Assembly: GCA_029906985.1 (NCBI GenBank)
Contig: JARYMT010000002.1
Span: forward strand, 1 to 64,000
Reading direction: 5' to 3'
Source: Microgenomates group bacterium
GTDB lineage: Bacteria; Patescibacteriota; Microgenomatia; UBA1406; GWC2-37-13
Length of the DNA: 64,000 nucleotides
Shown: positions 1-64,000 of the stretch, one piece after another
How the letters are laid out: each line of letters starts with the position of its first letter
Numbering within the stretch: the stretch's first letter is position 1
Notes under the pieces: generated by a model
Databases searched by the model: none
Told to the model about the DNA's origin: nothing
Seen by the model: only the letters and a program-made list of their open reading frames with translations
Program-made: the position numbers and the translations under genes

Positions 1-995
1 ATATAAAAGGGGACTTCTAATTGGTGAGTTTTATAAAATTGATTGGTATTACAAATTTCTGCCAGGTTAATTGATTGAGTCGGAAGAGAAATCAAAGATT
101 CAATTTTTTTATCGAAATCCTTTATTAAAGGCGAATGATTATATATATAAACTCTGTCAATTTGACGATTATATTGATCTTTGGCTAAAAGGTTAAATCG
201 GTTAACTTCTTCTTGGATTTCCTTTAAAATCGGTATCGCTACCGAGGCAACTTCATATTTGTCATTATTTTCAAGTCCGGTGGTTCTCAAAATTTCCAAC
301 GCTTTAGTTTCATCGATGCTAAAATTGACTTTTAAGTCTTTAATAAATAAATTAAGACCGACTTTAAAATTCCTCGGAACAAGAATCAATGAAGTTGGAC
401 CGTCAATAAGATAAATTGAACTACTGGTATAACCAAAATTTATCACGGCGATAAAGTTTTGTGTTTTGGGTTTGTAATTTTCGTAAAAAAGCCTGCCTAA
501 TGCGCTTAGTTCATTTTCAAGGGTTTCATAAGTAATTCCTGCCATATCTAAGGTCTTCTCAATCTGCTCAACAATTTTTTTAGAACAGGCAACAATTAAT
601 ATAGTTAATTTATTATTTTTTTCATCTTCATATAAAGTTTCGATATCTAAAGCTACCTCCTCAATTGGCATAGGAATAAATTGGTCTGCCTGATATCTAA
701 TCGCCGCCAAAAGCTCTTTTTCATTAAGTTTTGGCATTTGGGTGATCTGGGAATAGCTAACGCTATCTGGAATTACCACATGAGCAGTTTTATTTTTGAC
801 TTTAAGAGTATTGGCTAAATTGGCAATTATTTCTGCCTGTTTTTCAATTATGGATTGATTTTCTATAGAGAAAAAATTGGTGATCGTATCTGCCGAACCA
901 AAATTAACCAACTCTAATTTATTACCTGATAATTTGGCGTCGGCAATCCGGATATATTTTTCACCAAAATCTAAACTAAAAAAATTATTGCCCAT
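1..995 (-). CDS. pilM: Type IV pilus assembly protein PilM (3' end outside window)
   Basis: Actin-fold ATPase of the inner-membrane alignment complex of type IV pili; it works in the cytoplasm and binds the PilN tail. Translating the minus strand from ATG 995 gives 331 codons open to the window edge, close to the usual 350 or so. The N-terminus has the phosphate-1 signature LDFGEKYIRIADAK of PilM and FtsA-like proteins. The middle contains IAVINFGYTSSSIYLIDG, the phosphate-2 region. It lies 41 nt after a prepilin gene on the same strand, so it is probably the seventh gene of the pilus cluster. pilN and pilO would be expected beyond position 1. The assignment rests on motif recognition and context. 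Confidence 0.88.
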   Translation of the reverse strand, partial: MGNNFFSLDFGEKYIRIADAKLSGNKLELVNFGSADTITNFFSIENQSIIEKQAEIIANLANTLKVKNKTAHVVIPDSVSYSQITQMPKLNEKELLAAIRYQADQFIPMPIEEVALDIETLYEDEKNNKLTILIVACSKKIVEQIEKTLDMAGITYETLENELSALGRLFYENYKPKTQNFIAVINFGYTSSSIYLIDGPTSLILVPRNFKVGLNLFIKDLKVNFSIDETKALEILRTTGLENNDKYEVASVAIPILKEIQEEVNRFNLLAKDQYNRQIDRVYIYNHSPLIKDFDKKIESLISLPTQSINLAEICNTNQFYKTHQLEVPFY

Positions 996-1036
996 ATTTA
1001 AAGTATCAAAAAAAACTCGTTTAAAGTCAAGAGAAT

Positions 1037-1651
1037 TTAATAACTTTTCATTTTTATTCGGGTTTTATAATCCATATAAATAGAGGGATCGTACTGGTAA
1101 CTAATTTTAAAATTTAAATTAATAATTGGCGGAGAATAATCTGCCGACCGAAAGCATTCAATATTAAAATTATCAATTTTTACGTTTGAACTAGTAAGAT
1201 CAATAGGATTGGTAAGCCTGGCGGAGTTTGAAGCAATTGTTGATGGCGATTTTGATGATTGATAAAATTGAAAATAATCATTATTTTTATCAGAAAAATA
1301 AAAATCCTTGCCTTTTTGGGTAGATAAAAATCTTTCATTAGAACTGAAACATTTTTTATCGCCACACTCTTGATCCCCGCAGATAAAGACTGCATTATTT
1401 TTTATTATGGTTTCCATCGTCACTAAGGCATTGTCACCCTGTCTTTTTATTTCCTGAAGAACATAAATTCTTTTTTGCTGTTGAATGATTGAAAAAATTA
1501 TTCCGAATATGGCCGGCAAAATTAAACCAATAATGGCAATAACAATTATCATTTCAATTAAAGAAAAACCAATTTGGCGCCATTTATCAATATGGTTTTT
1601 ATTGGTTTTTTGATTATTCCCAAATAGTAAAATACGAGGTGATTGGTACAT
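1037..1651 (-). CDS. Prepilin-like protein with long leader (minor pseudopilin)
   Basis: Type IV prepilin-like protein of 204 residues. The class III signal is seen as G-FSLIEM (Gly -1, Phe +1, Glu +5), followed by a hydrophobic helix of about 20 residues. The leader before the cleavage site is 28 residues, unusually long. No other ATG, GTG or TTG lies closer in frame, so ATG 1651 is used although it falls inside the end of the upstream prepilin gene (38 nt overlap). The globular part has five cysteines, three of them clustered in the segment CGDQECGDKKC. It probably acts as a minor pilin. It could only be placed more exactly by structure comparison. Confidence 0.8.
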   Translation of the reverse strand: MYQSPRILLFGNNQKTNKNHIDKWRQIGFSLIEMIIVIAIIGLILPAIFGIIFSIIQQQKRIYVLQEIKRQGDNALVTMETIIKNNAVFICGDQECGDKKCFSSNERFLSTQKGKDFYFSDKNNDYFQFYQSSKSPSTIASNSARLTNPIDLTSSNVKIDNFNIECFRSADYSPPIINLNFKISYQYDPSIYMDYKTRIKMKSY

Positions 1652-2075
1652 ATTGTTTAACTCCTAACTCATTCCAAGAAGTTTCGACAGTCACTTTTAC
1701 TTTAGTGGTTGGGTTATTGTCTTCTTTTTTAAATTGGGCACATCTTGTATAAATTCCTCCAATCGCTGAAGCAGAACAAACCTCATCGCAAAGACCACTT
1801 CCTGTCAGTGAACTTCTTTCTTCGATTACATTAAAACATCTTTTTTGATCATTGATAATGCTTTCGGTAAAAATTTGCCAATCTTCTTCTTTCCGGCTCC
1901 GCAGCCAGTCTAAAAGTTCTTCAGCATAATGGCTGGCTATAATTCGGTGCTCGTTGGCTTTCATTGCCCGCAGGGAGGCGGTAACAACGGCCGCCGCCGT
2001 CACAAAAAAAACCGCCAAAATCGAAACAAAAATTAAAACCTCAATCAGACTAAAACCTGTTTTTTTTATTTTCAT
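1614..2075 (-). CDS. Prepilin-like protein, PilV/GspI type
   Basis: Prepilin of 153 residues. It has a six-residue basic leader MKIKKT, then G-FSLIEVLIF with Glu +5, and an Ala/Val-rich transmembrane helix. The segment after the helix, with HYAEELLDWLRSRKEEDW, resembles the AEELLEWLR stretch common in PilV-type minor pilins. Cysteines cluster in the C-terminal half (CFNV, GLCDEVC, RCAQF). The prepilin peptidase that would cut it is not in this window. It is co-directional with five other prepilins and is likely part of one minor-pilin set. Confidence 0.82.
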   Translation of the reverse strand: MKIKKTGFSLIEVLIFVSILAVFFVTAAAVVTASLRAMKANEHRIIASHYAEELLDWLRSRKEEDWQIFTESIINDQKRCFNVIEERSSLTGSGLCDEVCSASAIGGIYTRCAQFKKEDNNPTTKVKVTVETSWNELGVKQYVPITSYFTIWE

Positions 2076-2087
2076 ATAATTTTTTAA

Positions 2088-2597
2088 TTACCAATTAAAA
2101 GTTTCTTCGATTGTCCCGGCTATATTTATTAAGATATTTATTGAGTGATTTAATTCATTCATCAATACAATCGGATTGCCGCCGGAAATTGTTATCCCAC
2201 TGGATAAAGGTCGAAACAATATTGTAGAAGGATCGCTCTTAAGTTTAATGCCGAAAAGAAAACTATAATCTGATAGTTTATCATCACAGGAAGCACAGCA
2301 ACGGTAGAGACGATACCCATTATTATCAACAATTACCTGATAGCCCTTATAAATTTTATTGTTTATATCACAGGCAACCGAAGCAGTGGCCGAAGAAGCC
2401 TCCTTTTTTGCCAACTCCAAAACACTAATCAATTTTTTGGCTTCGTCTTTTAACTTTTGGTCAAGGATGAAATTATTATAATTGGCTAGTCCAATGCCGG
2501 CAAAAATGATAATAACCAAAACGGTTATTAAAATTTCGATTAAGCTAAAACCAATATTTTTTTTATTTTTATTTCTCATGGTTTGTTTAAAATTCAA
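2088..2597 (-). CDS. Prepilin-like protein, FimT/GspH type
   Basis: Prepilin of 169 residues. The cleavage motif is G-FSLIEILITV and the following helix ends in ANYNNFILDQKLKDEAKKL. This layout, then a segment rich in small residues with LELAKKEA, resembles GspH/FimT minor pilins. The first ATG (2597) gives a 15-residue leader; a second ATG at codon 7 (2579) gives a shorter, more usual one, and the sequence does not decide. It contains the cysteine cluster RCCASC. It lies between two other prepilin genes on the same strand. Confidence 0.8.
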   Translation of the reverse strand: MNFKQTMRNKNKKNIGFSLIEILITVLVIIIFAGIGLANYNNFILDQKLKDEAKKLISVLELAKKEASSATASVACDINNKIYKGYQVIVDNNGYRLYRCCASCDDKLSDYSFLFGIKLKSDPSTILFRPLSSGITISGGNPIVLMNELNHSINILINIAGTIEETFNW

Positions 2598-2640
2598 ATA
2601 AATTTAAACAAGCATTGCAAAATTATGTGGCGATTTTTAA

Positions 2641-3066
2641 TTATGGCGTTGGTATTGCCATTTCGGTTGCCCCATAAGGATTAGCTTTATAATAATTATT
2701 GTTTTCCAAAGAAGCATATATTGTGTAACTCGTGCAATAAGTGGTAGTATTGTCACACCCGGGAGGCTCTGGGGAATAAGTCGGATAAGGCAATTTGGTT
2801 TTTGGATCCGAGGGGATATCCATAATATAATCTGGCTTCAAAATCGTTAATGAAACTGGATAATATCCAACGGATTGATTACTTCGATACATTTCCAACG
2901 CCGCCTGGATATTTTCCACATCTGCCTTTCTTTTAGCATCACGACTTTGTTTCATAAATTGGGAATAGGAAATTGAGGCGGCGGTCGTCAACATCCCAAT
3001 GATTGTAACTACCACTAAAATTTCAATAAAAGTAAAACTTTTTTCTATTTCTTTTTTTTGGATCAT
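2641..3066 (-). CDS. Prepilin-like protein, Ser at -1
   Basis: Prepilin-like protein of 141 residues. The signal is S-FTFIEILVVV: Glu +5 is kept, but the residue before the expected cut is Ser instead of Gly or Ala. Whether the peptidase still cuts here is open. The helix is followed by QSRDAKRKADVENIQAALEM, a block shared nearly word for word with the next two prepilins, so the three are paralogs. Cysteines lie in CDNTTTYC near the C-terminus. It is co-directional with its neighbours, with 20 nt to the gene upstream. Confidence 0.8.
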   Translation of the reverse strand: MIQKKEIEKSFTFIEILVVVTIIGMLTTAASISYSQFMKQSRDAKRKADVENIQAALEMYRSNQSVGYYPVSLTILKPDYIMDIPSDPKTKLPYPTYSPEPPGCDNTTTYCTSYTIYASLENNNYYKANPYGATEMAIPTP

Positions 3067-3086
3067 ATTTTTATTTTTATAAAAAA

Positions 3087-3497
3087 TTATTGTTGGTTGC
3101 TTAGACAGTAACTAGTAACATTACTTTCCGATTCTAGGACCGGCGGAGTTTCTGCTCTTGTGGGAACACATATTGTATAGGTCGACCCAATCCCTGTCAT
3201 TGTATAAGATTGGCCGGTTTTTGGATCAACAGGTACCGACGGCATTATCGCTGTTGAAGGATTCAGGCACACAATTGTCGGCACACGATTTGGATTTATC
3301 GCCGGATATGGATAACTATAGCCACATACAGAATAGTATTCTTCAAGGGCGTTTTGAATCGATTTTAAATCGCTTTTTCTTTTGGCATCACGGGCCTTTT
3401 TTTGAGCTGTAGAATAAGAGGTGGTTCCCAAAGCCAGAATAATGGAAATTATTCCAATAACCACTAAAATTTCCAAAAGGGTAAATGCTTTTTTCAT
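3087..3497 (-). CDS. Prepilin-like protein (major-pilin-like)
   Basis: Prepilin of 136 residues with a short leader MKKA and motif A-FTLLEILVVIG (Ala -1, Glu +5). The post-helix block AQKKARDAKRKSDLKSIQNA matches its paralogs at 2641, 3521 and 13502. This is the usual compact layout of major pilins and of GspG-like pseudopilins. The C-terminal domain has four cysteines and a PVDPKTG segment resembling the pseudopilin loop P-x-DPxxG. Which paralog forms the main fibre cannot be told from sequence. Confidence 0.82.
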   Translation of the reverse strand: MKKAFTLLEILVVIGIISIILALGTTSYSTAQKKARDAKRKSDLKSIQNALEEYYSVCGYSYPYPAINPNRVPTIVCLNPSTAIMPSVPVDPKTGQSYTMTGIGSTYTICVPTRAETPPVLESESNVTSYCLSNQQ

Positions 3498-3520
3498 AAT
3501 TTTAAAAAAAATTATAATTT

Positions 3521-3967
3521 TTATGGTTCAGTTACTCGGTAACAACCGCGCGGCGATGAACAATTCATCCCGCTCCCACACAAACTGCAATCAACCTTAT
3601 CGGTATCAGCTATGTTCTCTAAGCACGCGCATAAATTATATTTGGCCAAATCTGTAGAATCACGGTGATAATAGTAAGGAGTTGGACCTAAGGGATCGCA
3701 GGGTATTTTATTTAAATAAACCGGATTGGTGCCAAAAGTCGACCCGCAACTGCCAAGTTGATTAGAATTCGGAGTTGGGTATACCGGCAGCGGCTGGTCT
3801 TGTTTATACATTTCCAAAGATTTTTGTATCTGTTTTAAATCGTTTTTTCTTTGAATATCGCGAGCCCTTTCTCTTGCTGCCATCAAATTGGGAAGAAGAA
3901 ATGCTGAAAGCATGCCAATGATCGCTATCACTACTAAAAGCTCTATTAAAGTGAAGGCTTTTTTCAT
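3521..3967 (-). CDS. Cysteine-rich prepilin-like protein, first gene of the pilus cluster
   Basis: Prepilin of 148 residues with leader MKKA and motif [12 protein letters not shown]. The helix is followed by [20 protein letters not shown], as in its paralogs. The C-terminal half holds eight cysteines, including CAC, CSLC and NC...GC spacings, far more than the usual single disulfide of a pilin. This suggests a disulfide-stabilised surface domain. It is the first gene of the minus-strand cluster; its ATG follows a -10 element by 9 nt, so the mRNA is probably leaderless or nearly so. Confidence 0.84.
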
Positions 3968-3976
3968 CTTAAATTA

Positions 3977-4005
3977 ATCATATATTGTAAAAAAACAAAA
4001 ATCAA
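3977..4005 (-). promoter_or_regulatory. Promoter of the pilin/pilM cluster
   Basis: On the minus strand TTGATT (4005-4000), exactly 17 nt, then TATGAT (3982-3977) and 9 nt to the ATG of the first prepilin. The -35 box overlaps one end of a perfect 12-bp palindrome CAAGAGCTCTTG (4003-4014), a possible operator. The same two hexamers with the same spacing occur before rpsF (41077-41105). Confidence 0.6.
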
Positions 4006-4039
4006 GAGCTCTTGCTAAAAAAATTAATAAAGGTTTTTT

Positions 4040-4675
4040 TCATTGCCGGGATAAAGGAGAATAGGTATTTTTAATAAAAATTAAAAGGTGATCATAAGCC
4101 AACCGGAGATCAAGATTGTTTGATTTGATCAAATTATTAACATTAAGAATTTCTTTAAGGACTTTAGCGGCTTTAGGATCATCTGCTAAACGGTTCTTAA
4201 AATATATAATTAATTGGTTTATAAGATCATTGTTCTCGATAGAAAAAATTCTTAAATCTTGCTTTTTAATTAGTAAATCTATTGATTGAACAATGTTTTT
4301 ATCAACAAGGGGAAGATGGAACTTGTCAAGAATAATAATTTTTGATCTGGAAATAATTGTCGGGATAAGTTGGTATTGATTATCGACGGTTAAAATAAAC
4401 TGAATTTGATTTGGCGCTTCCTCCAAAGTTTTTAAAAAAGCATTCTGAGCTTCTAAGGAAGAAATATGAAAATTGTAAAGGATATAAAGTCTTGTTTCTT
4501 TTAAAAGAAAAATTATTTCCTTTTTTATTTTTCTTATTTGGTTTATAGAAAATTCTTTATTTTCCGGAAAAATCCTAAAGATATAATTTGGCATAATTTT
4601 TCTTTGTTGGGAAAAATTCTTGACAAAGTCATCAATTTTTTTTAAATCAGAAGCAATAAGGACAATCGGTATCAT
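4040..4675 (-). CDS. holB: DNA polymerase III delta-prime-like clamp-loader subunit
   Basis: Clamp-loader-type protein of 211 residues. The recognisable block is SSLEAQNAFLKTLEEAPNQI followed by FILTVDNQYQLIPTIISRSK, the AQNALLKTLEEPP and SRC regions of delta-prime and gamma subunits. No Walker A motif is present, as expected for delta-prime, and the protein is about two thirds of the usual length, mostly short at the N-terminus. The start is set at ATG 4675: a TTG further up (4696) lies upstream of an extended -10 (TGT-TAAAAT) and so would not be transcribed from it. It is divergent from pilB. Its likely partner, DnaX, is encoded at 48.4 kb. Confidence 0.72.
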   Translation of the reverse strand: MIPIVLIASDLKKIDDFVKNFSQQRKIMPNYIFRIFPENKEFSINQIRKIKKEIIFLLKETRLYILYNFHISSLEAQNAFLKTLEEAPNQIQFILTVDNQYQLIPTIISRSKIIILDKFHLPLVDKNIVQSIDLLIKKQDLRIFSIENNDLINQLIIYFKNRLADDPKAAKVLKEILNVNNLIKSNNLDLRLAYDHLLIFIKNTYSPLSRQ

Positions 4676-4717
4676 AATCTTATTGCATTTTAACAAAATT
4701 ATTTTTATATTGAAAGT

Positions 4718-6427
4718 ATGAATATTCCACCAAAAGCATTTTTGGATTTGTTGGTAAAAAGTAATGCTTTGGCTTCTGATGTTGCTGATAAAATCGAAAT
4801 CGAAGTCTTGAATAAAAATGTTCCCATCGATGAATATTTGCTTAAAAAAACCAATATCAAAAAGGATTTGATTATGAAAATTAAAGCATATTTTCTTAAA
4901 GTACCTTATGTTGACATTTCTTCATCGGCCATTAATCCGCAAGCGCTAACTTTTTTGCCTGATTCTGTCACCAGAAAATATGAAATTATTCCTTACGACT
5001 ATGATCCCAAAAATGATGTTTTGTATATTGCTACTGCTAATCCGCTCGATATGACTTTAGCTGACTTTTTAGAAAAAAAGACCAATAAAAAAATTGTTTT
5101 TGCTTTGGCTTATCCACCCGATATTAAAAAAGCTATCAGCATTAATTATGTTCAGGGCTTGTCCCCTGAAGTTAAAGAAGCGATGGAAGAAGCCTATTCA
5201 GCCGAAAAGGCTCGGGCTGAAGCAGCCACTACTTCAATCCGTGAAGCGCCAATAGCTAAAATTGTTCATACGATTTTGGAGTTTGCTGTCAAAAGTCGAG
5301 CTTCAGATATTCATATTGAGCCGGAAGAAATTAAAACCCGAGTCCGCTATCGTATCGATGGTGTTCTCCATGAAAAATTAAGTCTACCGATATCAATTCA
5401 TGAATCTTTGGTTTCCCGGATTAAAATTCTGTCCGAAATGCGCATTGATGAAAAAAGAATCCCCCAAGACGGCCGATTCAATTTTAAACTGGGCAACGAA
5501 GAGGTTGATTTACGCGTTTCTTCACTGCCAACTGTCCACGGAGAAAAAATTGTCATGAGGCTTTTAAAAAAAACCGGCGGTCTACCATCGCTTAATGAAT
5601 TAGGTTTGAGAGGTCCGCAACTTAAGGATTTGGAAGAATCTATTAGTAAACCTTACGGGATTGTTTTAGTTACCGGCCCCACCGGTTCAGGCAAAACAAC
5701 CACATTGTATTCGATCCTTTCGCGATTAAATACTCCAAAAGTTAACATTGTCACCCTTGAAGATCCGGTGGAATATCAAATTGAGGGAATAAATCAGGTG
5801 CAAATTAATCCTCAAGCCGGCTTAACTTTTGCTACTGGCCTGCGGTCTTTTTTACGCCAAGATCCCAACATCATATTGGTCGGCGAAATCCGGGATAAAG
5901 AAACCACTCAACTGGCAATACAAGCTGCTTTAACCGGCCACTTAGTTTTTTCCACTCTTCACACCAATGATTCTGCTACCTCTATTCCCCGTCTAATTGA
6001 TTTAGGAGGCGAACCATTTTTAATTGCCTCGGTTCTTAATGCTTCGGTAGCCCAAAGGATTGTCCGGCGTGTCTGCCAATTTTGCGCAGAAAAATATGAA
6101 CCATCTCCAGAAATTAAAGAACAAATTAAAAAAGTTTTAGGTCCTCTTTTACCCAAAACCTATCAAAATGACAAAGAAATTATGCTGTCTCGCGGTAAAG
6201 GATGTAATGAATGCAATAATACTGGGTATTATGGCAGAATTGGTATTTTTGAAGTATTGAAAATTACCCCAACTATCAATAAAATGATTTTACAGGAGGC
6301 AACCGCCAAAGAAATTGAAAATCAGGCGAGAAAAGAGGGATTAATCATTATGAAAGAAGACGGTTATTTAAAGGCTTTAGAAGGAATTACCACCTTGGAA
6401 GAGGTGATTAGAGTTGCCGAAATTTAA
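4718..6427 (+). CDS. pilB: Type IV pilus extension ATPase PilB (GspE family)
   Basis: Cytoplasmic hexameric ATPase that powers pilus assembly, 569 residues as usual for the family. Residues 1-150 form a MshEN-type N-terminal domain. Then come the ASDIHIEPEE segment, Walker A GPTGSGKTTT near residue 320, an Asp box with VTLEDPVEYQ, Walker B ILVGEIRDKETT and the His box GHLVFSTLHTNDS. A tetracysteine zinc site is formed by CQFC and CNEC near the C-terminus. The ATG lies 6 nt after TATATT, so the mRNA may be leaderless. It is followed by pilT and pilC on the same strand, the usual motor-platform order. Confidence 0.95.
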   Translation: MNIPPKAFLDLLVKSNALASDVADKIEIEVLNKNVPIDEYLLKKTNIKKDLIMKIKAYFLKVPYVDISSSAINPQALTFLPDSVTRKYEIIPYDYDPKNDVLYIATANPLDMTLADFLEKKTNKKIVFALAYPPDIKKAISINYVQGLSPEVKEAMEEAYSAEKARAEAATTSIREAPIAKIVHTILEFAVKSRASDIHIEPEEIKTRVRYRIDGVLHEKLSLPISIHESLVSRIKILSEMRIDEKRIPQDGRFNFKLGNEEVDLRVSSLPTVHGEKIVMRLLKKTGGLPSLNELGLRGPQLKDLEESISKPYGIVLVTGPTGSGKTTTLYSILSRLNTPKVNIVTLEDPVEYQIEGINQVQINPQAGLTFATGLRSFLRQDPNIILVGEIRDKETTQLAIQAALTGHLVFSTLHTNDSATSIPRLIDLGGEPFLIASVLNASVAQRIVRRVCQFCAEKYEPSPEIKEQIKKVLGPLLPKTYQNDKEIMLSRGKGCNECNNTGYYGRIGIFEVLKITPTINKMILQEATAKEIENQARKEGLIIMKEDGYLKALEGITTLEEVIRVAEI

Positions 6428-6456
6428 CGGTGCTTAAATTTTAATATATTCTAAAT

Positions 6457-7509
6457 ATGGAAATAAAAGAATTGCTCCAAACTGCCATCGAAAGAAATGT
6501 CTCTGATTTACACATCATCCCTGATTATTATCCAACTTTAAGGATAAACGACGAACTTTACCCGTTAAGACAACTAGGAATGATCACCGCGGACATTAGC
6601 CAAACAATGATTTTTTCTATTTTGAATGATGAGCAAAAAGAAAATTTAATGGCTAACAAAGAAATTGATTTCGGCTACGAACATCAAGGTTTTCGCTTCA
6701 GATGTAATGTTTACTTTACCAAAAATAGGCTGGCCGCCGCTTTCAGATTAATTTCTTCAAAAATTAAGACAATTAAAGAATTAAACCTGCCCGATATTTT
6801 TCATCAATTCATTAAACCCAAACAGGGATTAATTTTAATCACCGGGCCTACCGGAGAAGGTAAGTCTACCACGCTGGCCAGTTTAATTAATGAAATTAAT
6901 ATAAATTTCACCAAACACATTATAACAATCGAGGATCCGATCGAATATGTTTATCCACCCGGCAAATCAATTGTTTCCCAAAGAGAACTCCATCAAGATA
7001 CTCATTCTTGGAATATTGCTTTAAGATCGGTTTTACGTGAAGATCCTAATGTTGTTCTAGTTGGAGAAATGAGAGATTATGATACGATTCAATCGGTGAT
7101 CACTATCGCCGAAACCGGCCATTTGGTTTTTTCAACCCTTCATACCGGTTCCACCCCCGAGGCAATAAACAGAATTGTTGATGTTTTTCCCGCCCATCAA
7201 CAAAATCAAATTGTTAATCAATTGTCAGCTGTTTTGAAAGTCGTGGTTGCCCAAAGATTGGTCCCCGATAGTCATCAAGAAGGCAGAATTCCCGCTGTCG
7301 AAATTTTAATTAATACTCCATCAGTCGCCGCCATTATCCGTGAAAGAAAAAATTTTATGCTCGATAATGTTTTGGAAACCAGTGAAGAAAGCGGAATGAT
7401 TCTTATGGAAAAATATTTGCTTAAATTATACCGTGAGGGAAAAATTACCAAAGAGACCGCTCTTTCCTACGCCATCCGCCCTAATGAAATTAATAAATTT
7501 TTAAAGTAA
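6457..7509 (+). CDS. pilT: Pilus retraction ATPase PilT
   Basis: Retraction motor of type IV pili, 350 residues, typical for PilT. Visible motifs: VSDLHIIP in the N-terminal PAS-like domain, Walker A GPTGEGKST near residue 130, IEDPIEYV (Asp box), VLVGEMRDYDT (Walker B) and HLVFSTLHTGSTPEAINR (His box). The C-terminal AIRPNEINKFL corresponds to the AIRNKE region but is not identical. It is 29 nt after pilB and 1 nt before pilC. The presence of a PilT implies retractable pili, as used in twitching, attachment or DNA uptake; which of these applies here is not shown. Confidence 0.93.
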   Translation: MEIKELLQTAIERNVSDLHIIPDYYPTLRINDELYPLRQLGMITADISQTMIFSILNDEQKENLMANKEIDFGYEHQGFRFRCNVYFTKNRLAAAFRLISSKIKTIKELNLPDIFHQFIKPKQGLILITGPTGEGKSTTLASLINEININFTKHIITIEDPIEYVYPPGKSIVSQRELHQDTHSWNIALRSVLREDPNVVLVGEMRDYDTIQSVITIAETGHLVFSTLHTGSTPEAINRIVDVFPAHQQNQIVNQLSAVLKVVVAQRLVPDSHQEGRIPAVEILINTPSVAAIIRERKNFMLDNVLETSEESGMILMEKYLLKLYREGKITKETALSYAIRPNEINKFLK

Positions 7510-7510
7510 A

Positions 7511-8713
7511 ATGTATTTCCGATATCGAGCCTTAAAACAGAATAAAATAATAAACGGCCGCCTTGATGCCAATTCTGAGACCGATGTGATTGACTATCTT
7601 AAAAACAACAATTGTTTGCCAATCGAAATCAAAAAAGTCGAAGCTGGTAGCGGCGGTTTTTTGAATTTTATCTTCGACCGGGTCAGCTTTACTGATATTG
7701 TCGATTTAACAAGACAATTAGCCATTATGCTTAATGCCGGTCTGACCTTAATTGATAGTTTTGATATCATCAAAAAACAGGTCACAAAAAATTCTCTTTA
7801 TCGAATTGTCGAAGACATTGATAAAGAAATCAGAGGAGGAAATTCTTTATCTTCAGCTTTAATGAAATACCCTCAACATTTTTCTTCTTTGTATGTTTCT
7901 TTAGTTAAGGCGGGTGAATCTTCAGGTAAATTGAGTGATATTTTATTAAAGTTGGCGGAAAACTTGGAAAAACAGCGCGAATTTCAGGGAAAAATAAAGG
8001 GAGCTCTAATTTATCCAATTATTATCATTATTGCCATGGTGTCTGTCATGTTTATTATGGTTACCTTTGTTATTCCTAAACTTCTTAATCTGTACAAAGA
8101 ATTTGGCGTGACTCTTCCCTTGAGCACCCAAATTCTTATTGTCATTTCTAATTTTTCCTCAAAATTTTGGCCGTTTATCATTTTAGCGACTATTGGAGGA
8201 ATTTTTATCATTCGTTCTTATCTTAAAACCCATCAAGGTAAAAAAGCTTGGGACAGTTTTACTTTAAAAATTCCAATCATTGGTCCGGTAATAAAAATGT
8301 CCACTTTGGTTGATTCCACCAGGACTTTATCAATTTTAGTTGGTTCAGGGGTGTCTATTCTCGATGCCTTATCGATTATTATCGAAACTTCAAGCAATGT
8401 GGTTTATCAGGATTCCTTTAAAAATATTTATAAACAGGTGGAAAAAGGTGTTTCTTTAGGAACTGCTATGGAACAAGAAGAAGTTTTTCCGCCAATTTTG
8501 GTCCAGATGACCACAGTTGGCGAACAAACCGGTCATCTTGATGATACTCTCTTAAGAATTTCCCGGTATTTTGAAATGGAGTCGGAACTGGCGGTGAAGG
8601 CTTTAACAACAATGATCGAGCCTTTAATTTTGGTAATTTTGGGATTCGGTGTCGGCTTCTTGGTTCTTTCGGTCATCACCCCGATTTATAATTTGACAAG
8701 TTCAATTAAGTAA
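7511..8713 (+). CDS. pilC: Type IV pilus inner-membrane platform protein PilC
   Basis: Polytopic platform protein that couples the PilB and PilT motors to the growing pilus, 400 residues. Two GspF domains are seen. The first starts near residue 55 with DIVDLTRQLAIMLNAGLTL and ends in a strong membrane segment around residues 170-195. The second has TRTLSILVGSGVSILDAL and TTVGEQTGHLDDTL. A final membrane helix lies near the C-terminus. The start follows the pilT stop by 1 nt, so translation is probably coupled. Assignment is firm from motifs and gene order. Confidence 0.94.
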   Translation: MYFRYRALKQNKIINGRLDANSETDVIDYLKNNNCLPIEIKKVEAGSGGFLNFIFDRVSFTDIVDLTRQLAIMLNAGLTLIDSFDIIKKQVTKNSLYRIVEDIDKEIRGGNSLSSALMKYPQHFSSLYVSLVKAGESSGKLSDILLKLAENLEKQREFQGKIKGALIYPIIIIIAMVSVMFIMVTFVIPKLLNLYKEFGVTLPLSTQILIVISNFSSKFWPFIILATIGGIFIIRSYLKTHQGKKAWDSFTLKIPIIGPVIKMSTLVDSTRTLSILVGSGVSILDALSIIIETSSNVVYQDSFKNIYKQVEKGVSLGTAMEQEEVFPPILVQMTTVGEQTGHLDDTLLRISRYFEMESELAVKALTTMIEPLILVILGFGVGFLVLSVITPIYNLTSSIK

Positions 8714-8808
8714 TAATTAAGTAATATTATAATAATTAATTAAAAAATAATTTTTAATACCGATTGCGATTTTTCTATTAAAAATCTTTATTTTTATAAA
8801 AATACCTC

Positions 8809-8838
8809 TTGACAAACAAGAAAAAACTATTGTAAACT
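8809..8838 (+). promoter_or_regulatory. Putative promoter of the prepilin at 8870
   Basis: TTGACA (8809-8814), 18 nt, TAAACT (8833-8838). It lies in an AT-rich spacer after pilC and gives this prepilin its own transcript with a leader of about 25 nt. Confidence 0.5.
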
Positions 8839-8869
8839 GAATTTATTAAATAGTTTTTTAAAAATTAAT

Positions 8870-9358
8870 ATGAAAAAAGGTTTCACTCTTATTGAGCTTT
8901 TAATAGTTATCGCTTTATTGGGAGCTTTAGCTGTTGGCCTTTTAGCCGCCCTTGATCCTTTTGAACAGATAAAAAAAGGAACTGATACAGGAGTAAGAAA
9001 TACTGTTTCTGAACTTCACGGAGCAATAATCCGTTATTATGCTATAAAAAATAAAATGCCGTGGGGAACAACTCCCATCAATGATGTTGCTTCTGGCATT
9101 ACCTTATATATTAGTGATATCATTAGTACTGGTGAATTAAAAAGCGACTTTATTCAATTAGCTGGTGATCAATTAAGCAAAATTACTTTGGTAGGGACGA
9201 GTGAAAGTATTACTGTCTGTTTTAAACCAGATTCCCGCGCTTTTAGAACCGATCCTAACACCAAATATTTATCAAACTTTAGCGAAACAACCAATAATAT
9301 TGCCAACTGTGGAGATCCGGGAACTGTTGACTTTCATTGTTATTGGTGTGTTAAATAA
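8870..9358 (+). CDS. Prepilin-like protein (pilC-linked)
   Basis: Prepilin of 162 residues with leader MKKG and motif G-FTLIELLIVIA (Gly -1, Glu +5). After the helix comes LDPFEQIKKGTDTGVRNTVS, different from the RDAKRK block of the cluster at 2.6-4.0 kb, so it is a separate pilin type. The last 20 residues hold NCGDPG and CYWC, three cysteines close to the end. It lies directly downstream of the PilBTC motor genes and could be the main fibre subunit, although no sequence feature proves that. Confidence 0.85.
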   Translation: MKKGFTLIELLIVIALLGALAVGLLAALDPFEQIKKGTDTGVRNTVSELHGAIIRYYAIKNKMPWGTTPINDVASGITLYISDIISTGELKSDFIQLAGDQLSKITLVGTSESITVCFKPDSRAFRTDPNTKYLSNFSETTNNIANCGDPGTVDFHCYWCVK

Positions 9359-9396
9359 CTCTTGAAATCTAAAAGAAATTTGGTAGTCTTCTAATA

Positions 9397-11364
9397 ATGT
9401 TTTTATTAATTTATTCTCTTTTTTTTGTTTTTTTTTGGCTAAATCAATCAGTTCATTTATTTGGAGGTGATAGCGCAGAGTATGTTACTATTGGCCAAAC
9501 TTGGAGTATTGCTCATCCTCCCGGCTATCCTTTTTATTCTTTGCTTTTAAATCTTTTAAGATTTGTTCTTCCGATTTTGAAACCAATTCAAACCGCCAAT
9601 ATTCTTTCTATATTTCCAACAGTAATTACCGGCTATATTATTTTTTTAACCTTAAATTTATTAAAAGTAGATAAACTAATATCGTTTTTAGTTTCTTTAA
9701 TTTATCTTTTTCTTTTTCCAATCTGGTTATATGCCGAAGTACCAGAAGTCTTTGCTTTAAATAATTTAATTATTTCCCTGATTACTTATTTAATTATAAA
9801 TGGTAACCAAAACAAAAAATACTCATTAATAATTTTTTTGTTAATCGGACTGGCTATTTCTCATCATCATACTTTTGTTCTTTTCATACCCGGTTGGTTT
9901 TTTTTAATAAAAGATAGAAATCAGTTTATAAAAAAAGATTTTTTTAAAAAAATTCTCTTAATAATAATTGGTTTAAGTTTTTATTTTTACGCGCCAATTT
10001 CTGCTTATTTTAATTCACCAATTGATTATGAAAATCCAATTACCTTTAAAAGATTTTTAAATTTATTTTTTCGAACTTCTTATGGTACTTTTAAAGCATA
10101 CACAGGTTCTGTTCCCAATATTTTTAATCAAATATTAACAACCTTTCTTTCTTTTACCTATTTATTAGAAGATTTTAGAATTCTTGGTTTGCTAATTTTG
10201 ATTATTGGTTTAATAAAAATTTTCAAAATAAATAAAAGTTTTTTTAAATTTATTATTGCTAGTTTTGTTATTCATCTTATTTTTTATTTATATACTAATT
10301 TTCCACTTTCAAATTATTTTATTGCCGCTATTTTTGAAAGATTCTTAATAAGTCTTTATCTTATTTTTATTTTTCCATTAGCTTTTGGATTTAGCTATGT
10401 TAATGATTTTATACAAAAAAATATCAAAAGACATTTAAAAAATATTAACTTAAAAAAAATTGTTGGTAAAAGTATTTATCTATTAACTTTTGGCTATTTA
10501 ATAATAGTTTTTTTTACTAACTACAAAATTATTAAACACCTAAAAAAATTGGATTATTTTGACAGATACGCCAAGAACTTACTTTCAACCCCTCCTAAAA
10601 ATGCTATTTTTTACAGTGGTTCTGACAGTGGCGTTTTTACAACCAGTTATTTTTACTATGTTGAAAAATACCGCCGGGATCTTAAATTTGTTTCTTTTGG
10701 TTTAATCAACCGCAATTATTATCAAGAAAAGTTAAAAAAAATTTACCCAAATCTAAAATTTCCAGATAAAAATGCGGAAAAATATACTCTTAAGTTTATT
10801 AACAAAAATATTCAGATTGGCATTTATACTGAATCTCCCATAGTTGAAGGAAGCTGGGCGCCTTATGGTTTATTATGGAAATATTATCCCAATGAAGAAG
10901 CCGCAAAAAAAGACATTGAGTTTTTAATTAAAAAAAATATTGAGCTCTGGAATCATTACCAAATTCCAAAACTTGATAAAACGATTGCCAATTTAGTTCA
11001 ATTTAAGGCGTTACAAGAAGCTTATATATCTAAGTTTATCACCTTTATTAACTTTTTAAGAACCTATAAAAAATATAATGAGGCAATTAATCAAATTGAA
11101 AAAATAATTTATCAGGACAAAATTACTCATCAGTCGTTGTTAAATCTATATCTAATTATTCATTCAGAAACAAAAAACTGTCAAAAAGCCAATCAAATTA
11201 AAAATCAATATTTTAAGAAAAAAAACTATCAGGATAAAGAACTGTTAAAAACATTAATAAACTATTATTATTATTGTCAGCCAAATAATTCTGAATTAAT
11301 AAATCTTAGCAATCAATATCACAATATCTATCTTCAGGAAAACCAACCTCTTAATGAGTTATAA
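9397..11364 (+). CDS. Polytopic DUF2723/GT117-like protein, possible protein O-glycosyltransferase
   Basis: Membrane protein of 655 residues with about 10-12 hydrophobic helices. The loop after helix 1 has GGDSAEYVTIGQTWSIAHPP, matching the DSAE/GE...AHPPGYP signature of DUF2723 (GT117, the family of human TMEM260, an O-mannosyltransferase). Residues from about 380 form a soluble part: a region with YSGSDSGVFTTSYFYYVEKY, typical of these proteins, then a helical C-terminus that may be TPR-like. ATG 9397 follows TAGTCT by 7 nt with TTGAAA 16 nt further up, so a leaderless transcript is likely. It lies between two prepilin genes, which suggests pilin or surface glycosylation. Its 3' end overlaps the convergent next gene by 31 nt. 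Confidence 0.72.
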   Translation: MFLLIYSLFFVFFWLNQSVHLFGGDSAEYVTIGQTWSIAHPPGYPFYSLLLNLLRFVLPILKPIQTANILSIFPTVITGYIIFLTLNLLKVDKLISFLVSLIYLFLFPIWLYAEVPEVFALNNLIISLITYLIINGNQNKKYSLIIFLLIGLAISHHHTFVLFIPGWFFLIKDRNQFIKKDFFKKILLIIIGLSFYFYAPISAYFNSPIDYENPITFKRFLNLFFRTSYGTFKAYTGSVPNIFNQILTTFLSFTYLLEDFRILGLLILIIGLIKIFKINKSFFKFIIASFVIHLIFYLYTNFPLSNYFIAAIFERFLISLYLIFIFPLAFGFSYVNDFIQKNIKRHLKNINLKKIVGKSIYLLTFGYLIIVFFTNYKIIKHLKKLDYFDRYAKNLLSTPPKNAIFYSGSDSGVFTTSYFYYVEKYRRDLKFVSFGLINRNYYQEKLKKIYPNLKFPDKNAEKYTLKFINKNIQIGIYTESPIVEGSWAPYGLLWKYYPNEEAAKKDIEFLIKKNIELWNHYQIPKLDKTIANLVQFKALQEAYISKFITFINFLRTYKKYNEAINQIEKIIYQDKITHQSLLNLYLIIHSETKNCQKANQIKNQYFKKKNYQDKELLKTLINYYYYCQPNNSELINLSNQYHNIYLQENQPLNEL

Positions 11365-13463
11365 ATAATAAAACTTAAAAAAAACACAGCTAAAGACACC
11401 TTTAATCCAAAATAAAATGATTCGGGTTGATATTTAAATATAATTGAATGTTCACCCTTAGGTAAGTAAACAGACCGGTACAATAAATTTGCCTGATAAA
11501 GCTTTTTTGGTCTACTGTCAATATAAACTTTCCATCCCGAATAATAGTTATCAGCTAAAACTAAAAAGACATCTTTGTTTGTTTTTGTTCTCATTTCAAA
11601 AATATTGTCCTCGTCTCTAATAATCTGATATTTTGCCTCAATTTTTTCATTTTGTTTAAACTGCCACCTATCATCTTTTTCTAAAATAACAAAATTAATA
11701 TTTTTATTTTCTAATATTTTTTTAAAATCAAAAAATGTTTCTGCAACCTGATAATTATCAAAAAATTGTACCCGCTGAAAACTTTTTGTATTTTTATAAA
11801 TAAAAATTTGATAATCTTTAAAATATTTTTTTGCTACTAAAGAAAACTGGCTATTTTTTATTGGATATACTGTTAAGATATGGTCTATTCCTGCTAAATT
11901 AATTAAATTTAATGATATTTCATCAAAACTAATATTTTTTTTCTTTTTGTCAAAATTTTCATTTATCATACCATAGTAATATAAATATCGTCTTAACTGA
12001 GGACCAAATTTATTATTAAACGATTGAAGATTATAAATAGCGCTGATATTTCCCAAAAGAAAATTATTAGCATATTGATAATAAAAATCTTTTTTTTGAT
12101 AACCTTTTTTAATATAAATTTGATCTAAATAGTTTACTGTTGAGTAGGGGATAAAATAACGACCTTTATTTATAAAATCACTAGAAAATGACTTCTCATA
12201 TAGTTTTTTTTGCGGATAAAAAATATGAAAATCGTTAATAAATTTATTAACTTCCAAAATTAGAACAATAATTGCTAATATTCCAATCAAGTTCTTTTTA
12301 AGTTTTTTTATAAAAAAACTTAAACCATAAGCGCTAAATAAACTAAGTAAAAAAATCACTATAAAAAGATAACGTGTTGGGAACCTAAACGAAGAAAAAA
12401 AAGGCAAATAATGAACTAAATAAATCGGTGAGTTTTTTCCCAAAGCCAGAAGAAAAAAAATAAACAAACTTAAAATAACAGCTTTAATTAGCTTGTTTTT
12501 ATAATTTATTAATCCAACTAATAAAAAAAATAAACCGCTATAGTAAATAAAAAGTATTCCTTCCCAGGGATCTGGACCTTTAAAAAACTGATAACTACCA
12601 TTGTTTATCCAACCAAATATTTTAGGATATATAACGGTCAATAAGTTTTTTAAGGTAAAGTTTTGATCGTAAACAGCTGCCATTGAATAATTAACCTTCC
12701 TGTTAGAAACTTCTGTAAGCTCAAGCAAAGGAAAAAATTGAAAACCTCCCAAAAGAATCGCTATCAAATAACCAAAAAATAAAAGAAAAATTAATCTAAA
12801 GTATGTCTTATCCCTTTTTAAATAAATCAAAAAAATAATAAGAATAAAGACTCCGCTAATAAAAAAACTTTGAGAATGAGCGCAGAGGAACTGCAAAAAA
12901 ATACTTAAAATATAAAAGTAATAAAAAACTAATTTTTTTTTGTTAATAAATAAAAGAAAAAAATAAAAAATCCATGGGAGATAAGAAAATGGATAAATCA
13001 TTGTTGTATGCATCCAATTCATTATTAAAAAAGGAGAGAAATAAAATAACAAACTAAAAAAAACGCTTGATAATAAGGTTAAACCGAAATAATTAGCCAA
13101 AAAAAAAGCGCCAATTTGCCCAAGATATAGATGAAGTAAAAACTGCAATTTAAAAGCCTCTTTATAATCAAAAAACTTGCAGGTTAAAAAATTTATTGGA
13201 TTAAAAAAACCTATTTGGCCCTCAGCAAAAACAGGATAACCAAAGGAAATATCTTTTGACCAAAAAGGAATTTGATTTTTTTTTGTGTATTGACAGTTAA
13301 TTTTTTGTAAAGGCAGCTCAACTGTAAAAAAATCTCCACCATAAAATTCAGGCGTAACAAAAAGTTTTTTTTCAGGATAAAAAAGGTTCCTTAAAAGAAA
13401 AATGTCAATTAAAAGAATTAAAACCAAACCAATCAAGATTTTAAATCTATTAATTTTTTTCAT
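11334..13463 (-). CDS. YfhO-like large membrane protein
   Basis: Membrane protein of 709 residues with roughly 12 hydrophobic helices. The first periplasmic loop has GGDFF...PFWSKDISFGYPVFAEGQ, and the C-terminal soluble domain has DNYYSGWKVYIDSRP followed by LPKGEHSIIFKYQP and a final helix. Both are hallmarks of the YfhO family, linked to lipoteichoic-acid or glycan modification in Firmicutes and GT-C-like in fold. The donor and acceptor are unknown here. It is convergent with the DUF2723 gene and near two prepilins. Base composition is extremely AT-rich with long A runs. Confidence 0.75.
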   Translation of the reverse strand: MKKINRFKILIGLVLILLIDIFLLRNLFYPEKKLFVTPEFYGGDFFTVELPLQKINCQYTKKNQIPFWSKDISFGYPVFAEGQIGFFNPINFLTCKFFDYKEAFKLQFLLHLYLGQIGAFFLANYFGLTLLSSVFFSLLFYFSPFLIMNWMHTTMIYPFSYLPWIFYFFLLFINKKKLVFYYFYILSIFLQFLCAHSQSFFISGVFILIIFLIYLKRDKTYFRLIFLLFFGYLIAILLGGFQFFPLLELTEVSNRKVNYSMAAVYDQNFTLKNLLTVIYPKIFGWINNGSYQFFKGPDPWEGILFIYYSGLFFLLVGLINYKNKLIKAVILSLFIFFLLALGKNSPIYLVHYLPFFSSFRFPTRYLFIVIFLLSLFSAYGLSFFIKKLKKNLIGILAIIVLILEVNKFINDFHIFYPQKKLYEKSFSSDFINKGRYFIPYSTVNYLDQIYIKKGYQKKDFYYQYANNFLLGNISAIYNLQSFNNKFGPQLRRYLYYYGMINENFDKKKKNISFDEISLNLINLAGIDHILTVYPIKNSQFSLVAKKYFKDYQIFIYKNTKSFQRVQFFDNYQVAETFFDFKKILENKNINFVILEKDDRWQFKQNEKIEAKYQIIRDEDNIFEMRTKTNKDVFLVLADNYYSGWKVYIDSRPKKLYQANLLYRSVYLPKGEHSIIFKYQPESFYFGLKVSLAVFFLSFIIYNSLRGWFS

Positions 13464-13466
13464 ATC

Positions 13467-13495
13467 TTGTATTTAATATTTTTTTAATATATCAT
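13467..13495 (+). promoter_or_regulatory. Promoter of the prepilin at 13502
   Basis: TTGTAT (13467-13472), 17 nt, TATCAT (13490-13495), then 6 nt to the ATG. The start site would fall on or next to the start codon, giving a leaderless mRNA. Confidence 0.5.
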
Positions 13496-13501
13496 ATTTT
13501 T

Positions 13502-13972
13502 ATGAAAACAAAAGGTTTTACTTTAATTGAAATTTTGATCGTCATTGCTATTTTGGGGATTCTGACTTTATTAATCTCTGGTAATTTTATCACTTCTCTT
13601 AAAAAAGGAAGGGACGCAAGGCGAAAAACTGATCTTGAGCAGATCCAAAGAGCGCTGGAAATGTATTATGAAGATAAAAAAGCCTATCCAACTCCTGCCG
13701 GATCTTATGGTCTGCCTTTTGGCGGTCAACTAATTGATTCTGTTACCGGAAAAATTTATATGCAAAAATTACCCCAAGATCCTTTAACTTCTAATTCTTA
13801 TAATTATCAATCGGATGGAACTTATTACAAACTTTATTCATGTTTGGAGAATAAATTAGACCTTGGACCTGGGGTAAAAGTTGTTGGGGAAACCCAGTCT
13901 GATTATGGACTTCCCTGCGGCGCCTGCGGCAACTGTAATTATGGAATCTCAAGTTCTAATCTTGCCTTATAG
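13502..13972 (+). CDS. Prepilin-like protein, stand-alone
   Basis: Prepilin of 156 residues with leader MKTK and motif G-FTLIEILIVIA. The post-helix block SLKKGRDARRKTDLEQIQRA matches the cluster paralogs at 2.6-4.0 kb, so it belongs to that family although it sits 9.5 kb away. The C-terminal 50 residues hold five cysteines, four in CGACGNC and the residue before it. It is a single gene between two divergent or convergent large membrane protein genes. An extra, perhaps alternative, pilin subunit is the simplest reading. Confidence 0.82.
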   Translation: MKTKGFTLIEILIVIAILGILTLLISGNFITSLKKGRDARRKTDLEQIQRALEMYYEDKKAYPTPAGSYGLPFGGQLIDSVTGKIYMQKLPQDPLTSNSYNYQSDGTYYKLYSCLENKLDLGPGVKVVGETQSDYGLPCGACGNCNYGISSSNLAL

Positions 13973-14082
13973 AAAAAAATTTTTGAATTTTGTATTATTC
14001 TTAATAAAACAATATCAGCTAAAAAATTTATAAGATTTAAAAAAGCAGGCTATAAAAAAAATTAAACTGGAATAATTAAAAT

Positions 14083-16293
14083 TTAGAAATTCTCTAATTC
14101 TTTTTTTGTTTCGGCATCTTCGGGGCTGATTTTATCTAAGATATACTGCCACGTTTTCTTTGCCTCTTCTTTAGCACCAAATTTTTTCAATAATTGACCT
14201 TTGAGAAAATAAGCGTCGCGATAATCAGCTTTCAAATCAATCGCTCTATCAACCGCTTGCAAAGCCTTTTTTTGATTGTCTAACTTTAACATAGGTTTTT
14301 TTTCTTCATCGTAAATCAAAGAATAATATAAGGCCAGACTATAATCAATTTTTGGATCGGTTGGTGCCAATTTTTTTGCTTGTTGCAGGGCTTCAACCCC
14401 TAATTCTAAATCTTTTTGTATTAAGGAAATTTGGTAAAAAAGATATTGGTTTTTCGCTTTAGTTTTCCAATATAAAACATTTTTTGGCGAGGCTTGAACA
14501 GTTAAATTATTAAAACTTTCGGCTAATTTTCGCATTGTTAAAGCAAGATCAACTTGTTTTTGATATGCCGCGTAAAAAGCTAAATTAGCCAAAGCATAGG
14601 AAATTTTATCTTGATAAACATGTTCATAGTGCAACTTCAAAGCATTATCATAATTTTTTATTGCTCTTTGGTATTCGTTATTATGACTTAAAACTTCAGC
14701 AGCACTGTATTGAATATCAGCCAACCAATAAAAAATGATAAATAAGAAAGCATAAATACTTAAAAACAATAAAAGATAAAATTGGATTTTTTGATTCTTG
14801 TTTAAATTCTTAAAATCAATATTTTTTGATTTATCTGTTAAATAACTTTCTTTTGTTACTCCAATTATGATTGCCGGAATAAGATAGAAAAAAAGATTTA
14901 TAGTTGACGTAGAAAAACCAAAAAAATTAGTAATTAAAATCGTTAACCAAGCTAAAAATAAACAAAAAATTAATAAGCTTCGAGACAATAAATAATTTTT
15001 TTCGGCAACTATTTTTAATTTTGAATCAATCATTTGACTTTTATTGAAATTTTTTTCTTTTATTGACCGGAAAATAAAGAAAACAAAAGCAGTAATTAAT
15101 ATCAGATATGCCCCCAAACCAATAAACCCAGTCGTAGCCAGGTAATTCAGATATTCATTATGGGCTTTGTTATAAAGATAATCCCATTCCGAAGTTAAAT
15201 TATGAGAAGCTGGTCGGACAAAATAATAAGAATAAGCAAAAGTTTCGACTCCGGTACCAAATAAAGGATATTTAAAACCGAGATCAATTGCTCCTTGCCA
15301 AACTATTTTTCTAATATCAAAAGATTCAGTAACCCCCGATGGCCTCGTTGGTAAACTTTTTTTCTCGATTGTTTGATTTTTTTTAAAAATAAAATTTTTA
15401 TAGGTGGATAAATTAATTAAATGATCAATTTTTTCAATTCCTGTTTTAAAAAAAATAGTCGGTAGAATTAAAATTATTAGGAAAGCTATTATAAAGTTTT
15501 TTAATTTAATCCAACAAAAAAATTTTTCATAAAATAAAAAGGAAAAAAGGAAAGATAAACAAACTAAAACCGCTACTAGAGCAGAACGTGAACGGGTAAA
15601 TAAGATAGTACAAAAATTTAAAAAAAGATATAAGAAATATGAATCAATAAATTTATTTTTTCCTTCAAGTCGGCTTTTAATAAAATAATAGCTTCCAATA
15701 AAAAAATTTATCGCTAAATAGGCTCCTAACCAATTTGGCTGACCTAAAGTTGAAAACATTCTCTCTGAAGGGCGGAATTGATCAGTCCAACAATTATTGT
15801 TTAGTTGATGAACAAAAAGAAAACAGGATAAATCGTAACCAAATTTTCCCGGTAACCCCCAAAGAATAACCAAAAAAGAAGAAATCAGAGAAATTTTCAA
15901 TAGACGATTAATAAAATTAGCTGGAAAATCACCTATATTCGTTGTCAATCCATAATAAAGAATGATATAAGATATTATTGATAAAAAACCTCCATTAAAT
16001 CGACCATAATAACCAAATATCGATGTATGAACATCGATTGAAAAAACGGTAGAAATAAATTCGGTTGCTAAAAAAATAATAATGAAAATGTCTAAAGGAG
16101 TTTTTTTTAAGATTATCTTTTTATACAAAATCATTTTTAGACACCATAAAAAAATAATCAAAATTGTCATAAGGTAAATAAAAATCATTTTGTTAAATTC
16201 AAAAAGCTCTGAAGTTTTAGAAAACATTATTAGAGGAGTAAAGAAAAAAAGACTATAATATAAGTAGCTTAAAATTTTATTGATTTTTAACAT
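14083..16293 (-). CDS. O-antigen ligase/polymerase-like protein with TPR tail
   Basis: Membrane protein of 736 residues. The first 500 residues are about 12 membrane helices with the large loop RPASHNLTSEWDYLYNKAHN followed by EYLNYLATTGFIGLGAYL, the signature of the Wzy_C superfamily (O-antigen ligase WaaL, PglL/TfpO oligosaccharyltransferases). Residues from about 540 to the end are TPR-like helices (SAAEVLSHNNEYQRAIKNYD, then PTDPKIDYSLALYYSL). Known members move a glycan from a lipid carrier to lipid A or to pilin. Since prepilins flank it, pilin glycosylation is possible, but a polymerase role cannot be excluded. Confidence 0.78.
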   Translation of the reverse strand: MLKINKILSYLYYSLFFFTPLIMFSKTSELFEFNKMIFIYLMTILIIFLWCLKMILYKKIILKKTPLDIFIIIFLATEFISTVFSIDVHTSIFGYYGRFNGGFLSIISYIILYYGLTTNIGDFPANFINRLLKISLISSFLVILWGLPGKFGYDLSCFLFVHQLNNNCWTDQFRPSERMFSTLGQPNWLGAYLAINFFIGSYYFIKSRLEGKNKFIDSYFLYLFLNFCTILFTRSRSALVAVLVCLSFLFSFLFYEKFFCWIKLKNFIIAFLIILILPTIFFKTGIEKIDHLINLSTYKNFIFKKNQTIEKKSLPTRPSGVTESFDIRKIVWQGAIDLGFKYPLFGTGVETFAYSYYFVRPASHNLTSEWDYLYNKAHNEYLNYLATTGFIGLGAYLILITAFVFFIFRSIKEKNFNKSQMIDSKLKIVAEKNYLLSRSLLIFCLFLAWLTILITNFFGFSTSTINLFFYLIPAIIIGVTKESYLTDKSKNIDFKNLNKNQKIQFYLLLFLSIYAFLFIIFYWLADIQYSAAEVLSHNNEYQRAIKNYDNALKLHYEHVYQDKISYALANLAFYAAYQKQVDLALTMRKLAESFNNLTVQASPKNVLYWKTKAKNQYLFYQISLIQKDLELGVEALQQAKKLAPTDPKIDYSLALYYSLIYDEEKKPMLKLDNQKKALQAVDRAIDLKADYRDAYFLKGQLLKKFGAKEEAKKTWQYILDKISPEDAETKKELENF

Positions 16294-16387
16294 TTTTTTA
16301 TTAATAGTAATTTTACTATAATAATTTTAATAATATCCTTAAATGTATTTCCTATAATTGATTTTGGAAAACAAAAAAATAAAAACT

Positions 16388-17443
16388 ATGTTTAATTTTA
16401 TAAAAAAAATTAATAATATCCAATTTCCTTTTATCTCTTCTTTAGAAGTGTACTTTGATCTTGGGACTTCAAATACTCGAATCGCCATAAAGGATAAAGG
16501 ATTTGTCCTTAAAGAGCCAACATATTTGGGGTACAATACAAAAATTAAAAATTATATTTTTTTTGGTCATGAGGCTAAAAATATTTTAGGAAAAACGCCA
16601 GAATTTATTAAAATTATAAGACCGTTAGTTAATGGTATTATTTCAGATTTTGATGCCGAAGTTTTTTTGATCAGTCATTTCATAGAAAAAGCTGTCTACC
16701 CGTATTTAAGCCAATATAAATTTTTAAAACCTAATATTCATGCTTTTGCTCTATACCCTCAATCGGCGACCGAAATTGAACAAAAAGCAGTTGAAGAAGT
16801 GCTTTTAAAAGCCGGTTGTTCTTCAGTAAATTTAATTGAAAAATCTGTTGCCAATGCTGCCGGTTGTGGCTTTGATATTTTTTCCCACCAACCAGTAATG
16901 GTAATTGATCTTGGCGGTGGAATAATCGAAATCTCAATTACAAGTGGGGGAGGAATCGTTGCCCAAAAAACTTTAAAAAACGCCGGAGAGTCGATGGATA
17001 AAATTATTGCTAATTATCTTTATTTAAAAAATGGCCTAATTTTGGGAGAAGCATCGATGGAAAATTTAAAAATAAGACTTTTAAATTTTAGCAACGAGGA
17101 AAAAATTCTCACCGTTCGTGGAAAATCATTAGAAAATGGTCTTCCTAAATCGATAAAAATAAAAACTAGTGATATTCGAGAAGCCTTGTTAAATAATTTT
17201 AATCAAATAATTGATTCTGCTAAGGAGCTTTTGGAGATTTCACCACCTGAGATAGTTGATGAAGTTTATAATCGTGGAATCTTTCTTATTGGCGGAATGG
17301 CCTCCATAAACGGAATTGATCATTTTTTTTCACAAGAATTAAAAATAAAAACATTAATCCCGGAAAATTATGCTGATGCCTCTTTAAAAGGTTTGGTTAA
17401 TTTAGCAAAAAAGCCGGAAAATATTAGTCGCCTAATTGGGTAA
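16388..17443 (+). CDS. mreB: Rod-shape-determining actin homolog MreB
   Basis: Cytoskeletal ATPase guiding cell-wall synthesis, 351 residues from ATG 16388 (usual 335-350). Seen in order: VYFDLGTSNTRIAIKDKGFV (phosphate 1), GHEAKNILGKTP and RPLVNGIISDFDA, both MreB-specific blocks, VMVIDLGGGIIEISI (phosphate 2), and IFLIGGMASINGID (adenosine motif). An in-frame TTG at 16358 lies within the TATAAT element and is not a plausible start. It is divergent from typical MreB in the 80-140 region. mreC and mreD are not adjacent, and the next gene is the 16S rRNA. Confidence 0.88.
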   Translation: MFNFIKKINNIQFPFISSLEVYFDLGTSNTRIAIKDKGFVLKEPTYLGYNTKIKNYIFFGHEAKNILGKTPEFIKIIRPLVNGIISDFDAEVFLISHFIEKAVYPYLSQYKFLKPNIHAFALYPQSATEIEQKAVEEVLLKAGCSSVNLIEKSVANAAGCGFDIFSHQPVMVIDLGGGIIEISITSGGGIVAQKTLKNAGESMDKIIANYLYLKNGLILGEASMENLKIRLLNFSNEEKILTVRGKSLENGLPKSIKIKTSDIREALLNNFNQIIDSAKELLEISPPEIVDEVYNRGIFLIGGMASINGIDHFFSQELKIKTLIPENYADASLKGLVNLAKKPENISRLIG

Positions 17444-17661
17444 AAAGATATTCTTAGGCTATTTTTTTCAATGAAACGCCACCCGGCTTCATAATTTAAA
17501 ATAACTAAAAAGGAAGGGAATAATTTTTGTAATTTTTTTTAATTTTTATAATATTAAAACGCTTATAATAAAGAAATATCATCGAGAAAAATTAAAATTT
17601 TTTTTAAATTCTGGTTTAATTTTGCTTAGCTAAATTTTTTAAACTTTCATAAAATTAGAGC

Positions 17662-17690
17662 TTGACTTTTAAAATTTCTTTTTATAGAAT
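17662..17690 (+). promoter_or_regulatory. Promoter of the 16S rRNA gene
   Basis: TTGACT (17662-17667), 17 nt, TAGAAT (17685-17690). A TATACT at 17693-17698 is an alternative -10 but would be 25 nt from this -35. Transcription would begin near 17698-17705, leaving a leader of about 115 nt before mature 16S. Confidence 0.55.
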
Positions 17691-17743
17691 GATATACTAC
17701 TTCATTTTTTTCATTTTTATTCATTTGCACTTTGAAAAAATGG

Positions 17744-17767
17744 TTTAGTTTGGTGAACGGGTTAGGA
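17744..17767 (+). other. Left arm of the pre-16S processing stem
   Basis: The 24 nt from 17744 to 17767 (ending in TGAACGGGTTAGGA) pair with 19492-19515 (starting TCCTAACCCGTTCA): 22 Watson-Crick pairs and two G-U pairs, no bulge. Such stems enclosing 16S are cut by RNase III in other bacteria. Here it closes a precursor holding 16S alone. Confidence 0.8.
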
Positions 17768-17818
17768 TTCAGGCACTTTTTGTGCTTGACTCTAATCAGG
17801 TGCAGGCTTGTACCTGAT

Positions 17819-19344
<1,526 letters not shown>

Positions 19345-19350
19345 CTTTTT

Positions 19351-19386
19351 GATTTTCTGTCAAAACTAAGTTTTGACGAGAAAATC
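19351..19386 (+). other. Hairpin just after 16S
   Basis: GATTTTCTGTCAAAAC, loop TAA, GTTTTGACGAGAAAATC: a 16-bp stem with a single bulged C, beginning 6 nt after the mature 3' end. It has no strong T run afterward, and it lies inside the 24-bp processing stem, so a maturation signal is more likely than a terminator. Confidence 0.6.
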
Positions 19387-19491
19387 TTTATCTGGAAAAT
19401 TTGCCTCAAAAAATCTTGCCAAAAGCAGTGATAAATTTTGAGGTAAAAATTCCGGGTGGTCGGCTAAATTAATCAGTCGACCTTAAATATT

Positions 19492-19515
19492 TCCTAACCC
19501 GTTCATCAGACTAAA
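19492..19515 (+). other. Right arm of the pre-16S processing stem
   Basis: Pairs with 17744-17767. It ends in an A run and is followed after 6 nt by the stop of the convergent gene at 19522, so there is no room for another rRNA gene. Confidence 0.8.
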
Positions 19516-19521
19516 AAAAAT

Positions 19522-20328
19522 TTAAAAAATCTCTACTTTCATTCCCGGCAGCGGATAGTGAAAAACCTGACTAGCAGAAAAGAAATTTTTTGCCTCACTG
19601 ATAAATTCTTTCCAGACAGCAATTTCAATAAATGGATTGTCTTTAACCCCAGAAGAACCAGGATAAATCACTAGTTCTCCCGGTTCCCCGGCAAAAAGAT
19701 GGTCGACATACCAAGCCTTTTTTTCTACCTGATTAATTTTGATTTTAATTTGATCTTTATATTCATATCTGCCTTTAAGATCTTCATGTTTAATCGTTGT
19801 TTTTATATTACCAAAATTATCAATGTGACCGATATAAAAACCTTTTAATTCGGGAATTAAATTAAGATGAATTTCTTCAAGCTCTAATTCATCCTCCATT
19901 TCCTCGATAAGATGAGCACAAACCCGCGAAAACAAATCGCGCGACCGAAATTGACTATTGCTCTGTAATCCTTGATATACAAAAGCTTCGTCAATTTTTT
20001 CTTTAATTAAAGAAAAATCATAGCCGGCGTTGGGACCAGCCAAATAAATTCCCGATTTTAATTTAATCACTAAAAATTCTCCTTTTTTCATTCCAATCCT
20101 TGGGTCGGTGTTTTGAAAAATGACCGTCTCCAAAGGTTTGCCATATCTTTCCGTCGTCTCCACTACCTGGGCTAAAAGAAAAGCGGTGTGAATGGTTGAA
20201 GGAGTTGATTCAACAAAGCTCAAATTTAATCCTCGATCATCTTTTAAAAACCCTTCAAAAGAAATTTTAAATTCCTGGCATGATAAAGAATCAGCCGACC
20301 AATCGGCGACAACAATAAGTTTTCTCAT
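19522..20328 (-). CDS. SAM hydroxide adenosyltransferase-like protein (DUF62), altered active site
   Basis: Protein of 268 residues of the DUF62 family, whose active members split S-adenosylmethionine to adenosine and methionine. Landmarks are present in order: DPRIG (75-79, family DPGVG), GPNAG (98-102, family PDNG), FRSRDLF (127-133, family FHGRDIF), HIDNFGNIKTTI and PGSSG...FIEIAV in the C-terminal barrel. The catalytic Asp of the first motif is kept, but the His of FHGRD is Arg128 and the N-terminal TDFG is ADWS. The usual hydrolase reaction is therefore doubtful. It starts 9 nt after the Nramp gene and is probably the third gene of that operon. Confidence 0.7.
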   Translation of the reverse strand: MRKLIVVADWSADSLSCQEFKISFEGFLKDDRGLNLSFVESTPSTIHTAFLLAQVVETTERYGKPLETVIFQNTDPRIGMKKGEFLVIKLKSGIYLAGPNAGYDFSLIKEKIDEAFVYQGLQSNSQFRSRDLFSRVCAHLIEEMEDELELEEIHLNLIPELKGFYIGHIDNFGNIKTTIKHEDLKGRYEYKDQIKIKINQVEKKAWYVDHLFAGEPGELVIYPGSSGVKDNPFIEIAVWKEFISEAKNFFSASQVFHYPLPGMKVEIF

Positions 20329-20337
20329 AAGTTTAAT

Positions 20338-21594
20338 TTAAGCCAAATGGAAAATTTTTCCAAAAAAACTGATAATTACCAAAAGACTAATTATAATTGC
20401 CGAAGCCCGGACAGCTACCCTTGAAAAACCTCTCGAAGTGTATTTGCCCATAATCCGCGGGTCTTCGGAAAATTTTATCAAAAAATAAAAAATAATTGGC
20501 AACATTGCTCCGTTTAAAAAATCGACATATAAGGTAATTTTAAAAAGAGAAGTCTGAGGGAAAAGAGCGATAATCAATCCAAGTAAAATCTGAATAATAA
20601 AAAAAATATAGAATAATCTTCCTTTGATAAAAGAGCTATCAAGACTGCCTTCGTATCCAAAAATTTCTGAAAAAACATATGCCGTTGCCAAAGGAACAAT
20701 CGTCAAGCCCAAAATCGAAGCCCCAAAAAGACCAAGGGCAAAAAAAATAAAAGCCAGCTCGCCGGCAAAAGGCTTAATCGCCAACGCCGCCTTAAATCCA
20801 TCATCGACTTTAAGATGATTACTGAATAAAGTATAAGTCACCGCTATCGCCATCATCCAAGAAAAAAAATTTGTTATAAAAGCGCCCAGAAAAACCTCCA
20901 GCCGCTCGTATTTCAGATGACGGACATCCAATTTTTTATCGATGATATAGCTATGGACAAAAAATTGGCCCCAGGCGGTGATGGTTGTTCCCAGAACCGC
21001 CACCCGGGAAAACCAAAAAGCCAAATCAAAAATATTAATTTTTTTTGGCCAGATAAAACTTTCCATCATCGCTTCACCCCAGTTGGGCTTAGCCATAAAA
21101 GCTGAAAAGACATATCCCAAATAAAACAAAATCATAAAAAGAAATATTTTTTGCAATTTTTTATAATCAAAAAAAATTACAAAAAAAATTAAAAGCAGAC
21201 AGGTAAAAATTAAAAAGAACCGCCAATTTATCTCAAAAATCTCAAAAGCCGCTTTTAGACCGGAAATATTTTGCAAAACCACTCCCTGATTGGTAATAAA
21301 ATATAAAAGAAAAATCACTAAAGATAATTTAATTCCGTATCTTTCCCGGATCAGATCGCCAAGGCCTTTTTTGGTTACAATTGCGATCCGGGCGCCGATT
21401 TCCTGAGTGACCGCCAGAATGATTGTTTCCGGAATCACCAAAAATTGGGAGGCCATTCCATACAAAGAAGCGGCCACCGTATAAGTTGCCACGCCGCCGG
21501 CATCGTTGTCCGCCACGGCGGTGATTACCCCCGGACCAAGGACTAATAAGAAAAAGAAAAGTCTTTTTTTTAGTTTGCTAAAAAATCCTTTCAT
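20338..21594 (-). CDS. Nramp-related divalent metal transporter, Mg2+-type candidate
   Basis: Membrane transporter of 418 residues, about 11 helices, LeuT-like fold. Helix 1 has GPGVITAVADNDAGGVATYT, where the metal-site DPGN of Nramp is D31-A-G-G: the Asp is kept, the Asn is Gly. Helix 6 has GTTITAWGQFFVHS in place of the MPH-containing segment, so the soft Met ligand of Mn/Fe transporters is missing. These changes resemble the Nramp-related Mg2+ transporter branch. It overlaps the upstream MgtE-type sensor gene by 4 nt (ATGA), so the two are made together. The substrate is inferred. Confidence 0.82.
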   Translation of the reverse strand: MKGFFSKLKKRLFFFLLVLGPGVITAVADNDAGGVATYTVAASLYGMASQFLVIPETIILAVTQEIGARIAIVTKKGLGDLIRERYGIKLSLVIFLLYFITNQGVVLQNISGLKAAFEIFEINWRFFLIFTCLLLIFFVIFFDYKKLQKIFLFMILFYLGYVFSAFMAKPNWGEAMMESFIWPKKINIFDLAFWFSRVAVLGTTITAWGQFFVHSYIIDKKLDVRHLKYERLEVFLGAFITNFFSWMMAIAVTYTLFSNHLKVDDGFKAALAIKPFAGELAFIFFALGLFGASILGLTIVPLATAYVFSEIFGYEGSLDSSFIKGRLFYIFFIIQILLGLIIALFPQTSLFKITLYVDFLNGAMLPIIFYFLIKFSEDPRIMGKYTSRGFSRVAVRASAIIISLLVIISFFGKIFHLA

Positions 21595-22805
21595 CCTAGT
21601 TTGGCTAAAATTATATCTTTTAAATCATCGATCGTCACCACTCCCAAAAGACGCTTTTGATCATCGACAACCGGCAAAACCTGCAGATTATACTTTAGCA
21701 TTTTTTTCAAAACAATTTCTTTGGGCGAAGTCAAATGAATAACCACCAGATTTTGGATCATAAATCGATAAACAGGAGTTGTCAACTCTTGAAGCAGTAA
21801 TTCATGGAGACTAAAAACACCCACTAATTCTTCTTTATCGTTGATGACATAGATCGTTGTCAGGTAGGAAAAATCGATCGCCTTTTTTTTAATCATTTGA
21901 ACTACTTCGCCTACAGTATTTTCCGGTTTGACAGCAATAAATTCGACACTCATAATTTCACCGATTGAAGTTTTTGATAAACCAATAAGTTTTAGAATTT
22001 CTTTTTGTTTTTCTGTTGATAATTTTTTGATTATCTCTTCTCGTTTTTTTGGATTCAAGGTTAATAAAATATCAACTGCTTCGTCAGGATCGATATAATT
22101 TAAAAAAGCGGCAATTTCATCACTTTTCAACCTTCGAAAAAGATCGGACTGATAATTTAAGTTTAAGCCTTCAATAATTTTAGCGGCGCTTTTTTCATTT
22201 AACATTTTCAAGAAATTTCTCGCGTTTTCAATATTGGTTTTTTCCAAATAAAAAGCGAGGTCTTCTGGTTTTATTTTTGCCAGCTTTTCTTCCTTAAGTT
22301 TAGTCATGATATGTCCGTGCGTCAGTTCCAAAGGCTGAATCTCTCCCCAAGAAAGAAAATCTGATTTAATTTTAATACCAAAAAAATTTGCTATTTTTAA
22401 AAAAAGGTCTTCTAATTTTAGCTGACGAAAAATTCCCAAAATCCCGATATCGACGCCGATTAAATAAAGATTATTATCCTTAAATTGAAAAGAAACATCA
22501 TTTACCCGGACGATTTTATTGCCTTTTAAATCAATGATTTGCTTGTCGAGAAGATTTTTAAGAACCGACATTTCATTTTCACCAATATTTTCAATCAGAT
22601 AATTTTTTTTAATTATCAAAACTCGGTTAATTTTTTTAATAAAATTAAAGGGGATAATTAATTTTTGTCGGTCTTTTGTCCTAATGACAATTTTGCTTAT
22701 CAATGGAGCTTCTTCGACTAAAAAGATCAAATCTTCCACCCGTCCAATTTCAATTCCATCTTCGGTCTCAACTTTTTTACCGACAACTTCGGAAAAATAA
22801 AGCAT
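21591..22805 (-). CDS. PRC-barrel / MgtE N-domain / CBS-pair protein without channel
   Basis: Soluble protein of 404 residues. Residues 1-75 are a PRC-barrel (VGKKVETEDGIEIGRVEDLI), followed by a second similar segment up to about 160. Residues 165-265 form an MgtE N-domain of helical repeats (LKSDEIAAFLNYIDPDEAVD), and 275-400 two CBS domains ending in LLGVVTIDDLKDIIL. This is the Mg2+-sensing cytosolic half of MgtE without its membrane channel. The overlapping downstream gene encodes an Nramp-related transporter, so a trans-acting gate or sensor is likely. The ATG follows TATAAT by 7 nt on the minus strand (22818-22813): a leaderless mRNA. Confidence 0.85.
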   Translation of the reverse strand: MLYFSEVVGKKVETEDGIEIGRVEDLIFLVEEAPLISKIVIRTKDRQKLIIPFNFIKKINRVLIIKKNYLIENIGENEMSVLKNLLDKQIIDLKGNKIVRVNDVSFQFKDNNLYLIGVDIGILGIFRQLKLEDLFLKIANFFGIKIKSDFLSWGEIQPLELTHGHIMTKLKEEKLAKIKPEDLAFYLEKTNIENARNFLKMLNEKSAAKIIEGLNLNYQSDLFRRLKSDEIAAFLNYIDPDEAVDILLTLNPKKREEIIKKLSTEKQKEILKLIGLSKTSIGEIMSVEFIAVKPENTVGEVVQMIKKKAIDFSYLTTIYVINDKEELVGVFSLHELLLQELTTPVYRFMIQNLVVIHLTSPKEIVLKKMLKYNLQVLPVVDDQKRLLGVVTIDDLKDIILAKLG

Positions 22806-23641
22806 GAGTAATATTATAATTTATAAAATTTATAAAATCCATTTAATTATTGTTTATTATTATTTGCCGATAAATTCTCTTTCAGATTGTTGTTAGAGGC
22901 CTGCCAAGAAAAGTTTTCTGTTACCCCTGCTTTTCGACTTCACTTAAAGAATAATGACAACGGTAAAAGACTTTGTGTCATCGTTCGAGGAACAATGGAA
23001 AATTAGGTCATTAAACCGATCAAAAACTAATAACTGTTTAAGGTTCACCGAAACCCTGCTTCTCGCCTTGGTTCAAACTAAGCTTCTTGACTCGATCGCT
23101 CCGCTCCCTTGCTTGAAGAATAAATATAGTGTTATTGTTCAAGCAAGCGAAGCGCGTCAAGAACTATTTTTGGTTGCCGTTCGGGTCTGCGGTAAACTAT
23201 CCTTAGTTATTGTTAAAGCAAGCGATAAGCATTGACAATCTTTAAACCCATCGAAAACCAATCACTACTTCTTAACTTCGTATGAAGAGTAAATATTGTA
23301 TTATCGTTTGAGCCTTCCGAAAATTTTTTTAGAATGCTTAAAGCCGTTGTCAGACAAGAAGGTCTAGCCACCAAAAGGACAACCCTTTAACCACTACAAT
23401 TAATTAATTAATTGTAGTGGAAAAATTGTTGTTGCTTGGGTTTGCCGAGAATTACCCTTAATTCTTCTTGTTGTTTTTGGTTGTTGGTCGAATAAGCGAG
23501 GAATATTGATAATCTTTGGGGGCATCGGAAACCATCCCCGATTATCGTTCGAGCTTGTCGAGAAAAAGCTATCGTTTAAAACATCATTGTTTCATTTTTT
23601 TAATTGATAATTTTTAAAAAATATCATCTTAAAATTACTTG
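22806..23641 (+). other. Non-coding region with degenerate repeats
   Basis: About 840 nt without a credible gene; one open frame (22954-23235) has no family motif. Diverged copies of a unit with the core (G/A)TTATYGTTYRAGC, often followed by CGA a few bases on, recur near 22978, 23131, 23206, 23300 and 23541. The spacings are close to multiples of 75-80 nt. An inverted repeat CTTGAC...TTGCTTGAA / TTCAAGCAAG...GTCAAG lies at about 23086-23160. A perfect 30-bp palindrome lies at 23391-23420. Unknown RNA or decayed mobile repeats are both possible. Confidence 0.45.
23391..23420. repeat. 30-bp perfect palindrome, copy A
   Basis: Arm CCACTACAATTAATT followed by its exact reverse complement, preceded by CCTTTAA. 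An identical palindrome with the same TTTAA flank lies at 39207-39236. No T run follows on either strand, so it does not look like a simple terminator. It lies about 250 nt before tRNA-Ile. Confidence 0.85.
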
Positions 23642-23650
23642 TGGTATAAT
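23642..23650 (+). promoter_or_regulatory. Extended -10 promoter of the tRNA genes
   Basis: TGG-TATAAT, an extended -10, 17 nt before the tRNA-Ile 5' end. No good -35 is visible. It could also serve tRNA-Val downstream. Confidence 0.5.
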
Positions 23651-23667
23651 TTTGTTATCTTTGTTTC

Positions 23668-23742
23668 GGGTCGCTGGTTCAGCGGTAGAACGCTTTCCTG
23701 ATAAGAAAGAGGTGCTAGGTTCGACTCCTAGGCGACCCACCA
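23668..23742 (+). tRNA. tRNA-Ile (GAT)
   Basis: Acceptor arms GGGTCGC/GCGACCC, D-arm GTTCAGCGGTAGAAC, anticodon stem CTTTC/GAAAG with loop CTGATAA (anticodon GAT), T-arm CTAGG-TTCGACT-CCTAG. Discriminator A and an encoded CCA end at 23742. The cloverleaf is complete. Confidence 0.96.
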
Positions 23743-23840
23743 AAACTTAGAAAATTTAAATTTTGACCGGGAAAAAAGATTGCTTTTAAAATCAATTTTC
23801 TTTAAGCTTCATTTGAATGATATCAAATTTAATAAAAAAA

Positions 23841-23914
23841 GCTCGTGTAGCTCAGTTGGCTAGAGCATTCGGCTTACATCCGAAAGGTCCGAGGTTCGAG
23901 TCCTCGCACGAGCA
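23841..23914 (+). tRNA. tRNA-Val (TAC)
   Basis: Acceptor GCTCGTG/CACGAGC, D-arm GCTCAGTTGGCTAGAGC, anticodon stem TTCGG/CCGAA with loop CTTACAT (anticodon TAC), T-arm CGAGG-TTCGAGT-CCTCG. CCA is not encoded (ACCG follows), unlike tRNA-Ile 98 nt upstream, so a CCA-adding enzyme is needed. Confidence 0.96.
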
Positions 23915-24082
23915 CCGCTAAAAAGTTCGTCCTTCCAAATGACAAAAAAACCTTAATTTTGGGGCTGCTTGCATTTTCCAATTTCTCTCATTTACTGATT
24001 TGCCAAAAGTGATAATTACCATTTTTTTAATCCAAACGCCGCAAAGAACTTAAAAATCACAAATCCGGTATCGGAATGACGA

Positions 24083-25129
24083 TTAAGCGACTAACCGGTA
24101 AAGATTTTTTTCTTCAAAAAAGCGGTGTTTCCAATTATAATCAATCTGTAAACAGTCAAAAAATTTGTATTGGTTTTTTATCGCATCTTCAAAGTCAAAA
24201 TAAACCATAAAATTGCCAATGCCTTTAAAGCGGTAAACATCATTACCGCCTCTTGGAGCACAATAAGTATCTTTGTAAGTCAAAATTAAATCAATCGCCG
24301 CTAAATAATTTTGGATGTAGACTTTATTAAATTTTACCCGGTAAACCCCGCTGTTTTTGACAATATTAATAAAGGTTTTTTTTCTTTTTTCCTTATGAAA
24401 ATCACTGAAATCATCACTTTTGTTATCAAAGCGCAGCATATTTAAACGAATTAATTCCTGGCAAGAATTTTCATTATCAGCATCACCGCTTATTATTTTT
24501 GGATTTAAGGAAAGGACTTTATAATAATCTGATTTCAAATGATGGCGATTTTTTTTATTTAAAGATGATAATAGGTCATCCATCGATTGATACTTCTTTA
24601 AGTCTTTTATATATTTTGGTTCATCTAAAATTAATTTGGTAAAAAAATTTTTTGATTTATATTTTTCATCGATTTCAATCGCATCAAGCGAAAGAGGTTT
24701 CGGGGCAATTTTGAAAAGCAAGTCAATTAAATTTTCATCCTTAACAAAAAATTTGTTATCCTCCATATAATAGCTGCCGTACCATTCATATCTCTTTCTT
24801 TCTTCATCAAACCATAAAGGCAAGACCGCTAAAGGCTGTTTTTTTTCATATATTGTATAAAAATATAGTTTATATCCATAACCCAAATACCACGCATAGC
24901 GGAAATCCCACAGATCAAAAATCGATTGATTAGGAGAAAATTTTTGCCAAAGGTAATAACATTCATCCAAATTAGAATGAACTTTGACCGTCAATTTAGG
25001 AATTATTTTTGACAATCCGTTTTCATAAAAATAGCGGTTTTCCCTTGTTGCCGGGATATATTTTAATAAAGGAATTTCAATCTGTTGATTTTTTGGGTCC
25101 CCCGGAGGTTCGCCATCAATTTTTTTCAT
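24083..25129 (-). CDS. GNAT / FemAB-like acetyltransferase-fold protein
   Basis: Soluble protein of 348 residues. The layout resembles BioF2/CelD-type GNAT proteins (Acetyltransf_6) and FemAB: an N-terminal half with SIFDLWDFRYAWYLGYG and LPLWFDEERKRYEWYGSYYM, a central basic helix LNKKNRHHLKSDYYKVLS, and a C-terminal half with AAIDLILTYKDTYCAPRGGN and a GIGNFMVYFDFEDA segment. Relatives attach amino acids to peptidoglycan precursors or modify surface polymers; the substrate here is unknown. The ATG follows TAAAAT by 6 nt (25141-25136), so it is likely leaderless. It is a single gene with no close operon partner. Confidence 0.62.
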   Translation of the reverse strand: MKKIDGEPPGDPKNQQIEIPLLKYIPATRENRYFYENGLSKIIPKLTVKVHSNLDECYYLWQKFSPNQSIFDLWDFRYAWYLGYGYKLYFYTIYEKKQPLAVLPLWFDEERKRYEWYGSYYMEDNKFFVKDENLIDLLFKIAPKPLSLDAIEIDEKYKSKNFFTKLILDEPKYIKDLKKYQSMDDLLSSLNKKNRHHLKSDYYKVLSLNPKIISGDADNENSCQELIRLNMLRFDNKSDDFSDFHKEKRKKTFINIVKNSGVYRVKFNKVYIQNYLAAIDLILTYKDTYCAPRGGNDVYRFKGIGNFMVYFDFEDAIKNQYKFFDCLQIDYNWKHRFFEEKNLYRLVA

Positions 25130-25337
25130 GAAGTAATTTTATTTTTTTCTTAAAAAAATCATTAATAAAATAATAATAAAATTCTTTAAAAATTTGTCAA
25201 GACCTTTTTTAATTTTTTAAAAAAATTAATTGTCAGAAAAATAAAATTCCTTTCATTTTTTATAATTTTTTACTTCTTTTTTTATAAATTATTTGTTCTT
25301 GATGATTTTAGTAAATTTATTGATTATAATTTTTTTT

Positions 25338-27611
25338 ATGAAGAAATCTTTTCCGGTTTTTTTTATCGACTGCCTTAAGGATTTTTTTGAAGCGGCAATT
25401 AACTTGGTTATTTTCCTGCCATATTTCTTTTCAGTAAATATTTTAACTAAAACCCTCTTTTCTCCTTGGAAAAATTTGATTGCAAAAAAAAGGGAAAGGG
25501 GATTTTCTTTTGAAGAATGGGTCAATCGCTTCAGTTTTAATTTAATTTCCCGGATGATCGGTTTTATGATGCGTCTGGCGGTTCTTTTTTTCTATTTCCT
25601 TTGGCAAATGATTTATTTATTGGCTTTGCCTTTTTTATTGATAATTTTTGTTGTTCTAACACCGGTTTTTTATCTTAAGTATCGTTATGAAAAAACTATC
25701 GAAGAAAAAAAACAGATTGCCAAAGAACTTTTTATCAAAAAGCATCTTTTAAATAAGGAAAATTTAGCCAGGGTTGGAGATTGGTTTGAAGTTTATTATC
25801 AAGATGTTATTTTTCATGAAAAATGGTGGAAATTAAAAAACCTTTTTTCCCGCCCGCCCTTAGCCCGCGACTGGTCGGTCGGCTATACACCGACTTTAGA
25901 TCTTTATGTCGAAGAACTGACCGACCCCCAATATCAAAAAAAAATCACCAAAATTGTCGACCGGGAGAAAGAGCTTGAACAGATCGTCAGAATTTTATCC
26001 AAAAGTCAAGAGGCCAATGTCATTATTGTCGGCGAAGAGGGAGTGGGCAAACATACAATTGTCGATACCTTGTCAAAAAAAATTTTTGATGGCCAGATTA
26101 ATCCATTGCTTGCTTATCGCCGGGTCTTAAAAATCAACTTGGAGAGAATTTTAGATGAGAAAACCGACCAGAAACAAAGAGAGGCTTTGTTAGAGCAGTT
26201 GTTTCAGGAGGCGTCCGAGGCAAAAAATGTCATTATGATGATCGAAAATCTTGATAAATATATCGCCCATGAAGTTGGCCGGGTTGATTTGACTTTGGTG
26301 ATCGAAAAATTTGCCAAAAGAAGTACTCTCCAATTTGTTGCCACCGCCACTCCTTTTTTTTATGAAAAGTTTGTTTTTCCCAATGAAAAAATTAACCGGT
26401 TATTTACCAAAGTCGATGTTCGGGAAATTCCAGAAGAAGAGGCTTTAAAAATTTTATTATCCGCTGTCCCTTTTTTTGAAGAAAGATATCAGATATCAAT
26501 TCCTTATGAAACAGTTAAAGATATCATCGACAAAAGCAATTTCTATATTACTTATATCCCTTTTCCAGAAAAAGCCATTGATCTTCTCGATTACGCCTGT
26601 GGCTTTATCAAAAAGGAAGATAAAAATCGTTGCCTGACTCCGGAAATTGTTAATCTTGCCCTTTCGGAAAAAATCCATATTCCAACCGATATCTCCCAAA
26701 ATATGAAAGATAAATTGATAAATCTGGAAACCCTGCTTGGTCAAAGAATAATTCAGCAGGAAGAGGCAGTAAAAAAATTGTCGGCCGCCCTTAGGCGTTC
26801 ATTCCTTCTTATCGGTAAAAGAAAAAAACCGCTGGCAACTTTTTTATTTTTAGGACCAACGGGAGTAGGGAAGACGGAAACCGCCAAAAGTGTTGCCGAA
26901 ATTTTTTTCGGCAGCCCGGCTCTTTTGATCCGTTTTGATATGTCTTTATATCAGTCAAAAAATGATATTGTTAATCTGATTGGCTCGCTTGAATCTGGCA
27001 ATCCCGGTCTTTTATCCAAAGCCGTCAGAGAAAATCCCTATGGCGTTCTTCTTCTTGACGAAATTGAAAAAGCTGATAAAGATTTAATCAATATTTTTCT
27101 TACAGTTTTAGATGAAGGCTACTTTATCGATGGTTTTGGAAAAAAAGTCGATTGTAAAAATTTGGTAATCATTGCCACTTCCAATGCCGGTTCAGATTAT
27201 TTTTTTACCTCGCTCTCCCAGTCCGATAATTCATCAGCCAAAAACAATCAAGATAATTTAATTATCCAATCCGATACTATGCTCATAGAAAAACTTGTCA
27301 ATGATCATTTTTTTTCTCCGGAATTTTTAAACCGTTTTGACGGAATTATTTTTTTCCGGCCGCTTTCCCCGTTGGCCCTCAAAAAAATTGCCCGGAACAT
27401 TATAAGTAAAATTGCCGAAAATATTTATAAAATCCATCGGGTAAAAATCGCTGTTTCTGAAGCCACTATCGATCGGCTGATCGCCAAGGGCTTTGACAAA
27501 AAGTTTGGCGCCCGCAATCTCGAACGGGTAATTAATGAAGAAATTGAAGACCAAATCGCCAAAATTATTCTTGAGAAAAAAACCGATAAACAATCGACAA
27601 TCAACTTATAA
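25338..27611 (+). CDS. Membrane-anchored ClpC-like double AAA+ ATPase with degenerate first domain
   Basis: Protein of 757 residues. Residues 20-40 and 75-112 are hydrophobic (at least two, probably three helices), in place of the ClpC N-domain. D1 has a Walker A-like GEEGVGKHT (232-240) lacking Ser/Thr right after Lys, and MMIENLD at the Walker B site (300-306), where D-E is replaced by E-N, so D1 is probably inactive. D2 has intact GPTGVGKTE (506-514), LLLDEIEK (571-578) and the arginine-finger segment PEFLNRFD. The usual D2 pore loop GYVG is replaced by LESGNPG. The start is ATG 25338, 7 nt after TATAAT; more upstream ATG/TTG codons lie before that element. A membrane remodelling or unfolding role is possible. 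Confidence 0.8.
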   Translation: MKKSFPVFFIDCLKDFFEAAINLVIFLPYFFSVNILTKTLFSPWKNLIAKKRERGFSFEEWVNRFSFNLISRMIGFMMRLAVLFFYFLWQMIYLLALPFLLIIFVVLTPVFYLKYRYEKTIEEKKQIAKELFIKKHLLNKENLARVGDWFEVYYQDVIFHEKWWKLKNLFSRPPLARDWSVGYTPTLDLYVEELTDPQYQKKITKIVDREKELEQIVRILSKSQEANVIIVGEEGVGKHTIVDTLSKKIFDGQINPLLAYRRVLKINLERILDEKTDQKQREALLEQLFQEASEAKNVIMMIENLDKYIAHEVGRVDLTLVIEKFAKRSTLQFVATATPFFYEKFVFPNEKINRLFTKVDVREIPEEEALKILLSAVPFFEERYQISIPYETVKDIIDKSNFYITYIPFPEKAIDLLDYACGFIKKEDKNRCLTPEIVNLALSEKIHIPTDISQNMKDKLINLETLLGQRIIQQEEAVKKLSAALRRSFLLIGKRKKPLATFLFLGPTGVGKTETAKSVAEIFFGSPALLIRFDMSLYQSKNDIVNLIGSLESGNPGLLSKAVRENPYGVLLLDEIEKADKDLINIFLTVLDEGYFIDGFGKKVDCKNLVIIATSNAGSDYFFTSLSQSDNSSAKNNQDNLIIQSDTMLIEKLVNDHFFSPEFLNRFDGIIFFRPLSPLALKKIARNIISKIAENIYKIHRVKIAVSEATIDRLIAKGFDKKFGARNLERVINEEIEDQIAKIILEKKTDKQSTINL

Positions 27612-27637
27612 TCTAAATCTGGTAAAATTATCCCACC

Positions 27638-28735
27638 ATGGCGGGCTATTCTTTAGAGTCACCTAAAACAGTTTTGCGACAACCTATTCCTAATATAGAT
27701 TCTTTTTATTATCGGGTTTTTCCTTATCTATTTACCGCTTATGCCGCCTGGCGGGATATTGTTTTTCTTATAGCTCCGCCACCTATTATTTTAGCCTTAA
27801 AAAATTCTCCCGCTTACGAAGGTTTGGAAACTCTGGCTTGTGGTCTTTTTAAACTGACCGGATATCCTTTGTCTATAATTGAATTGACAAAAAGATTTCC
27901 CAGCCAAATATATGGATACTCAATTCCCCAGACACCTAAGGAGACGGAAGAAATTTTATTGGCTTGGTGGACATTGATGAATCGAAAAGAAGCTTGGGCT
28001 TTAACAATTCCCAATCAACCGCAAATAATTGATTTAAGGGATATTAGTCCACTAATTGTCGCCAGACTGCCTAAAAAAATGATTTTGGGTGGTTATCCGA
28101 TGATTAGAATTATGGATTCTGTTTATGTTCCTGATTATTATGGAGCTGATTGGTCAGAAGCTTTATTTGAATTTTTGGGTCCAGAAAACTATGAAAGAAT
28201 GGCCGACCTTTTGCTTAAGGAAAAGATTGATGAAATTCTTTTAGACAAAGCCAAAGGCAATATTTTTGATATTGGTTGCGGAAGCGGGCTTCTACAACAT
28301 TGGGTAAATTCTTGGGGAAAACAAAGAGAAATTTCCCTTTTTGGAATTGATCTTTCAGCCAAAATGATTAAAAAAGCTCAAGAGCGCGGCGAACCAGCCA
28401 TTGTTGGCAATGCGGCTTCTTTATCTTCTAAAGAAATTTTGGCTGAATTTGAAAAAATAGGCCAACCGATTAACTTTTTTGATCACGCGGTAATGTCTTA
28501 TGTTGATAACTGGTTGACTCCCGAGGAACGAAAGTCTATTTTTAGGACAGTTTTTCAATTATTAGACTGCGGTGGCAGTCTCCGGCTGAATGTCTATAGT
28601 CTTGAACCAGGCTGGCAGGATCATTACCGCAATTTAGCTTTAGAAGTCGGTTTTAAAAAAGTATTAATTTTTGAAAAAACCCTTCCTTCCCGCGATGGCA
28701 ATCGCCGAGTTGGTTTTGTTTTTGCTTATAAATAA
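27638..28735 (+). CDS. Class I SAM-dependent methyltransferase with unusual N-terminal domain
   Basis: Protein of 365 residues. The C-terminal half is a Rossmann methyltransferase: motif I FDIGCGSGLLQHW near residue 210, GIDLSAKMIKKAQERG (motif II region), and a post-motif segment with LRLNVYSLEPGW. The N-terminal 190 residues have no signature that I recognise, but are rich in aromatic residues (YYRVFPYLFTAYAAWRD). The ATG follows an extended -10, TGG-TAAAAT, by 9 nt. It is followed by tmk 33 nt later on the same strand. The substrate is unknown. Confidence 0.7.
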   Translation: MAGYSLESPKTVLRQPIPNIDSFYYRVFPYLFTAYAAWRDIVFLIAPPPIILALKNSPAYEGLETLACGLFKLTGYPLSIIELTKRFPSQIYGYSIPQTPKETEEILLAWWTLMNRKEAWALTIPNQPQIIDLRDISPLIVARLPKKMILGGYPMIRIMDSVYVPDYYGADWSEALFEFLGPENYERMADLLLKEKIDEILLDKAKGNIFDIGCGSGLLQHWVNSWGKQREISLFGIDLSAKMIKKAQERGEPAIVGNAASLSSKEILAEFEKIGQPINFFDHAVMSYVDNWLTPEERKSIFRTVFQLLDCGGSLRLNVYSLEPGWQDHYRNLALEVGFKKVLIFEKTLPSRDGNRRVGFVFAYK

Positions 28736-28768
28736 TTTTTCTGCTAAAATTAAAAAATACTTTTCGAT

Positions 28769-29449
28769 ATGAAAAAAGTGAAAAAAGGCAAACTAATTGT
28801 TATCGAAGGAACTGACGGCTCGGGGAAAGGAACCCAACTTAAACTTCTGGCTGAATATTTTAAAAGAAATAAAATTCCATTTGCCGTTTTTGATTTCCCC
28901 CAATATGATAAAACTTTTTTTGGCGATTTTGTCGGCCGATTTTTAAATGGCGAATTTGGTCATTTTAGCCGGATAAATCCCTATTTGGCCATGTTTCCCT
29001 ATGCTGGCGACCGCTGGCAAGTTAAAGATAAAATTTATCAGGCCTTGAATCAAAAAAAAATTGTTGTTTGCAATCGTTATGCTCCTTCAATTTCTTATCA
29101 GCTGGCCAAAGTCAAACCAAAAGATCGGTATAAATTTCTACAATGGGCAGAAGAATTAGAATACAAAGTTTTTGGCATTCCCAAAGAAGATTTAGTCATT
29201 TTTCTTTATGTCCCTTTGGAGATTGCCCAAAAACTTATTGGAAAAAAAGGGAAAAGGCTTTATTTGAAAAACAAAACCAAAGATCAATATGAAGAAAATA
29301 TTAATTATTTAAAAAAAGTTGAAAAAATGTATCTTTGGTTAAACCAGACCAAAAAAAACTGGTACCGGATTGATTGTATCGATAAAAAGGGTAATCTGCT
29401 CTCACCGGAACAAATTCATAAGATGATTTTAAAAAAAATTATAATTTGA
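28769..29449 (+). CDS. tmk: Thymidylate kinase
   Basis: Converts dTMP to dTDP with ATP in the cytoplasm; 226 residues, near the usual 205-215. P-loop EGTDGSGKGTQ (Gly where Ser is common), the dTMP-binding FDFPQYDKTFFG, the DRW of the DRx segment in YAGDRWQVK, and CNRYAPSISYQLAK, matching the family DRY-x-x-S...YQ. The stop TGA overlaps the -35 box of the next gene's promoter. It probably belongs to a short transcript with the methyltransferase before it. Confidence 0.88.
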   Translation: MKKVKKGKLIVIEGTDGSGKGTQLKLLAEYFKRNKIPFAVFDFPQYDKTFFGDFVGRFLNGEFGHFSRINPYLAMFPYAGDRWQVKDKIYQALNQKKIVVCNRYAPSISYQLAKVKPKDRYKFLQWAEELEYKVFGIPKEDLVIFLYVPLEIAQKLIGKKGKRLYLKNKTKDQYEENINYLKKVEKMYLWLNQTKKNWYRIDCIDKKGNLLSPEQIHKMILKKIII

Positions 29450-29475
29450 CATTTATTAATTAATTGTTTTATAAT
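29446..29475 (+). promoter_or_regulatory. Strong sigma70-type promoter
   Basis: TTGACA (29446-29451), 18 nt, TATAAT (29470-29475), both consensus. It overlaps the tmk stop codon and serves the secreted Ig-like gene and possibly galU, with a leader of about 10 nt. Confidence 0.75.
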
Positions 29476-29491
29476 TCCTACTAAATCATAT

Positions 29492-29914
29492 ATGGACAAG
29501 AAATTTGTCGCCTTGATGGTTTTATTTTTTCTTTCCGTCACCGTATTTACTAGCATTGTTGTTTTTAATCGGCCATTAACCCAATTAACCAAAGCGACCG
29601 AAGAATTACAGCCGTCTGCTTCTAATTCTCATATTTTTGCCTGGCCCCTGACGGTCAAAGCCGACGGCCAAGATAAAAGCACGCTGACCGTCTTTGGCGC
29701 CAATTATAAAAACAATCCCATTTCGCTTATTAATAAGCAGGTGACTCTTTCCACTACTTTGGGCCAAATCAGTGAGGAGCCGATAAGCGAGGAAAAACGA
29801 AAACAAGGTGAAGCTGTCTTTGTTATTAAATCCACTCAACCGGGTATCGCCGAAATTAAGGCGACGATCGACAATGTTCAACTCAATCAATCAGTTACCA
29901 TTAAATTTGAATAA
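29492..29914 (+). CDS. Small membrane-anchored Ig-like (invasin/BIG-1-type) protein
   Basis: Protein of 140 residues. Residues 5-25 form one hydrophobic helix (signal anchor). Then a linker rich in Thr, Ser and Pro leads to a single beta-sandwich: WPLTVKADGQDKSTLTV, then KQVTLSTTLGQ and GIAEIKATIDNVQLNQSVTI, the strand pattern of BIG-1/invasin repeats. It is likely an extracytoplasmic surface protein of unknown role. It has its own strong promoter and lies 11 nt before galU, so the two are probably co-transcribed. Confidence 0.65.
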   Translation: MDKKFVALMVLFFLSVTVFTSIVVFNRPLTQLTKATEELQPSASNSHIFAWPLTVKADGQDKSTLTVFGANYKNNPISLINKQVTLSTTLGQISEEPISEEKRKQGEAVFVIKSTQPGIAEIKATIDNVQLNQSVTIKFE

Positions 29915-29925
29915 TTTTTTAATTT

Positions 29926-30810
29926 ATGAAAATTACCAAAGCAGTTATTCCTGCGGCCGGATTTGGTACCCGTTTTTTGCCCCAGACCAAAGCGATGCCC
30001 AAGGAGATGCTTCCTATTGTCGACAAACCCGTCATTCAATATGTTGTTGAAGAAGCTGTCGCTTCAGGGATAAAAAATATTATTATTGTCACCGGCGCCA
30101 ACAAAAGAGCTATCGAAGATCACTTTGATACTCCTGACGCCGAGTTAGTCAATAATTTAATTCAGGGAAAAAAATTAGAGATGCTTCGACAAATAAAATA
30201 TATTTCAGAAATGGCCAATTTTGTTTATGTCCGTCAGAAAGGTCCTTATGGCAATGGTACGCCGGTTTTATCGGCCGAGCCGGCGATCGAAGATGAACCT
30301 TTTGCTGTTTTGTGGGGCGACGAATTTATTTTTGCCAAACCGCCAAGATTAAAACAAATGATTGATGTCTATGAAAAATATGGCGGCGTCGTCATTTCCG
30401 GAGTAAAGATTGAAAAAAAAGAGGATTTGAAAAGATACGGCATTGCCGATATCGAGCCGGTTAAGGGCAATCTTTTCAAAATCAAAAAAATTGTCGAAAA
30501 GCCGGAAATCGGTGAAGCTCCTTCAAATATCGCCGCCCATGGTGCCTATATTTTACCGCCAGAGATTTTTTCCGCCCTCAAAAGATTAAAACCAGGTAAA
30601 GGAGGAGAGATTTGGTTGGTCGACGCAATCAATCTTCTTAAAAAAGAAGGAATCCCCGTCTATACTTTAGTTGTCAAAAACGGTAAATATTATGATACTG
30701 GTAATAAATTCGAATATCTGAAAACCGTCGTCGAATTTGGGCTACGCCATCCTGACATCAATGGTCAGTTTCGTCGCTTTTTAAAAGAAATTCTTAACTT
30801 TCGTTCTTAA
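29926..30810 (+). CDS. galU: UTP-glucose-1-phosphate uridylyltransferase
   Basis: Makes UDP-glucose from UTP and glucose-1-phosphate; 294 residues, standard length. N-terminal nucleotide-binding AAGFGTRFLPQTKAMPKEM, then IQYVVEEAVASGI, a substrate loop with VRQKGPYGNGTPVL, WGDEFI with the metal-binding Asp, and IVEKPEIGEAPSNIAAHGAY. UDP-glucose would feed the glycan-handling membrane proteins in this window. It directly follows the Ig-like gene. Confidence 0.94.
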   Translation: MKITKAVIPAAGFGTRFLPQTKAMPKEMLPIVDKPVIQYVVEEAVASGIKNIIIVTGANKRAIEDHFDTPDAELVNNLIQGKKLEMLRQIKYISEMANFVYVRQKGPYGNGTPVLSAEPAIEDEPFAVLWGDEFIFAKPPRLKQMIDVYEKYGGVVISGVKIEKKEDLKRYGIADIEPVKGNLFKIKKIVEKPEIGEAPSNIAAHGAYILPPEIFSALKRLKPGKGGEIWLVDAINLLKKEGIPVYTLVVKNGKYYDTGNKFEYLKTVVEFGLRHPDINGQFRRFLKEILNFRS

Positions 30811-30834
30811 TGATTAATTTTTTATTTTATTCTG

Positions 30835-30863
30835 TTGCAAATTAAACCTTCGGTTGTTAAAAT
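30835..30863 (+). promoter_or_regulatory. Promoter of rpsB-tsf-frr
   Basis: TTGCAA (30835-30840), 17 nt, TAAAAT (30858-30863) with TG extension. The rpsB ATG is 9 nt after the -10, leaving a leader of about 2 nt. There is no room for an S2-binding leader. Confidence 0.65.
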
Positions 30864-30872
30864 TAAAAAATT

Positions 30873-31550
30873 ATGTCTGACATTGATCAACAAATTGAAG
30901 AAATGTTTAATGCGGGGGTTCATCTAGGCCACAAAAGCAATCGAATTCACCCTAAAGCCAAAAAATTTATTTATAAGATTGAATCCGGCGTTTCCATCAT
31001 TGATTTGACCAAAACTCAAGAACAATTAAAAAAGGCCGTTGATTTTGTCAAAAAATTAGCCAAGGAGGGGAAAAGTCTTCTTTTTGTCGTCACCAAAAAA
31101 ATTGCCTCCCAATATGTTCGAGAAGAATGTTCAAACAAAAATCTTTTTTTTGTCACTACCAAATGGCCGGCCGGTCTTCTTACCAATTTTGAAACAATTA
31201 TGAAAAATGTCAACACTCTAAAAAAAATGCGCGAGGAAAAAGAATCCGGCCAGTGGAATAAGTTTGTCAAACACGAACAATCAAAAAAACAAAAGAAATT
31301 AAACCGCCTGGAAAGATTTTATGGTGGAATTGCCGCGATGGATAAAAAGCCCGACGCCTTATTTATTGTCGACATCAAAAAAGAAAAAAATGCCGTTAAA
31401 GAGGCCAGACTTAATCAGATTCCTATCGTCGCTTTGGTTGATACTAACAGCAATCCTTTTTCCGTCGATTTTCCCATTGTCGGCAACGACGACTCATTTT
31501 CCTCAATTCAATATATTGTTAACACGATTATCAGTGCCTATAAAAAATAA
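30873..31550 (+). CDS. rpsB: 30S ribosomal protein uS2
   Basis: Small-subunit protein, 225 residues (E. coli 241). Family landmarks: MFNAGVHLGHKSNRIHPKAK near the start, TKWPAGLLTNF, and the C-terminal KPDALFIVDIKKEKNAVKEA followed by IPIVALVDTNSNP. The stop shares one base with the tsf start, so translation is coupled. The usual rpsB-tsf order is kept. Confidence 0.96.
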   Translation: MSDIDQQIEEMFNAGVHLGHKSNRIHPKAKKFIYKIESGVSIIDLTKTQEQLKKAVDFVKKLAKEGKSLLFVVTKKIASQYVREECSNKNLFFVTTKWPAGLLTNFETIMKNVNTLKKMREEKESGQWNKFVKHEQSKKQKKLNRLERFYGGIAAMDKKPDALFIVDIKKEKNAVKEARLNQIPIVALVDTNSNPFSVDFPIVGNDDSFSSIQYIVNTIISAYKK

Positions 31551-32002
31551 TGGTTGATATTGTTAAACTAAAAAAATTAAGAGAAATGACCGGTGTTTCT
31601 TTTGCTTTGTGTAAAAAAGCACTTGAGGAAAGTCGGAATAATCTGGAAAAAGCGAAAAAAAAATTAACCGATTGGGGAGCAGAAACCGCCGGCAAAAAAT
31701 CAGAAAGAGCTACCGGTCAGGGCGCTATTTTCAGTTATGTCCATCATAATCGAAAAGTCGCCAGCTTAATCGAACTTCTTTGCGAGACTGATTTTGTCGC
31801 CACCAATCAAGATTTTATCAATCTTGGCCATGAATTGGCAATGCAGGTTTGTTCGATGGCCGCCAAGGATGTTGATGAGCTCTTAAAACAGGAATACATT
31901 CGTGATCCGGCTAAAAAAATTGCCGATCTTGTCAATGACGCCATCCTTAAATTTGGAGAAAATATTAAAATCAATCGCTTTATTCGCTGGAATTTATCAT
32001 AA
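31550..32002 (+). CDS. tsf: Elongation factor Ts, short form
   Basis: Nucleotide-exchange factor for EF-Tu, only 150 residues (E. coli 283, Thermus about 196). The N-terminal UBA-like part is clear (KLREMTGVSFALCKKALEES) and the EF-Tu-contact motif TDFVATNQDF is present. After one shortened core subdomain the protein ends in INRFIRWNLS; the second subdomain and coiled coil are missing. It may act as a dimer, as in Thermus. It overlaps rpsB by 1 nt and lies 9 nt before frr. pyrH, which often sits here, is absent. Confidence 0.92.
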   Translation: MVDIVKLKKLREMTGVSFALCKKALEESRNNLEKAKKKLTDWGAETAGKKSERATGQGAIFSYVHHNRKVASLIELLCETDFVATNQDFINLGHELAMQVCSMAAKDVDELLKQEYIRDPAKKIADLVNDAILKFGENIKINRFIRWNLS

Positions 32003-32011
32003 TTTTTAAAA

Positions 32012-32569
32012 ATGGAACTTATTCCTGAATTTAAACGACATTTAGAAAAAATCATTGATGCTTTAAGGGAAAACCTAAAAAGCATAAGGACTGGTCGAGC
32101 TAATCCTTCACTTATCGAAAATCTACTCGTTGAGGCCTATGGCGGCCAGTCAAAGCTAAGGCTGATGGAATTATCTACCATTAATGTCGAAGGTCCAAGC
32201 ATGTTAGTAATTAGCCCTTTTGATCCCTCGACAATCAAAGAAATTGAAAAAGCGGTTTTGAAGTCTCCTCTTGGTTTAAGTCCCCAGGTTCAAGGCAGCC
32301 GAATCATCATCCGTCTTCCGCCTTTGACCGAAGAACAAAGAGAGAAATTAAAAAAAATTGTCCAGCAAAACGTCGAAGAAAAAAAAGTCAATATCAGAAA
32401 TCAACGCGATGAGGTCAGAAAAAAAATCCGACAGCTTTTTGAAGCCAAATCGCTTACTGAAGACGAAAAATTTCGTTTGGAAAAAGAAATCGACAGTATT
32501 ACCCAGGAATATAATTTGAAAATTCAGGAAATTTTCAAAAACAAGGAGCAGGAAATCATGTCGATATAA
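32012..32569 (+). CDS. frr: Ribosome recycling factor
   Basis: Splits post-termination ribosomes with EF-G; 185 residues, exactly the family length. LKSIRTGRANPSLIENLLVE at the start of the long helix, YGGQSKLRLMELSTINV, and the C-terminal RDEVRKKIRQLFEAKSLTED are all conserved. It is the last gene of rpsB-tsf-frr. Downstream (32570-32692) lies a 123-nt spacer with a 12-bp palindrome TTAAGCGCTTAA (32594-32605) but no T run. Confidence 0.96.
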   Translation: MELIPEFKRHLEKIIDALRENLKSIRTGRANPSLIENLLVEAYGGQSKLRLMELSTINVEGPSMLVISPFDPSTIKEIEKAVLKSPLGLSPQVQGSRIIIRLPPLTEEQREKLKKIVQQNVEEKKVNIRNQRDEVRKKIRQLFEAKSLTEDEKFRLEKEIDSITQEYNLKIQEIFKNKEQEIMSI

Positions 32570-32692
32570 TTTTGTTGTGTCAACTTGCTTCGATTAAGCG
32601 CTTAAAACCTGACCGGAGCTTAGCTGACATAATAAATGTTTTATAAATTATATTTCAAGAGCCTTAAATCCGCTTATCCGGAATAAAAAAAT

Positions 32693-33769
32693 ATGCTGAC
32701 GGTGGTCGTTTTTATTTTTATTTTGGCGGTTTTGGTTTTGGTCCATGAATTTGGCCATTTTATTGCCGCCAAAAAACAAGGCGTTCTGGTTGAAGAATTT
32801 GGTTTTGGCTATCCGCCAAGAATTTTCGGCTTTCAAATTGGCGAGACTTTATACAGTCTTAATCTGATTCCCCTCGGCGGTTTTGTCAAACTTTATGGCG
32901 AGGCGTCCGAAGAGTTGGCAAACCAAAAAAAATCCGTCCCCAAAAACCGGGCCTTTATCAATAAAAAACCTTGGCAAAAGGCTTTGATTATTGTTGCCGG
33001 AGTTTTAGGCAACTTTCTTCTCGGCTGGCTTTTGATTGCCTATTTATTTACCCAGGGAGTGCCTTCGCCGACCAAACAGGTGATTGTCGAAGCCGTCCAA
33101 AAAAATTCGCCGGCAGCCAGGGCGGGAATTATTCCCAAAGACATTATTGAAAAAATTATTGTTGAGAAAAAACAATATGAAATCAAATCAACCGCTGATT
33201 TAATCAATTTAAGCAAAAAATTTGCCGGTCAGTCTTTGACTTTCCAAGTTTTAAGAGATGGTCAAAAAAAATTTTTCGAAATTGTTCCCCGGAAAAATCC
33301 GCCGGCCGGTCAGGGGCCTTTGGGTGTCGTCATCACTAATTTTGTCGAAAAAAAATACCCATGGTATCAAGCTCCTTTTTACGGACTAATCGAAGCTTTC
33401 GCCATCACCAAACAAATATTGGTCGAATTATTAAAGACTTTGTTTTTGTTTTTAACTCTTCAAAAGCCTAAAACCGATTTAAGCGGTCCGATCGGCGTTG
33501 CTTATTTTACCGGCCAGGTGATTAAGTTTGGCAAAAATGCGGTTCTGGAGCTGATCGCTCTTTTATCGCTTAATTTAGCGGTAATCAATATTTTTTTGCC
33601 TTTTCCTCTTCTTGATGGCGGCCGGCTGGTTTTGATTATTTATGAATGGATTACCAGAAAAAAAGTTAATAAAACTTTGGAAAAATATCTTAATATCATC
33701 GGCTTGGCTTTTTTAATTACCATCGCCATTTTGGTTTCTGTAAATGATATAATTAAAATTTATCGATAA
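32693..33769 (+). CDS. rseP: Site-2-type intramembrane metalloprotease (RseP/M50 family)
   Basis: Membrane zinc protease of 358 residues, with four hydrophobic segments. HEFGH at residues 18-22 in the first helix gives two zinc ligands and the catalytic Glu; LLDGGRL (Asp 308) in the last third gives the third ligand. A single PDZ domain lies at about 120-205 (SPAARAGIIPKDIIEKI), where E. coli RseP has two. Known relatives cut anti-sigma factors or leftover signal peptides. It is followed after 2 nt by the kinase-like gene. Confidence 0.9.
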   Translation: MLTVVVFIFILAVLVLVHEFGHFIAAKKQGVLVEEFGFGYPPRIFGFQIGETLYSLNLIPLGGFVKLYGEASEELANQKKSVPKNRAFINKKPWQKALIIVAGVLGNFLLGWLLIAYLFTQGVPSPTKQVIVEAVQKNSPAARAGIIPKDIIEKIIVEKKQYEIKSTADLINLSKKFAGQSLTFQVLRDGQKKFFEIVPRKNPPAGQGPLGVVITNFVEKKYPWYQAPFYGLIEAFAITKQILVELLKTLFLFLTLQKPKTDLSGPIGVAYFTGQVIKFGKNAVLELIALLSLNLAVINIFLPFPLLDGGRLVLIIYEWITRKKVNKTLEKYLNIIGLAFLITIAILVSVNDIIKIYR

Positions 33770-33771
33770 AT

Positions 33772-34341
33772 ATGAAGTTGAAATACGAAAACATCACTAT
33801 TTCAGGCGGAGTGGCGGTTGGGAAAAATGCTCTTCTTAATAACCTCAAACCTTATTTGCTGCCTTTGGGCTGGCACTTTACCTCAGGCGGACAGATATTG
33901 CGTGATTTTACCAAAGAAAATATTCTCCCTTTGGCCAGTTTGGTTGATAAGGAATTTCACTACCGCCTTGATAACCGGACTTTGGCGCTTCTAAAAAAGG
34001 GCAAATATGTCATTGAAGCTTGGCTGGCTGGTTTTGTCGCCCGCCGGCTTAAAAACACCCTAAGAGTCCTTTTGATCTGCACTAATGAGGCAGTGCGGGT
34101 CGACCGGGTCGCCAACCGGGACAATATATCGATTGAACAAGCTAAGGAATTTATTAAAAAAAGGGAAGAAATCAATTTTAAAGAATGGCAACGGATTTAT
34201 GGAAATTATAATTTTTTTGATCCGAAATATTATCATTTAGTCATCGATACCTATTCCTCCGGCCAGCTGGAAACTTTGGGCAAAGTCCTTGACAAGCTTG
34301 GTTATGATCATAAAAACATCTCCGTCCAACCCCGGCCATAA
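33772..34341 (+). CDS. Cytidylate-kinase-like P-loop protein
   Basis: Protein of 189 residues. The P-loop is GGVAVGKNALL, with Asn in place of the Ser/Thr after Lys. The later VDRVANRDNISIEQAKEFIKKREE resembles the LID and arginine region of archaeal-type cytidylate kinases (AAA_18/Cytidylate_kin2). Function is probably nucleotide or small-molecule phosphorylation, not proven. The C-terminal residues QPRP and the stop come from a repeat element (34331-34406) that is also found at the end of hisS. It overlaps nothing else and is 2 nt after the protease gene. Confidence 0.6.
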   Translation: MKLKYENITISGGVAVGKNALLNNLKPYLLPLGWHFTSGGQILRDFTKENILPLASLVDKEFHYRLDNRTLALLKKGKYVIEAWLAGFVARRLKNTLRVLLICTNEAVRVDRVANRDNISIEQAKEFIKKREEINFKEWQRIYGNYNFFDPKYYHLVIDTYSSGQLETLGKVLDKLGYDHKNISVQPRP

Positions 34342-34406
34342 AGTTCGACCCCCGCGGTCGAACTTGGGCCAGCCCGACGCTCCACCCATCTCAAATTAGC
34401 CTCGAC
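34331..34406 (+). repeat. GC-rich palindromic intergenic repeat, copy 1
   Basis: GGCCATAAA, then a perfect 10-bp hairpin AAGTTCGACC-CCCGC-GGTCGAACTT (34341-34365), then GGGCCAGCCCGAC, TCCACCCATCTC and AAATTAGCCTCGAC. It begins inside the upstream coding sequence and provides its stop codon. It lies in the 231-nt spacer before proS. The rest of that spacer is AT-rich, with TATAAT at 34555-34560 placed 12 nt before proS. Confidence 0.85.
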
Positions 34407-34572
34407 TTTTTTAATGATTTTTTTGACTTAATTTATTCACCCGACCGCCAGTTTTCCTGATTTGTAATTCCTCAATCCTAATTATCTCCATGGCTTGACA
34501 GCATTTACTAATTTAATTGACTTTTTCTTTATAGATTTTTAAAAAAAATTCAATTATAATAGTAATAATTTT

Positions 34573-35823
34573 ATGCTATATTCCAAGCTTTTTGGCAAAA
34601 CAAAAAAAACCGTCAATCAACAGTTTGAATCAAAAAATCATGAGCTTTTGACTAAAGGCGGTTTTATTGATCAAGTCAGCAGCGGCATTTACTCACTTTT
34701 ACCTCTTGGCAAAAAAGTTCTTTCTCATATTGAAAATGTCATTCGCCAAGAAATGGAGGCCATCGGCGGTCAAGAAATTTCCATGCCTCTTTTACAGCCA
34801 AAAATTAATTGGCAAAAAACAAATCGCTGGTCGACGGTAGATATTTTATTTAAAACCAAAAGTCAATACGGTCAGGAATATGTAATCGCGCCAACTCACG
34901 AAGAAATTGTCACCCCGCTGGCCAAAAAATACATCGAAAGTTATCGCGATCTACCCCTATATCTTTATCATATTACGCCAAAATTCCGCGATGAACCCCG
35001 GCCAAAATCAGGTATTTTGAGAGGCAAGGAATTTGGCATGAAAGATCTTTATTCTTTTCACGCCGACAAAAAAGATTTTGAAATTTTTTATCAAAAAGTA
35101 ATTGAGGCTTATTTGAAAATTTTCAATCGGGTGGGGTTAAAAGAAATCAAAATCACCGAGGCCTCCGGTGGTAGCTTTTCTAAAAAATTGTCTCATGAAT
35201 TTAATGTCATTACTCCTGCCGGCGAAGTTGATCTTTTTTATTGTTCATTTTGTTCTTTTGCCCAAAATCAAGAAATCGCCACTCTAAAGGAAGGTGAATT
35301 ATGTCCCCGCTGTCGAAAGGGGAGAATGATTAAGGGTAAAGCCATTGAAGTCGGTAATATTTTTGATTTAAATACCCGATTTAGCGATAGTTTTGATTTG
35401 TTTTGTGTCGACAACCAAGGCGAAAAAAAACCTGTCTATATGGGCTGTTACGGAATCGGCACCACTCGACTTTTGGGAGCAATCGTTGAGGTCTATCATG
35501 ATGACAAAGGGATCATCTGGCCAGAAAATATTGCTCCTTATCAAGTCCATCTTTTAGGCCTCGATCAACAAGATAAAATCGTTAATCAAAATTGCCAAAA
35601 AGTTTATCAACAATTGATAAAAAAGAAGATCGCTGTCCTTTTTGATGATCGCCAAGAAATATCTGCCGGCCAAAAATTTTCCGATGCCGATTTAATTGGC
35701 ATTCCCCATCGTCTCGTCGTCTCCAAAAGGACCGGCGAAAAAATAGAATACAAAAGAAGAGATCAAAAAGAATCCAAGCTCTTAACTTTGGAAGAAATAA
35801 TCAAGCTCTGCCATCAAGGTTGA
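34573..35823 (+). CDS. proS: Prolyl-tRNA synthetase without editing insertion
   Basis: Class II synthetase charging tRNA-Pro, 416 residues against 570 or so for standard bacterial ProRS. Motif 1 region LLPLGKKVLSHIENVIRQEM, motif 2 KFRDEPRPKSGILRGKEFGM and motif 3 GCYGIGTTRLLGAIVE are all present. The 180-residue INS editing domain between motifs 2 and 3 is missing; instead a short segment has CSFC and CPRC, likely a zinc knuckle. An anticodon-binding domain closes the protein. The last residues CHQG and the TGA come from repeat copy 2. tRNA-Pro(CGG) is encoded at 39.0 kb. Confidence 0.93.
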   Translation: MLYSKLFGKTKKTVNQQFESKNHELLTKGGFIDQVSSGIYSLLPLGKKVLSHIENVIRQEMEAIGGQEISMPLLQPKINWQKTNRWSTVDILFKTKSQYGQEYVIAPTHEEIVTPLAKKYIESYRDLPLYLYHITPKFRDEPRPKSGILRGKEFGMKDLYSFHADKKDFEIFYQKVIEAYLKIFNRVGLKEIKITEASGGSFSKKLSHEFNVITPAGEVDLFYCSFCSFAQNQEIATLKEGELCPRCRKGRMIKGKAIEVGNIFDLNTRFSDSFDLFCVDNQGEKKPVYMGCYGIGTTRLLGAIVEVYHDDKGIIWPENIAPYQVHLLGLDQQDKIVNQNCQKVYQQLIKKKIAVLFDDRQEISAGQKFSDADLIGIPHRLVVSKRTGEKIEYKRRDQKESKLLTLEEIIKLCHQG

Positions 35824-35880
35824 CCCCCGCGGTCGAAAAAAGGCCGTCCTGACAACTAATATATCTCAAATTAGCCTCAA
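35810..35880 (+). repeat. GC-rich palindromic intergenic repeat, copy 2
   Basis: GCCATCAAGG, hairpin TTGACC-CCCGC-GGTCGA (one G-U pair), then AGGCCGTCCTGAC, ATCTCAAATTAGCCTCAA and a T-rich end. The last two blocks match copy 1 nearly base for base. It overlaps the proS 3' end and stop and lies between convergent proS and cysS. Confidence 0.82.
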
Positions 35881-35884
35881 TCTC

Positions 35885-37291
35885 TTAATTATTTTTTTTA
35901 ATTATGTAGCCCTGATTTGAATCTTCGACCCGATAACCAAGCTGGTTGATTTTTTCCCGAAGTCGGTCGGCTTTTTTAAAATCGGCTGTTTTTCTCGCTT
36001 TTTCTCTTTCTTTGGCTAAATTTATTACTGTTTCGGGAATTTCTTCTTCGGTAATTTCATTTAGTCTTAAGCCAAAAACCCGATCAAAGGTAAAAAGCAA
36101 ATCAAGTTTATCAGTTGAGGGAATATTAGATTTAATCATCGACCACATAACCGCCAATGCCTTTGGTGTCTGTAAATCATTGCCCAAAGCCTCCTCAAAC
36201 TGGGAAAGAAAATTGTTTATTTTGGCCATTTTTTCCTGGGATAAGCTGGTTCTTTCTTTTTGTTTTTTTAAAGTTAAAACAAAATTTTTTAAATTATTAT
36301 AAGCTTCTTGGGCCGCCTTGACTGATTGCCAAGTAAAATTCATAATTTGGCGGTAGTGGCTTTGCAAAAAAAGCAGTCTTAATGCCATCGGCTCAATCCC
36401 TTTTTTTTGAAGATCGTCAAGGGTGTAATAATTTCCCAAAGATTTACTCATTTTTTGATTATCAACCAAAAGAAATTGATTATGGAACCAAAAACGGACA
36501 AATTTTTGGCCGCTAGCCGCTTCCGACTGGGCAATTTCATTTTCATGATGAATAGGGATATGGTCGATTCCGCCGGCATGAATATCGATCGTCGATCCCA
36601 AATATTTCATGCTCATTACCGAACATTCAATATGCCAGCCGGGAAAACCGTCTCCCCAAGGCGAAGGCCAATGCATCTGGTGATTTTTAAAACGACCAAC
36701 TTTTTTAAACCACAAAGCAAAATCAGCTGGATTTTTTTTATGAGGGTCAATATAGACTTCTTCTCTTGCCCCGGAAATTTTTTCGGAAATTTTTTGAGAA
36801 GACAACTGACCATAAGTTTTAAACCGGGAAACATCAAAATATAAAGCCTCTGGGGTTTGATAGACATAACCCTTATCTTCAAGCTTTTTGATTAAATCAA
36901 TAATTTCTTTGATATGTTCAGTCGCCTTGGGAAAAAAATCGGCCGGTAAAATATTCATCTTTTTTAAGACAGAAAAAAAATAATCGGTGTAATATCGGGC
37001 AACATCCCAGACTGTTTTGCCGGTTGACCTTGCTCCTTTCTCCAGTTTGTCCTCGCCGCTATCATTATCACCAGTTAGATGACCAACATCGGTGATATTC
37101 ATCACATGAGTCACTTGATAACCAAAATAAATTAAAGTTCGCTTAAGAAAGTCATTATTAGTAAAACTGCGGATATTGCCGATATGAGGATAATCGTAGA
37201 CCGTCGGTCCACAGGTGTATAAAGTAACTTTGGGCGGATTCAAAGGAACAAATTTTTCAATTTTCCGCGTTAAAGTATTGTACAAATACAT
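35885..37291 (-). CDS. cysS: Cysteinyl-tRNA synthetase
   Basis: Class I synthetase for Cys, 468 residues from the second of two adjacent ATGs (E. coli 461). [14 protein letters not shown] holds the zinc Cys and HIGH-type motif near residue 37, [14 protein letters not shown] adds zinc ligands, and QKMSKSLGN near 278 is the KMSKS loop. A helical C-terminal part follows. An extended -10 TGT-TAAAAT ends 8 nt before ATG 37291 and 5 nt before ATG 37294, so the second is favoured. It is convergent with proS. Confidence 0.95.
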
Positions 37292-37333
37292 CATAATTTA
37301 TTTTAACAAAAAACTAAATTATCCGCCCCCCAA

Positions 37334-37362
37334 AAAAAACACACCTACGAGGTGTGTTTTTT
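37334..37362 (-). terminator. Intrinsic terminator, bidirectional shape
   Basis: Arm AAAAAACACACCT, loop ACG, arm AGGTGTGTTTTTT: a 13-bp stem whose outer A/T pairs form a U run on either strand. It follows the stop of the minus-strand gene at 37377 by 14 nt and precedes the cysS promoter, so it ends the membrane protein transcript. Confidence 0.88.
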
Positions 37363-37376
37363 GTTACTATAAAGGG

Positions 37377-39002
37377 CTAAAAAGCATAAATTAATAATTG
37401 AGAGTTTTCAAACTTTAAACTAAGAAAAGGGTAAGAGCTAATAAATTCTTCTTTATTAATTTCCCAGTCAGTAGCGACAATGTCGCTTATTCCTGCTTCT
37501 TGTAAAAATTTTTTTGCCTGATCAGCCGTCATTTTTTGCTGGTAAAAATCATCGGCCAGTTGTTGTTTTTTGTCATAATCTAAAGTAAAAATCGTCCGGC
37601 CAAAAAAAACCCGGCGGCCGGCAATCGCCGGCACCACCACTCCAAGCGAAGAATTGGGCGAAGTTAATACTACTCCTTTTCTTTGATTATTTTCCAAAAA
37701 TTTTAAGCCTTGGTACATCTCTTCCGGCATAAATTGCAGATAGGCTGCCTGATATGGGGTTTTGGCTGCTTCCCGCCAGACAATCAAATTCCCGGCGATA
37801 AAGTAACAAAAAATTAAAAAACCGGCCGTCATTAAAATTCTCTTTGTTTTAAAAAAAGAACTTAAAAAAATGATTGAGGCAGTCGCATAAAAAAGATAGC
37901 TGGCCGGACTAGCCAATCTTAAATTATGAAAACCAAAAAACGCCAGTAAATTTTTACCAAAAAAATTTAAAGGCACCAGACTAAAAAAAATTGAAAAAAA
38001 TGCCACTAAAAATAAAATTATCCTCGCCGGCTCGATTTTTTTAAAATAGTTAACCAATCCTAAAAAGGATAGTAGCAAAATCAAGCCGCCGGTTAAAAAA
38101 AATAATTTTAGCGGAGGATAAAAAAAATTCGCCAAATCCCAGTTTTTGCCGGAATTAATGACCAATAGATTCGCCGTTGACCGCTGATAAAAAAACAAAA
38201 TTGGGGCGATTAAAATCAAAACCAGCGCCGCCGGATAAATAAAATTAATTTTAGAAAAGTTTATTTTCTTTTCCGTTCGCCAATTTTTTAATAAAAAAAT
38301 TAAAATCGTCGTCAGATAAACCAACCAAAAAAGCAGCAACTGCGGCGGTGATGAGAAAAGAAGCAGCAAAGACAGAAAAAAGATCACCAGACTGGTTTTT
38401 AACCAGTTTTTCACCAGAAAATTTTTTGCCAAATATAAAATTCCGATGATAAAAAAAATGTGGCCGACTTGGTGGTGGGGTGCCCCCAAACTAAATCGGC
38501 TAAAACCCGACCCCAGAGAATAGCTGTAATTAACAACTTTTTGGCCGTAATAAAAGCCGACCGCCGTCAAAAAAAACAAAAAAGCCAAAAATTTGTCGAT
38601 AAATAAATAATCTTTTAAAACTAAATCGATGACCAAAAAAGCCAAAACCATATAAATCACCGCCAAGATAAAACTGGCCAACCAATAACAAGCCGGCAGC
38701 GATAAAAATGGCAGATACCGCCATATCATTCCCAAAAGAGGATAAGGCCACCAACTGGCTATAAAAAGCTGATTATCTTCATGGCTGAATAAATTTTTTA
38801 AGAAAAAATTACCCATTTGGCCCTGCTTGACAAAAGAAAGATATTCAAAATAATCCGGGTAGTATAAACCGACATACCAGTTGACGGTATTTTTCGGCAA
38901 TGAAAAATGGGTCAATAAAACCGGTGAAATAAAAAACAGACTAAAATAAACGGCGATAAGAAAAATCAGCACCTGCTTTAATTTGGTTGTCCTTTGAGCC
39001 AT
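37377..39002 (-). CDS. Polytopic GT-C-like membrane protein
   Basis: Membrane protein of 541 residues with about 12 hydrophobic helices. The first long loop has NWYVGLYYPDYFEYLSFVKQ, a position where GT-C glycosyltransferases carry acidic catalytic residues, followed by FSHEDNQLFIASWWPYPLLG. A short C-terminal soluble part (GLKFLENNQRKGVVLTSPNS, then VFFGRTIFTLDYDKK) resembles that of family 39 relatives. I cannot name a substrate. Its ATG lies 1 nt after the 3' end of tRNA-Pro, so it must be co-transcribed with, or cut from, the tRNA. A strong terminator follows. Confidence 0.65.
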   Translation of the reverse strand: MAQRTTKLKQVLIFLIAVYFSLFFISPVLLTHFSLPKNTVNWYVGLYYPDYFEYLSFVKQGQMGNFFLKNLFSHEDNQLFIASWWPYPLLGMIWRYLPFLSLPACYWLASFILAVIYMVLAFLVIDLVLKDYLFIDKFLAFLFFLTAVGFYYGQKVVNYSYSLGSGFSRFSLGAPHHQVGHIFFIIGILYLAKNFLVKNWLKTSLVIFFLSLLLLFSSPPQLLLFWLVYLTTILIFLLKNWRTEKKINFSKINFIYPAALVLILIAPILFFYQRSTANLLVINSGKNWDLANFFYPPLKLFFLTGGLILLLSFLGLVNYFKKIEPARIILFLVAFFSIFFSLVPLNFFGKNLLAFFGFHNLRLASPASYLFYATASIIFLSSFFKTKRILMTAGFLIFCYFIAGNLIVWREAAKTPYQAAYLQFMPEEMYQGLKFLENNQRKGVVLTSPNSSLGVVVPAIAGRRVFFGRTIFTLDYDKKQQLADDFYQQKMTADQAKKFLQEAGISDIVATDWEINKEEFISSYPFLSLKFENSQLLIYAF

Positions 39003-39003
39003 G

Positions 39004-39075
39004 TCGGAGCGGCGGGAGTTGAACCCACTACCTCTTGGTCCCGAACCAAGCGTTCTACCGGTGAACTACGCTCCG
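39004..39075 (-). tRNA. tRNA-Pro (CGG)
   Basis: Minus strand: acceptor CGGAGCG/CGCTCCG with the C1-G72 pair typical of bacterial tRNA-Pro, D-arm GTTCACCGGTAGAAC, anticodon stem CTTGG/CCAAG with loop TTCGGGA (anticodon CGG, G37), T-arm GTGGG-TTCAACT-CCCGC. CCA is not encoded; CATGGC follows, in which ATG starts the next gene. Confidence 0.95.
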
Positions 39076-39119
39076 AAAAAACCTCCTATTGGCGATGTTT
39101 TAACCGTTTTATTTAATTT

Positions 39120-39128
39120 ATTTTACCA
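39120..39128 (-). promoter_or_regulatory. Extended -10 promoter of tRNA-Pro
   Basis: Minus strand TGG-TAAAAT, 44 nt before the tRNA 5' end. No convincing -35 is seen at standard spacing. Confidence 0.4.
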
Positions 39129-39206
39129 TGAACCAGAACGCCAAGGAATGTTTTTTTGGCAACAACCAACAAAAAGTGTCCAACTATTAAAAGGGCATTC
39201 CTTTAA

Positions 39207-39236
39207 CCACTACAATTAATTAATTAATTGTAGTGG
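39207..39236. repeat. 30-bp perfect palindrome, copy B
   Basis: Identical to 23391-23420 (arm CCACTACAATTAATT), again preceded by CCTTTAA and followed by G and A residues. It lies between the 3' end of the glycosyltransferase gene at 39286 and the tRNA-Pro promoter. Confidence 0.85.
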
Positions 39237-39285
39237 GAAAAAGTTACTGCGACGATGGGGAAAAAAGATTAACCGGTTCAAAATT

Positions 39286-41040
39286 TTAGATATGACTGCT
39301 TTTTTTAAAGATTCTGATCACCGGATGGTCAAAGACAGTCCAGGTTTCTTCGGCCGGTTCATCATTAAAATTAAAACAGCCCAAATTAAAAGGCAGGCAA
39401 AGCCGGGGAAAAGAAGTAAATTCGGCGATTTTGACAAAACCCAATTCCCCAGAAAATAATTTTTGGTAATAGTCATTGAGCTTCGGATATGATTTTTTTA
39501 AATTTTCACATCGCTTTGCCAAGTTAAATCCCGGCAGTAAAATTAATTTTTCGTTAAAACAAGTATGATTAAAAAAAATTCTTCTTGAGGGGACAAAAAT
39601 ATAATCAGCCTGATTTAATAAATTTCCCAAGCTGGCCTCAAGACTTTGATTAACATCCAAATCATAGAAATTAAAAGAGACATATTGGTAATTGGGGGGA
39701 AGACCATTGTTTTTAACCAAGGGGTTTTGGATAGGAATATCGACAACATTAGCCGTCTCCGATAAAATCCTCGCTTGTTGTGGTATATTTTTAAAAATCC
39801 AATCGGAAGCAGTAAAGCGGACATCAGGATGCCAATAAATTGACAAATAAGCCAGCCCGGGCAAAACCAAGAAAATTAAAATCAGATTTTTAAACCACCG
39901 TCCAACAGTTATTTTTTTTAGAAAAAGAAGATTAAAAGCAATCATTACCGGCATGACAGGCGCCATAAATCTTGTCCATTTAGCAAACATAAAAGCGGTT
40001 GGGATAAAATAAAAAATAAAAGCCAGTCTAAGAAAATTTATCTGACTATTTTTCCAGGAAAGACAAAAAAAACCCAAAAGAAAAAGAATCGTCGACAATC
40101 GTCCCAAGGCGTAAGGAAAAATTTTTTCGAATTGGAAGAGGACCGGCCAAGTATCGACAAACTGACGAGTATAAAAGACGACATAATTTCCCAAAGCGAC
40201 ATCTGATTCATATTTTAAGGCACTTAAAAAATCAGGCCAATCGATAAAATTATAAGGAGAAAAAATAATAAAAAAGATAATAGTTAATAGTAAAAATTTT
40301 AAAAAAGCGAATAAAATTTCCAAAAAGAAAAATTTTTTTTCCGCCGCGGTGATTTTTTTCTTCAATAAGATCGCCGGTCGGGCCAGTAAATAAATAAAGG
40401 CGGTGAAAGGGATTAATAAAAAAATTGCCGAGGAAATTTTGGTCGCCATTGCCAAACCGGTGATTAAAGCGGAAAAAAATATAAATGCCACCAAAGTAAT
40501 CTGGTTTTTGATCAGCCGCAAATTTAGATAAATAATAAGGGTGTAAAAAAGCATCAGCAGCGATTCGGTTGTCCCAAAATGTGAAAATTGGATAAAAAAA
40601 GGAGAAAAAATAATCACCAAAAAGGCAATTAAATCATCGGCCGACTTTTTTTTACTAATAAGGTTAATAATTTTTACTAAAACCCAGGCATTAATAATCG
40701 AGGCAGTGGCGGAAATCAGCCGCAGACTCAAAACTGCCTGTTCGTAATTAATCATTTCACCAAGAATTCCTTTTAACCACTGATAAAGAATAATCAATCC
40801 ATAACCGAAATAAAGAGGCCATTGGCCATAAGCAAAAAAGTGAGGATTAAGACAGTCGATGAAACTTTTATTTGCCTGATCAATTTCTATTTTTTGATTA
40901 AAGCAGTTCAAATTTTGGATTGCCGTCGCCATGTTCCTTTCATCAGGATGCATCGGGTAGGGAAGACTCCATGATAAATTAATCAGTCTAGTAAAAAAAA
41001 GAAGTGAAATGACTAAAATTAAAAAAATCGATCGTTTCAT
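39286..41040 (-). CDS. Family 39-type GT-C glycosyltransferase
   Basis: Membrane protein of 584 residues with 11-12 helices. After helix 1 comes the loop YPMHPDERNMATAIQ, the acidic D-E motif of GT39/PMT-like enzymes. Later features are GMATKISSAIFLLIPF in the middle helices and a soluble C-terminal part with NQADYIFVPSRRIFFN. Family members transfer a sugar from a polyprenyl-phosphate donor outside the membrane. ATG 41040 is chosen because TATAAT (41053-41048) ends 7 nt upstream; a TTG at 41058 lies upstream of that element. It is divergent from rpsF. Confidence 0.78.
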   Translation of the reverse strand: MKRSIFLILVISLLFFTRLINLSWSLPYPMHPDERNMATAIQNLNCFNQKIEIDQANKSFIDCLNPHFFAYGQWPLYFGYGLIILYQWLKGILGEMINYEQAVLSLRLISATASIINAWVLVKIINLISKKKSADDLIAFLVIIFSPFFIQFSHFGTTESLLMLFYTLIIYLNLRLIKNQITLVAFIFFSALITGLAMATKISSAIFLLIPFTAFIYLLARPAILLKKKITAAEKKFFFLEILFAFLKFLLLTIIFFIIFSPYNFIDWPDFLSALKYESDVALGNYVVFYTRQFVDTWPVLFQFEKIFPYALGRLSTILFLLGFFCLSWKNSQINFLRLAFIFYFIPTAFMFAKWTRFMAPVMPVMIAFNLLFLKKITVGRWFKNLILIFLVLPGLAYLSIYWHPDVRFTASDWIFKNIPQQARILSETANVVDIPIQNPLVKNNGLPPNYQYVSFNFYDLDVNQSLEASLGNLLNQADYIFVPSRRIFFNHTCFNEKLILLPGFNLAKRCENLKKSYPKLNDYYQKLFSGELGFVKIAEFTSFPRLCLPFNLGCFNFNDEPAEETWTVFDHPVIRIFKKSSHI

Positions 41041-41076
41041 TTTAAAAATTATAATCAAAAAGTCGATAATTTACTC

Positions 41077-41105
41077 TTGATTTTTTACCAGCGGTCATTT
41101 ATGAT
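41077..41105 (+). promoter_or_regulatory. Promoter of rpsF-ssb-rpsR
   Basis: TTGATT (41077-41082), 17 nt, TATGAT (41100-41105), the same hexamers and spacing as the pilin cluster promoter. It leaves a leader of about 26 nt with a weak AAAGAG. Confidence 0.6.
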
Positions 41106-41137
41106 ATTACCAAACAAGTTGAAATTTAAAGAGATTT

Positions 41138-41440
41138 ATGTCGGTTTATGAATTAACTTTTCTTCTTAAACCCGAAGATAAAGAAGAAAGTAAAAAAATC
41201 AGAGAATTGCTCCAAAGTTTTTCCGCCAAATTATTAGGAGAAACTATTTGGGAGAAAAAAAAGCTTGCCTATCCAATAAAAAAAATTGAAACGGCTGATT
41301 ATTATTTATGGCAAATTGCTGTTGACGCTAGTCAAATTGGTGAATTGAGAAAAAGACTGAATTTTAACGAAAAAATTATCCGTTATTTATTATTAAAAAT
41401 TGCCTCTAAAAAACAAGTATTAAATAAGGGGCGTCAATAA
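41138..41440 (+). CDS. rpsF: 30S ribosomal protein bS6
   Basis: Small-subunit protein, 100 residues, standard length. MSVYELTFLLKPE at the start, WEKKKLAYPIKKIETADYYL in the middle, and LNFNEKIIRYLLLKI at the end are family-typical. It binds 16S together with bS18, encoded two genes on. It is the first gene of the canonical rpsF-ssb-rpsR operon, with 6 nt to ssb. Confidence 0.94.
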   Translation: MSVYELTFLLKPEDKEESKKIRELLQSFSAKLLGETIWEKKKLAYPIKKIETADYYLWQIAVDASQIGELRKRLNFNEKIIRYLLLKIASKKQVLNKGRQ

Positions 41441-41446
41441 AAAATT

Positions 41447-41974
41447 ATGGCTAGTCGATCTTTGAACAGAATCATTCTTATTGGCAATTTAACCCGTGAT
41501 CCAGAATTAAAATACACTCCCAATGGTACGGCCGTGTGTACTTTTGGAGTGGCGACCAATCGCAATTGGACAACCGCTGATGGGCAAATGAAAGAAGAAG
41601 TCCAGTATCACCGGATTGTCGCTTGGCAAAAACTAGCCGAACTTTGTGGTAAACTTTTGGCCAAAGGAAGAAAGGTTTATCTTGAAGGCCGGATGACTTA
41701 TCGATCTTTTAATGGCAAAGATGGCGTCCAAAGAACCGTCGCCGAAATTGTTTTAGATGATTTTATTGTTTTTGGCGACGGCCGCCGGGCAGTCGAAGAA
41801 CCAGCGGCTGAAGAGGTAAAAGAAGAAGAGGTCAAAGCCGAAGAACCAGAAGAAAAAGAAGTCAAGCCGGAAGAAATAAAAGTCGAGGAAGTTGAAGAAA
41901 AACCCAAAGGAAAAAAAGAAGACGAAGAAGAAGAAAAAGAAGAAACAGTTAATCCCGATGATATCCCATTTTAA
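41447..41974 (+). CDS. ssb: Single-stranded DNA-binding protein
   Basis: Protects ssDNA in replication, repair and uptake; 175 residues. The OB fold covers residues 1-110: LNRIILIGNLTRDPELKYTP, FGVATNRNW, and KGRKVYLEGRMTYRSF. A long Glu/Lys-rich linker follows, ending in the canonical acidic tip DDIPF that binds partner proteins. It lies between rpsF and rpsR as in most bacteria. Confidence 0.96.
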   Translation: MASRSLNRIILIGNLTRDPELKYTPNGTAVCTFGVATNRNWTTADGQMKEEVQYHRIVAWQKLAELCGKLLAKGRKVYLEGRMTYRSFNGKDGVQRTVAEIVLDDFIVFGDGRRAVEEPAAEEVKEEEVKAEEPEEKEVKPEEIKVEEVEEKPKGKKEDEEEEKEETVNPDDIPF

Positions 41975-41983
41975 TAAACTTTT

Positions 41984-42193
41984 ATGAAAACTTGTTTTTT
42001 TTGCCAGTACCAAATTGAGCCAAGTTTTAAAGACGTTGATAATTTGGCTAAGTTTTTAACTACGAGAAAAAAAATTGTCAGCCGGCAAAATAGCAATTTA
42101 TGCGCCAAACACCAAAGGCACTTAGCCAAACAGATCAAGTACGCCCGCTATTTGGCTCTCATCCCTTATGTCTCCTATCAGGGAAAAAAATAA
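41984..42193 (+). CDS. rpsR: 30S ribosomal protein bS18, zinc-finger form
   Basis: Small-subunit protein of 69 residues. CFFC at residues 4-7 and CAKH near 40 give a likely zinc site, as in C+ forms such as that of Thermus. NLAKFLTTRKKIVSRQNSNL matches the bS18 core. bS18 and bS6 form the platform next to bS21 and the anti-Shine-Dalgarno end of 16S. It follows ssb by 9 nt and ends the operon. Confidence 0.93.
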   Translation: MKTCFFCQYQIEPSFKDVDNLAKFLTTRKKIVSRQNSNLCAKHQRHLAKQIKYARYLALIPYVSYQGKK

Positions 42194-42295
42194 ATAAAAA
42201 AAGTCAAGCGATATTTTATTTTGCCATTGACGGGTAATTTTCTTGATAAAAAAACATTTAGACTTTGTCTCATTTCCCATGTATAATCAAATATT

Positions 42296-43018
42296 ATGAT
42301 TATCAACTGCCAACTGCCAAATGAAGGAGAAATTGTTATCAAAGCCGGCCAAAAAGTCGATTTTAAAACACCGCTTTTTAAAAAAAAGACCAAAAAAGAG
42401 AAAAAAATTTTTTTAGCAGAAAAGATCGGCGTTCCTGCCGAAAAAATTTTTTCTTACTTAAAAAAAATTGTCGGCGACAAAATTAAAAAAGGCGATCTTC
42501 TGGCAGAAAAAAAAACTTTTTTAACCGAAAAAAAATTTTTTAGCGATTACGACGGATTAATTAAAGAAATTAATCATCTTGAAGGATACCTAATTATCGA
42601 GGAGGAGACAGAAAAAGAAAAAATATTTTATGCTTATTTTCAGGGAAAAGTCGAGGAAATAAAAGACAATCAAATCAAATTAGTCGTCAAAGACGGCCGG
42701 GAATTCGAATTAAAAGAGGCAAGAGAAGATTTTGGCGGCGAAGTTTTTTATTATCAGGAAAAAATACCAACCGAAAGCCTGGTTGAAGAACAAGTGGCCA
42801 AAAAAGTTATCGTTGCCAAAAATCTTACCGCTTATAGCCAAGCAAAACTGGAAGCTTTGGAGATTGCCGGTTTTGTCACCTTGCTTAGCTTGCCGGAAAT
42901 GACCGGCCGACCAGCCGCCAAAATAAAAAATCTTGAAGATTTGAATCAAATCTTCCGACTTAAATTTCCCTATTGCATAATTAGTAGTATTCATCGTAAA
43001 ATTTATTTTTATCAATGA
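42296..43018 (+). CDS. Unknown protein with barrel-sandwich-like segment
   Basis: I do not recognise this 240-residue protein. Residues 8-50 and 60-110 are beta-rich with VGDKIKKGDLLAEK followed by DYDGLIKEINHLEGYLII, a pattern seen in biotinyl/lipoyl-like hammerhead folds, but no lysine-carrying MKM motif is present. The C-terminal part (KNLTAYSQAKLEALEIAGFV) looks globular. There is no signal peptide. Its ATG follows TATAAT by 8 nt (with TTAGAC 18 nt further up), so it begins a leaderless transcript, and its stop overlaps the start of the CtpA protease by 4 nt, which ties the two functionally. Confidence 0.6.
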   Translation: MIINCQLPNEGEIVIKAGQKVDFKTPLFKKKTKKEKKIFLAEKIGVPAEKIFSYLKKIVGDKIKKGDLLAEKKTFLTEKKFFSDYDGLIKEINHLEGYLIIEEETEKEKIFYAYFQGKVEEIKDNQIKLVVKDGREFELKEAREDFGGEVFYYQEKIPTESLVEEQVAKKVIVAKNLTAYSQAKLEALEIAGFVTLLSLPEMTGRPAAKIKNLEDLNQIFRLKFPYCIISSIHRKIYFYQ

Positions 43019-44277
43019 AAACAAAATTTAACGCCAAAAAACTGACTGATATTTTAGTCTGGCTAGCAATCGCAGTATTTCTCTTTAGTGCCGGTTTTAA
43101 ACTAGGCGAATCTAAAAACAGATTAAATCAAAATCAGCCGGGTAGTTTTAAAACCACCAATCTGCTTCAAGAAAATTCCCGTAATCTGGATTTTAATCTT
43201 TTTTGGCAGGCTTGGGAGACTCTGGAAAAAAAATATGTCGACGAAAGCAAATTAAACCCGCAAAAGATGTATTACGGCGCCATCAAAGGAATGGTCGCCG
43301 CCTTAGAAGATCCTTATACTTTTTTTCTTACTCCCGAAGAAAACAAGCAAACCAAAGCTGATCTGGAAGGAAAATTCGAAGGAATCGGTGCCCAACTGGG
43401 TTTAAAAGATAATCGAGTGGTTATTATTGCTCCCCTTAAAAATTCTCCGGCGGAAAAAGCCGGCGTCAAAGCCGGCGATTTTATCAACAAGGTTGATGGC
43501 CAGTCAACAAAAAACTGGTCTTTAAGTACCGCCGTCAGTAAAATCCGCGGTCCGAAAGGTTCCAAAGTAAAATTAACTTTGGAAAGAAATGAAAAAAATT
43601 TTGAAGTGGAAATCGTCAGAGAGGTGATAAAAATTGATTCGGTTGAATTGAGTTACGAAACCAAACCCGACTGCCAAACCGCCTGCGAAAAAATTGCCGT
43701 TTTAAAAATCAACCAGTTTGGCGACACCACCAATGATGAGTGGGATATGAAAGTCGAGGAAATTTTAAACCGCTGGCAGTCGCACACCATTAAAGGATTA
43801 ATTTTGGATCTTCGTGACAATCCAGGCGGCTATTTGGAAAGTTCTGTCTATATCGCCTCGGAATTTTTACCCAGAAATCGTCTGGTGGTCAAACAAGAGT
43901 CCACGGTCGAAAATCCCAGAGAGTATCGGGTGGAAAGAAACGGCCGGTTGATTGATATCCCTTTGGTCGTTTTGGTTAATAAAGGTTCGGCGTCGGCAGC
44001 AGAAATTTTAGCCGGCGCTTTAAGAGACTACCGCCGGGCGACTTTGGTCGGAGAAAAAACCTTTGGCAAGGGTTCGGTCCAGGAAGCTTTGGATTTAGCC
44101 GGCGGCGCCGGCATCCATGTTACTGTCGCCAAATGGATTCTTCCCAAAGGCGACTGGATCAATAGTCAGGGAATTACTCCGGAAATTGTTGTTGAAAATC
44201 GGGTTTCTGAAGGCAATACTCTTACTAAAGAAGATGATAACCAATTAAAAAAGGGGTTGGAAATTTTATTAAAATAA
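43015..44277 (+). CDS. ctpA: S41 carboxyl-terminal processing protease
   Basis: Secreted, membrane-anchored serine protease of 420 residues. A single N-terminal helix (residues 10-28) anchors it. A PDZ domain lies at about 110-190 (NSPAEKAGVKAGDFINKVDG). The S41 core has GLILDLRDNPGGYLES, the catalytic Ser region NKGSASAAEILAGAL (Ser 327) and the catalytic Lys in KTFGKGSVQ. Members trim C-termini of exported proteins and activate wall hydrolases. It is translationally coupled to the unknown gene before it and is followed by HtrA. Confidence 0.93.
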   Translation: MKTKFNAKKLTDILVWLAIAVFLFSAGFKLGESKNRLNQNQPGSFKTTNLLQENSRNLDFNLFWQAWETLEKKYVDESKLNPQKMYYGAIKGMVAALEDPYTFFLTPEENKQTKADLEGKFEGIGAQLGLKDNRVVIIAPLKNSPAEKAGVKAGDFINKVDGQSTKNWSLSTAVSKIRGPKGSKVKLTLERNEKNFEVEIVREVIKIDSVELSYETKPDCQTACEKIAVLKINQFGDTTNDEWDMKVEEILNRWQSHTIKGLILDLRDNPGGYLESSVYIASEFLPRNRLVVKQESTVENPREYRVERNGRLIDIPLVVLVNKGSASAAEILAGALRDYRRATLVGEKTFGKGSVQEALDLAGGAGIHVTVAKWILPKGDWINSQGITPEIVVENRVSEGNTLTKEDDNQLKKGLEILLK

Positions 44278-44317
44278 TTGGTAAAATATTTTTAAAAATA
44301 AGTTAAAATTTTAAAAT

Positions 44318-45484
44318 ATGAAAAAATTATTGTTTGTTTTGGCAATCGGAATTTTGATCTATTCTATTGGCCAAACCTATCATTTTTTTCCGCCAATTAA
44401 TTGGGAAAAATATTGGCCGCCAGCCAAACAATCAGAAAAAAAATCTTCTTTACCCTGGGAAAAACAAAAAGTCGTTTATGAAGAATCAGTGATTACCGAA
44501 GTGGTGGAAAAAGCCCTTCCTTCGGTGGTCACCGTTGGGATGGAGACCACCACTGTTTCTGGTGGCTCTTTGGAATTTGATCCATTTAATCCATTTTCGC
44601 CCTTTCGCCAGATTCCCGGCAAGCAAAAAAAAATTGAGCAAAATATCGGCAGTGGTTTTATTGTCAGTTCAGATGGTTTAGTGATCACTAATAAACATGT
44701 CGTTGCCGATACCGAAGCTGATTATAAAGTCCTTGATAGCAATAATAAAAAATATCCGGTGGTAAAAATTTACCGCGACCCGCTCAATGATCTAGCAATT
44801 TTAAAAATTAATCCTCCCCTGGGTGGTTTTCAGCCTTTGCCTTTGGGAGATTCCTCAACTTTGAAATTAGGTCAGATGGCCATTGCTATCGGAACACCTC
44901 TGGGAGAATTTACCAATACCGTTACTGTTGGCGTTATTTCCGGTTTAGGCCGGGGAATTACCGCCGGTTCGCCATTTGAGGGTTATGTGGAAAAACTGGA
45001 AAATATTATTCAGACCGACGCCGCAATCAATCCTGGTAACTCTGGCGGCCCGCTGCTTAATTCCCAAGGTCAGGTAATCGGTATTAATACGGCCATTTCC
45101 GCCGAAGGCCAAAATTTAGGCTTCGCCATTCCTGTCAATGTCGTCAAAGAACTCCTTCAAAGTTTTAAAAATCGGGGCGGCAGTTTTGACCGACCATTTA
45201 TTGGTGTTCGCTACAAAATGATTGATAAACAAACCGCTCTTTTAAATGATGTTGTTGAAGGAGCCTATGTGATTGAAGTAATCGAAAATTCACCGGCGGC
45301 CAAAGCCGGCTTAAAAGTCGAAGATATTATTACCGAGCTGGACGGCAAAAAAGTCAACGGCAGCGACGATCAAGGATTGGCAAAAATGATTTTGGAAAAA
45401 AGGATTGGTGATAAAATTACTCTTAAAGTCTGGCGCGATAAAGAAATCAAGACCTTTACCTTGACTCTTGAAGCCGCTCCTTAA
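44318..45484 (+). CDS. htrA: HtrA/DegP-type serine protease
   Basis: Membrane-anchored protease and chaperone for exported proteins, 388 residues. Residues 1-20 form a signal anchor. The trypsin-like triad is His127 (TNKHVV), Asp158 (DLAIL) and Ser242 (NPGNSGGPLL). One PDZ domain follows (NSPAAKAGLKVEDIITELDG), where DegP has two. It lies 40 nt after ctpA, so the pair forms a small extracytoplasmic quality-control group. A weak hairpin ACCGAT/ATCGGT lies downstream at about 45490. Confidence 0.94.
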   Translation: MKKLLFVLAIGILIYSIGQTYHFFPPINWEKYWPPAKQSEKKSSLPWEKQKVVYEESVITEVVEKALPSVVTVGMETTTVSGGSLEFDPFNPFSPFRQIPGKQKKIEQNIGSGFIVSSDGLVITNKHVVADTEADYKVLDSNNKKYPVVKIYRDPLNDLAILKINPPLGGFQPLPLGDSSTLKLGQMAIAIGTPLGEFTNTVTVGVISGLGRGITAGSPFEGYVEKLENIIQTDAAINPGNSGGPLLNSQGQVIGINTAISAEGQNLGFAIPVNVVKELLQSFKNRGGSFDRPFIGVRYKMIDKQTALLNDVVEGAYVIEVIENSPAAKAGLKVEDIITELDGKKVNGSDDQGLAKMILEKRIGDKITLKVWRDKEIKTFTLTLEAAP

Positions 45485-45586
45485 AAAGTTAACCGATTAA
45501 TTATTGATCGGTGATTGGCAAAAATTTTAAAAAAAATTATCATTCTCCTTTGTTTTTTCCCAGTTTATCAAGTAAAATTTACTCAT

Positions 45587-46915
45587 ATGGATAAAAAAAA
45601 CCAGGTGAAAATTCTTAAAGGCTTTCGGGATTTTTTTGCTGCCGATGTGGCTTTGCGTAATTATGTCATCAATATCTTTAGACAAGTTTTTGAAAAATAT
45701 GGTTATGAGCCTTTGGAGACACCAGCTTTGGAGTATAGCGATATTTTTCTAAAACAATCTGGTGAAGAGGCGACGAAACTTTTTTACCGGTTTAAAGATG
45801 AAGGCGGCCGCGACATCATGCTTAAATATGAAGTAATGATATCTATGTGCCGGGCGGTAGCAGAAAATCTTGATAAAATTGTTTTTCCTTACAAACGCTA
45901 TCAGATTCAGACGGTCTGGCGGGCGGAAAAACCGCAAAAAGGTCGCTTCCGAGAATTTACCCAATGCGATGCTGATACCCTTGGCGCCTCTTCGGTTCTG
46001 GCCGATGCCGAATTTATTCAGATGGGGCAAGAGATATTGGAAAAACTTGGTTTTAAAAAATTTCGCGCCAATATCAGCAACCGAAAATTTTTGGCCGGCC
46101 TTATTGAATTTGCCGGCGGCAGTTCGTCTCAATTTATTCCCATTTGTCTTTCGATCGATAAATTACCTAAAATCGGAGCATTAGCTGTTAAAAAAGAGCT
46201 TCTGGAGAAAAGAAAAATCAGCAGTTCGGTCGCCGAAAAAATCCTTGAACTTATTAATTATCAGGGAACAACAAGTCAATTAATTGCCAAATACCGACAA
46301 ATTTTAAAAAATTTTCCTTTGGCTTTGACTGGTTTGTCAGAATTGGAAAAAATTTTTCAGTATCTTGAAATCGCTGGTGTTGACCAAGGCCGCTATTGCT
46401 TTGCCCCTTATCTAGCTCGAGGTTTAGCTTATTATACCGGACCAATATGGGAATTTGAAATTATTGATGGCGGGGTTGGCTCTGTCGCTGGCTGCGGCCG
46501 TTATGACAATGTCATTGGCCAATTTACTGGCCGCCAGATTCCCGCCACCGGCGGTTCCTTTGGTTTAGAAAGAATCATTGAGATTATGAAAGAAAGAAAA
46601 ATGGTTAATTTACCCTTGACGACAACCAAAGTTCTAATTACCAATTTCGCCGATGACACTCTTGATACCCTAATCAAAATTGCCAAAGCTCTTCGCCAAG
46701 AAGATATTACCACTTTGCTTTATCCGCAAACCAGCCGACTTGATAAACAGCTTAAATACGCCGATAAAAAAAATATTCCCTATGTTATTATCGTTGGACC
46801 GGAAGAAGTAAAAAAACAAAAGATAATCTTCAAAGACATGAAAAAAGCCAGTCAGGAAACAACAACCATTGACGCGGTCATCAAAAGACTAAAACCGGCC
46901 ACCCCCCGGCCATAA
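45587..46915 (+). CDS. hisS: Histidyl-tRNA synthetase
   Basis: Class II synthetase for His, 442 residues from ATG 45587. This start follows TAAAAT by 8 nt and begins MDKKNQVKILKGFRDFFAAD, the normal family N-terminus; a frame extension back to 45515 would add a 24-residue hydrophobic stretch and lies before that -10. Motif 2 VWRAEKPQKGRFREFTQCD, LARGLAYYTGPIWEFE (His-specific) and a C-terminal anticodon domain are present. The last residues TPRP and the stop come from repeat copy 3, matching QPRP at the end of the 33772 gene. Confidence 0.94.
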   Translation: MDKKNQVKILKGFRDFFAADVALRNYVINIFRQVFEKYGYEPLETPALEYSDIFLKQSGEEATKLFYRFKDEGGRDIMLKYEVMISMCRAVAENLDKIVFPYKRYQIQTVWRAEKPQKGRFREFTQCDADTLGASSVLADAEFIQMGQEILEKLGFKKFRANISNRKFLAGLIEFAGGSSSQFIPICLSIDKLPKIGALAVKKELLEKRKISSSVAEKILELINYQGTTSQLIAKYRQILKNFPLALTGLSELEKIFQYLEIAGVDQGRYCFAPYLARGLAYYTGPIWEFEIIDGGVGSVAGCGRYDNVIGQFTGRQIPATGGSFGLERIIEIMKERKMVNLPLTTTKVLITNFADDTLDTLIKIAKALRQEDITTLLYPQTSRLDKQLKYADKKNIPYVIIVGPEEVKKQKIIFKDMKKASQETTTIDAVIKRLKPATPRP

Positions 46916-46946
46916 AATTCGACCCCCGCGGTCGAACTTATTTTTT
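46904..46946 (+). terminator. GC-rich palindromic repeat, copy 3, acting as intrinsic terminator
   Basis: CCGGCCATAAA, hairpin TTCGACC-CCCGC-GGTCGAA (46918-46936), then CTTATTTTTTATTTTT. The 7-bp GC-rich stem followed by a T run is a good intrinsic terminator for hisS. The first 30 nt are almost identical to copy 1 at 34331, including the preceding stop codon. Confidence 0.8.
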
Positions 46947-46984
46947 ATTTTTGGTAAAATTACAAAATTACTAAAATTATATTT

Positions 46985-47818
46985 ATGAAAATTTTAGTCA
47001 CCCATATATCTCCTGACCTTGATGCCATCGCCGCCTGCTGGCTGATCCAGAAATTCCTTCCCGGCTGGAAAAAAGCGACAATCAAATTTGTCCCTGCTGG
47101 CGAGACGCTAGACAATCAACCAGTCGACTCAAACCTGGAAATAATCCATGTTGATACCGGTTTAGGAAAATTCGACCATCACCAAACAACCAAAAAAACC
47201 TCCGCCACCAAATTAGTTTTTGAATATCTTGTCAATCATCAATTTATTAAACCGGATTTAAAAGAACCCTTGGAAAGAATTGTTTTTTATATCAATGAAA
47301 CCGATCATTTTCAAGAAGCCTATTTTCCAGACCCGACCGCTGATTATTACGATTTCTGTCTGCACCAACTTGTCGACAGCCTCCGGTTTCAGCTTTACGA
47401 CAATCTGCAACTTATTGATACGATCAAACTCCTTCTTGATGCCGAACTCACTTTGTTTAAAAATAAAGTCAAGGCAGAAAAAGAAATTAAAAAGGGTTTT
47501 GTTTTTCAGTCAAAATTTGGCCAGTCAATCGCCATGGAAACCGCTAATGAAGAGGCGGTTAAACTCGCCTTAAAAATGGGTTATCATTTGGTTATCAAAA
47601 AAGACCCGGTTAAAGGCCATGCCCGCCTCAAAACTTTGCCGGAAAAAAAATATGATCTGACGCCGGTATATGAAAAAATAAAATCGCTTGATAAAAAAGG
47701 CAGCTGGTTTTTGCATATTTCCAAACATATGCTTTTAAATGGTTCGGCGAAAAATCCCCGTCATGTCGCCACCCCCTTATCTTTAAAAAAACTAATTGAA
47801 ATAACTAAAAAAGTATAA
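46985..47818 (+). CDS. DHH-like phosphoesterase (MYG1-like) candidate
   Basis: Protein of 277 residues. The N-terminus has THISPDLDAIAACWLIQKF, a D-x-D metal site like that of DHH phosphoesterases, then IIHVDTGLGKFDHHQT, matching the DHH-x motif. Near the C-terminus comes WFLHISKHMLLNG. The order resembles MYG1-type nucleases/phosphoesterases, which act on RNA or oligonucleotides, but the match is partial. The ATG follows TAAAAT by 7 nt. It is a single gene between hisS and rpsU. Confidence 0.6.
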   Translation: MKILVTHISPDLDAIAACWLIQKFLPGWKKATIKFVPAGETLDNQPVDSNLEIIHVDTGLGKFDHHQTTKKTSATKLVFEYLVNHQFIKPDLKEPLERIVFYINETDHFQEAYFPDPTADYYDFCLHQLVDSLRFQLYDNLQLIDTIKLLLDAELTLFKNKVKAEKEIKKGFVFQSKFGQSIAMETANEEAVKLALKMGYHLVIKKDPVKGHARLKTLPEKKYDLTPVYEKIKSLDKKGSWFLHISKHMLLNGSAKNPRHVATPLSLKKLIEITKKV

Positions 47819-47868
47819 TAAACTAATTATCGTCGTTTTAATTTCCATTTCAATTTTTTATTGAATCC

Positions 47869-47878
47869 AAAGGAGGTG
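47869..47878 (+). promoter_or_regulatory. Perfect Shine-Dalgarno site of rpsU
   Basis: AAAGGAGGTG, 10 of 10 complementary to the 16S 3' end (19335-19344), with 7 nt between GGAGG and the ATG. Most other genes in the window show no such site. Confidence 0.85.
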
Positions 47879-47883
47879 TTTTT

Positions 47884-48072
47884 ATGGTTTTTATTACCAA
47901 AAAAAAGGGCGAAAACAAAGATACAATTTTTAGAAAATTTACCCGGTCTTTTATCGAAGAAGACATTGTTACCGAAGTGCGCAACAAACTTTTTTACAAA
48001 AAACCCTCACTGGTTCGCAAAGAAAAAGAAAAGGAAAGGGCTAAATTAAGATATAGTAAAAAAAATTATTGA
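47884..48072 (+). CDS. rpsU: 30S ribosomal protein bS21
   Basis: Small basic protein of 62 residues next to the 16S 3' end. DTIFRKFTRSFIEEDIVTEV and the Lys/Arg-rich tail KEKERAKLRYSKKNY match the family (E. coli 71 residues). It is the only gene in this window with a perfect Shine-Dalgarno site. In Bacteroidetes, bS21 helps hide the anti-Shine-Dalgarno and rpsU has such a site for feedback; the same could hold here. ybeY follows after 10 nt. Confidence 0.9.
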   Translation: MVFITKKKGENKDTIFRKFTRSFIEEDIVTEVRNKLFYKKPSLVRKEKEKERAKLRYSKKNY

Positions 48073-48082
48073 GAAAAAATTT

Positions 48083-48433
48083 ATGATCAATATCGTTATT
48101 TCGTCGCGCTATAAAATTGAAAGAAACCGCTTAAAAAAAATCGTCGCTGATATGTTGGCCCAAAAAGGATTTGGTCCCCAATATAATTTAAACATTATTT
48201 TTATTGGAAAAAACAAGATGCGTAAAATTGCCGACCAATACAAAAAAGAAAATTTAGCCCTGCCGGTTTTGACTTTTTCCTATCTTGACGAAAAAAATAA
48301 TCCGGAAAATCTTTTGGGCGAAATTTTTATTTGCTATCCCCAGGCAGTTCTTTTGGCCGCCGAAAGAGATAAAAGAGTTGATGAAATGATTATCAATCTT
48401 ATTGATCACGGAATAAAAAATTTATTAAAGTAA
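48083..48433 (+). CDS. ybeY: YbeY-like protein lacking most of the metal-binding motif
   Basis: Protein of 116 residues (E. coli YbeY 155). The fold landmarks are present: ISSRYKIERNRLKKIVADML, LNIIFIGKNKMRKIADQYKK and LLGEIFICYPQAVLLAAERD, matching the family LGDIxI segment. The family's final motif HGxLHLxGYDH, which binds zinc by three His, is cut to DHGIKNLLK and stop. Only the first His remains, and no remnant is readable downstream before dnaX at 48448. It is probably not a metal-dependent nuclease. It is co-directional with rpsU and dnaX. Confidence 0.75.
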   Translation: MINIVISSRYKIERNRLKKIVADMLAQKGFGPQYNLNIIFIGKNKMRKIADQYKKENLALPVLTFSYLDEKNNPENLLGEIFICYPQAVLLAAERDKRVDEMIINLIDHGIKNLLK

Positions 48434-48447
48434 TTTAAAAAAATATT

Positions 48448-49488
48448 ATGTTTTATTTAAAATACCGTCCTCACACAATTAAAGAAATTGATAATTTAAA
48501 AGTTGCCGAAATAATAAAAAAGATTCTTCAGTCAAAAAAAATTCCCCATGCTTTTCTTTTTGTCGGCCAAAAGGGGACTGGTAAAACTTCCACCGCCAGA
48601 ATTTTTGCCAAAGCAGTCAATTGTTTAAAGATTAAAGATAATTATGAGCCCTGCAATCAATGCAAAAATTGCCTGGCGATCGATGCCTCCTCGGCGACTG
48701 ATGTGGTAGAAATGGATGCCGCTTCCAATCGGGGAATTGAAGAAATTAAAAATTTAATCAAAGAGTCGGCTTTTATTCCGATGACCTGTCGCTATCGTAT
48801 TTTTATTGTCGATGAAGCCCATATGATCACTCACGATGCCTTTAACGCCCTGTTAAAAACTTTGGAAGAACCGCCCCCATCGGTGATTTTTATTTTAGCG
48901 ACAACCAATCAGGAAAAAATTCCCAAGACGATTGCTTCCCGTTGTTTTATTATTAATTTTGGCAAAGCCAAAAAATCCGATATTTTAAGAATGCTCAAAA
49001 GGATTGCCGCCCAAGAAAAATTGACGGTAAAAAATGATTTGCTGGAGTTAATTGCCAGTCATTCGGAAGGATCTTTTCGTGATGCCGCCAAAATTCTTGA
49101 GGAATTGGTTATCCAAAATAAACTTTCCTTTGAAGAGGGAAAAAATTTTCTTGGCGTTGTCGGCCGGGGTAATTTTTTGGAAATCATAAAAAAAGAGGAT
49201 TTGTCTTCTGCCTTAAGCTGGATTAACGAATTTTCCCAAAAAGGGGGGAGTTTTAAAAATTTGATTGAGGAATTATTAGAGGACTTGCGTCTTATTTTAT
49301 TGGCGAAAAATAAAGTCGTAAATCTTGATGAATCTCTGGTTGATTTTTCCCAAAAAGAAGTAGTTGTCCTTATGAAACTTCTTAACGAAGCTTATGCCAA
49401 TTTAAAAATTACTCCCATCGAATCAATTCCCCTTGAGATTGCCATCACCGAGTTTTATAATTTTAAAAATCATCAGCAAAAAGATTAA
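48448..49488 (+). CDS. dnaX: DNA polymerase III gamma subunit (short DnaX)
   Basis: Clamp-loader ATPase, 346 residues, about the length of the AAA+ and collar parts of gamma, without the tau extension. Walker A GQKGTGKTS (40-48), zinc site C59, C69, C72, C75, DVVEMDAASNRGIEEIKNL, Walker B IFIVDEAHM, and the sensor region ALLKTLEEPPPSVIFILATT. If this is the only form, polymerase dimerisation by tau must be done otherwise. It is followed by ybaB, the usual partner. delta-prime is likely at 4.0 kb. Confidence 0.93.
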   Translation: MFYLKYRPHTIKEIDNLKVAEIIKKILQSKKIPHAFLFVGQKGTGKTSTARIFAKAVNCLKIKDNYEPCNQCKNCLAIDASSATDVVEMDAASNRGIEEIKNLIKESAFIPMTCRYRIFIVDEAHMITHDAFNALLKTLEEPPPSVIFILATTNQEKIPKTIASRCFIINFGKAKKSDILRMLKRIAAQEKLTVKNDLLELIASHSEGSFRDAAKILEELVIQNKLSFEEGKNFLGVVGRGNFLEIIKKEDLSSALSWINEFSQKGGSFKNLIEELLEDLRLILLAKNKVVNLDESLVDFSQKEVVVLMKLLNEAYANLKITPIESIPLEIAITEFYNFKNHQQKD

Positions 49489-49523
49489 AAAACATTTATT
49501 ATAATTTTTAAACTAAATCAAAT

Positions 49524-49784
49524 ATGGTTAATCCACTAGGCGGTTTGGGTGATTTACAAAAATTACAACAGCAGGCGCAAAAGATGCAGCAAGCACTTCA
49601 GCAGGAGCAAGTGGTTGTCGAAAAAAATGGCGTCAAGGTTGTCATGCGCGGCGACCAGCAGCTTATCGAGGTATCTGTTGATGGGATTATCGAAAACCGG
49701 ATTGCTGAAGCGGTTAATGAAGCGGTAAAAAAAACCCAAGAACTAGCCGCCCAAAAATTAATCGAGATTTCCACCCAACCATAA
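49524..49784 (+). CDS. ybaB: YbaB/EbfC nucleoid-associated protein
   Basis: DNA-binding dimer of 86 residues (family about 100). Start GGLGDLQKLQQQAQKMQQAL is the helix typical of the family; GVKVVMRGDQQLIEVSVDG is its beta sheet. The dnaX-ybaB-recR order is common, but here prs has come between and recR is inverted. It is 3 nt before prs. Confidence 0.9.
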   Translation: MVNPLGGLGDLQKLQQQAQKMQQALQQEQVVVEKNGVKVVMRGDQQLIEVSVDGIIENRIAEAVNEAVKKTQELAAQKLIEISTQP

Positions 49785-49787
49785 ACA

Positions 49788-50714
49788 ATGAAATTATTTA
49801 CCGGCTCTTCACATCCAGATTTAGCCAATGAGGTGGCCGAGGTTTCCGGCCTGCCTTTAAGTCAGGCCGAGGTTGTCAGGTTTGACAACTCGGAAGTCAA
49901 AGTGACGATTAAAGAATCGGTTAAAAATCAAGATTGTCTTGTTCTTCAATCGACTTGCAATCCGACTGATTCCAGTTTGATGGAACTTTTCTTTTTTGCC
50001 GATGCCCTTAAGCGCGGCGGCGCCAGCAAAATTTTTGCCTTTATTCCCTATTTTGGCTACGCCCGGCAAAATAAAGAGCACCGGCCGGGAGAAGCGGTAT
50101 CCGTCAATGTCGTTATCCGGTTTTTGGAGACGGTCGGATTTAATCAGGTCTTCTTTTTTGATCTTCACGATGAAGCGACCGAAGGAATTTTTTCCATCCC
50201 TTGTCAAAATTTATCCGCCCTGCCTCTTTTGGCCCAGAACCTTAAAAACTATTTAACTATTAATAATAAAAATAAAAAAATTGCCATCGTTTCTCCGGAT
50301 CAGGGAGGAGTAGAAAGAGCAAGAATTTTTGCCGAAAATTTTTTTCAGAAAAAAAAAGCCGATATTGTCGTTGTTGAAAAAAAACGGGATTTGGAAAGAA
50401 TTCACCAATCAAAAGCGGTCAAACTATATGGTGATGTCAAAGGAAAAATTGCCATTTTGGTTGATGATATTATTACTTCAGGTGGGACTTTAATTCACGC
50501 CGCCGAATTTTGTCTAAAAGAAGGAGCCGTCGAAGTTTTAGCCGCCGTTGTCCACCATGATTTTTCTCCTCAGGCGCCGACGCTTATTCAAAATTCACCA
50601 ATCAGCAAACTTTTTACCACCAATACTATTCCCCTAAAAAACCATCTAAACTTTCCCAAACTTCATGAAATTTCTGTCGCCGGTTTAATTGCTGAAGCGA
50701 TAAAAAAAATTTAA
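49788..50714 (+). CDS. prs: Ribose-phosphate pyrophosphokinase
   Basis: Makes PRPP from ribose-5-phosphate and ATP, 308 residues, standard length. FTGSSHPDLANEVAEVSG, FIPYFGYARQNKEHRPGE (flexible ATP loop), FFDLHDEATEGIFSIP, VSPDQGGVERARIFAENF, and the PRPP motif LVDDIITSGGTLIHAA are all seen. It starts 3 nt after ybaB. It is convergent with recR, with only 4 nt between the stops. Confidence 0.94.
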   Translation: MKLFTGSSHPDLANEVAEVSGLPLSQAEVVRFDNSEVKVTIKESVKNQDCLVLQSTCNPTDSSLMELFFFADALKRGGASKIFAFIPYFGYARQNKEHRPGEAVSVNVVIRFLETVGFNQVFFFDLHDEATEGIFSIPCQNLSALPLLAQNLKNYLTINNKNKKIAIVSPDQGGVERARIFAENFFQKKKADIVVVEKKRDLERIHQSKAVKLYGDVKGKIAILVDDIITSGGTLIHAAEFCLKEGAVEVLAAVVHHDFSPQAPTLIQNSPISKLFTTNTIPLKNHLNFPKLHEISVAGLIAEAIKKI

Positions 50715-50718
50715 AAAT

Positions 50719-51330
50719 TTAATATACTTGCCGACCATCAATCGCTTTTTTTAATGTCCCGTAATCGGCATATTCGAGATTTGCTCCAATCGGCAGCCCA
50801 TATGCTAATCTGGTAATTTTGATTTTTGACTTTTGAGTTTTAAGTTTTTCTTTGATATACATCGCCGTCGCTTCTCCCTCCATATCGGTATTAGTCGCCA
50901 AAATAATTTCTTTAATTGGCGAATTTTTGGCGTTAACTCTCTCAATCAGCTTGTCAATATAGATATCTTCCGGCCTAATGTTGTTTAAGGGGTCAATTCG
51001 GCCATGCAAAACATGGTAAACCCCTTTATAGATGTTGCCGTTTTCAAAAGCCAAAAGATCAAGAACCGATTCGACGACAGTGACGATCGACTGATCACGC
51101 TGTTTATCCTGACAGATCGGACAGCGATCATTTTCGGTTAAATTAAGGCAAACCTGGCAATATTTGGTCTTTTTTTTAAGATTGGCGACTGCTTGAGAAA
51201 ATTTTTTTAATTCTGACTCCGGCAGTCGCAAAAGATAAAAAGCCAGCCGGTTGGCGGTTTTTTCTCCAATTCCAGGCAAGCTCTCAAAAAAAAAGGCGAT
51301 TTGTTTTAAAATCGGAGGCAGGGTATTCAT
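50719..51330 (-). CDS. recR: Recombination protein RecR
   Basis: RecFOR pathway DNA-gap repair protein, 203 residues. Helix-hairpin-helix LPGIGEKTANRLAFYLL, C4 zinc finger CQVC...CPIC (about 60-75), TOPRIM with LATNTDMEGEATAMYI, and a C-terminal SRLAYGLPIGANLEYAD-like segment (ITRLAYGLPIGANLEYADYG). It overlaps the RNase J gene by 4 nt (ATGA). It has been split from dnaX-ybaB and inverted. Confidence 0.95.
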   Translation of the reverse strand: MNTLPPILKQIAFFFESLPGIGEKTANRLAFYLLRLPESELKKFSQAVANLKKKTKYCQVCLNLTENDRCPICQDKQRDQSIVTVVESVLDLLAFENGNIYKGVYHVLHGRIDPLNNIRPEDIYIDKLIERVNAKNSPIKEIILATNTDMEGEATAMYIKEKLKTQKSKIKITRLAYGLPIGANLEYADYGTLKKAIDGRQVY

Positions 51331-52997
51331 AACTGGATAATTTCCGCGATCACCAAAGGCCGTCTACCTTTCTGATGGTAAAAGAATTGCTCTAAATTTT
51401 TAATCAGCTGTGCTTTTAAAGAGATCAGATTAATGATTTTTTCTTTTTTTGGTTTGAGGGTTTGTTCGATCATTTTAATGGCGTTATTAATCAATTCCTT
51501 ATCTTCTTTTTCAAAAATAAATCCCCGGGAGACAATTTTTGGTTGGGTTAAAAGATGATTGTATTGGTCCAAAACAATGAAGGCAATGACAATTCCTTCG
51601 GCTGACAATGTTTGCCGATCTCTTAAGACAATGTTGCCGACATCGCCAACACCATAAGCATCGACATAGATATTGCTGGTGGCGATTGCATCTCCCAGCC
51701 GGGCTTTTCTTTCCTCAAACCAGATAGTTTGGCCTTCAGTAAGACAAAAAACATTTTCTTTTGGCCAGCCCAACTCTTGGATAATCATCTGATAACGTTT
51801 TTGATGGCGGACATCGCCGCCGATGGGAATAAAATATTTTGGGTTGGTAAATCGGGCGAGAAATTTTAAATCTTCCTTGTTGCCATGGCCAGAAGCATGA
51901 AGTTGCTCGGTGATATCCGGATAGATTACCTCTGCGCCTTCAAGAGTTAATTCCTCAATCAGGCTATAGACGCTGGCTTCATTGCCGGGAATCGGATCGG
52001 AAGAAAAGACGACTTTGTCCCCCGGCTTGATTTTAATCAGCGGGTTCTGTTTTTGGCTTAATTTGGAAAGAGCCGAATCATATTGACCCTGGGATCCGGC
52101 CACAATTAAACAAATTTTATTCGGCGGCATTTTGGCAATCTCTTTTTCCTTAAGGACAAGATTATAAGGAATAGGCAGGTAGCCGATCTCTTGGGCTAAT
52201 CTGGTGTTTTCTTCCATCGACCGGCCCAAAAAAAGAATTTTACGATTAAATTTTACCGCCGCTTCAACACATTGCCGAATTCGGGAAATATTGGAGGAAA
52301 AAGTAGTCATAATAAATTTTCCCTTGGTTTTTCTCATTTCATCCTCAAAAGTTTGACTGACGACTGCCTCTGACAAAGTCAACCCCTCCCTTTCCGCTCC
52401 CAGACAATCAGAAACAAGACAAAGAACGCCGTCTTTTCCCGCTTTGACAATATTATAAAAATCAGGCGGCTGACCATAAGGAGGCGTTAAATCAAATTTA
52501 AAATCAGTGCCATGATAAATATTGCCGGCCGGCGTCTTTATCATAAGATGAACAGTATCCGGAATAGAATGGGTCAGATGAATAAATCTTATCTGAAAAT
52601 CGCCAAGGACAAGCTCCTTTTGATAATCAATTTTTTCCAGCCTGACCGTCTGGCCAAATTCTTTGAATTTATTGGCAACAAACGCCGCGGTTAATTTACT
52701 GGCCAAAACTAAAGGCCGGCCCAGTTTTTCATAATGGTAGGGAAGTCCGGAAATATGATCTTCATGACCATGAGTTAAAACAATCGCCTTGATTTTATTG
52801 ATTTTATCAATAAGGTAGCTGATATCAGGAATGACCAAATCTACTCCTAGTTCTCTTTCGTTGGGAAAACCAATCCCACAATCGACAATTAAAATATCTT
52901 TTAAAAGATCGTTTTCGTAAAGCTCATAAAGATACATGTTTTTAGTGACGCCGACAACACCACCCAAAGGCACAAAGCGCAGTTTAAATTTATTCAT
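51327..52997 (-). CDS. rnj: Ribonuclease J
   Basis: Metallo-beta-lactamase/beta-CASP RNase with 5' exo- and endonuclease activity in mRNA decay and rRNA maturation; 556 residues, standard. VLTHGHEDHISGLPY (zinc motif), GTDFKFDLTPP, FSSNISRIRQCVEAA, and HASGHGNKEDL with the beta-CASP His. It would be the candidate for maturing the 16S ends here. The ATG lies 14 nt after a TATAAT that is part of a near-palindromic divergent promoter with the DUF59 gene. Confidence 0.95.
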   Translation of the reverse strand: MNKFKLRFVPLGGVVGVTKNMYLYELYENDLLKDILIVDCGIGFPNERELGVDLVIPDISYLIDKINKIKAIVLTHGHEDHISGLPYHYEKLGRPLVLASKLTAAFVANKFKEFGQTVRLEKIDYQKELVLGDFQIRFIHLTHSIPDTVHLMIKTPAGNIYHGTDFKFDLTPPYGQPPDFYNIVKAGKDGVLCLVSDCLGAEREGLTLSEAVVSQTFEDEMRKTKGKFIMTTFSSNISRIRQCVEAAVKFNRKILFLGRSMEENTRLAQEIGYLPIPYNLVLKEKEIAKMPPNKICLIVAGSQGQYDSALSKLSQKQNPLIKIKPGDKVVFSSDPIPGNEASVYSLIEELTLEGAEVIYPDITEQLHASGHGNKEDLKFLARFTNPKYFIPIGGDVRHQKRYQMIIQELGWPKENVFCLTEGQTIWFEERKARLGDAIATSNIYVDAYGVGDVGNIVLRDRQTLSAEGIVIAFIVLDQYNHLLTQPKIVSRGFIFEKEDKELINNAIKMIEQTLKPKKEKIINLISLKAQLIKNLEQFFYHQKGRRPLVIAEIIQL

Positions 52998-53011
52998 ATT
53001 TGATTATTTTC

Positions 53012-53030
53012 ATTATAACATTGTTATAAT
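53012..53030. promoter_or_regulatory. Near-palindromic divergent promoter rnj / DUF59
   Basis: ATTATAACATTGTTATAAT: nearly its own reverse complement, so each strand carries TATAAT, with TGT-TATAAT (extended -10) on both strands. On plus it ends 10 nt before ATG 53041; on minus 14 nt before ATG 52997. Simultaneous use of both would clash, so rnj and the DUF59 gene may compete. Confidence 0.6.
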
Positions 53031-53040
53031 TATTTTAATA

Positions 53041-53346
53041 ATGAAAATCACGGCCGCTTCGATAAAAAGAAAATTAAGAGAAGTGTTTGATCCAGAGCTT
53101 AACATTTCAATTGTTGATTTGGGATTAATCTATGATATCCGAATTAATTCTAAAAAACAGGTAAAAATAATTATGACCTTGACTACCCCGGGTTGTCCTT
53201 TAATTGATTTTATTAAAAATGATATTTTTGACAAATTAAAAGAGTTGGGATTAAAGGAAAAAGATATTAGCATCGAACTAACTTTTGAACCGCCTTGGAG
53301 TCCGGAAAAAATGACTCCAGCCGGCCGGAAAAAAATTGGTCTTTAA
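53041..53346 (+). CDS. DUF59/MIP18-type iron-sulfur assembly protein
   Basis: Protein of 101 residues. IKRKLREVFDPELNISIVDL, GLIYDIRINSKKQVKIIMTL and TTPGCPLIDF, with the conserved Cys, match the SufT/PaaD/DUF59 fold used in Fe-S cluster maturation. The ending WSPEKMTPAGRKKIGL is also typical of DUF59. No other suf genes are near. The ATG choice follows the -10 element 10 nt upstream; a frame extension to 52936 runs into rnj antisense and is rejected. Confidence 0.88.
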   Translation: MKITAASIKRKLREVFDPELNISIVDLGLIYDIRINSKKQVKIIMTLTTPGCPLIDFIKNDIFDKLKELGLKEKDISIELTFEPPWSPEKMTPAGRKKIGL

Positions 53347-53351
53347 AAAAT

Positions 53352-53879
53352 ATGGTTAGGAAAAAAGCGGCCACCGGCATTTTGGGTGGCACTTTTGAAC
53401 AATTGGAGGATTTCAGCAAAAGGACGACTAAACAAGCAACCCAAGCTTTGGGAAGGACATTTAGTCCGTTAAATATATTGGAAGGAGTAATTCACGGCGT
53501 TGATTATTCTTCTTTAGAAAAGGCCGAGGAAAAAAAAGAAAAAACAGCCAATAACAATACCCCCCTTGACATAGAAAAATTACGGGAAAAATACCATAAT
53601 CAGGATCGGCAAAAAACTGAATTTCTAAGAAACCGGTTATTTCAGCTGGTAAAAAGCGGCGAAGAAAAGGCAATTGCCGAAGAAAAAAAAGCCAAAGAAG
53701 AAAAAGCCCGGAAAGAAGAAATGGAAGCCGATGAAAAAAAACGTCAAGAGGAAGAAAGAAAAAAGCAAGAGGAACAATTACCAATGCCCAAAGGCAAAGT
53801 GCGAAGAAGCATTTTTTCGCCCAAAAAAATGGCCGAACGCCAGAACGCCGAAGTCCGACCATCATCGGGCAAGCATTAA
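53352..53879 (+). CDS. Small charged coiled-coil protein, unknown
   Basis: I do not recognise this 175-residue protein. Residues 1-50 look globular (GILGGTFEQLEDFSKRTTKQ). Residues 110-145 are a Glu/Lys run (EEKKAKEEKARKEEMEADEK), almost certainly a coiled coil or single alpha helix. The C-terminus is basic (KGKVRRSIFSPKKMAERQ). No membrane segment. It starts 5 nt after the DUF59 stop and is likely co-expressed with it. Similar small proteins occur in CPR genomes as hypotheticals, as far as I remember. Confidence 0.65.
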   Translation: MVRKKAATGILGGTFEQLEDFSKRTTKQATQALGRTFSPLNILEGVIHGVDYSSLEKAEEKKEKTANNNTPLDIEKLREKYHNQDRQKTEFLRNRLFQLVKSGEEKAIAEEKKAKEEKARKEEMEADEKKRQEEERKKQEEQLPMPKGKVRRSIFSPKKMAERQNAEVRPSSGKH

Positions 53880-53972
53880 ATAAATTAAATAAACATTAAA
53901 ATTAAAATCACTCCTTTAAAGCCAATTTCTTACTTCTTTGTATTTTTAAAAAAATAAAGTAAAATATCGTTT

Positions 53973-54674
53973 ATGACAATTAATCCTAATGTCGCTATCA
54001 TCGAGGCTCTGCCTGGTGTTGGCGGAGACGAAGCCAAAATCTGGATGAAAGAACTTCTTCTTTCTTATATTCGTCTGGCCGAAAGAAAAGATTTTAAATT
54101 TGTTTATCTTGATGACAATATTGTTAAAATTACTGGTGAGGGCGCCTTTTACCTTTATAAAAATGAAACCGGCGTTCACCGGGTCCAAAGGATTCCGGTG
54201 ACCGAACGCCACGGCCGGATTCATACCTCGACCGCCATCATTGTTGTACTACCGCAGGTAATCCAATCTGATATCCAGATTAATCCCACTGATCTTGAAT
54301 GGCAATTTTATCGAAGCGGCGGCCATGGCGGCCAAAATGTTAATAAAGTTTCCACCGCCGTCCGCCTAATCCACCGACCGACCGGCATCATTGTCACCGC
54401 CAGCCGGGAGCGCTATCAAGAAGCCAATCGGAAAATTGCTTATGAACTTCTATTAAGTAAACTCTACCAGTTAAATGAAGAAAAAAAGAAAGGCCTACTT
54501 CACTCCTATGTCAAAGATGTTGGCAGCGGCGAAAGAGCGGAAAAAATTCGCACTTACAATTTTCCCCAAAACCGACTGACCGATCACCGGTTAGGAAAAA
54601 GTTTTTATAATTTAGAACAAGTCATCGAAGAAGGTAAGTGGGAAAAAGTCCTTAATTACTCCCGACCTCAATAA
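53973..54674 (+). CDS. prfA: Release factor 1-like protein without domain 1
   Basis: Peptide release factor of 233 residues (RF1 about 360). It begins directly at domain 2: [20 protein letters not shown]. The codon-recognition loop [19 protein letters not shown] holds the P-x-T (PVT) of RF1, which reads UAA and UAG. The catalytic [17 protein letters not shown] is intact and the end has [16 protein letters not shown]. Domain 1, which contacts the L11 stalk, is missing. The start is firm: TAAAAT ends exactly 7 nt before the ATG. A PrfH-like rescue factor is an alternative, but the P-x-T loop favours RF1. TGA is used as stop in this window, so RF2 should exist elsewhere. Confidence 0.85.
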
Positions 54675-54748
54675 ATTGGCAATAATTTTATAGCCGCCAA
54701 AAAATATGATAAAAAATTAAAAATTATATGCTATAATTTATTTTTCAT

Positions 54749-55051
54749 ATGAAAAAGAATATTCACCCAAAATATTTTGATCAGGCCAAAGTCGTTTGCT
54801 CCTGTGGCAATACTTTTACCATCGGCTCGACCAAGGAGTCAATTACAGTTGAGGTCTGCAATCGTTGTCACCCTTTTTATACCGGCGAACACCGCTATCT
54901 TGATACCAAAGGCCGAGTAGATGCCTTTCAGAAAAAAGCGGCTGCCGCCGCCCAAATTAAATTAAAAAGGGGGAACAAAAAGGAAAAAAAGGAGTTAAAA
55001 GAAGAAAAAAGAGTAAAAAGTCTCAAAGAACTTTTAAGCGAAGAGTTGTAA
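54749..55051 (+). CDS. rpmE: 50S ribosomal protein bL31 with basic tail
   Basis: Large-subunit protein, 100 residues (typical 66-80). MKKNIHPKYFDQAKVVCSCG and EVCNRCHPFYTG hold the CxC...CxxC zinc site; KGRVDAFQKK is the family end. A 40-residue Lys/Glu-rich tail is extra. The ATG is 11 nt after an extended -10 TGC-TATAAT. In many bacteria rpmE sits next to prfA, as here. Confidence 0.93.
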   Translation: MKKNIHPKYFDQAKVVCSCGNTFTIGSTKESITVEVCNRCHPFYTGEHRYLDTKGRVDAFQKKAAAAAQIKLKRGNKKEKKELKEEKRVKSLKELLSEEL

Positions 55052-55074
55052 AAACTATTTTTTATTGGTATAAT
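55046..55074 (+). promoter_or_regulatory. Promoter of rplJ-rplL
   Basis: TTGTAA (55046-55051), 17 nt, TATAAT (55069-55074) with TGG extension. It overlaps the rpmE stop and yields a leader of about 85 nt, much longer than most in this window. Confidence 0.7.
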
Positions 55075-55080
55075 TTTTTA

Positions 55081-55167
55081 TTCACCAAGACTTGAGGTTG
55101 CCTTGACGACGGCATTAAAAATTTGCCTCAAGGAGATCCCGATTTTAATCGGGACAAGTGATCAACT
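55081..55167 (+). promoter_or_regulatory. Structured leader of rplJ, probable L10 autoregulatory element
   Basis: Three nested or adjacent stems: CTTGAGG/CCTCAAG (55091-55097 with 55126-55132), inside it TGCC/GGCA (55099-55102 with 55111-55114), then CCCGAT-TTTA-ATCGGG (55138-55153). An AAGGAG at 55130-55135 is partly in the first stem. The rplJ-rplL context and long leader fit the L10 leader, where the L10-L12 complex represses its own translation. The family match is inferred. Confidence 0.6.
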
Positions 55168-55695
55168 ATGAATCGACAAAAAAAACAATTAAAATTCCAG
55201 TCGCTGATCAAGTTTCTCGAAGATAACAAAAATTTTGTTATTATTAAATACGAGAAAACTCCCCATCTGGTTTTGGAAAAACTCCGCCGAGAGCTTAAAA
55301 AAACTCAAGCCAAACTAAAAATCACCAAAAACTCTCTTTTAAAAAAAGCCATTCATCGTTTATCGATGACCCGAAAAGATTTGTTAGAAGTCAAGAAAAA
55401 AATGTTTCCTATAAAAGAAAATTCGGCAATTATCGGATTGGCAAAAGATTATCTTCCCAGTTTAAACAGTTTTTTCAAATTCAGCCAAAACGAAAAAACT
55501 TTGTTTTTTAAATTTGGTCTTTTGGATGATAGTTTATTTGCCGCCGAGGACTTAAATCATCTGGCGGTCCTTCCCTCAAGAAATCAGCTATTGGCCAATT
55601 TAATCGGCTCTTTAAAAGCGCCGGCCAGCCGTCTTGTCTATGGAATGAAATTCAATATTAATAAATTAGTTTATATTTTAAAAAATAGAAAATAA
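55168..55695 (+). CDS. rplJ: 50S ribosomal protein uL10
   Basis: Stalk base protein, 175 residues (E. coli 165). KFLEDNKNFVIIKYEKTPHL, LKITKNSLLKKAI (family KVVKNTLLRRA), and the C-terminal helix VLPSRNQLLANLIGSLKAP followed by ASRLVYGMKFN, which binds L12 dimers. It is 25 nt before rplL. Confidence 0.92.
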   Translation: MNRQKKQLKFQSLIKFLEDNKNFVIIKYEKTPHLVLEKLRRELKKTQAKLKITKNSLLKKAIHRLSMTRKDLLEVKKKMFPIKENSAIIGLAKDYLPSLNSFFKFSQNEKTLFFKFGLLDDSLFAAEDLNHLAVLPSRNQLLANLIGSLKAPASRLVYGMKFNINKLVYILKNRK

Positions 55696-55720
55696 CTTTT
55701 TAAAAAGGGGGTGATTGACA

Positions 55721-56122
55721 ATGACTGAAAAAAAATTATCAGAAAAAGTGGCTAAAATCGCCAAAGAAATTGAAGAATTAACTGTTTTGGAGACAGCAGA
55801 ATTAGCCGAGTATCTGGAAAAGAAGTTTGGGGTTTCCGCCGCTCCGGTGGTTGCCGCCGCTCCTGCTTCAGGCAATGGAGAAAAAGCCGCTCCCGCTTCT
55901 GAAGAAAAATCTGTCTTTACTGTCGTTTTAAGCGATGCCGGTGCCAATAAATTAGCAGTTATTAAAGCGGTAAGAGAAATCAACGCTAATTTAGGATTGA
56001 TGGAAGCTAAAAAATTAGTTGAATCCGCTCCCAAGGATTTATTGGTTGATGTCAAAAAAGAAGTGGCAGAAGAGGCAAAAAAGAAATTAGAAGCGGCAGG
56101 AGCCAAAGTGACTTTAAAATAA
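55721..56122 (+). CDS. rplL: 50S ribosomal protein bL12
   Basis: Stalk protein that recruits translation GTPases, 133 residues from ATG 55721 (usual 120-125). N-terminal dimer domain [19 protein letters not shown], an Ala/Pro-rich hinge, and the C-terminal domain with [20 protein letters not shown] and [18 protein letters not shown] at 55715 lies inside its Shine-Dalgarno site and is rejected. The site AAAGGGGGTGAT (55704-55715) matches the 16S 3' end at 11 of 12 positions. Confidence 0.95.
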
Positions 56123-56154
56123 TTAACCCTATCGGCAATAATTTTATTTTATGA

Positions 56155-58089
<1,935 letters not shown>

Positions 58090-58135
58090 AAATTGATGTT
58101 TAAAAATTATAATTTATTAATAATTTTATAAACTT

Positions 58136-60184
58136 ATGATAAATTTTATTTTAACTTATGCCGTCCAGACGGTGATTGTCATTTCTCTTCTGTCAATTTT
58201 TTATGGACTGTTTTTAACCTGGCAAATTCTGAAAATGCCGCGAGGCGACCAAAAAATGAATAGCATTGCCGATGCGATTGCCGAAGGAGCGACCGCTTAC
58301 CTTACTCGTCAATATAAAGTTGTCAGCCTTATTGGTGTGGTAATCGCTTTGCTTCTTTATTTTATTTTTGGTTTGACGACCACGTTGGGTTTTTTGATGG
58401 GAGCAGTCTTTTCCGCCATCGCTGGTGTTGTCGGGATGAATGTCGCTGTCCGCAGTAATATCCGCACCGCTCAAGCGGCAAAAAAAGGTTTAAACGAAGC
58501 TTTTTCTCTGGCTTTTTCCGGCGGATCAGTCACCGGTTTTATGGTCGCTGGTCTGGCTCTTTTGGCGGTCGCCGGTTTTTATACTTTTTTGGCCGCTTTC
58601 AGTAAAAATAGCCCTCCCAATCTTCAACCAATGATTGCTTTGGGTTTTGGCAGTTCATTAATTTCCGTCTTTGCCCGGTTGGGAGGCGGAATTTATACCA
58701 AATCAGCTGATGTTGGCACCGATATGGTTGGTAAAATTGAAAAGGGGATTCCCGAAGATGACCCGAGAAATCCAGGGGTTATCGCTGATCTTGTCGGCGA
58801 TAATGTCGGTGATGATGCCGGGATGGCGGCTGATCTTTTTGAGACTTATGTTGTCACCGCCGTCGCTGCCATGATTTTAGGCAGACTGTCTTTTCCCAAT
58901 ACCCAAACTGTGATTGTTTATCCGCTGCTTATCGGCGCCATTTCAATTTTAGCCAGTCTTTTGGGAGCAAAATTTGTCAGGCTTTCAGGCCAACAAATAA
59001 TGATGGCGCTTTATCAAGGACTGACCGCCACGGCACTTTTTTCTCTGGTTGGTTTTTATCTGGTAACCAAATGGCTGTTTCCCCACGGAATCTACGCCCA
59101 AAAGTTGATTTCAGGTAATAATCTTTTCTATACCTCGGTAATCGGTATTGTTTTGACATATGGAATGGTGATTATTACCGAATATTTCACCTCCAAAAAA
59201 TATCCGCCGGTAAAAAAAATTGCCCAGGCCTCAACCACTGGCCATGGGACAAATATTATTGCCGGTCTGGCCAACTCAATGAAATCAACTCTTTCACCGA
59301 TTTTGTTGATTTCTATTGCCATATTGGTTGCTTATCATTGGGCTGGTCTTTATGGAGTGGCGATGGCGGCGATGAGTATGCTTTCCCTGACCGGAATTGT
59401 TATTTCGATCGACGCCTTTGGCCCGATTACTGATAATGCTGGCGGAATTATCGAAATGACCGGTCATCCGGAAAAAGTCAGGCGAGTCACCGATGCTTTA
59501 GACGCCGTTGGCAATACCACCAAAGCGGTGACTAAAGCCTATGCAATCGCTTCGGCCGGATTAGCCGCTCTGGTTCTTTTTGCTAGTTATACCCAGGAAC
59601 TTGGTCGGGGCCTAAAAACTGTTGCCGACAATTTTTCCTTATCTGACCCAACCGTCCTGGTTGGTCTTTTTATCGGTGGTGCTTTGCCTTATATTTTTGC
59701 CGCTTTGGCGATGGAGTCGGTAGGTAAAGCCAGTATGGCGATCGCCAATGAGGTTAGAAGGCAGTTTAAAGAAATTAAAGGTATCCTTACCGGCCAAAAA
59801 AAGCCCGAATACGGCCGAGCGGTAGATATTGTCACCAAAGCCGCTATAAAAGAGATGATTATGCCAACTTTGATTACTATTGCGGCGCCAATTCTTGTCG
59901 GCTTTCTTTTGGGTAGCCGGGCATTGGGCGGCTTACTGGTCGGTTCGATTATCACTGGTTTGTTTGTCGCCATCTCGATGACTACCGGCGGCGCCGCCTG
60001 GGACAATGCCAAAAAATATATTGAAGAAGGTAATTTCGGCGGCAAAGGCAGTTTCAGCCATCAGGCGGCTGTCACCGGCGATACCGTCGGCGATCCTTAT
60101 AAGGATACTGCCGGTCCGGCGATTAATCCAATGATCAAGGTGTTAAATATCGTCGCTTTGCTGATTGCCCCGTTTTTGGGTTAA
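58136..60184 (+). CDS. hppA: Membrane proton-pumping pyrophosphatase, K+-independent type
   Basis: Couples pyrophosphate hydrolysis to ion export; 682 residues, about 16 helices. [20 protein letters not shown] and [19 protein letters not shown] carry the Asp/Lys/Glu metal-pyrophosphate site; [16 protein letters not shown] and [18 protein letters not shown] are the later conserved blocks. [13 protein letters not shown] has Lys463 where K+-dependent enzymes have Ala, so it is predicted to be K+-independent and H+-pumping. It would save energy in a fermentative, small-genome cell. It lies between gyrB and gyrA with short gaps. Confidence 0.95.
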
Positions 60185-60207
60185 TTTTTTACTAACTTGA
60201 TAAAACT

Positions 60208-62733
60208 ATGACGACAAATGAAAGCAAACAAACTGAAATTACCGCCGAAATGAAGCGGGCTTATCTTGACTACGCTATGTCGGTGATTGTCTCCCGGGCG
60301 CTGCCCGATGTTCGTGACGGTTTAAAACCGGTTCATCGGCGGATATTATACGCGATGTATAAAATGGGTTTGGGTGCCTCCGGCCATTATTCCAAATCGG
60401 CCAAAATTGTCGGTGAAGTCTTGGGTAAATATCATCCTCACGGCGACGCACCGGTTTATGAAGCGTTGGCCCGCTTGGCCCAAAATTTTTCCATGCGCTA
60501 TCCTTTGGTTAAAGGTCAAGGTAATTTTGGTTCGATTGACGGCGACCCACCGGCGGCCATGCGTTATACCGAAGCAAAACTGACTAAATTAGCTGAAGAA
60601 TTACTTCAGGATATTGATAAAGAGACTGTTCCTTGGCTTAATAATTTTGATGCTACTTTAAAAGAACCGGCTTACTTACCGGCCAAACTGCCTAATCTTT
60701 TGCTCATGGGTGCCGAGGGAATTGCCGTTGGTATGGCCACTAAAATCCCCCCCCATAATCTTTCCGAAGTAGTTGACGCTCTTTGTGCCACCATTGACAA
60801 AGCCAAGTTAATTAATGATCAAAAAAGTCAGGCCACTGAAGATAAAAAAAAGCCGGTCAATCAAGATCCTAATCCCAACAATCTTATTTTCAATATCGAA
60901 ATTGATGAATTACTCCAATTTATCAAGGGGCCGGATTTTCCCACCGCCGGTATTATTTATGGCTTTAATGATATTAAACAGGCCTATGCGACAGGCAAAG
61001 GAAAAATTTTAATTAGAGGAAAAATTGATGATGAAGAATTAAAAAATGGTCGGCGGGCAATTATTGTTAAAGAAATTCCTTATCAGGTCAATAAATCGGT
61101 TTTGGTCGAAAAAATTGCCAAGCTGGCTAATGACAAAAAAATTGTCGGCATTGCCGACTTGAGGGATGAGTCCGACCGAGAAGGTATCCGGATTGTCATT
61201 GAGCTTAAAAGAGATGCCTCCTATAAAAAAGTTTTAAATAATCTTTTTAAATATACTGAATTACAGACCTCTTTCCCGATTAATATGGTGGCTTTGGTCG
61301 ATGGCGTTCCCCAAACTCTTTCTTTAAAATCCGTCCTTGAACTTTATCTTAAACACCGGGTAATGATTATTACCAAAAGATCAAAGTTTGAATTAGCCCA
61401 AGCCAAACACCGGGCCCATATTCTTGAGGGCTACCTAATCGCTTTAGATCACATTGATGAAGTTGTCGACATCATCAAAAAATCAAAAGACGAGGCCGAG
61501 GCAAAAGTAAAATTAATTAAAAAATTTTTCCTCTCGGAAATTCAGGCGCAAGCGATTCTTGATATGCAATTAAAAAGATTGACTGGTCTTGAAAAAAACA
61601 AAATCAAAGAAGAATTAGCTGAATTAAAAAAGACAATCAGTTATCTGGAAAATCTTCTTAAAGATATTTTCAAAATTCTCAAAGTGATTAAAGACGAATT
61701 GCTTCTTTTAAAACAAAAATATGGAGACGAAAGAAAAACCCAGGTTATCAAATCAAAACCGGGAGAAATTACCGATGAACAACTTATTGAAAATAAAGAA
61801 GTGATTGTAGTTTTGACCCGGGAAGGCTATATCAAGCAGGTTCCCCGGGAGACTTTCCGCGTCCAAAATCGGGGCGGCAAAGGGGTAACCGGCATCGAGA
61901 CCAAAGAATCCGACAATGTTTATTACATTACCACGGCGATGACCCATGATTATATGCTTTTTTTCACCAATCTTGGCCGGGTATTTCAAAACCGCGTCTG
62001 GGACATTCCTCAAGGATCGCGAACTGCCAAAGGCAAAGCGATTGTCAATCTTTTGTCGTTGCGGCCGGAAGAAAAAGTCACTTCGATTTTGACTTACGGC
62101 AATCATTTGGAGGAAGAATTAGCCAAATCTTTTGTTATTATGTTTACCAAAAAAGGGACAGTGAAAAAGACACCTTTTTCCGACTACGCCAATATCCGAA
62201 GCAACGGCATCATTGCTATTAGATTAGAAAAAGATGATGAATTACTTTGGGTAAAAATGACCGACGGCCAAAAAAACGCCATCATCGCCACCAAACAAGG
62301 AAAAGCGATTGTTTTTAAAGAAAAAGAAATTAGGCCAACCGGCCGTTCTTCAAAAGGGGTCAAAGGGATCGAATTAGCGGCCGGCGATCAGGTGGTGGCC
62401 GCCGATGTCTTTTCCGATAAAGAATTCAAAAAGAATATTCTGGTTATCGGCGAGCGGGGGATCGGCAAAAAGACCATTCTATCTCTTTTCCGGGGTCAGC
62501 ATCGAGGCGGCAAAGGCGTTAAAGTCGCCACCATTGATAAAAAATTTGGCCAAATTGCTTTTGCTCAGCTAATCAACGAAGGCGATACCACTGCCATTAT
62601 CACCAGCGCCCACGGTCAGATTGTCAAAATTCCTCTGGCGGCAATTCCCTCCCGTTCAAGATCGGCCAAAGGCGTCATTCTTATGCGTTTTTCCGACCCG
62701 GCCGATAAAGTTGTCAGCGCCACATTCATTTAA
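60208..62733 (+). CDS. gyrA: DNA gyrase subunit A
   Basis: Cleavage subunit of gyrase, 841 residues. [20 protein letters not shown] at the start, the quinolone-region segment [18 protein letters not shown], and catalytic Tyr120 in [10 protein letters not shown] (E. coli Tyr122). A coiled-coil tower and a six-bladed C-terminal domain follow; [15 protein letters not shown] is the GyrA box (QRRGGKG in E. coli), which marks gyrase over topo IV. An extra 30-residue Lys/Pro/Asn-rich loop lies near residue 205 ([20 protein letters not shown]). Confidence 0.95.
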
Positions 62734-62770
62734 ATTTTCTCTTTTTTCTGGTATAATATCGTATTCATTT

Positions 62771-63643
62771 ATGAAAATTCCTGGTCAACAAATTGCCAGG
62801 TTTCTGGAAAGAATCGAAAAAAAAGAGATCCGGAAACTTAACAAAGAAAAGAGAAAAAAATTGACCTTAGCGGTTGTCTTGGTCGGCAATTCTCCCGAGC
62901 AGCTTTCATTTGTCAAAATTAAAAAAAAATTGGCCAAAAAATTGGCAATCAAATTCGACTTAATCCACCTCAAAAGAACTCCTTCTTTTGAAAAATTTAT
63001 GCATCTTGTCAAAGAAAAGGCGGTCGATGCCAAAACCGGCGGGATAATCATCCAACAACCGCTGCCAAGCCAGTTGCAAACCGATTGTCTTTACGATTTT
63101 TTGCCCCTCGATAAAGAAATCGAGGGCCATCACCGAAAAACTAGTTTTTTACCGCCGATTGGCCTTGCCACAATCACTTTATTAAAATATGTTTTCGCCA
63201 ATGGAAAAATCGACAGCCATTTGTTAGTTGATCCTAAAGCCGATCGGACCCTGATGAAAAGAGCTTTAAGAAACAAAAAAGTTGTCCTTTTGGGCCGGGG
63301 CTTTACCGGCGGCCGACCGGTTGGCAAAACCCTTTCATATTTTGGCATTAATTTTATCAATGTCAATTCGGCTACCCCCAATCCCACCGAATATCTCAAA
63401 CAAGCCGATATTATCATTTCCGCTGTAGGTAAGAAAGTAATTTCGCCGGAGATGCTAAAACCAGGAGTGGTTTTAATTAATGTCGGCTTAAGAAGAGAAG
63501 GCAACCAGTTAAAAGGCGATTATGAAGAAAAAGAAATTCAAAAAATCGCCAGTTATTATACGCCGACTCCCGGCGGCATCGGCCCTTTAGATAGCTTATA
63601 TCTTTACCACAACCTAATCCAGGCAGTAAAACTGCAAAAATAA
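62771..63643 (+). CDS. folD: FolD-like methylenetetrahydrofolate dehydrogenase/cyclohydrolase, divergent
   Basis: C1-folate enzyme of 290 residues. The family order is seen: LTLAVVLVGNSPEQLSFVKIKKKLA, GGIIIQQPLPSQL, VVLLGRGFTGGRPVGKTLSY (NADP site) and YYTPTPGGIGPLDSLYLYHN. Three normally strict positions differ: the catalytic-site Tyr of YVxxK is Phe47 (Lys51 kept), KDVDG is KEIEG, and the linking segment has EGHHRKTS. Activity may be partial or altered. ATG 62771 is 13 nt after TGG-TATAAT; the same frame is open back into gyrA but that part has no family match. Confidence 0.85.
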   Translation: MKIPGQQIARFLERIEKKEIRKLNKEKRKKLTLAVVLVGNSPEQLSFVKIKKKLAKKLAIKFDLIHLKRTPSFEKFMHLVKEKAVDAKTGGIIIQQPLPSQLQTDCLYDFLPLDKEIEGHHRKTSFLPPIGLATITLLKYVFANGKIDSHLLVDPKADRTLMKRALRNKKVVLLGRGFTGGRPVGKTLSYFGINFINVNSATPNPTEYLKQADIIISAVGKKVISPEMLKPGVVLINVGLRREGNQLKGDYEEKEIQKIASYYTPTPGGIGPLDSLYLYHNLIQAVKLQK

Positions 63644-63650
63644 ATTCATT

Positions 63651-63707
63651 GGCCATCAACTTCGACCCCCGCGGTCAAACCTGGCCCGGCCCGACAATCC
63701 ACCCATA
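63651..63707 (+). repeat. GC-rich palindromic intergenic repeat, copy 4
   Basis: GGCCATCAAC, hairpin TTCGACC-CCCGC-GGTCAAA (one mismatched pair), then CTGGCCCGGCCCGAC and TCCACCCAT as in copy 1. It begins 8 nt after the folD stop. The rest of the spacer up to 63836 is AT-rich, with TATAAT at 63804-63809 as a possible -10 for miaA. Confidence 0.82.
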
Positions 63708-63836
63708 ATTTAACCGATTCTTAATGACTTTAACTAATTTGAATAATTTTATGGACTAATTTAATTGATTTTAGTTTAAACTTTAAAAAGGGTGAAAATT
63801 TTTTATAATAATAAATTACCTAATTTATAAAAATTG

Positions 63837-64000
63837 ATGAAAATTTTTGTTGTTACCGGCCAGACGGCGACTGGCAAAACCAAGTTAGCTTTTAATATCG
63901 CCAAAAAAAATAAAGGAGATCTGATCAACTGCGATTCAAGGCAAATTTATAAATATCTAGATGTGGTCACCGGAAAAGATATCGATAAAGATTGGCGATT
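63837..64000 (+). CDS. miaA: tRNA dimethylallyltransferase MiaA (5' part)
   Basis: First 54 codons only; the rest lies beyond the window. MKIFVVTGQTATGKTKLAFN is the P-loop of the family (usually GPTASGKT), and INCDSRQIYKYLDVVTGKD matches the DSxQxYxxxxxGTxK segment. MiaA puts an isopentenyl group on A37 of tRNAs reading UNN codons. Confidence 0.85.
   Translation, partial: MKIFVVTGQTATGKTKLAFNIAKKNKGDLINCDSRQIYKYLDVVTGKDIDKDWR

What the first reader, a model, noticed from the sequence alone, without database searches (positions are those of the whole stretch)
3965..54751. Widespread leaderless start sites: -10 element 6-9 nt before ATG
Seen directly: TATAAT/TAAAAT-type boxes end 6 nt (4718, 13502, 25129-), 7 nt (9397, 22805-, 25338, 41040-, 46985, 53973), 8 nt (42296, 45587, 37291-) or 9 nt (3967-, 27638, 30873) before the start codon. 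With transcription starting about 7 nt after the -10, these mRNAs would begin at or within 2-3 nt of AUG. Several also have a -35 at 16-18 nt or a TGn extension. The rule also settles start codons that are otherwise ambiguous (hisS, RF1-like, ClpC-like, holB-like). Leaderless mRNAs are known in actinobacteria and archaea; for CPR I know of no detailed account, which is a statement about my knowledge only.
Basis: partly seen in the sequence, partly recalled or inferred. Interest (0 to 1): 0.72.

Follow-up and report, generated by a model that had tools for sequence, protein, structure and literature searches.

The report
Leaderless genes across candidate-phyla (CPR) bacteria
In this tiny uncultured bacterium (close to Candidatus Roizmanbacteria) and in most of about 240 sampled relatives across its phylum, many genes place the promoter exactly where the RNA copy would begin at the first letter of the protein's start codon, so a large share of the group's messages probably lack the usual leader that guides the ribosome.

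Summary
I fetched the whole genome (953 kb, GC 33%, near Ca. Roizmanbacteria) and called genes without using upstream signals. Upstream of transcription-unit-first genes the most enriched hexamer, found without prompting, is TATAAT. It peaks sharply at exactly 6 nt before ATG: 41 of 235 divergent first genes, against 4.4±2.0 in shuffles, and nearly nothing at 5 nt or less.

An annotation-free count gives TGNTAWAAT-N6-ATG 30 times, against about 4 expected; ATG is the only triplet enriched there. A mixture fit puts the −10 at 5–9 nt for about 31% of first genes, or about 190 of 818 genes. The motif has a TGn extension and a weak −35 at 17 nt. tRNA genes carry it 8 or more nt upstream. Shine-Dalgarno (SD) use is at chance although the 16S tail is intact.

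E. coli and an AT-rich Ligilactobacillus plasmid lack the peak; a plasmid of leaderless Deinococcus deserti has it at the same 6 nt. In 240 other Patescibacteria genomes the 6-nt arrangement is 8.1 times commoner than a 3-nt control, in 107 of 115 families.

Leaderless transcription is the best explanation. RNA 5' ends were not measured.

The parts
30858..30863 (+). -10 TAAAAT (TGTTAAAAT) 9 nt before ATG of rpsB (30873)
   Evidence: 7.9 bits; phylogenetic footprint in 14 named relatives
30835..30840 (+). -35 TTGCAA, 17 nt upstream of the rpsB -10
   Evidence: TTGCAA/TTGAAA with a 17-nt spacer to the -10 kept in 13 of 14 named relatives
42282..42287 (+). -10 TATAAT 8 nt before ATG 42296
   Evidence: 8.8 bits
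27623..27628 (+). -10 TAAAAT (TGGTAAAAT) 9 nt before ATG 27638
   Evidence: 8.8 bits
37300..37305 (-). -10 TAAAAT (TGTTAAAAT) 8 nt before ATG 37291 (5 nt before the adjoining ATG 37294), cysS
   Evidence: 7.8 bits; Pfam
46972..46977 (+). -10 TAAAAT 7 nt before ATG 46985
   Evidence: 7.1 bits; a second TGGTAAAAT lies at 24 nt (8.4 bits), so two promoters are possible
25325..25330 (+). -10 TATAAT 7 nt before ATG 25338 (ClpA/B/C-like AAA+ ATPase)
   Evidence: 6.7 bits; start undecided, my caller chose 25554
41048..41053 (-). -10 TATAAT 7 nt before ATG 41040
   Evidence: 6.7 bits
22813..22818 (-). -10 TATAAT 7 nt before ATG 22805 (MgtE-N/CBS protein)
   Evidence: 5.4 bits; near -10 also in two relatives' orthologues at 6 and 9 nt
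45573..45578 (+). -10 TAAAAT 8 nt before ATG 45587 (hisS)
   Evidence: 5.4 bits; HisRS domain starts at residue 12 from this ATG and at 36 from TTG 45515
53960..53965 (+). -10 TAAAAT 7 nt before ATG 53973 (RF1-like)
   Evidence: 4.9 bits, borderline
4706..4711 (+). weak -10 TATATT 6 nt before ATG 4718 (pilB/gspE-like)
   Evidence: 3.3 bits
13490..13495 (+). weak -10 TATCAT 6 nt before ATG 13502 (GspG-like pilin)
   Evidence: 3.3 bits
25136..25141 (-). weak -10 TAAAAT 6 nt before ATG 25129
   Evidence: 2.4 bits, poly-A context
9384..9389 (+). weak -10 TAGTCT (TGGTAGTCT) 7 nt before ATG 9397
   Evidence: 2.4 bits
3977..3982 (-). weak -10 TATGAT 9 nt before ATG 3967
   Evidence: 3.2 bits; a better candidate (4.6 bits) lies at 16 nt
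   Evidence: 11.3 bits; Pfam PF01197
   Evidence: 10.0 bits
   Evidence: 6.3 bits
19335..19341 (+). anti-Shine-Dalgarno CACCTCC at the 3' end of 16S rRNA (17819-19344), intact
   Evidence: sequence; Rfam RF00177

Best explanation
Roughly a quarter of all genes, and about 30-40% of transcription-unit-first genes, in this genome are transcribed from an extended -10 promoter (TGnTAtAAT, weak -35 TTGnnn at 17 nt) placed so that RNA polymerase starts at, or within a few nt of, the A of the AUG. This yields leaderless or nearly leaderless mRNAs. A 70S ribosome with fMet-tRNA would bind the 5'-terminal AUG directly. SD pairing is essentially unused in this family even for operon-internal genes, although the anti-SD is intact. 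The arrangement occurs across most sampled Patescibacteria/CPR families. Shown here: motif, spacing, promoter character, AUG specificity, distribution. Inferred: the actual transcription start and the 70S initiation route.
For: Unprompted hexamer enumeration gives TATAAT first (60 against 7.9) and TAAAAT second. Sharp mode at 6 nt with a lower edge at 5 nt. EM: divergent first genes 37% at 5-9 nt plus 11% at 10-12, internal 5%, shuffles about 1%. Annotation-free: TGNTAWAAT-N6-ATG 30 against 4.3 expected, only ATG enriched (log10 P about -15), 24 of 30 at called starts against 0-4 for other spacings. TG extension; TTG -35 at spacer 16-18, 33 against 8.6+-2.8. tRNA genes carry the same TGnTATAAT at 8-24 nt, never 6. 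rpsB -35/-10 block in 14 named relatives sits 6-11 nt before ATG. Controls: E. coli and L. salivarius plasmid (32% GC) no peak; D. deserti plasmid as positive control, TAnnnT peak at 6 nt, 13/125. 240 other Patescibacteria genomes: 3091 at 6 nt against 382 at 3 nt; e.g. G159 at 5/6/7 nt = 6/112/34. SD at the chance level.
Against: No RNA 5' ends were available, and a second upstream promoter could serve the same genes (46985 has one). Gene-by-gene conservation outside rpsB is weak: with both orthologues TU-first, P=0.39 pooled, and the significant 'any class' result is driven by repeated rpsB rows. In G060 and the named Roizmanbacteria loci internal genes also show near -10s (18%, 13%), so the TU-first contrast is not universal. 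About 22% of divergent first genes have no detectable -10 and 28% have it 13-59 nt away, so leadered transcripts must exist too.
Confidence: 0.87

Rival explanations
1. The TATAAT-like stretch is an AU-rich translation element (ribosome or S1 landing site, or an unstructured region) rather than a promoter.
For: AT-rich, low-structure upstream regions accompany non-SD initiation (Nakagawa 2017, PMC5397173); a bS1 homologue (372-aa frame) is present; composition near starts is AT-rich.
Against: Motif is strand-specific, has a TGn extension and a -35 at 17 nt, occurs at tRNA genes that are not translated, is much rarer at operon-internal genes, and the rpsB -35/-10 block shifts as a unit relative to ATG.
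Confidence: 0.05
2. The near boxes are real promoters but mostly secondary ones; the main mRNAs start further upstream and carry leaders.
For: 16% of divergent first genes have a detectable -10 at 26-59 nt and some genes have two (46985).
Against: The sharp 6-nt mode with a cut-off below 6 and AUG-only enrichment imply selection on starting at AUG. No SD is left for leadered translation.
Confidence: 0.07
3. Chance in an AT-rich genome, or an artefact of gene calling (in-frame stop bias, start choice).
Against: TATAAT at 6 nt has no in-frame stop; starts were chosen by coding score only; annotation-free counts agree; the L. salivarius plasmid at 32% GC shows none.
Confidence: 0.01

Closest known systems
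Leaderless (TA-led) genes of Deinococcus and Actinobacteria
   Same: -10 box at the same place: the D. deserti plasmid peaks at 6 nt here too. Zheng 2011 (PMC3160421) reads TA-like signals about 10-12 bp upstream of the TIS as leaderless.
   Different: Here the box is a full AT-rich extended -10 (TGnTAWAAT), the enriched start is AUG only, and SD is hardly used at all; Zheng describes a degenerate TAnnnT in those high-GC groups, and the D. deserti plasmid keeps an SD signal.
GeneMarkS-2 leaderless class of bacteria
   Same: Promoter signal in place of an RBS near the start; 21.6% of bacterial species predicted to use it (PMC9581028).
   Different: That paper's text does not mention Patescibacteria, and the primary paper (Lomsadze 2018) was not held, so whether CPR genomes were classed there is unknown.
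Extended -10 TA-led genes of low-GC bacteria (Lactococcus in Zheng 2011)
   Same: Strong TG before the Pribnow box and a weak -35.
   Different: Those belong to an SD-using phylum; my L. salivarius plasmid control shows no 6-nt peak and clear SD.

Membership tests
Bacterial leaderless genes (TA-led / lmRNA) | -10 element whose canonical start point falls at or within a few nt of the start codon | tested here: met
   mode exactly 6 nt
Bacterial leaderless genes (TA-led / lmRNA) | signal is a promoter, not an RBS | tested here: met
   TGn, -35 at 17 nt, tRNA promoters, TU-first bias:
Bacterial leaderless genes (TA-led / lmRNA) | no SD upstream of these genes | tested here: met
   near-box first genes: 2 of 122 with an SD-like motif; SD at chance genome-wide. 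The near box occupies the SD position, so this is partly built in.
Bacterial leaderless genes (TA-led / lmRNA) | AUG at the expected start point | tested here: met
   only ATG enriched at 6 nt; GTG and TTG not
Bacterial leaderless genes (TA-led / lmRNA) | mapped RNA 5' end at the start codon | not testable with these tools
   no transcript data
Bacterial leaderless genes (TA-led / lmRNA) | translation by 70S initiation on a 5'-terminal AUG | not testable with these tools
   YchF and IF3 genes are present, which neither proves nor excludes it

The most novel reading that the evidence does not exclude
Leaderless initiation is an old, phylum-wide default of Patescibacteria, in some families the main route for first genes. 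In Roizmanbacteria SD-dependent initiation has been given up altogether while the anti-SD is kept, and operon-internal genes initiate by another SD-independent route, perhaps coupling or 70S scanning with U at -1.
Probability: 0.45. Interest if true: 0.75.

Novelty: new member of a known kind. Interest (0 to 1): 0.62.

Why it matters
CPR bacteria are a large, mostly uncultured part of bacterial diversity, and how they start transcription and translation is hardly described. I found no account of leaderless mRNAs in CPR in the held library. If true, gene starts in many CPR genomes should be set by the −10 rule rather than by SD models. Heterologous expression of CPR genes will need an added leader. 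The retained anti-SD without SD use is also a testable question for ribosome evolution.

Tried and rejected
D. deserti with my own gene caller and the TATAAT-like set showed nothing; with annotated starts and TAnnnT it gave the 6-nt peak, so the first result was a failure of caller and motif in a GC-rich replicon. Plain TAWAAT-Nd-ATG counts are a blunt annotation-free test (116 at 6 nt against 45–85 at 0–5 nt); adding TGn made it sharp. Hexamer enumeration for a −35 gave nothing clear; the TTG count at spacer 17 did. Orthologue-level conservation of leaderless status was not significant for pairs that are both TU-first, except in G007 (P=0.0097); the other signal is the rpsB set. SD/near-box exclusivity was significant only in G111 (P=0.007) and is partly built in, because the box occupies the SD position. 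A Bacillota outgroup survey returned only two genomes, each with 4 matches in about 1.9 Mb. The 9–12-nt shoulder is not explained by an upstream in-frame start codon. In-frame upstream ATGs with a near box exceed out-of-frame ones (3/30 against 2/136), so a few starts are probably miscalled.

Full report
Setting. The window is the first 64 kb of a 271-kb contig of a 953-kb, 98%-complete draft genome. Its nearest named relatives, by ribosomal protein S2, are Candidatus Roizmanbacteria (phylum Patescibacteria, CPR). All 16 contigs were fetched and joined in the script box. Genes were called with a coding-score-only caller that uses no upstream signal (856 genes).

Noticed in passing
window 53973-54674 (+): RF1-like protein of 233 aa that matches prfA only from about model position 106 on: the N-terminal domain is missing. 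The preceding gene 53352-53879 has no Pfam match.
   Followed up: partly
window 19335-19341 and all operon-internal genes: Anti-SD intact but SD unused even by operon-internal genes; these genes have T at -1 in 62% of cases and A-rich upstream regions, suggesting another SD-independent route.
   Followed up: partly
Patescibacteria family f21 (G159, G203, G214, G286): 74-112 exact TGNTAWAAT-N6-ATG sites in genomes of 0.7-1.1 Mb, while other genera of the same family have 5-14: a sharp within-family change in leaderless use.
   Followed up: partly
genome contig C8 120814-121881 (-), locus L180: ychF, a proposed regulator of leaderless translation, itself has TGTTATAAT 7 nt before its ATG.
   Followed up: yes
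genome-wide, spacing 10-12 nt: A shoulder of -10 boxes 10-12 nt before ATG that stops abruptly at 13 nt, not explained by upstream in-frame start codons; possibly very short leaders.
   Followed up: partly
window 39003-39075 (-), tRNA-Pro: An AGGAGG stretch sits just upstream of the tRNA-Pro gene although SD motifs are otherwise rare in this genome.
   Followed up: no

Follow-up and report, generated by a model that had tools for sequence, protein, structure and literature searches.

Four genes in the window, by which we mean the whole stretch of DNA analysed here (64,000 nt; bases 1-64000 of contig 9 in a Microgenomates genome of 953 kb, 16 contigs, 33% G+C and 98% completeness), carry a GC-rich palindrome at their 3' ends. 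A preliminary description offered two ideas for this repeat, a REP-like element spread by a RAYT-type transposase and a lineage-specific terminator, and the question raised by the locus is which of them, if either, accounts for its sequence, its distribution and its neighbours. We consider it likely that the palindromes are orphan, diverging REP family members of a RAYT (TnpA-REP) Y1/HUH transposase lineage in the Microgenomatia.

The palindrome at the ends of genes

Reading of the sites confirms the four copies that had been placed at about 34341, 35820, 46918 and 63661, with 15-nt cores starting at 34346, 35821, 46920 and 63663; all four lie on the forward strand, as do the genes before them. 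Copy 1 (34334..34386) consists of a left arm GGCCATAAAGTT, the core CGACC-CCCGC-GGTCG, and a right arm and tail GGGCCAGCCCGACGCTCC; it holds the stop codon of a cytidylate-kinase-like gene (33772..34341), whose last residues (PRP*) are encoded by the element. Copy 2 (35809..35861) has the stop TGA of the prolyl-tRNA synthetase (ProRS) gene (34573..35823) within its stem (GGT-TGA-CC). Copy 3 (46908..46941) has lost its tail, is followed by a T-rich stretch and holds the stop codon of the histidyl-tRNA synthetase (HisRS) gene (45515..46915), the stop being read, as in copy 1, from GGCCA-TAA. Copy 4 (63651..63703) begins just past the stop codon, directly after a FolD-like (methylene-THF dehydrogenase/cyclohydrolase) gene (62621..63643), and is 86% identical to copy 1 over 56 nt. 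The cytidylate-kinase-like, ProRS and HisRS genes thus take their stop codon and final residues from the element. Of the flanks reported for the hairpin, GGCCAT(A/C)AA, GGCC-GCCCGAC and TCCACCCAT are real, and TCTCAAATTAGCCTC is common to copies 1 and 2 only. The C-terminus of HisRS (...KPATPRP*) is unlike the native ends of its orthologues; since those of other genera have different C-termini and are without the element at that 3' end, it was most likely added here in the window's genome, as judged from the compared sequences. Two more distant HisRS genes (genus g7) are also followed by the element.

The repeat extends well beyond these four places. With up to three mismatches, the core has six matches in the window against 0.19 expected, a number equalled by no shuffle, two of the places being counted on both strands. 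Of its 13-nt core, GACCCCCGCGGTC, the window has four copies and the whole genome 13 exact ones, or 17 with at most one mismatch allowed; the reversed control pattern has no match anywhere in the genome. An iterated profile search of the whole genome returned 23 non-overlapping places, most with E <1e-5 and one marginal (C10:4269, E 0.1), for an element of about 55-77 nt whose copies have diverged. Whereas the preliminary description had allowed for there being no further copies, nine more exact and about ten diverged ones lie elsewhere in the genome. The element is a short, dispersed, imperfect palindrome, as expected of a REP (20-60 nt), with about 23 copies here and up to 27 in relatives, which is low for a REP. 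The consensus in this genome reads GCCATaAAGGTTGACC-N5-GGTC(A/G)AACttnGGCCnGCCCGACanTCTaAA. Because the copies differ considerably among themselves, these GACC copies appear to be an old population. With the tail taken as reference, about half of these copies have CCCGC as their loop and the rest GCGGG, which looks as though the tip of the hairpin had turned over.

A strong preference for gene ends was found among 24 candidates whose context was taken from a simple ORF caller, the doubtful place C9:70977 being included solely in this count. Nineteen of them lie no more than 60 nt from the 3' end of an ORF, whereas intergenic points drawn at random do so in 24% of cases (binomial P ~2e-8). The neighbouring ORFs are convergent for eight candidates, tandem for 12 and divergent for three. 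Copies equally often inside genes, the other outcome that the preliminary description had envisaged, were not seen: a single candidate is intragenic and 23 of 24 are extragenic. In YchF of this genome the element is in frame, with a net gain of seven residues at that point relative to all 29 family orthologues compared.

Relatives of the element and their transposase genes

A covariance-model search, which the preliminary description had proposed for the genome, led into the same GTDB family, where a first model, built from 22 own copies, found diverged relatives. With a second model, of 77 nt, the element was recovered from 41 of the 72 family genomes, which represent 19 of 34 genera; a genome has up to 27 matches, a count that exceeds the number of copies because some places are matched on both strands. 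Among the searched genomes of the class outside the family, only four had matches, one or two weak ones each; a scan of a genome collection with a strict pattern gave one contig (Roizmanbacteria MFZI01000040.1), and one exact-pattern scan of viral contigs gave none. Neither another species of the genus nor a recent pair of occupied and empty sites was found for comparison, a point that stands against the REP reading. The label 'lineage-specific' therefore fits GACCCCCGCGGTC in its exact form, which is absent from 56 relatives, but does not fit this general type of element. In the cross-genome model alignment the ACC and GGT of a core ACC-N5-GGT are invariant, and the neighbouring stem pairs covary with none of 500 shuffles as good, a control that is a partial guard, the models being partly built from the same sequences and ancestry being shared.

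Copies in relatives are likewise mainly extragenic, with 21 of 88 inside ORFs, some few of which are short or have uncertain starts. The intragenic ones include copies in an M1 aminopeptidase and AroB, both named by inspection, and in five MtaB-like genes recognised by their Pfam domains. The copy in the MtaB-like gene falls within a variable linker and brings no net length gain, a point that we count against the reading as an inserted REP; given the unchanged length, the element may there have replaced linker sequence. In-frame insertions of REPs have already been recorded (PMC6006769), and those described here are not new in kind. Position is little conserved: the element is shared with the window's genome in five of 52 orthologue comparisons, which concern two genes only.

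The most informative neighbours are transposase genes. The preliminary description had called for a search for a REP-associated transposase, and when a Pfam Y1_Tnp search over the 72 family genomes was set against the element places, ten RAYT genes had the element within 400 nt (in G001, G003, G006, G007, G016, G031, G036, G058, G072 and G075), where a rough estimate of chance gives about one. In five of these genomes (G001, G003, G007, G016 and G075) model matches lie on both sides of the gene, mostly inverted, against 0.003 expected; in G006, G031 and G058 a hairpin of like kind was seen by eye on the other side, and the hairpins on either side of the G075 gene are almost identical. A RAYT gene bordered by copies of its repeat is the REPtron arrangement (PMC6006769), which is thus present in the relatives. 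Their RAYTs carry the Y1_Tnp domain and an HYH or HFH motif, and no conserved GTRG, the GT[AG]G tag of the hairpin foot, occurs in 13 RAYT-flanking copies. As a separate observation, the RAYT upstream regions L237, L190, L257, L185, L240 and L261 share a sequence resembling TTTTGTAGnnTATAATCCATTGAC, which may be a promoter or operator common to them.

The genome of the window has a single Y1 transposase (C9:177869-178510, 213 aa), which matches Y1_Tnp, has the HYH motif and scores slightly below the cut-off of NCBIfam REP_Tyr_transpos (71.7 vs 80 bits). In a comparison with eight other RAYTs its identity is 52-60% for seven of them and 34% for that of G031. Its gene is flanked by another palindrome, ACACACCTCGTAGGTGTGT, with 13 exact copies in the genome and a tip that also reads ACC-N5-GGT; a copy of this kind (ACACACCTACGAGGTGTGT) lies in the window at 37339..37357 on the forward strand. 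No GACC copy stands beside this RAYT gene, so that no REPtron of the GACC palindrome was found in the genome, and we count this, too, against the preferred reading. A second RAYT or a RAYT pseudogene was sought by tblastn with eight relatives, which returned only the one gene. The REP/RAYT idea is therefore supported at the level of the family, in ten genomes of which the element abuts RAYT genes, but not literally in the window's own genome.

Weighing the readings

We propose that the copies arose through a RAYT that would have recognised the hairpin as folded single-stranded DNA and inserted it at other sites, and that the insertions would have survived mainly where they were least harmful, just past stop codons or in protein loops; the bias towards 3' ends would then reflect tolerance. 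Since the single RAYT of this genome is flanked by a different palindrome, the copies in the window are probably REPs in decay that an earlier RAYT left as orphans. The cognate enzyme may have been lost, may lie in an assembly gap, or may be the existing RAYT after a switch to the ACACACC-type palindrome; under each of these alternatives the GACC copies would now be fossils. Any putative present effect, such as a hairpin at the RNA 3' end that slows exonucleases, would be incidental. It can further be hypothesised, tentatively and with the odds against it, that the RAYT lineage repeatedly changes its REP, reading the invariant ACC-N5-GGT tip while the stem pairs turn over (GACC, AACC, CACC), and that this genome keeps two successive generations, the fossil GACC copies and the young, identical CACC copies with the RAYT.

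It is improbable, in our judgement, that the hairpin is an intrinsic or bidirectional terminator, lineage-specific, or a 3'-end processing hairpin, copied for its usefulness. Such a role would suit the strong 3'-end bias and the several copies between convergent genes, and the T-run attributed to copy 3 is indeed there; copy 3 is alone among the four in having one after the hairpin, and only a minority of all copies have one, so that the stable hairpin with an immediately adjoining U-tract that marks an intrinsic terminator is not the rule. Copy 1 folds clearly better than its shuffles (z -3.6), but the three other window copies hardly do so (z -1.0, -1.5 and -0.1). The copies also have the tail past the hairpin in common, for which a terminator has no need, and some stand in frame inside conserved coding genes or border transposase genes on either side. 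The claim of a lineage-specific terminator is thus left unsupported. A conserved RNA was rejected as well, the copies having no Rfam match and no stem covariation within the genome above shuffles, the latter being expected for one repeat family and also uninformative.

There is little likelihood, again, that the repeat is a MITE of another transposon, with TTTAG...CTAAA ends. In relatives the element does reach an imperfect palindrome of about 70 nt with TTTAG and CTAAA near its ends, yet its centre is the most conserved part and the outer arms are less so, and the gene that accompanies it encodes a RAYT of the Y1 type rather than a DDE transposase. That the palindrome is a DNA-binding site kept for its function, with a protein of the nucleoid, of segregation or of repair as its ligand, seems highly improbable: the dyad TTGACC-N5-GGTCAA and a loop that faces either way with respect to the tail would agree with it, but pairing is kept while the sequence varies between genomes, and the 3'-end bias and the flanking of RAYT genes would go unexplained. 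Two further candidates were rejected. Half-sites alone are not over-represented among enriched 10-mers, as an uptake sequence (DUS-like) would have them; and an integron attC does not fit, given the usual anatomy of such sites and the context, in which the copies follow housekeeping genes (such as ProRS and HisRS) and not a cassette array. The reading as REPs of a RAYT lineage is the one we retain, with the low copy number relative to classical REPs and the absence of their GT[AG]G tag standing against it.

Comparison with known repeats and other repeats of the genome

Coding genes that carry a palindrome in frame, as here, are also familiar from the Rickettsia palindromic elements, which are not known to have a RAYT association. 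The closest counterparts are the REPs and REPtrons of RAYT/TnpA-REP (PMC2817692, PMC3116915, PMC6006769), which are likewise short, dispersed and mostly extragenic palindromes; as in those systems, copies in the relatives border a single Y1 RAYT gene, mostly inverted, and the stem co-varies between genomes. Unlike them, the present element has no GT[AG]G tag, has a core ACC-N5-GGT and reaches about 1-27 copies per genome instead of hundreds, and in the window's genome palindrome and RAYT no longer match. A location mainly downstream of ORFs, between convergent or tandem genes and in some cases within genes, is shared with the GTAG- and CGTC-tagged REPs (PMC3733652), but neither tag is conserved here, CGTC being found in only some own copies; the same work describes RAYTs with long flanking inverted repeats unrelated to the GTAG repeats. 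The atypical REPs of TnpA-Y1 subclass 2.6 and class 3 resemble our element in being RAYT-flanking structures without GT[AG]G that have further genomic copies; subclass 2.6 is reported mostly from Bacteroidetes, and class 3 from Planctomycetes, Acidobacteria and Proteobacteria (PMC6006769). The HYH motif described for subclass 2.8 is that of the Microgenomatia proteins, but the REPs of this subclass carry GT[AG]G (PMC6006769).

In the literature, our coverage of which is incomplete, no description of REP/RAYT systems in Patescibacteria was found, and the present results make such systems a regular part of some of these ultra-small, streamlined genomes. The turnover of the stem from genome to genome, the invariant tip, the putative fossil and living generations and the in-frame copies could form a convenient natural series for the co-evolution of RAYT and REP. 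They also serve as a warning that 3'-end hairpins of this sort should not be read as terminators or conserved RNAs.

Other repeats were observed in passing. An AT-rich palindrome (CACTACAATTA...TAATTGTAGTG) forms a third family and lies near tRNA genes at 23386-23425 and 39202-39241 of the window; of its roughly 19 places in the genome, only three have the 3' end of an ORF within 60 nt. On contig C8 of G000, dense short-period repeats (GGTTGATCCTGTTGGTC and variants) at 192-1819 and 61.7-64.4 kb possibly encode a collagen-like protein. At 1529-3963 of the window, similar sequence recurs at the starts of successive small minus-strand ORFs, an arrangement resembling a pilin-like gene cluster.

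Follow-up and report, generated by a model that had tools for sequence, protein, structure and literature searches.

Long Shine-Dalgarno sites precede rpsU and a small conserved set of other short genes in a Roizmanbacteria genome where most genes carry none

The genome studied here belongs to Ca. Roizmanbacteria, within the Microgenomates of the CPR, and its genes appear to fall into two tiers of translation initiation: most would start without a Shine-Dalgarno (SD) sequence, while long SDs would boost a small conserved set of short genes that includes rpsU, the gene of ribosomal protein bS21. We regard this reading of the sequence as reasonably probable (roughly 0.6). The window analyzed is a stretch of 64,000 nucleotides taken from a 953 kb genome in 16 contigs that is 98% complete, and the features on which the argument turns are collected in Table 1. 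All energies are ViennaRNA duplex values in kcal/mol, a different program from the one used for the Bacteroidota (PMC9976891), and start codons are those of our own ORF calling.

Table 1. Features of the window referred to in the text, with SD energies in kcal/mol.
Feature	Position	Strand	Description
16S rRNA gene	17819-19344	+	RF00177; end reads GGATCACCTCCTTTC
16S 3' tail with anti-SD	19334-19346	+	UCACCUCCUUUCU as scored; mature 3' end only approximate
rpsF (bS6)	41138-41440	+	PF01250; without SD (-2.9)
rpsR (bS18)	41984-42193	+	PF01084; without SD (-0.1)
Gene 5' of rpsU	46985-47818		Pfam match to ChrB_C, sub-threshold only
Extended SD of rpsU	47869-47878	+	AAAGGAGGTG; 10/10 with the 16S tail of the same window
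rpsU (bS21)	47884-48072	+	62 aa; PF01165, E 1.2e-8
ybeY	48083-48433	+	PF02130, E 4.5e-13; ten bases 3' of rpsU; without SD (-2.7)
Extended SD of rplL	55702-55714	+	AAAAAGGGGGTGA; -17.0
rplL (bL12)	55721-56122	+	133 aa; PF00542, E 2.7e-24

The perfect match in front of rpsU that was described in the initial annotation is borne out. It ends five bases before the ATG at 47884, and its duplex with the 13-nt 16S tail has an energy of -16.0 kcal/mol, a value attained by 25 of 200,000 shuffled versions of the 22-base stretch that was scored. The strong rplL site described along with it is likewise real. The gene itself has a well-kept neighborhood: ybeY adjoins rpsU in 64 of the 67 family genomes and in 30 of the 86 class genomes examined, dnaX lies close 3' in 62 and 40 genomes, respectively, and the gene on the 5' side is present in 66 of the 67 family genomes. 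YbeY is an RNase linked to 16S 3'-end processing, and the products of rpsU and ybeY both work at the 16S 3' end.

Ordinary genes present another picture. We scored the leaders of 418 ORFs of at least 100 aa, from 464 kb of this genome including the window, against the 16S tail; the sample contains a few spurious ORFs, and it misses rpsU, which falls short of that length, and rplL, which a longer antisense ORF masks. At -3 kcal/mol, 67 ORFs were observed against a shuffled expectation of 67.8, and at -5 there were 33 against 28.0. A modest excess appears at -6 (28 against 18.2) and at -7 (19 against 10.6); at -9 the counts are 7 and 4.0, and at -13 they are 4 and 0.1. Named relatives (429 ORFs) gave 116 against 119.2 at -3, 19 against 16.4 at -7 and 2 against 0.6 at -13. 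Ordinary genes thus lie near the shuffled expectation, apart from the modest surplus at -6 and -7 in this genome and a handful of very long matches; their median contiguous pairing with the 16S tail is 3 bp. Canonical initiation as in E. coli is SD-led at most genes: under the same scoring, 33 of 35 annotated E. coli genes reach -3 and none reaches -13, a situation quite unlike the one found here. The earlier claim that nearly all other genes lack a site consequently holds in the main.

Active depletion of SDs from ordinary genes was also considered and rejected, as the deficit seen relative to a mock window disappears against composition-matched shuffles. A slight rise in G count at -14 to -18 before the starts of this genome suggests that a faint SD trace may persist. 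In the same 464 kb, the base preceding ATG is T in 64% of 413 ATG ORFs, and A is enriched at -4, -8, -9 and -11; this T/A context may be a preference that serves SD-free starts.

Long SDs are few and gene-specific. The pattern AAGGRGGTGN{3,9}ATG occurs 15 times in the whole genome, against once for the reversed pattern. One match is antisense within the gene 5' of rpsU and another opens a frame of only 25 codons; the remaining 13, together with HU, make 14 extended-SD genes, a lower bound that leaves off-pattern sites in the unsampled half of the genome uncounted. They encode bS21 (rpsU), bL12 (rplL), bS20 (rpsT), AtpE, HU, Hsp20, LemA, an RRM protein, a cupin, a DUF5320 protein, an 84-residue protein whose Pfam match is sub-threshold only, and three small proteins that match no Pfam family. 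All 14 are short (62-184 aa, median 94.5, against a median ORF of 253 aa in the sample). Among these at least 14 genes, rpsU comes 13th in SD strength: 12 of the 13 others are stronger, rplL and 11 genes located elsewhere in the genome, and only rpsT (-15.2) ranks slightly below it. The ribosomal protein SDs of this genome accordingly rank as rplL, rpsU and rpsT. We therefore reject rpsU as the top or sole target, both here and in the family, where the sites of hup, rplL and rpsT are stronger and just as well conserved.

The rpsU site is conserved far beyond this genome. bS21 was detected in 67 of 72 family genomes and in 170 of 187 genomes of the class sample. With the leaders of relatives scored against the 16S tail of this genome, which is assumed to be equal in them, all 67 family genomes have an rpsU leader at or below -9, and in 63 it is at or below -13; the median is -15.7 (one place was counted per genome; one of the two copies in G216 was omitted and L120 was unused). 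Within the order, one of the two genomes examined reaches -13. Of the 170 class genomes with bS21, 153 lie outside the family and order, and 90 of these were examined (the 30 best-scoring loci and 60 spread over families); after L031, L156, L165 and L176 were left out, 86 remained, and of these 67 reach -13 and 10 have no site (above -7). Absence of the site from rpsU of relatives had been set beforehand as a finding that would tell against the earlier reading; relatives instead keep a strong one.

Among 491 other ORFs in 31 family rpsU regions of at least 7 kb, a single one reaches -13, and rpsU has the lowest energy in 30 of these regions. Across 54 such regions from other families, 20 of 1001 ORFs reach that value and rpsU comes first in 40 regions. 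Taken with the shuffles, the family neighbors lead us to reject chance or composition as the source of the rpsU site.

Other members of the set are conserved in the family too. Leaders at or below -13 were found in 30/30 for hup (the best 30 of 70 family loci, median -20.4), 29/29 for rplL (the best 30 of 67, one dropped for want of a start, median -18.0), 29/30 for rpsT (the best 30 of 70, median -17.3, with 1/30 above -5) and 19/30 for atpE (the best 30 of 60, median -16.4, with 3/30 above -5). As a control, rpsR, encoding bS18, has no leader at or below -7 among the best 30 of 63 family loci, its best value being -3.6. For these five genes the best of one to three nearby starts was used, which introduces a small upward bias, and rpsR nonetheless remained at 0/30. 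Co-directional neighbors reach -13 in 0/73 cases around atpE, 2/92 around rpsT and 1/33 around hup. Across the 72 family genomes, AAGGRGGTGN{3,9}ATG occurs 2 to 22 times per genome and control patterns 0 to 6 times.

The way in which these sites vary also points to pairing. When the sites of rpsU, hup, rpsT and atpE are pooled, the A of GGAGG, opposite a U, has been replaced 63 times, and 53 of these replacements are G; G still pairs, although it accounts for just 9% of bases before the starts of this genome. Pairing potential, conservation, gene specificity and this pairing-type substitution pattern are seen directly in the sequences. One may still ask whether the purine block, whose pairing is predicted from sequence, is no SD but bound by a regulator, or left over from chance or base composition. 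We consider this very improbable, in view of the shuffles, the persistence of the site near the start codon in different genera, the preservation of pairing by G-for-A replacement and the restriction of the site to particular genes.

The rpsU sites differ in detail from the others. In the family, the base after the core is T in 42 of the 47 rpsU leaders with a clear core and A in none, while at hup it is A in 27 of 29 and at rpsT it is mixed. Under a less strict alignment, T follows in 55 and A in 3 of the 67 family rpsU leaders, the class counts being 53 for T and 12 for A among 76. Because of this T, rpsU forgoes one further pair, and in the 18 of 67 family leaders that have CG in place of TG, an inner pair is lost too. 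The rpsU sites (e.g., 47876-47879) read GGTGT or GGCGT, compared with GGTGA at hup sites.

In the two-tier reading that we prefer, most genes would use little or no pairing between mRNA and 16S, as suggested by SD scores near the shuffled expectation. The second tier would comprise hup, rplL, rpsT, rpsU and atpE, joined in this genome by the genes of Hsp20, LemA, the RRM protein and others, all with long SDs of mostly 8-13 bp. The 16S tail would pair with such an SD, recruit 30S subunits and raise initiation on these mRNAs; both the pairing in the cell and the raised output are what we infer from the conserved sites. In this scheme rpsU would be an ordinary member of the boosted set. It stands apart from other ribosomal protein genes, between an unassigned gene and ybeY, and would probably need a strong start of its own.

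A booster fits the genes that carry the site, since several of them encode proteins present in many copies in other bacteria (L7/L12, the c subunit and HU), and since rplL has a site while the gene just 5' of it, rplJ, lacks a clear one (-7.6). Copy demand does not account for the sites of bS20 and bS21, of which each ribosome requires a single copy. As only about 14 such genes were found, other abundant proteins must presumably be without a site. Also at odds with a plain booster are the T after the core of rpsU, the weak leaders in 3/30 atpE and 1/30 rpsT, and the siteless rpsU of 10/86 genomes outside the family. Furthermore, such a booster leaves the extreme length of the sites and the scarcity of intermediate ones unaccounted for, and a gate on the 16S tail would account for both.

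Such a gate can be conceived for the whole set. Access to the 16S tail would be restricted so that only long SDs open it, with bS21 as the gatekeeper in Microgenomates, and 30S subunits without bS21 would prefer hup, rplL, rpsT, rpsU and atpE (here also hsp20). The long helices are consistent with it, with median contiguous pairing of 12 bp at hup, 11 at rpsT, 9 at rpsU in the family and 8 at atpE against the 3 bp of ordinary genes, as are the four sampled ORFs at -13, with little in between. In addition, bS21 of E. coli is said to hinder the extended SD pairing seen in Staphylococcus aureus (PMC13009471, in the portion available). The excess at -6 and -7, however, suggests some graded SDs in this genome, although the named relatives show no such excess at -7; the residue Y54, considered below, is not retained, and SD use appears unlinked to bS21 loss. 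On balance we hold the wider gate to be a doubtful possibility. If it were true, ribosome composition would set the output of a whole gene set and not of rpsU alone.

The bearing of bS21 loss comes from a weak test. GGAGG...ATG use is not clearly higher in genomes where bS21 was not found (17 versus 57 genomes, P 0.29), and 5 of 8 within-family differences between genomes lacking and bearing bS21 are positive. The comparison covers families in which rpsU went undetected in one genome or more (74 of the 187 genomes), and some of the genomes without it are incomplete; the GGAGG...ATG counts have a ratio to control of mostly about 1.2 to 2, too coarse for ranking genomes. One class genome without detected rpsU (G086), a single contig that is 99% complete, displays an extreme strand asymmetry, with 28 forward and 258 reverse matches to GGAGGN{4,9}ATG and 7 and 200 for the control.

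The initial annotation had raised the possibility of a narrower model, in which bS21, bS18 and bS6 sequester the anti-SD and rpsU is autoregulated; as in Flavobacterium johnsoniae, ribosomes without bS21 would translate rpsU. According to the accessible part of PMC9976891, the gate in Bacteroidota is a pocket formed by these three proteins, and ribosomes without bS21 favor rpsU; a threshold of -13 kcal/mol was applied there, with another program. The Roizmanbacteria share with F. johnsoniae and other Bacteroidota an SD-poor genome with an intact anti-SD, and an rpsU SD of about 9-13 bp at or below that threshold (PMC9976891, same part). These are the points in favor of the model: a strong rpsU site is conserved, and passes -13 in this genome and most of its family, where SDs are mostly absent from other genes, whether in the 418 ORFs, the named relatives or the neighbors of rpsU.

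The remaining comparisons go against it. In most Flavobacteriales rpsU is reported as the single outlier (PMC9976891, same part), whereas here hup, rplL and rpsT have stronger sites that are equally conserved, rpsU is next to last among the 14 long-SD genes listed for its own genome, and the family medians place both rplL and rpsT ahead of it among ribosomal proteins. The F. johnsoniae pocket residue Y54, the sole one compared, is not kept: of 67 family bS21 sequences, 59 have K, Q or R at the corresponding position (47 of them K), and only two have Y. Chlorobia are nevertheless counted as likely cases though without Y54, in the same part of that paper. With Y54 replaced, rpsU not the strongest and no clear rise of GGAGG in the weak test on bS21-less genomes, feedback acting on rpsU alone, of the Flavobacteriales kind, is unlikely and without specific support, and we rate the narrower model somewhat below the wider gate. 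What stands of the earlier reading is that SDs are mostly absent despite an intact anti-SD and that the rpsU site is kept; the place of rpsU as top outlier falls.

Whichever mechanism applies, the lineage offers a natural contrast between the majority of genes, which ignore the anti-SD, and a small conserved set able to pair with it over 8-13 bases. This makes it possible to test outside the Bacteroidota what role is left to the SD when most genes do without it, and whether bS21 governs access to the 16S tail. CPR annotation may benefit as well, a long SD being a mark of true starts in short genes. We came across neither a paper addressing SD use in Microgenomates nor a title on the subject for CPR in our literature search, whose coverage excludes many preprints and subscription papers.

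Among known systems, the SD-scarce genomes with CCUCC of PMC10783764 also come close; in the part of that paper available, they share a canonical CCUCC and few SD-led genes with the present one (intact tail, four of 418 ORFs at or below -13, and counts at -5 near expectation). The available text and table place no CPR in this category, a few CPR being given instead as SD-scarce without CCUCC, and the conserved set of long-SD genes seen here is not described in that part for the category. Extended SDs of S. aureus similarly continue the pairing past the canonical helix on the start-codon side; according to the available portion of PMC13009471, an SD is present on about 84% of its mRNAs and an extended SD on about 30%, compared with at least 14 genes in this genome. 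What is new here is an SD-scarce genome that keeps an SD subset larger than, and different from, that of the Flavobacteriales.
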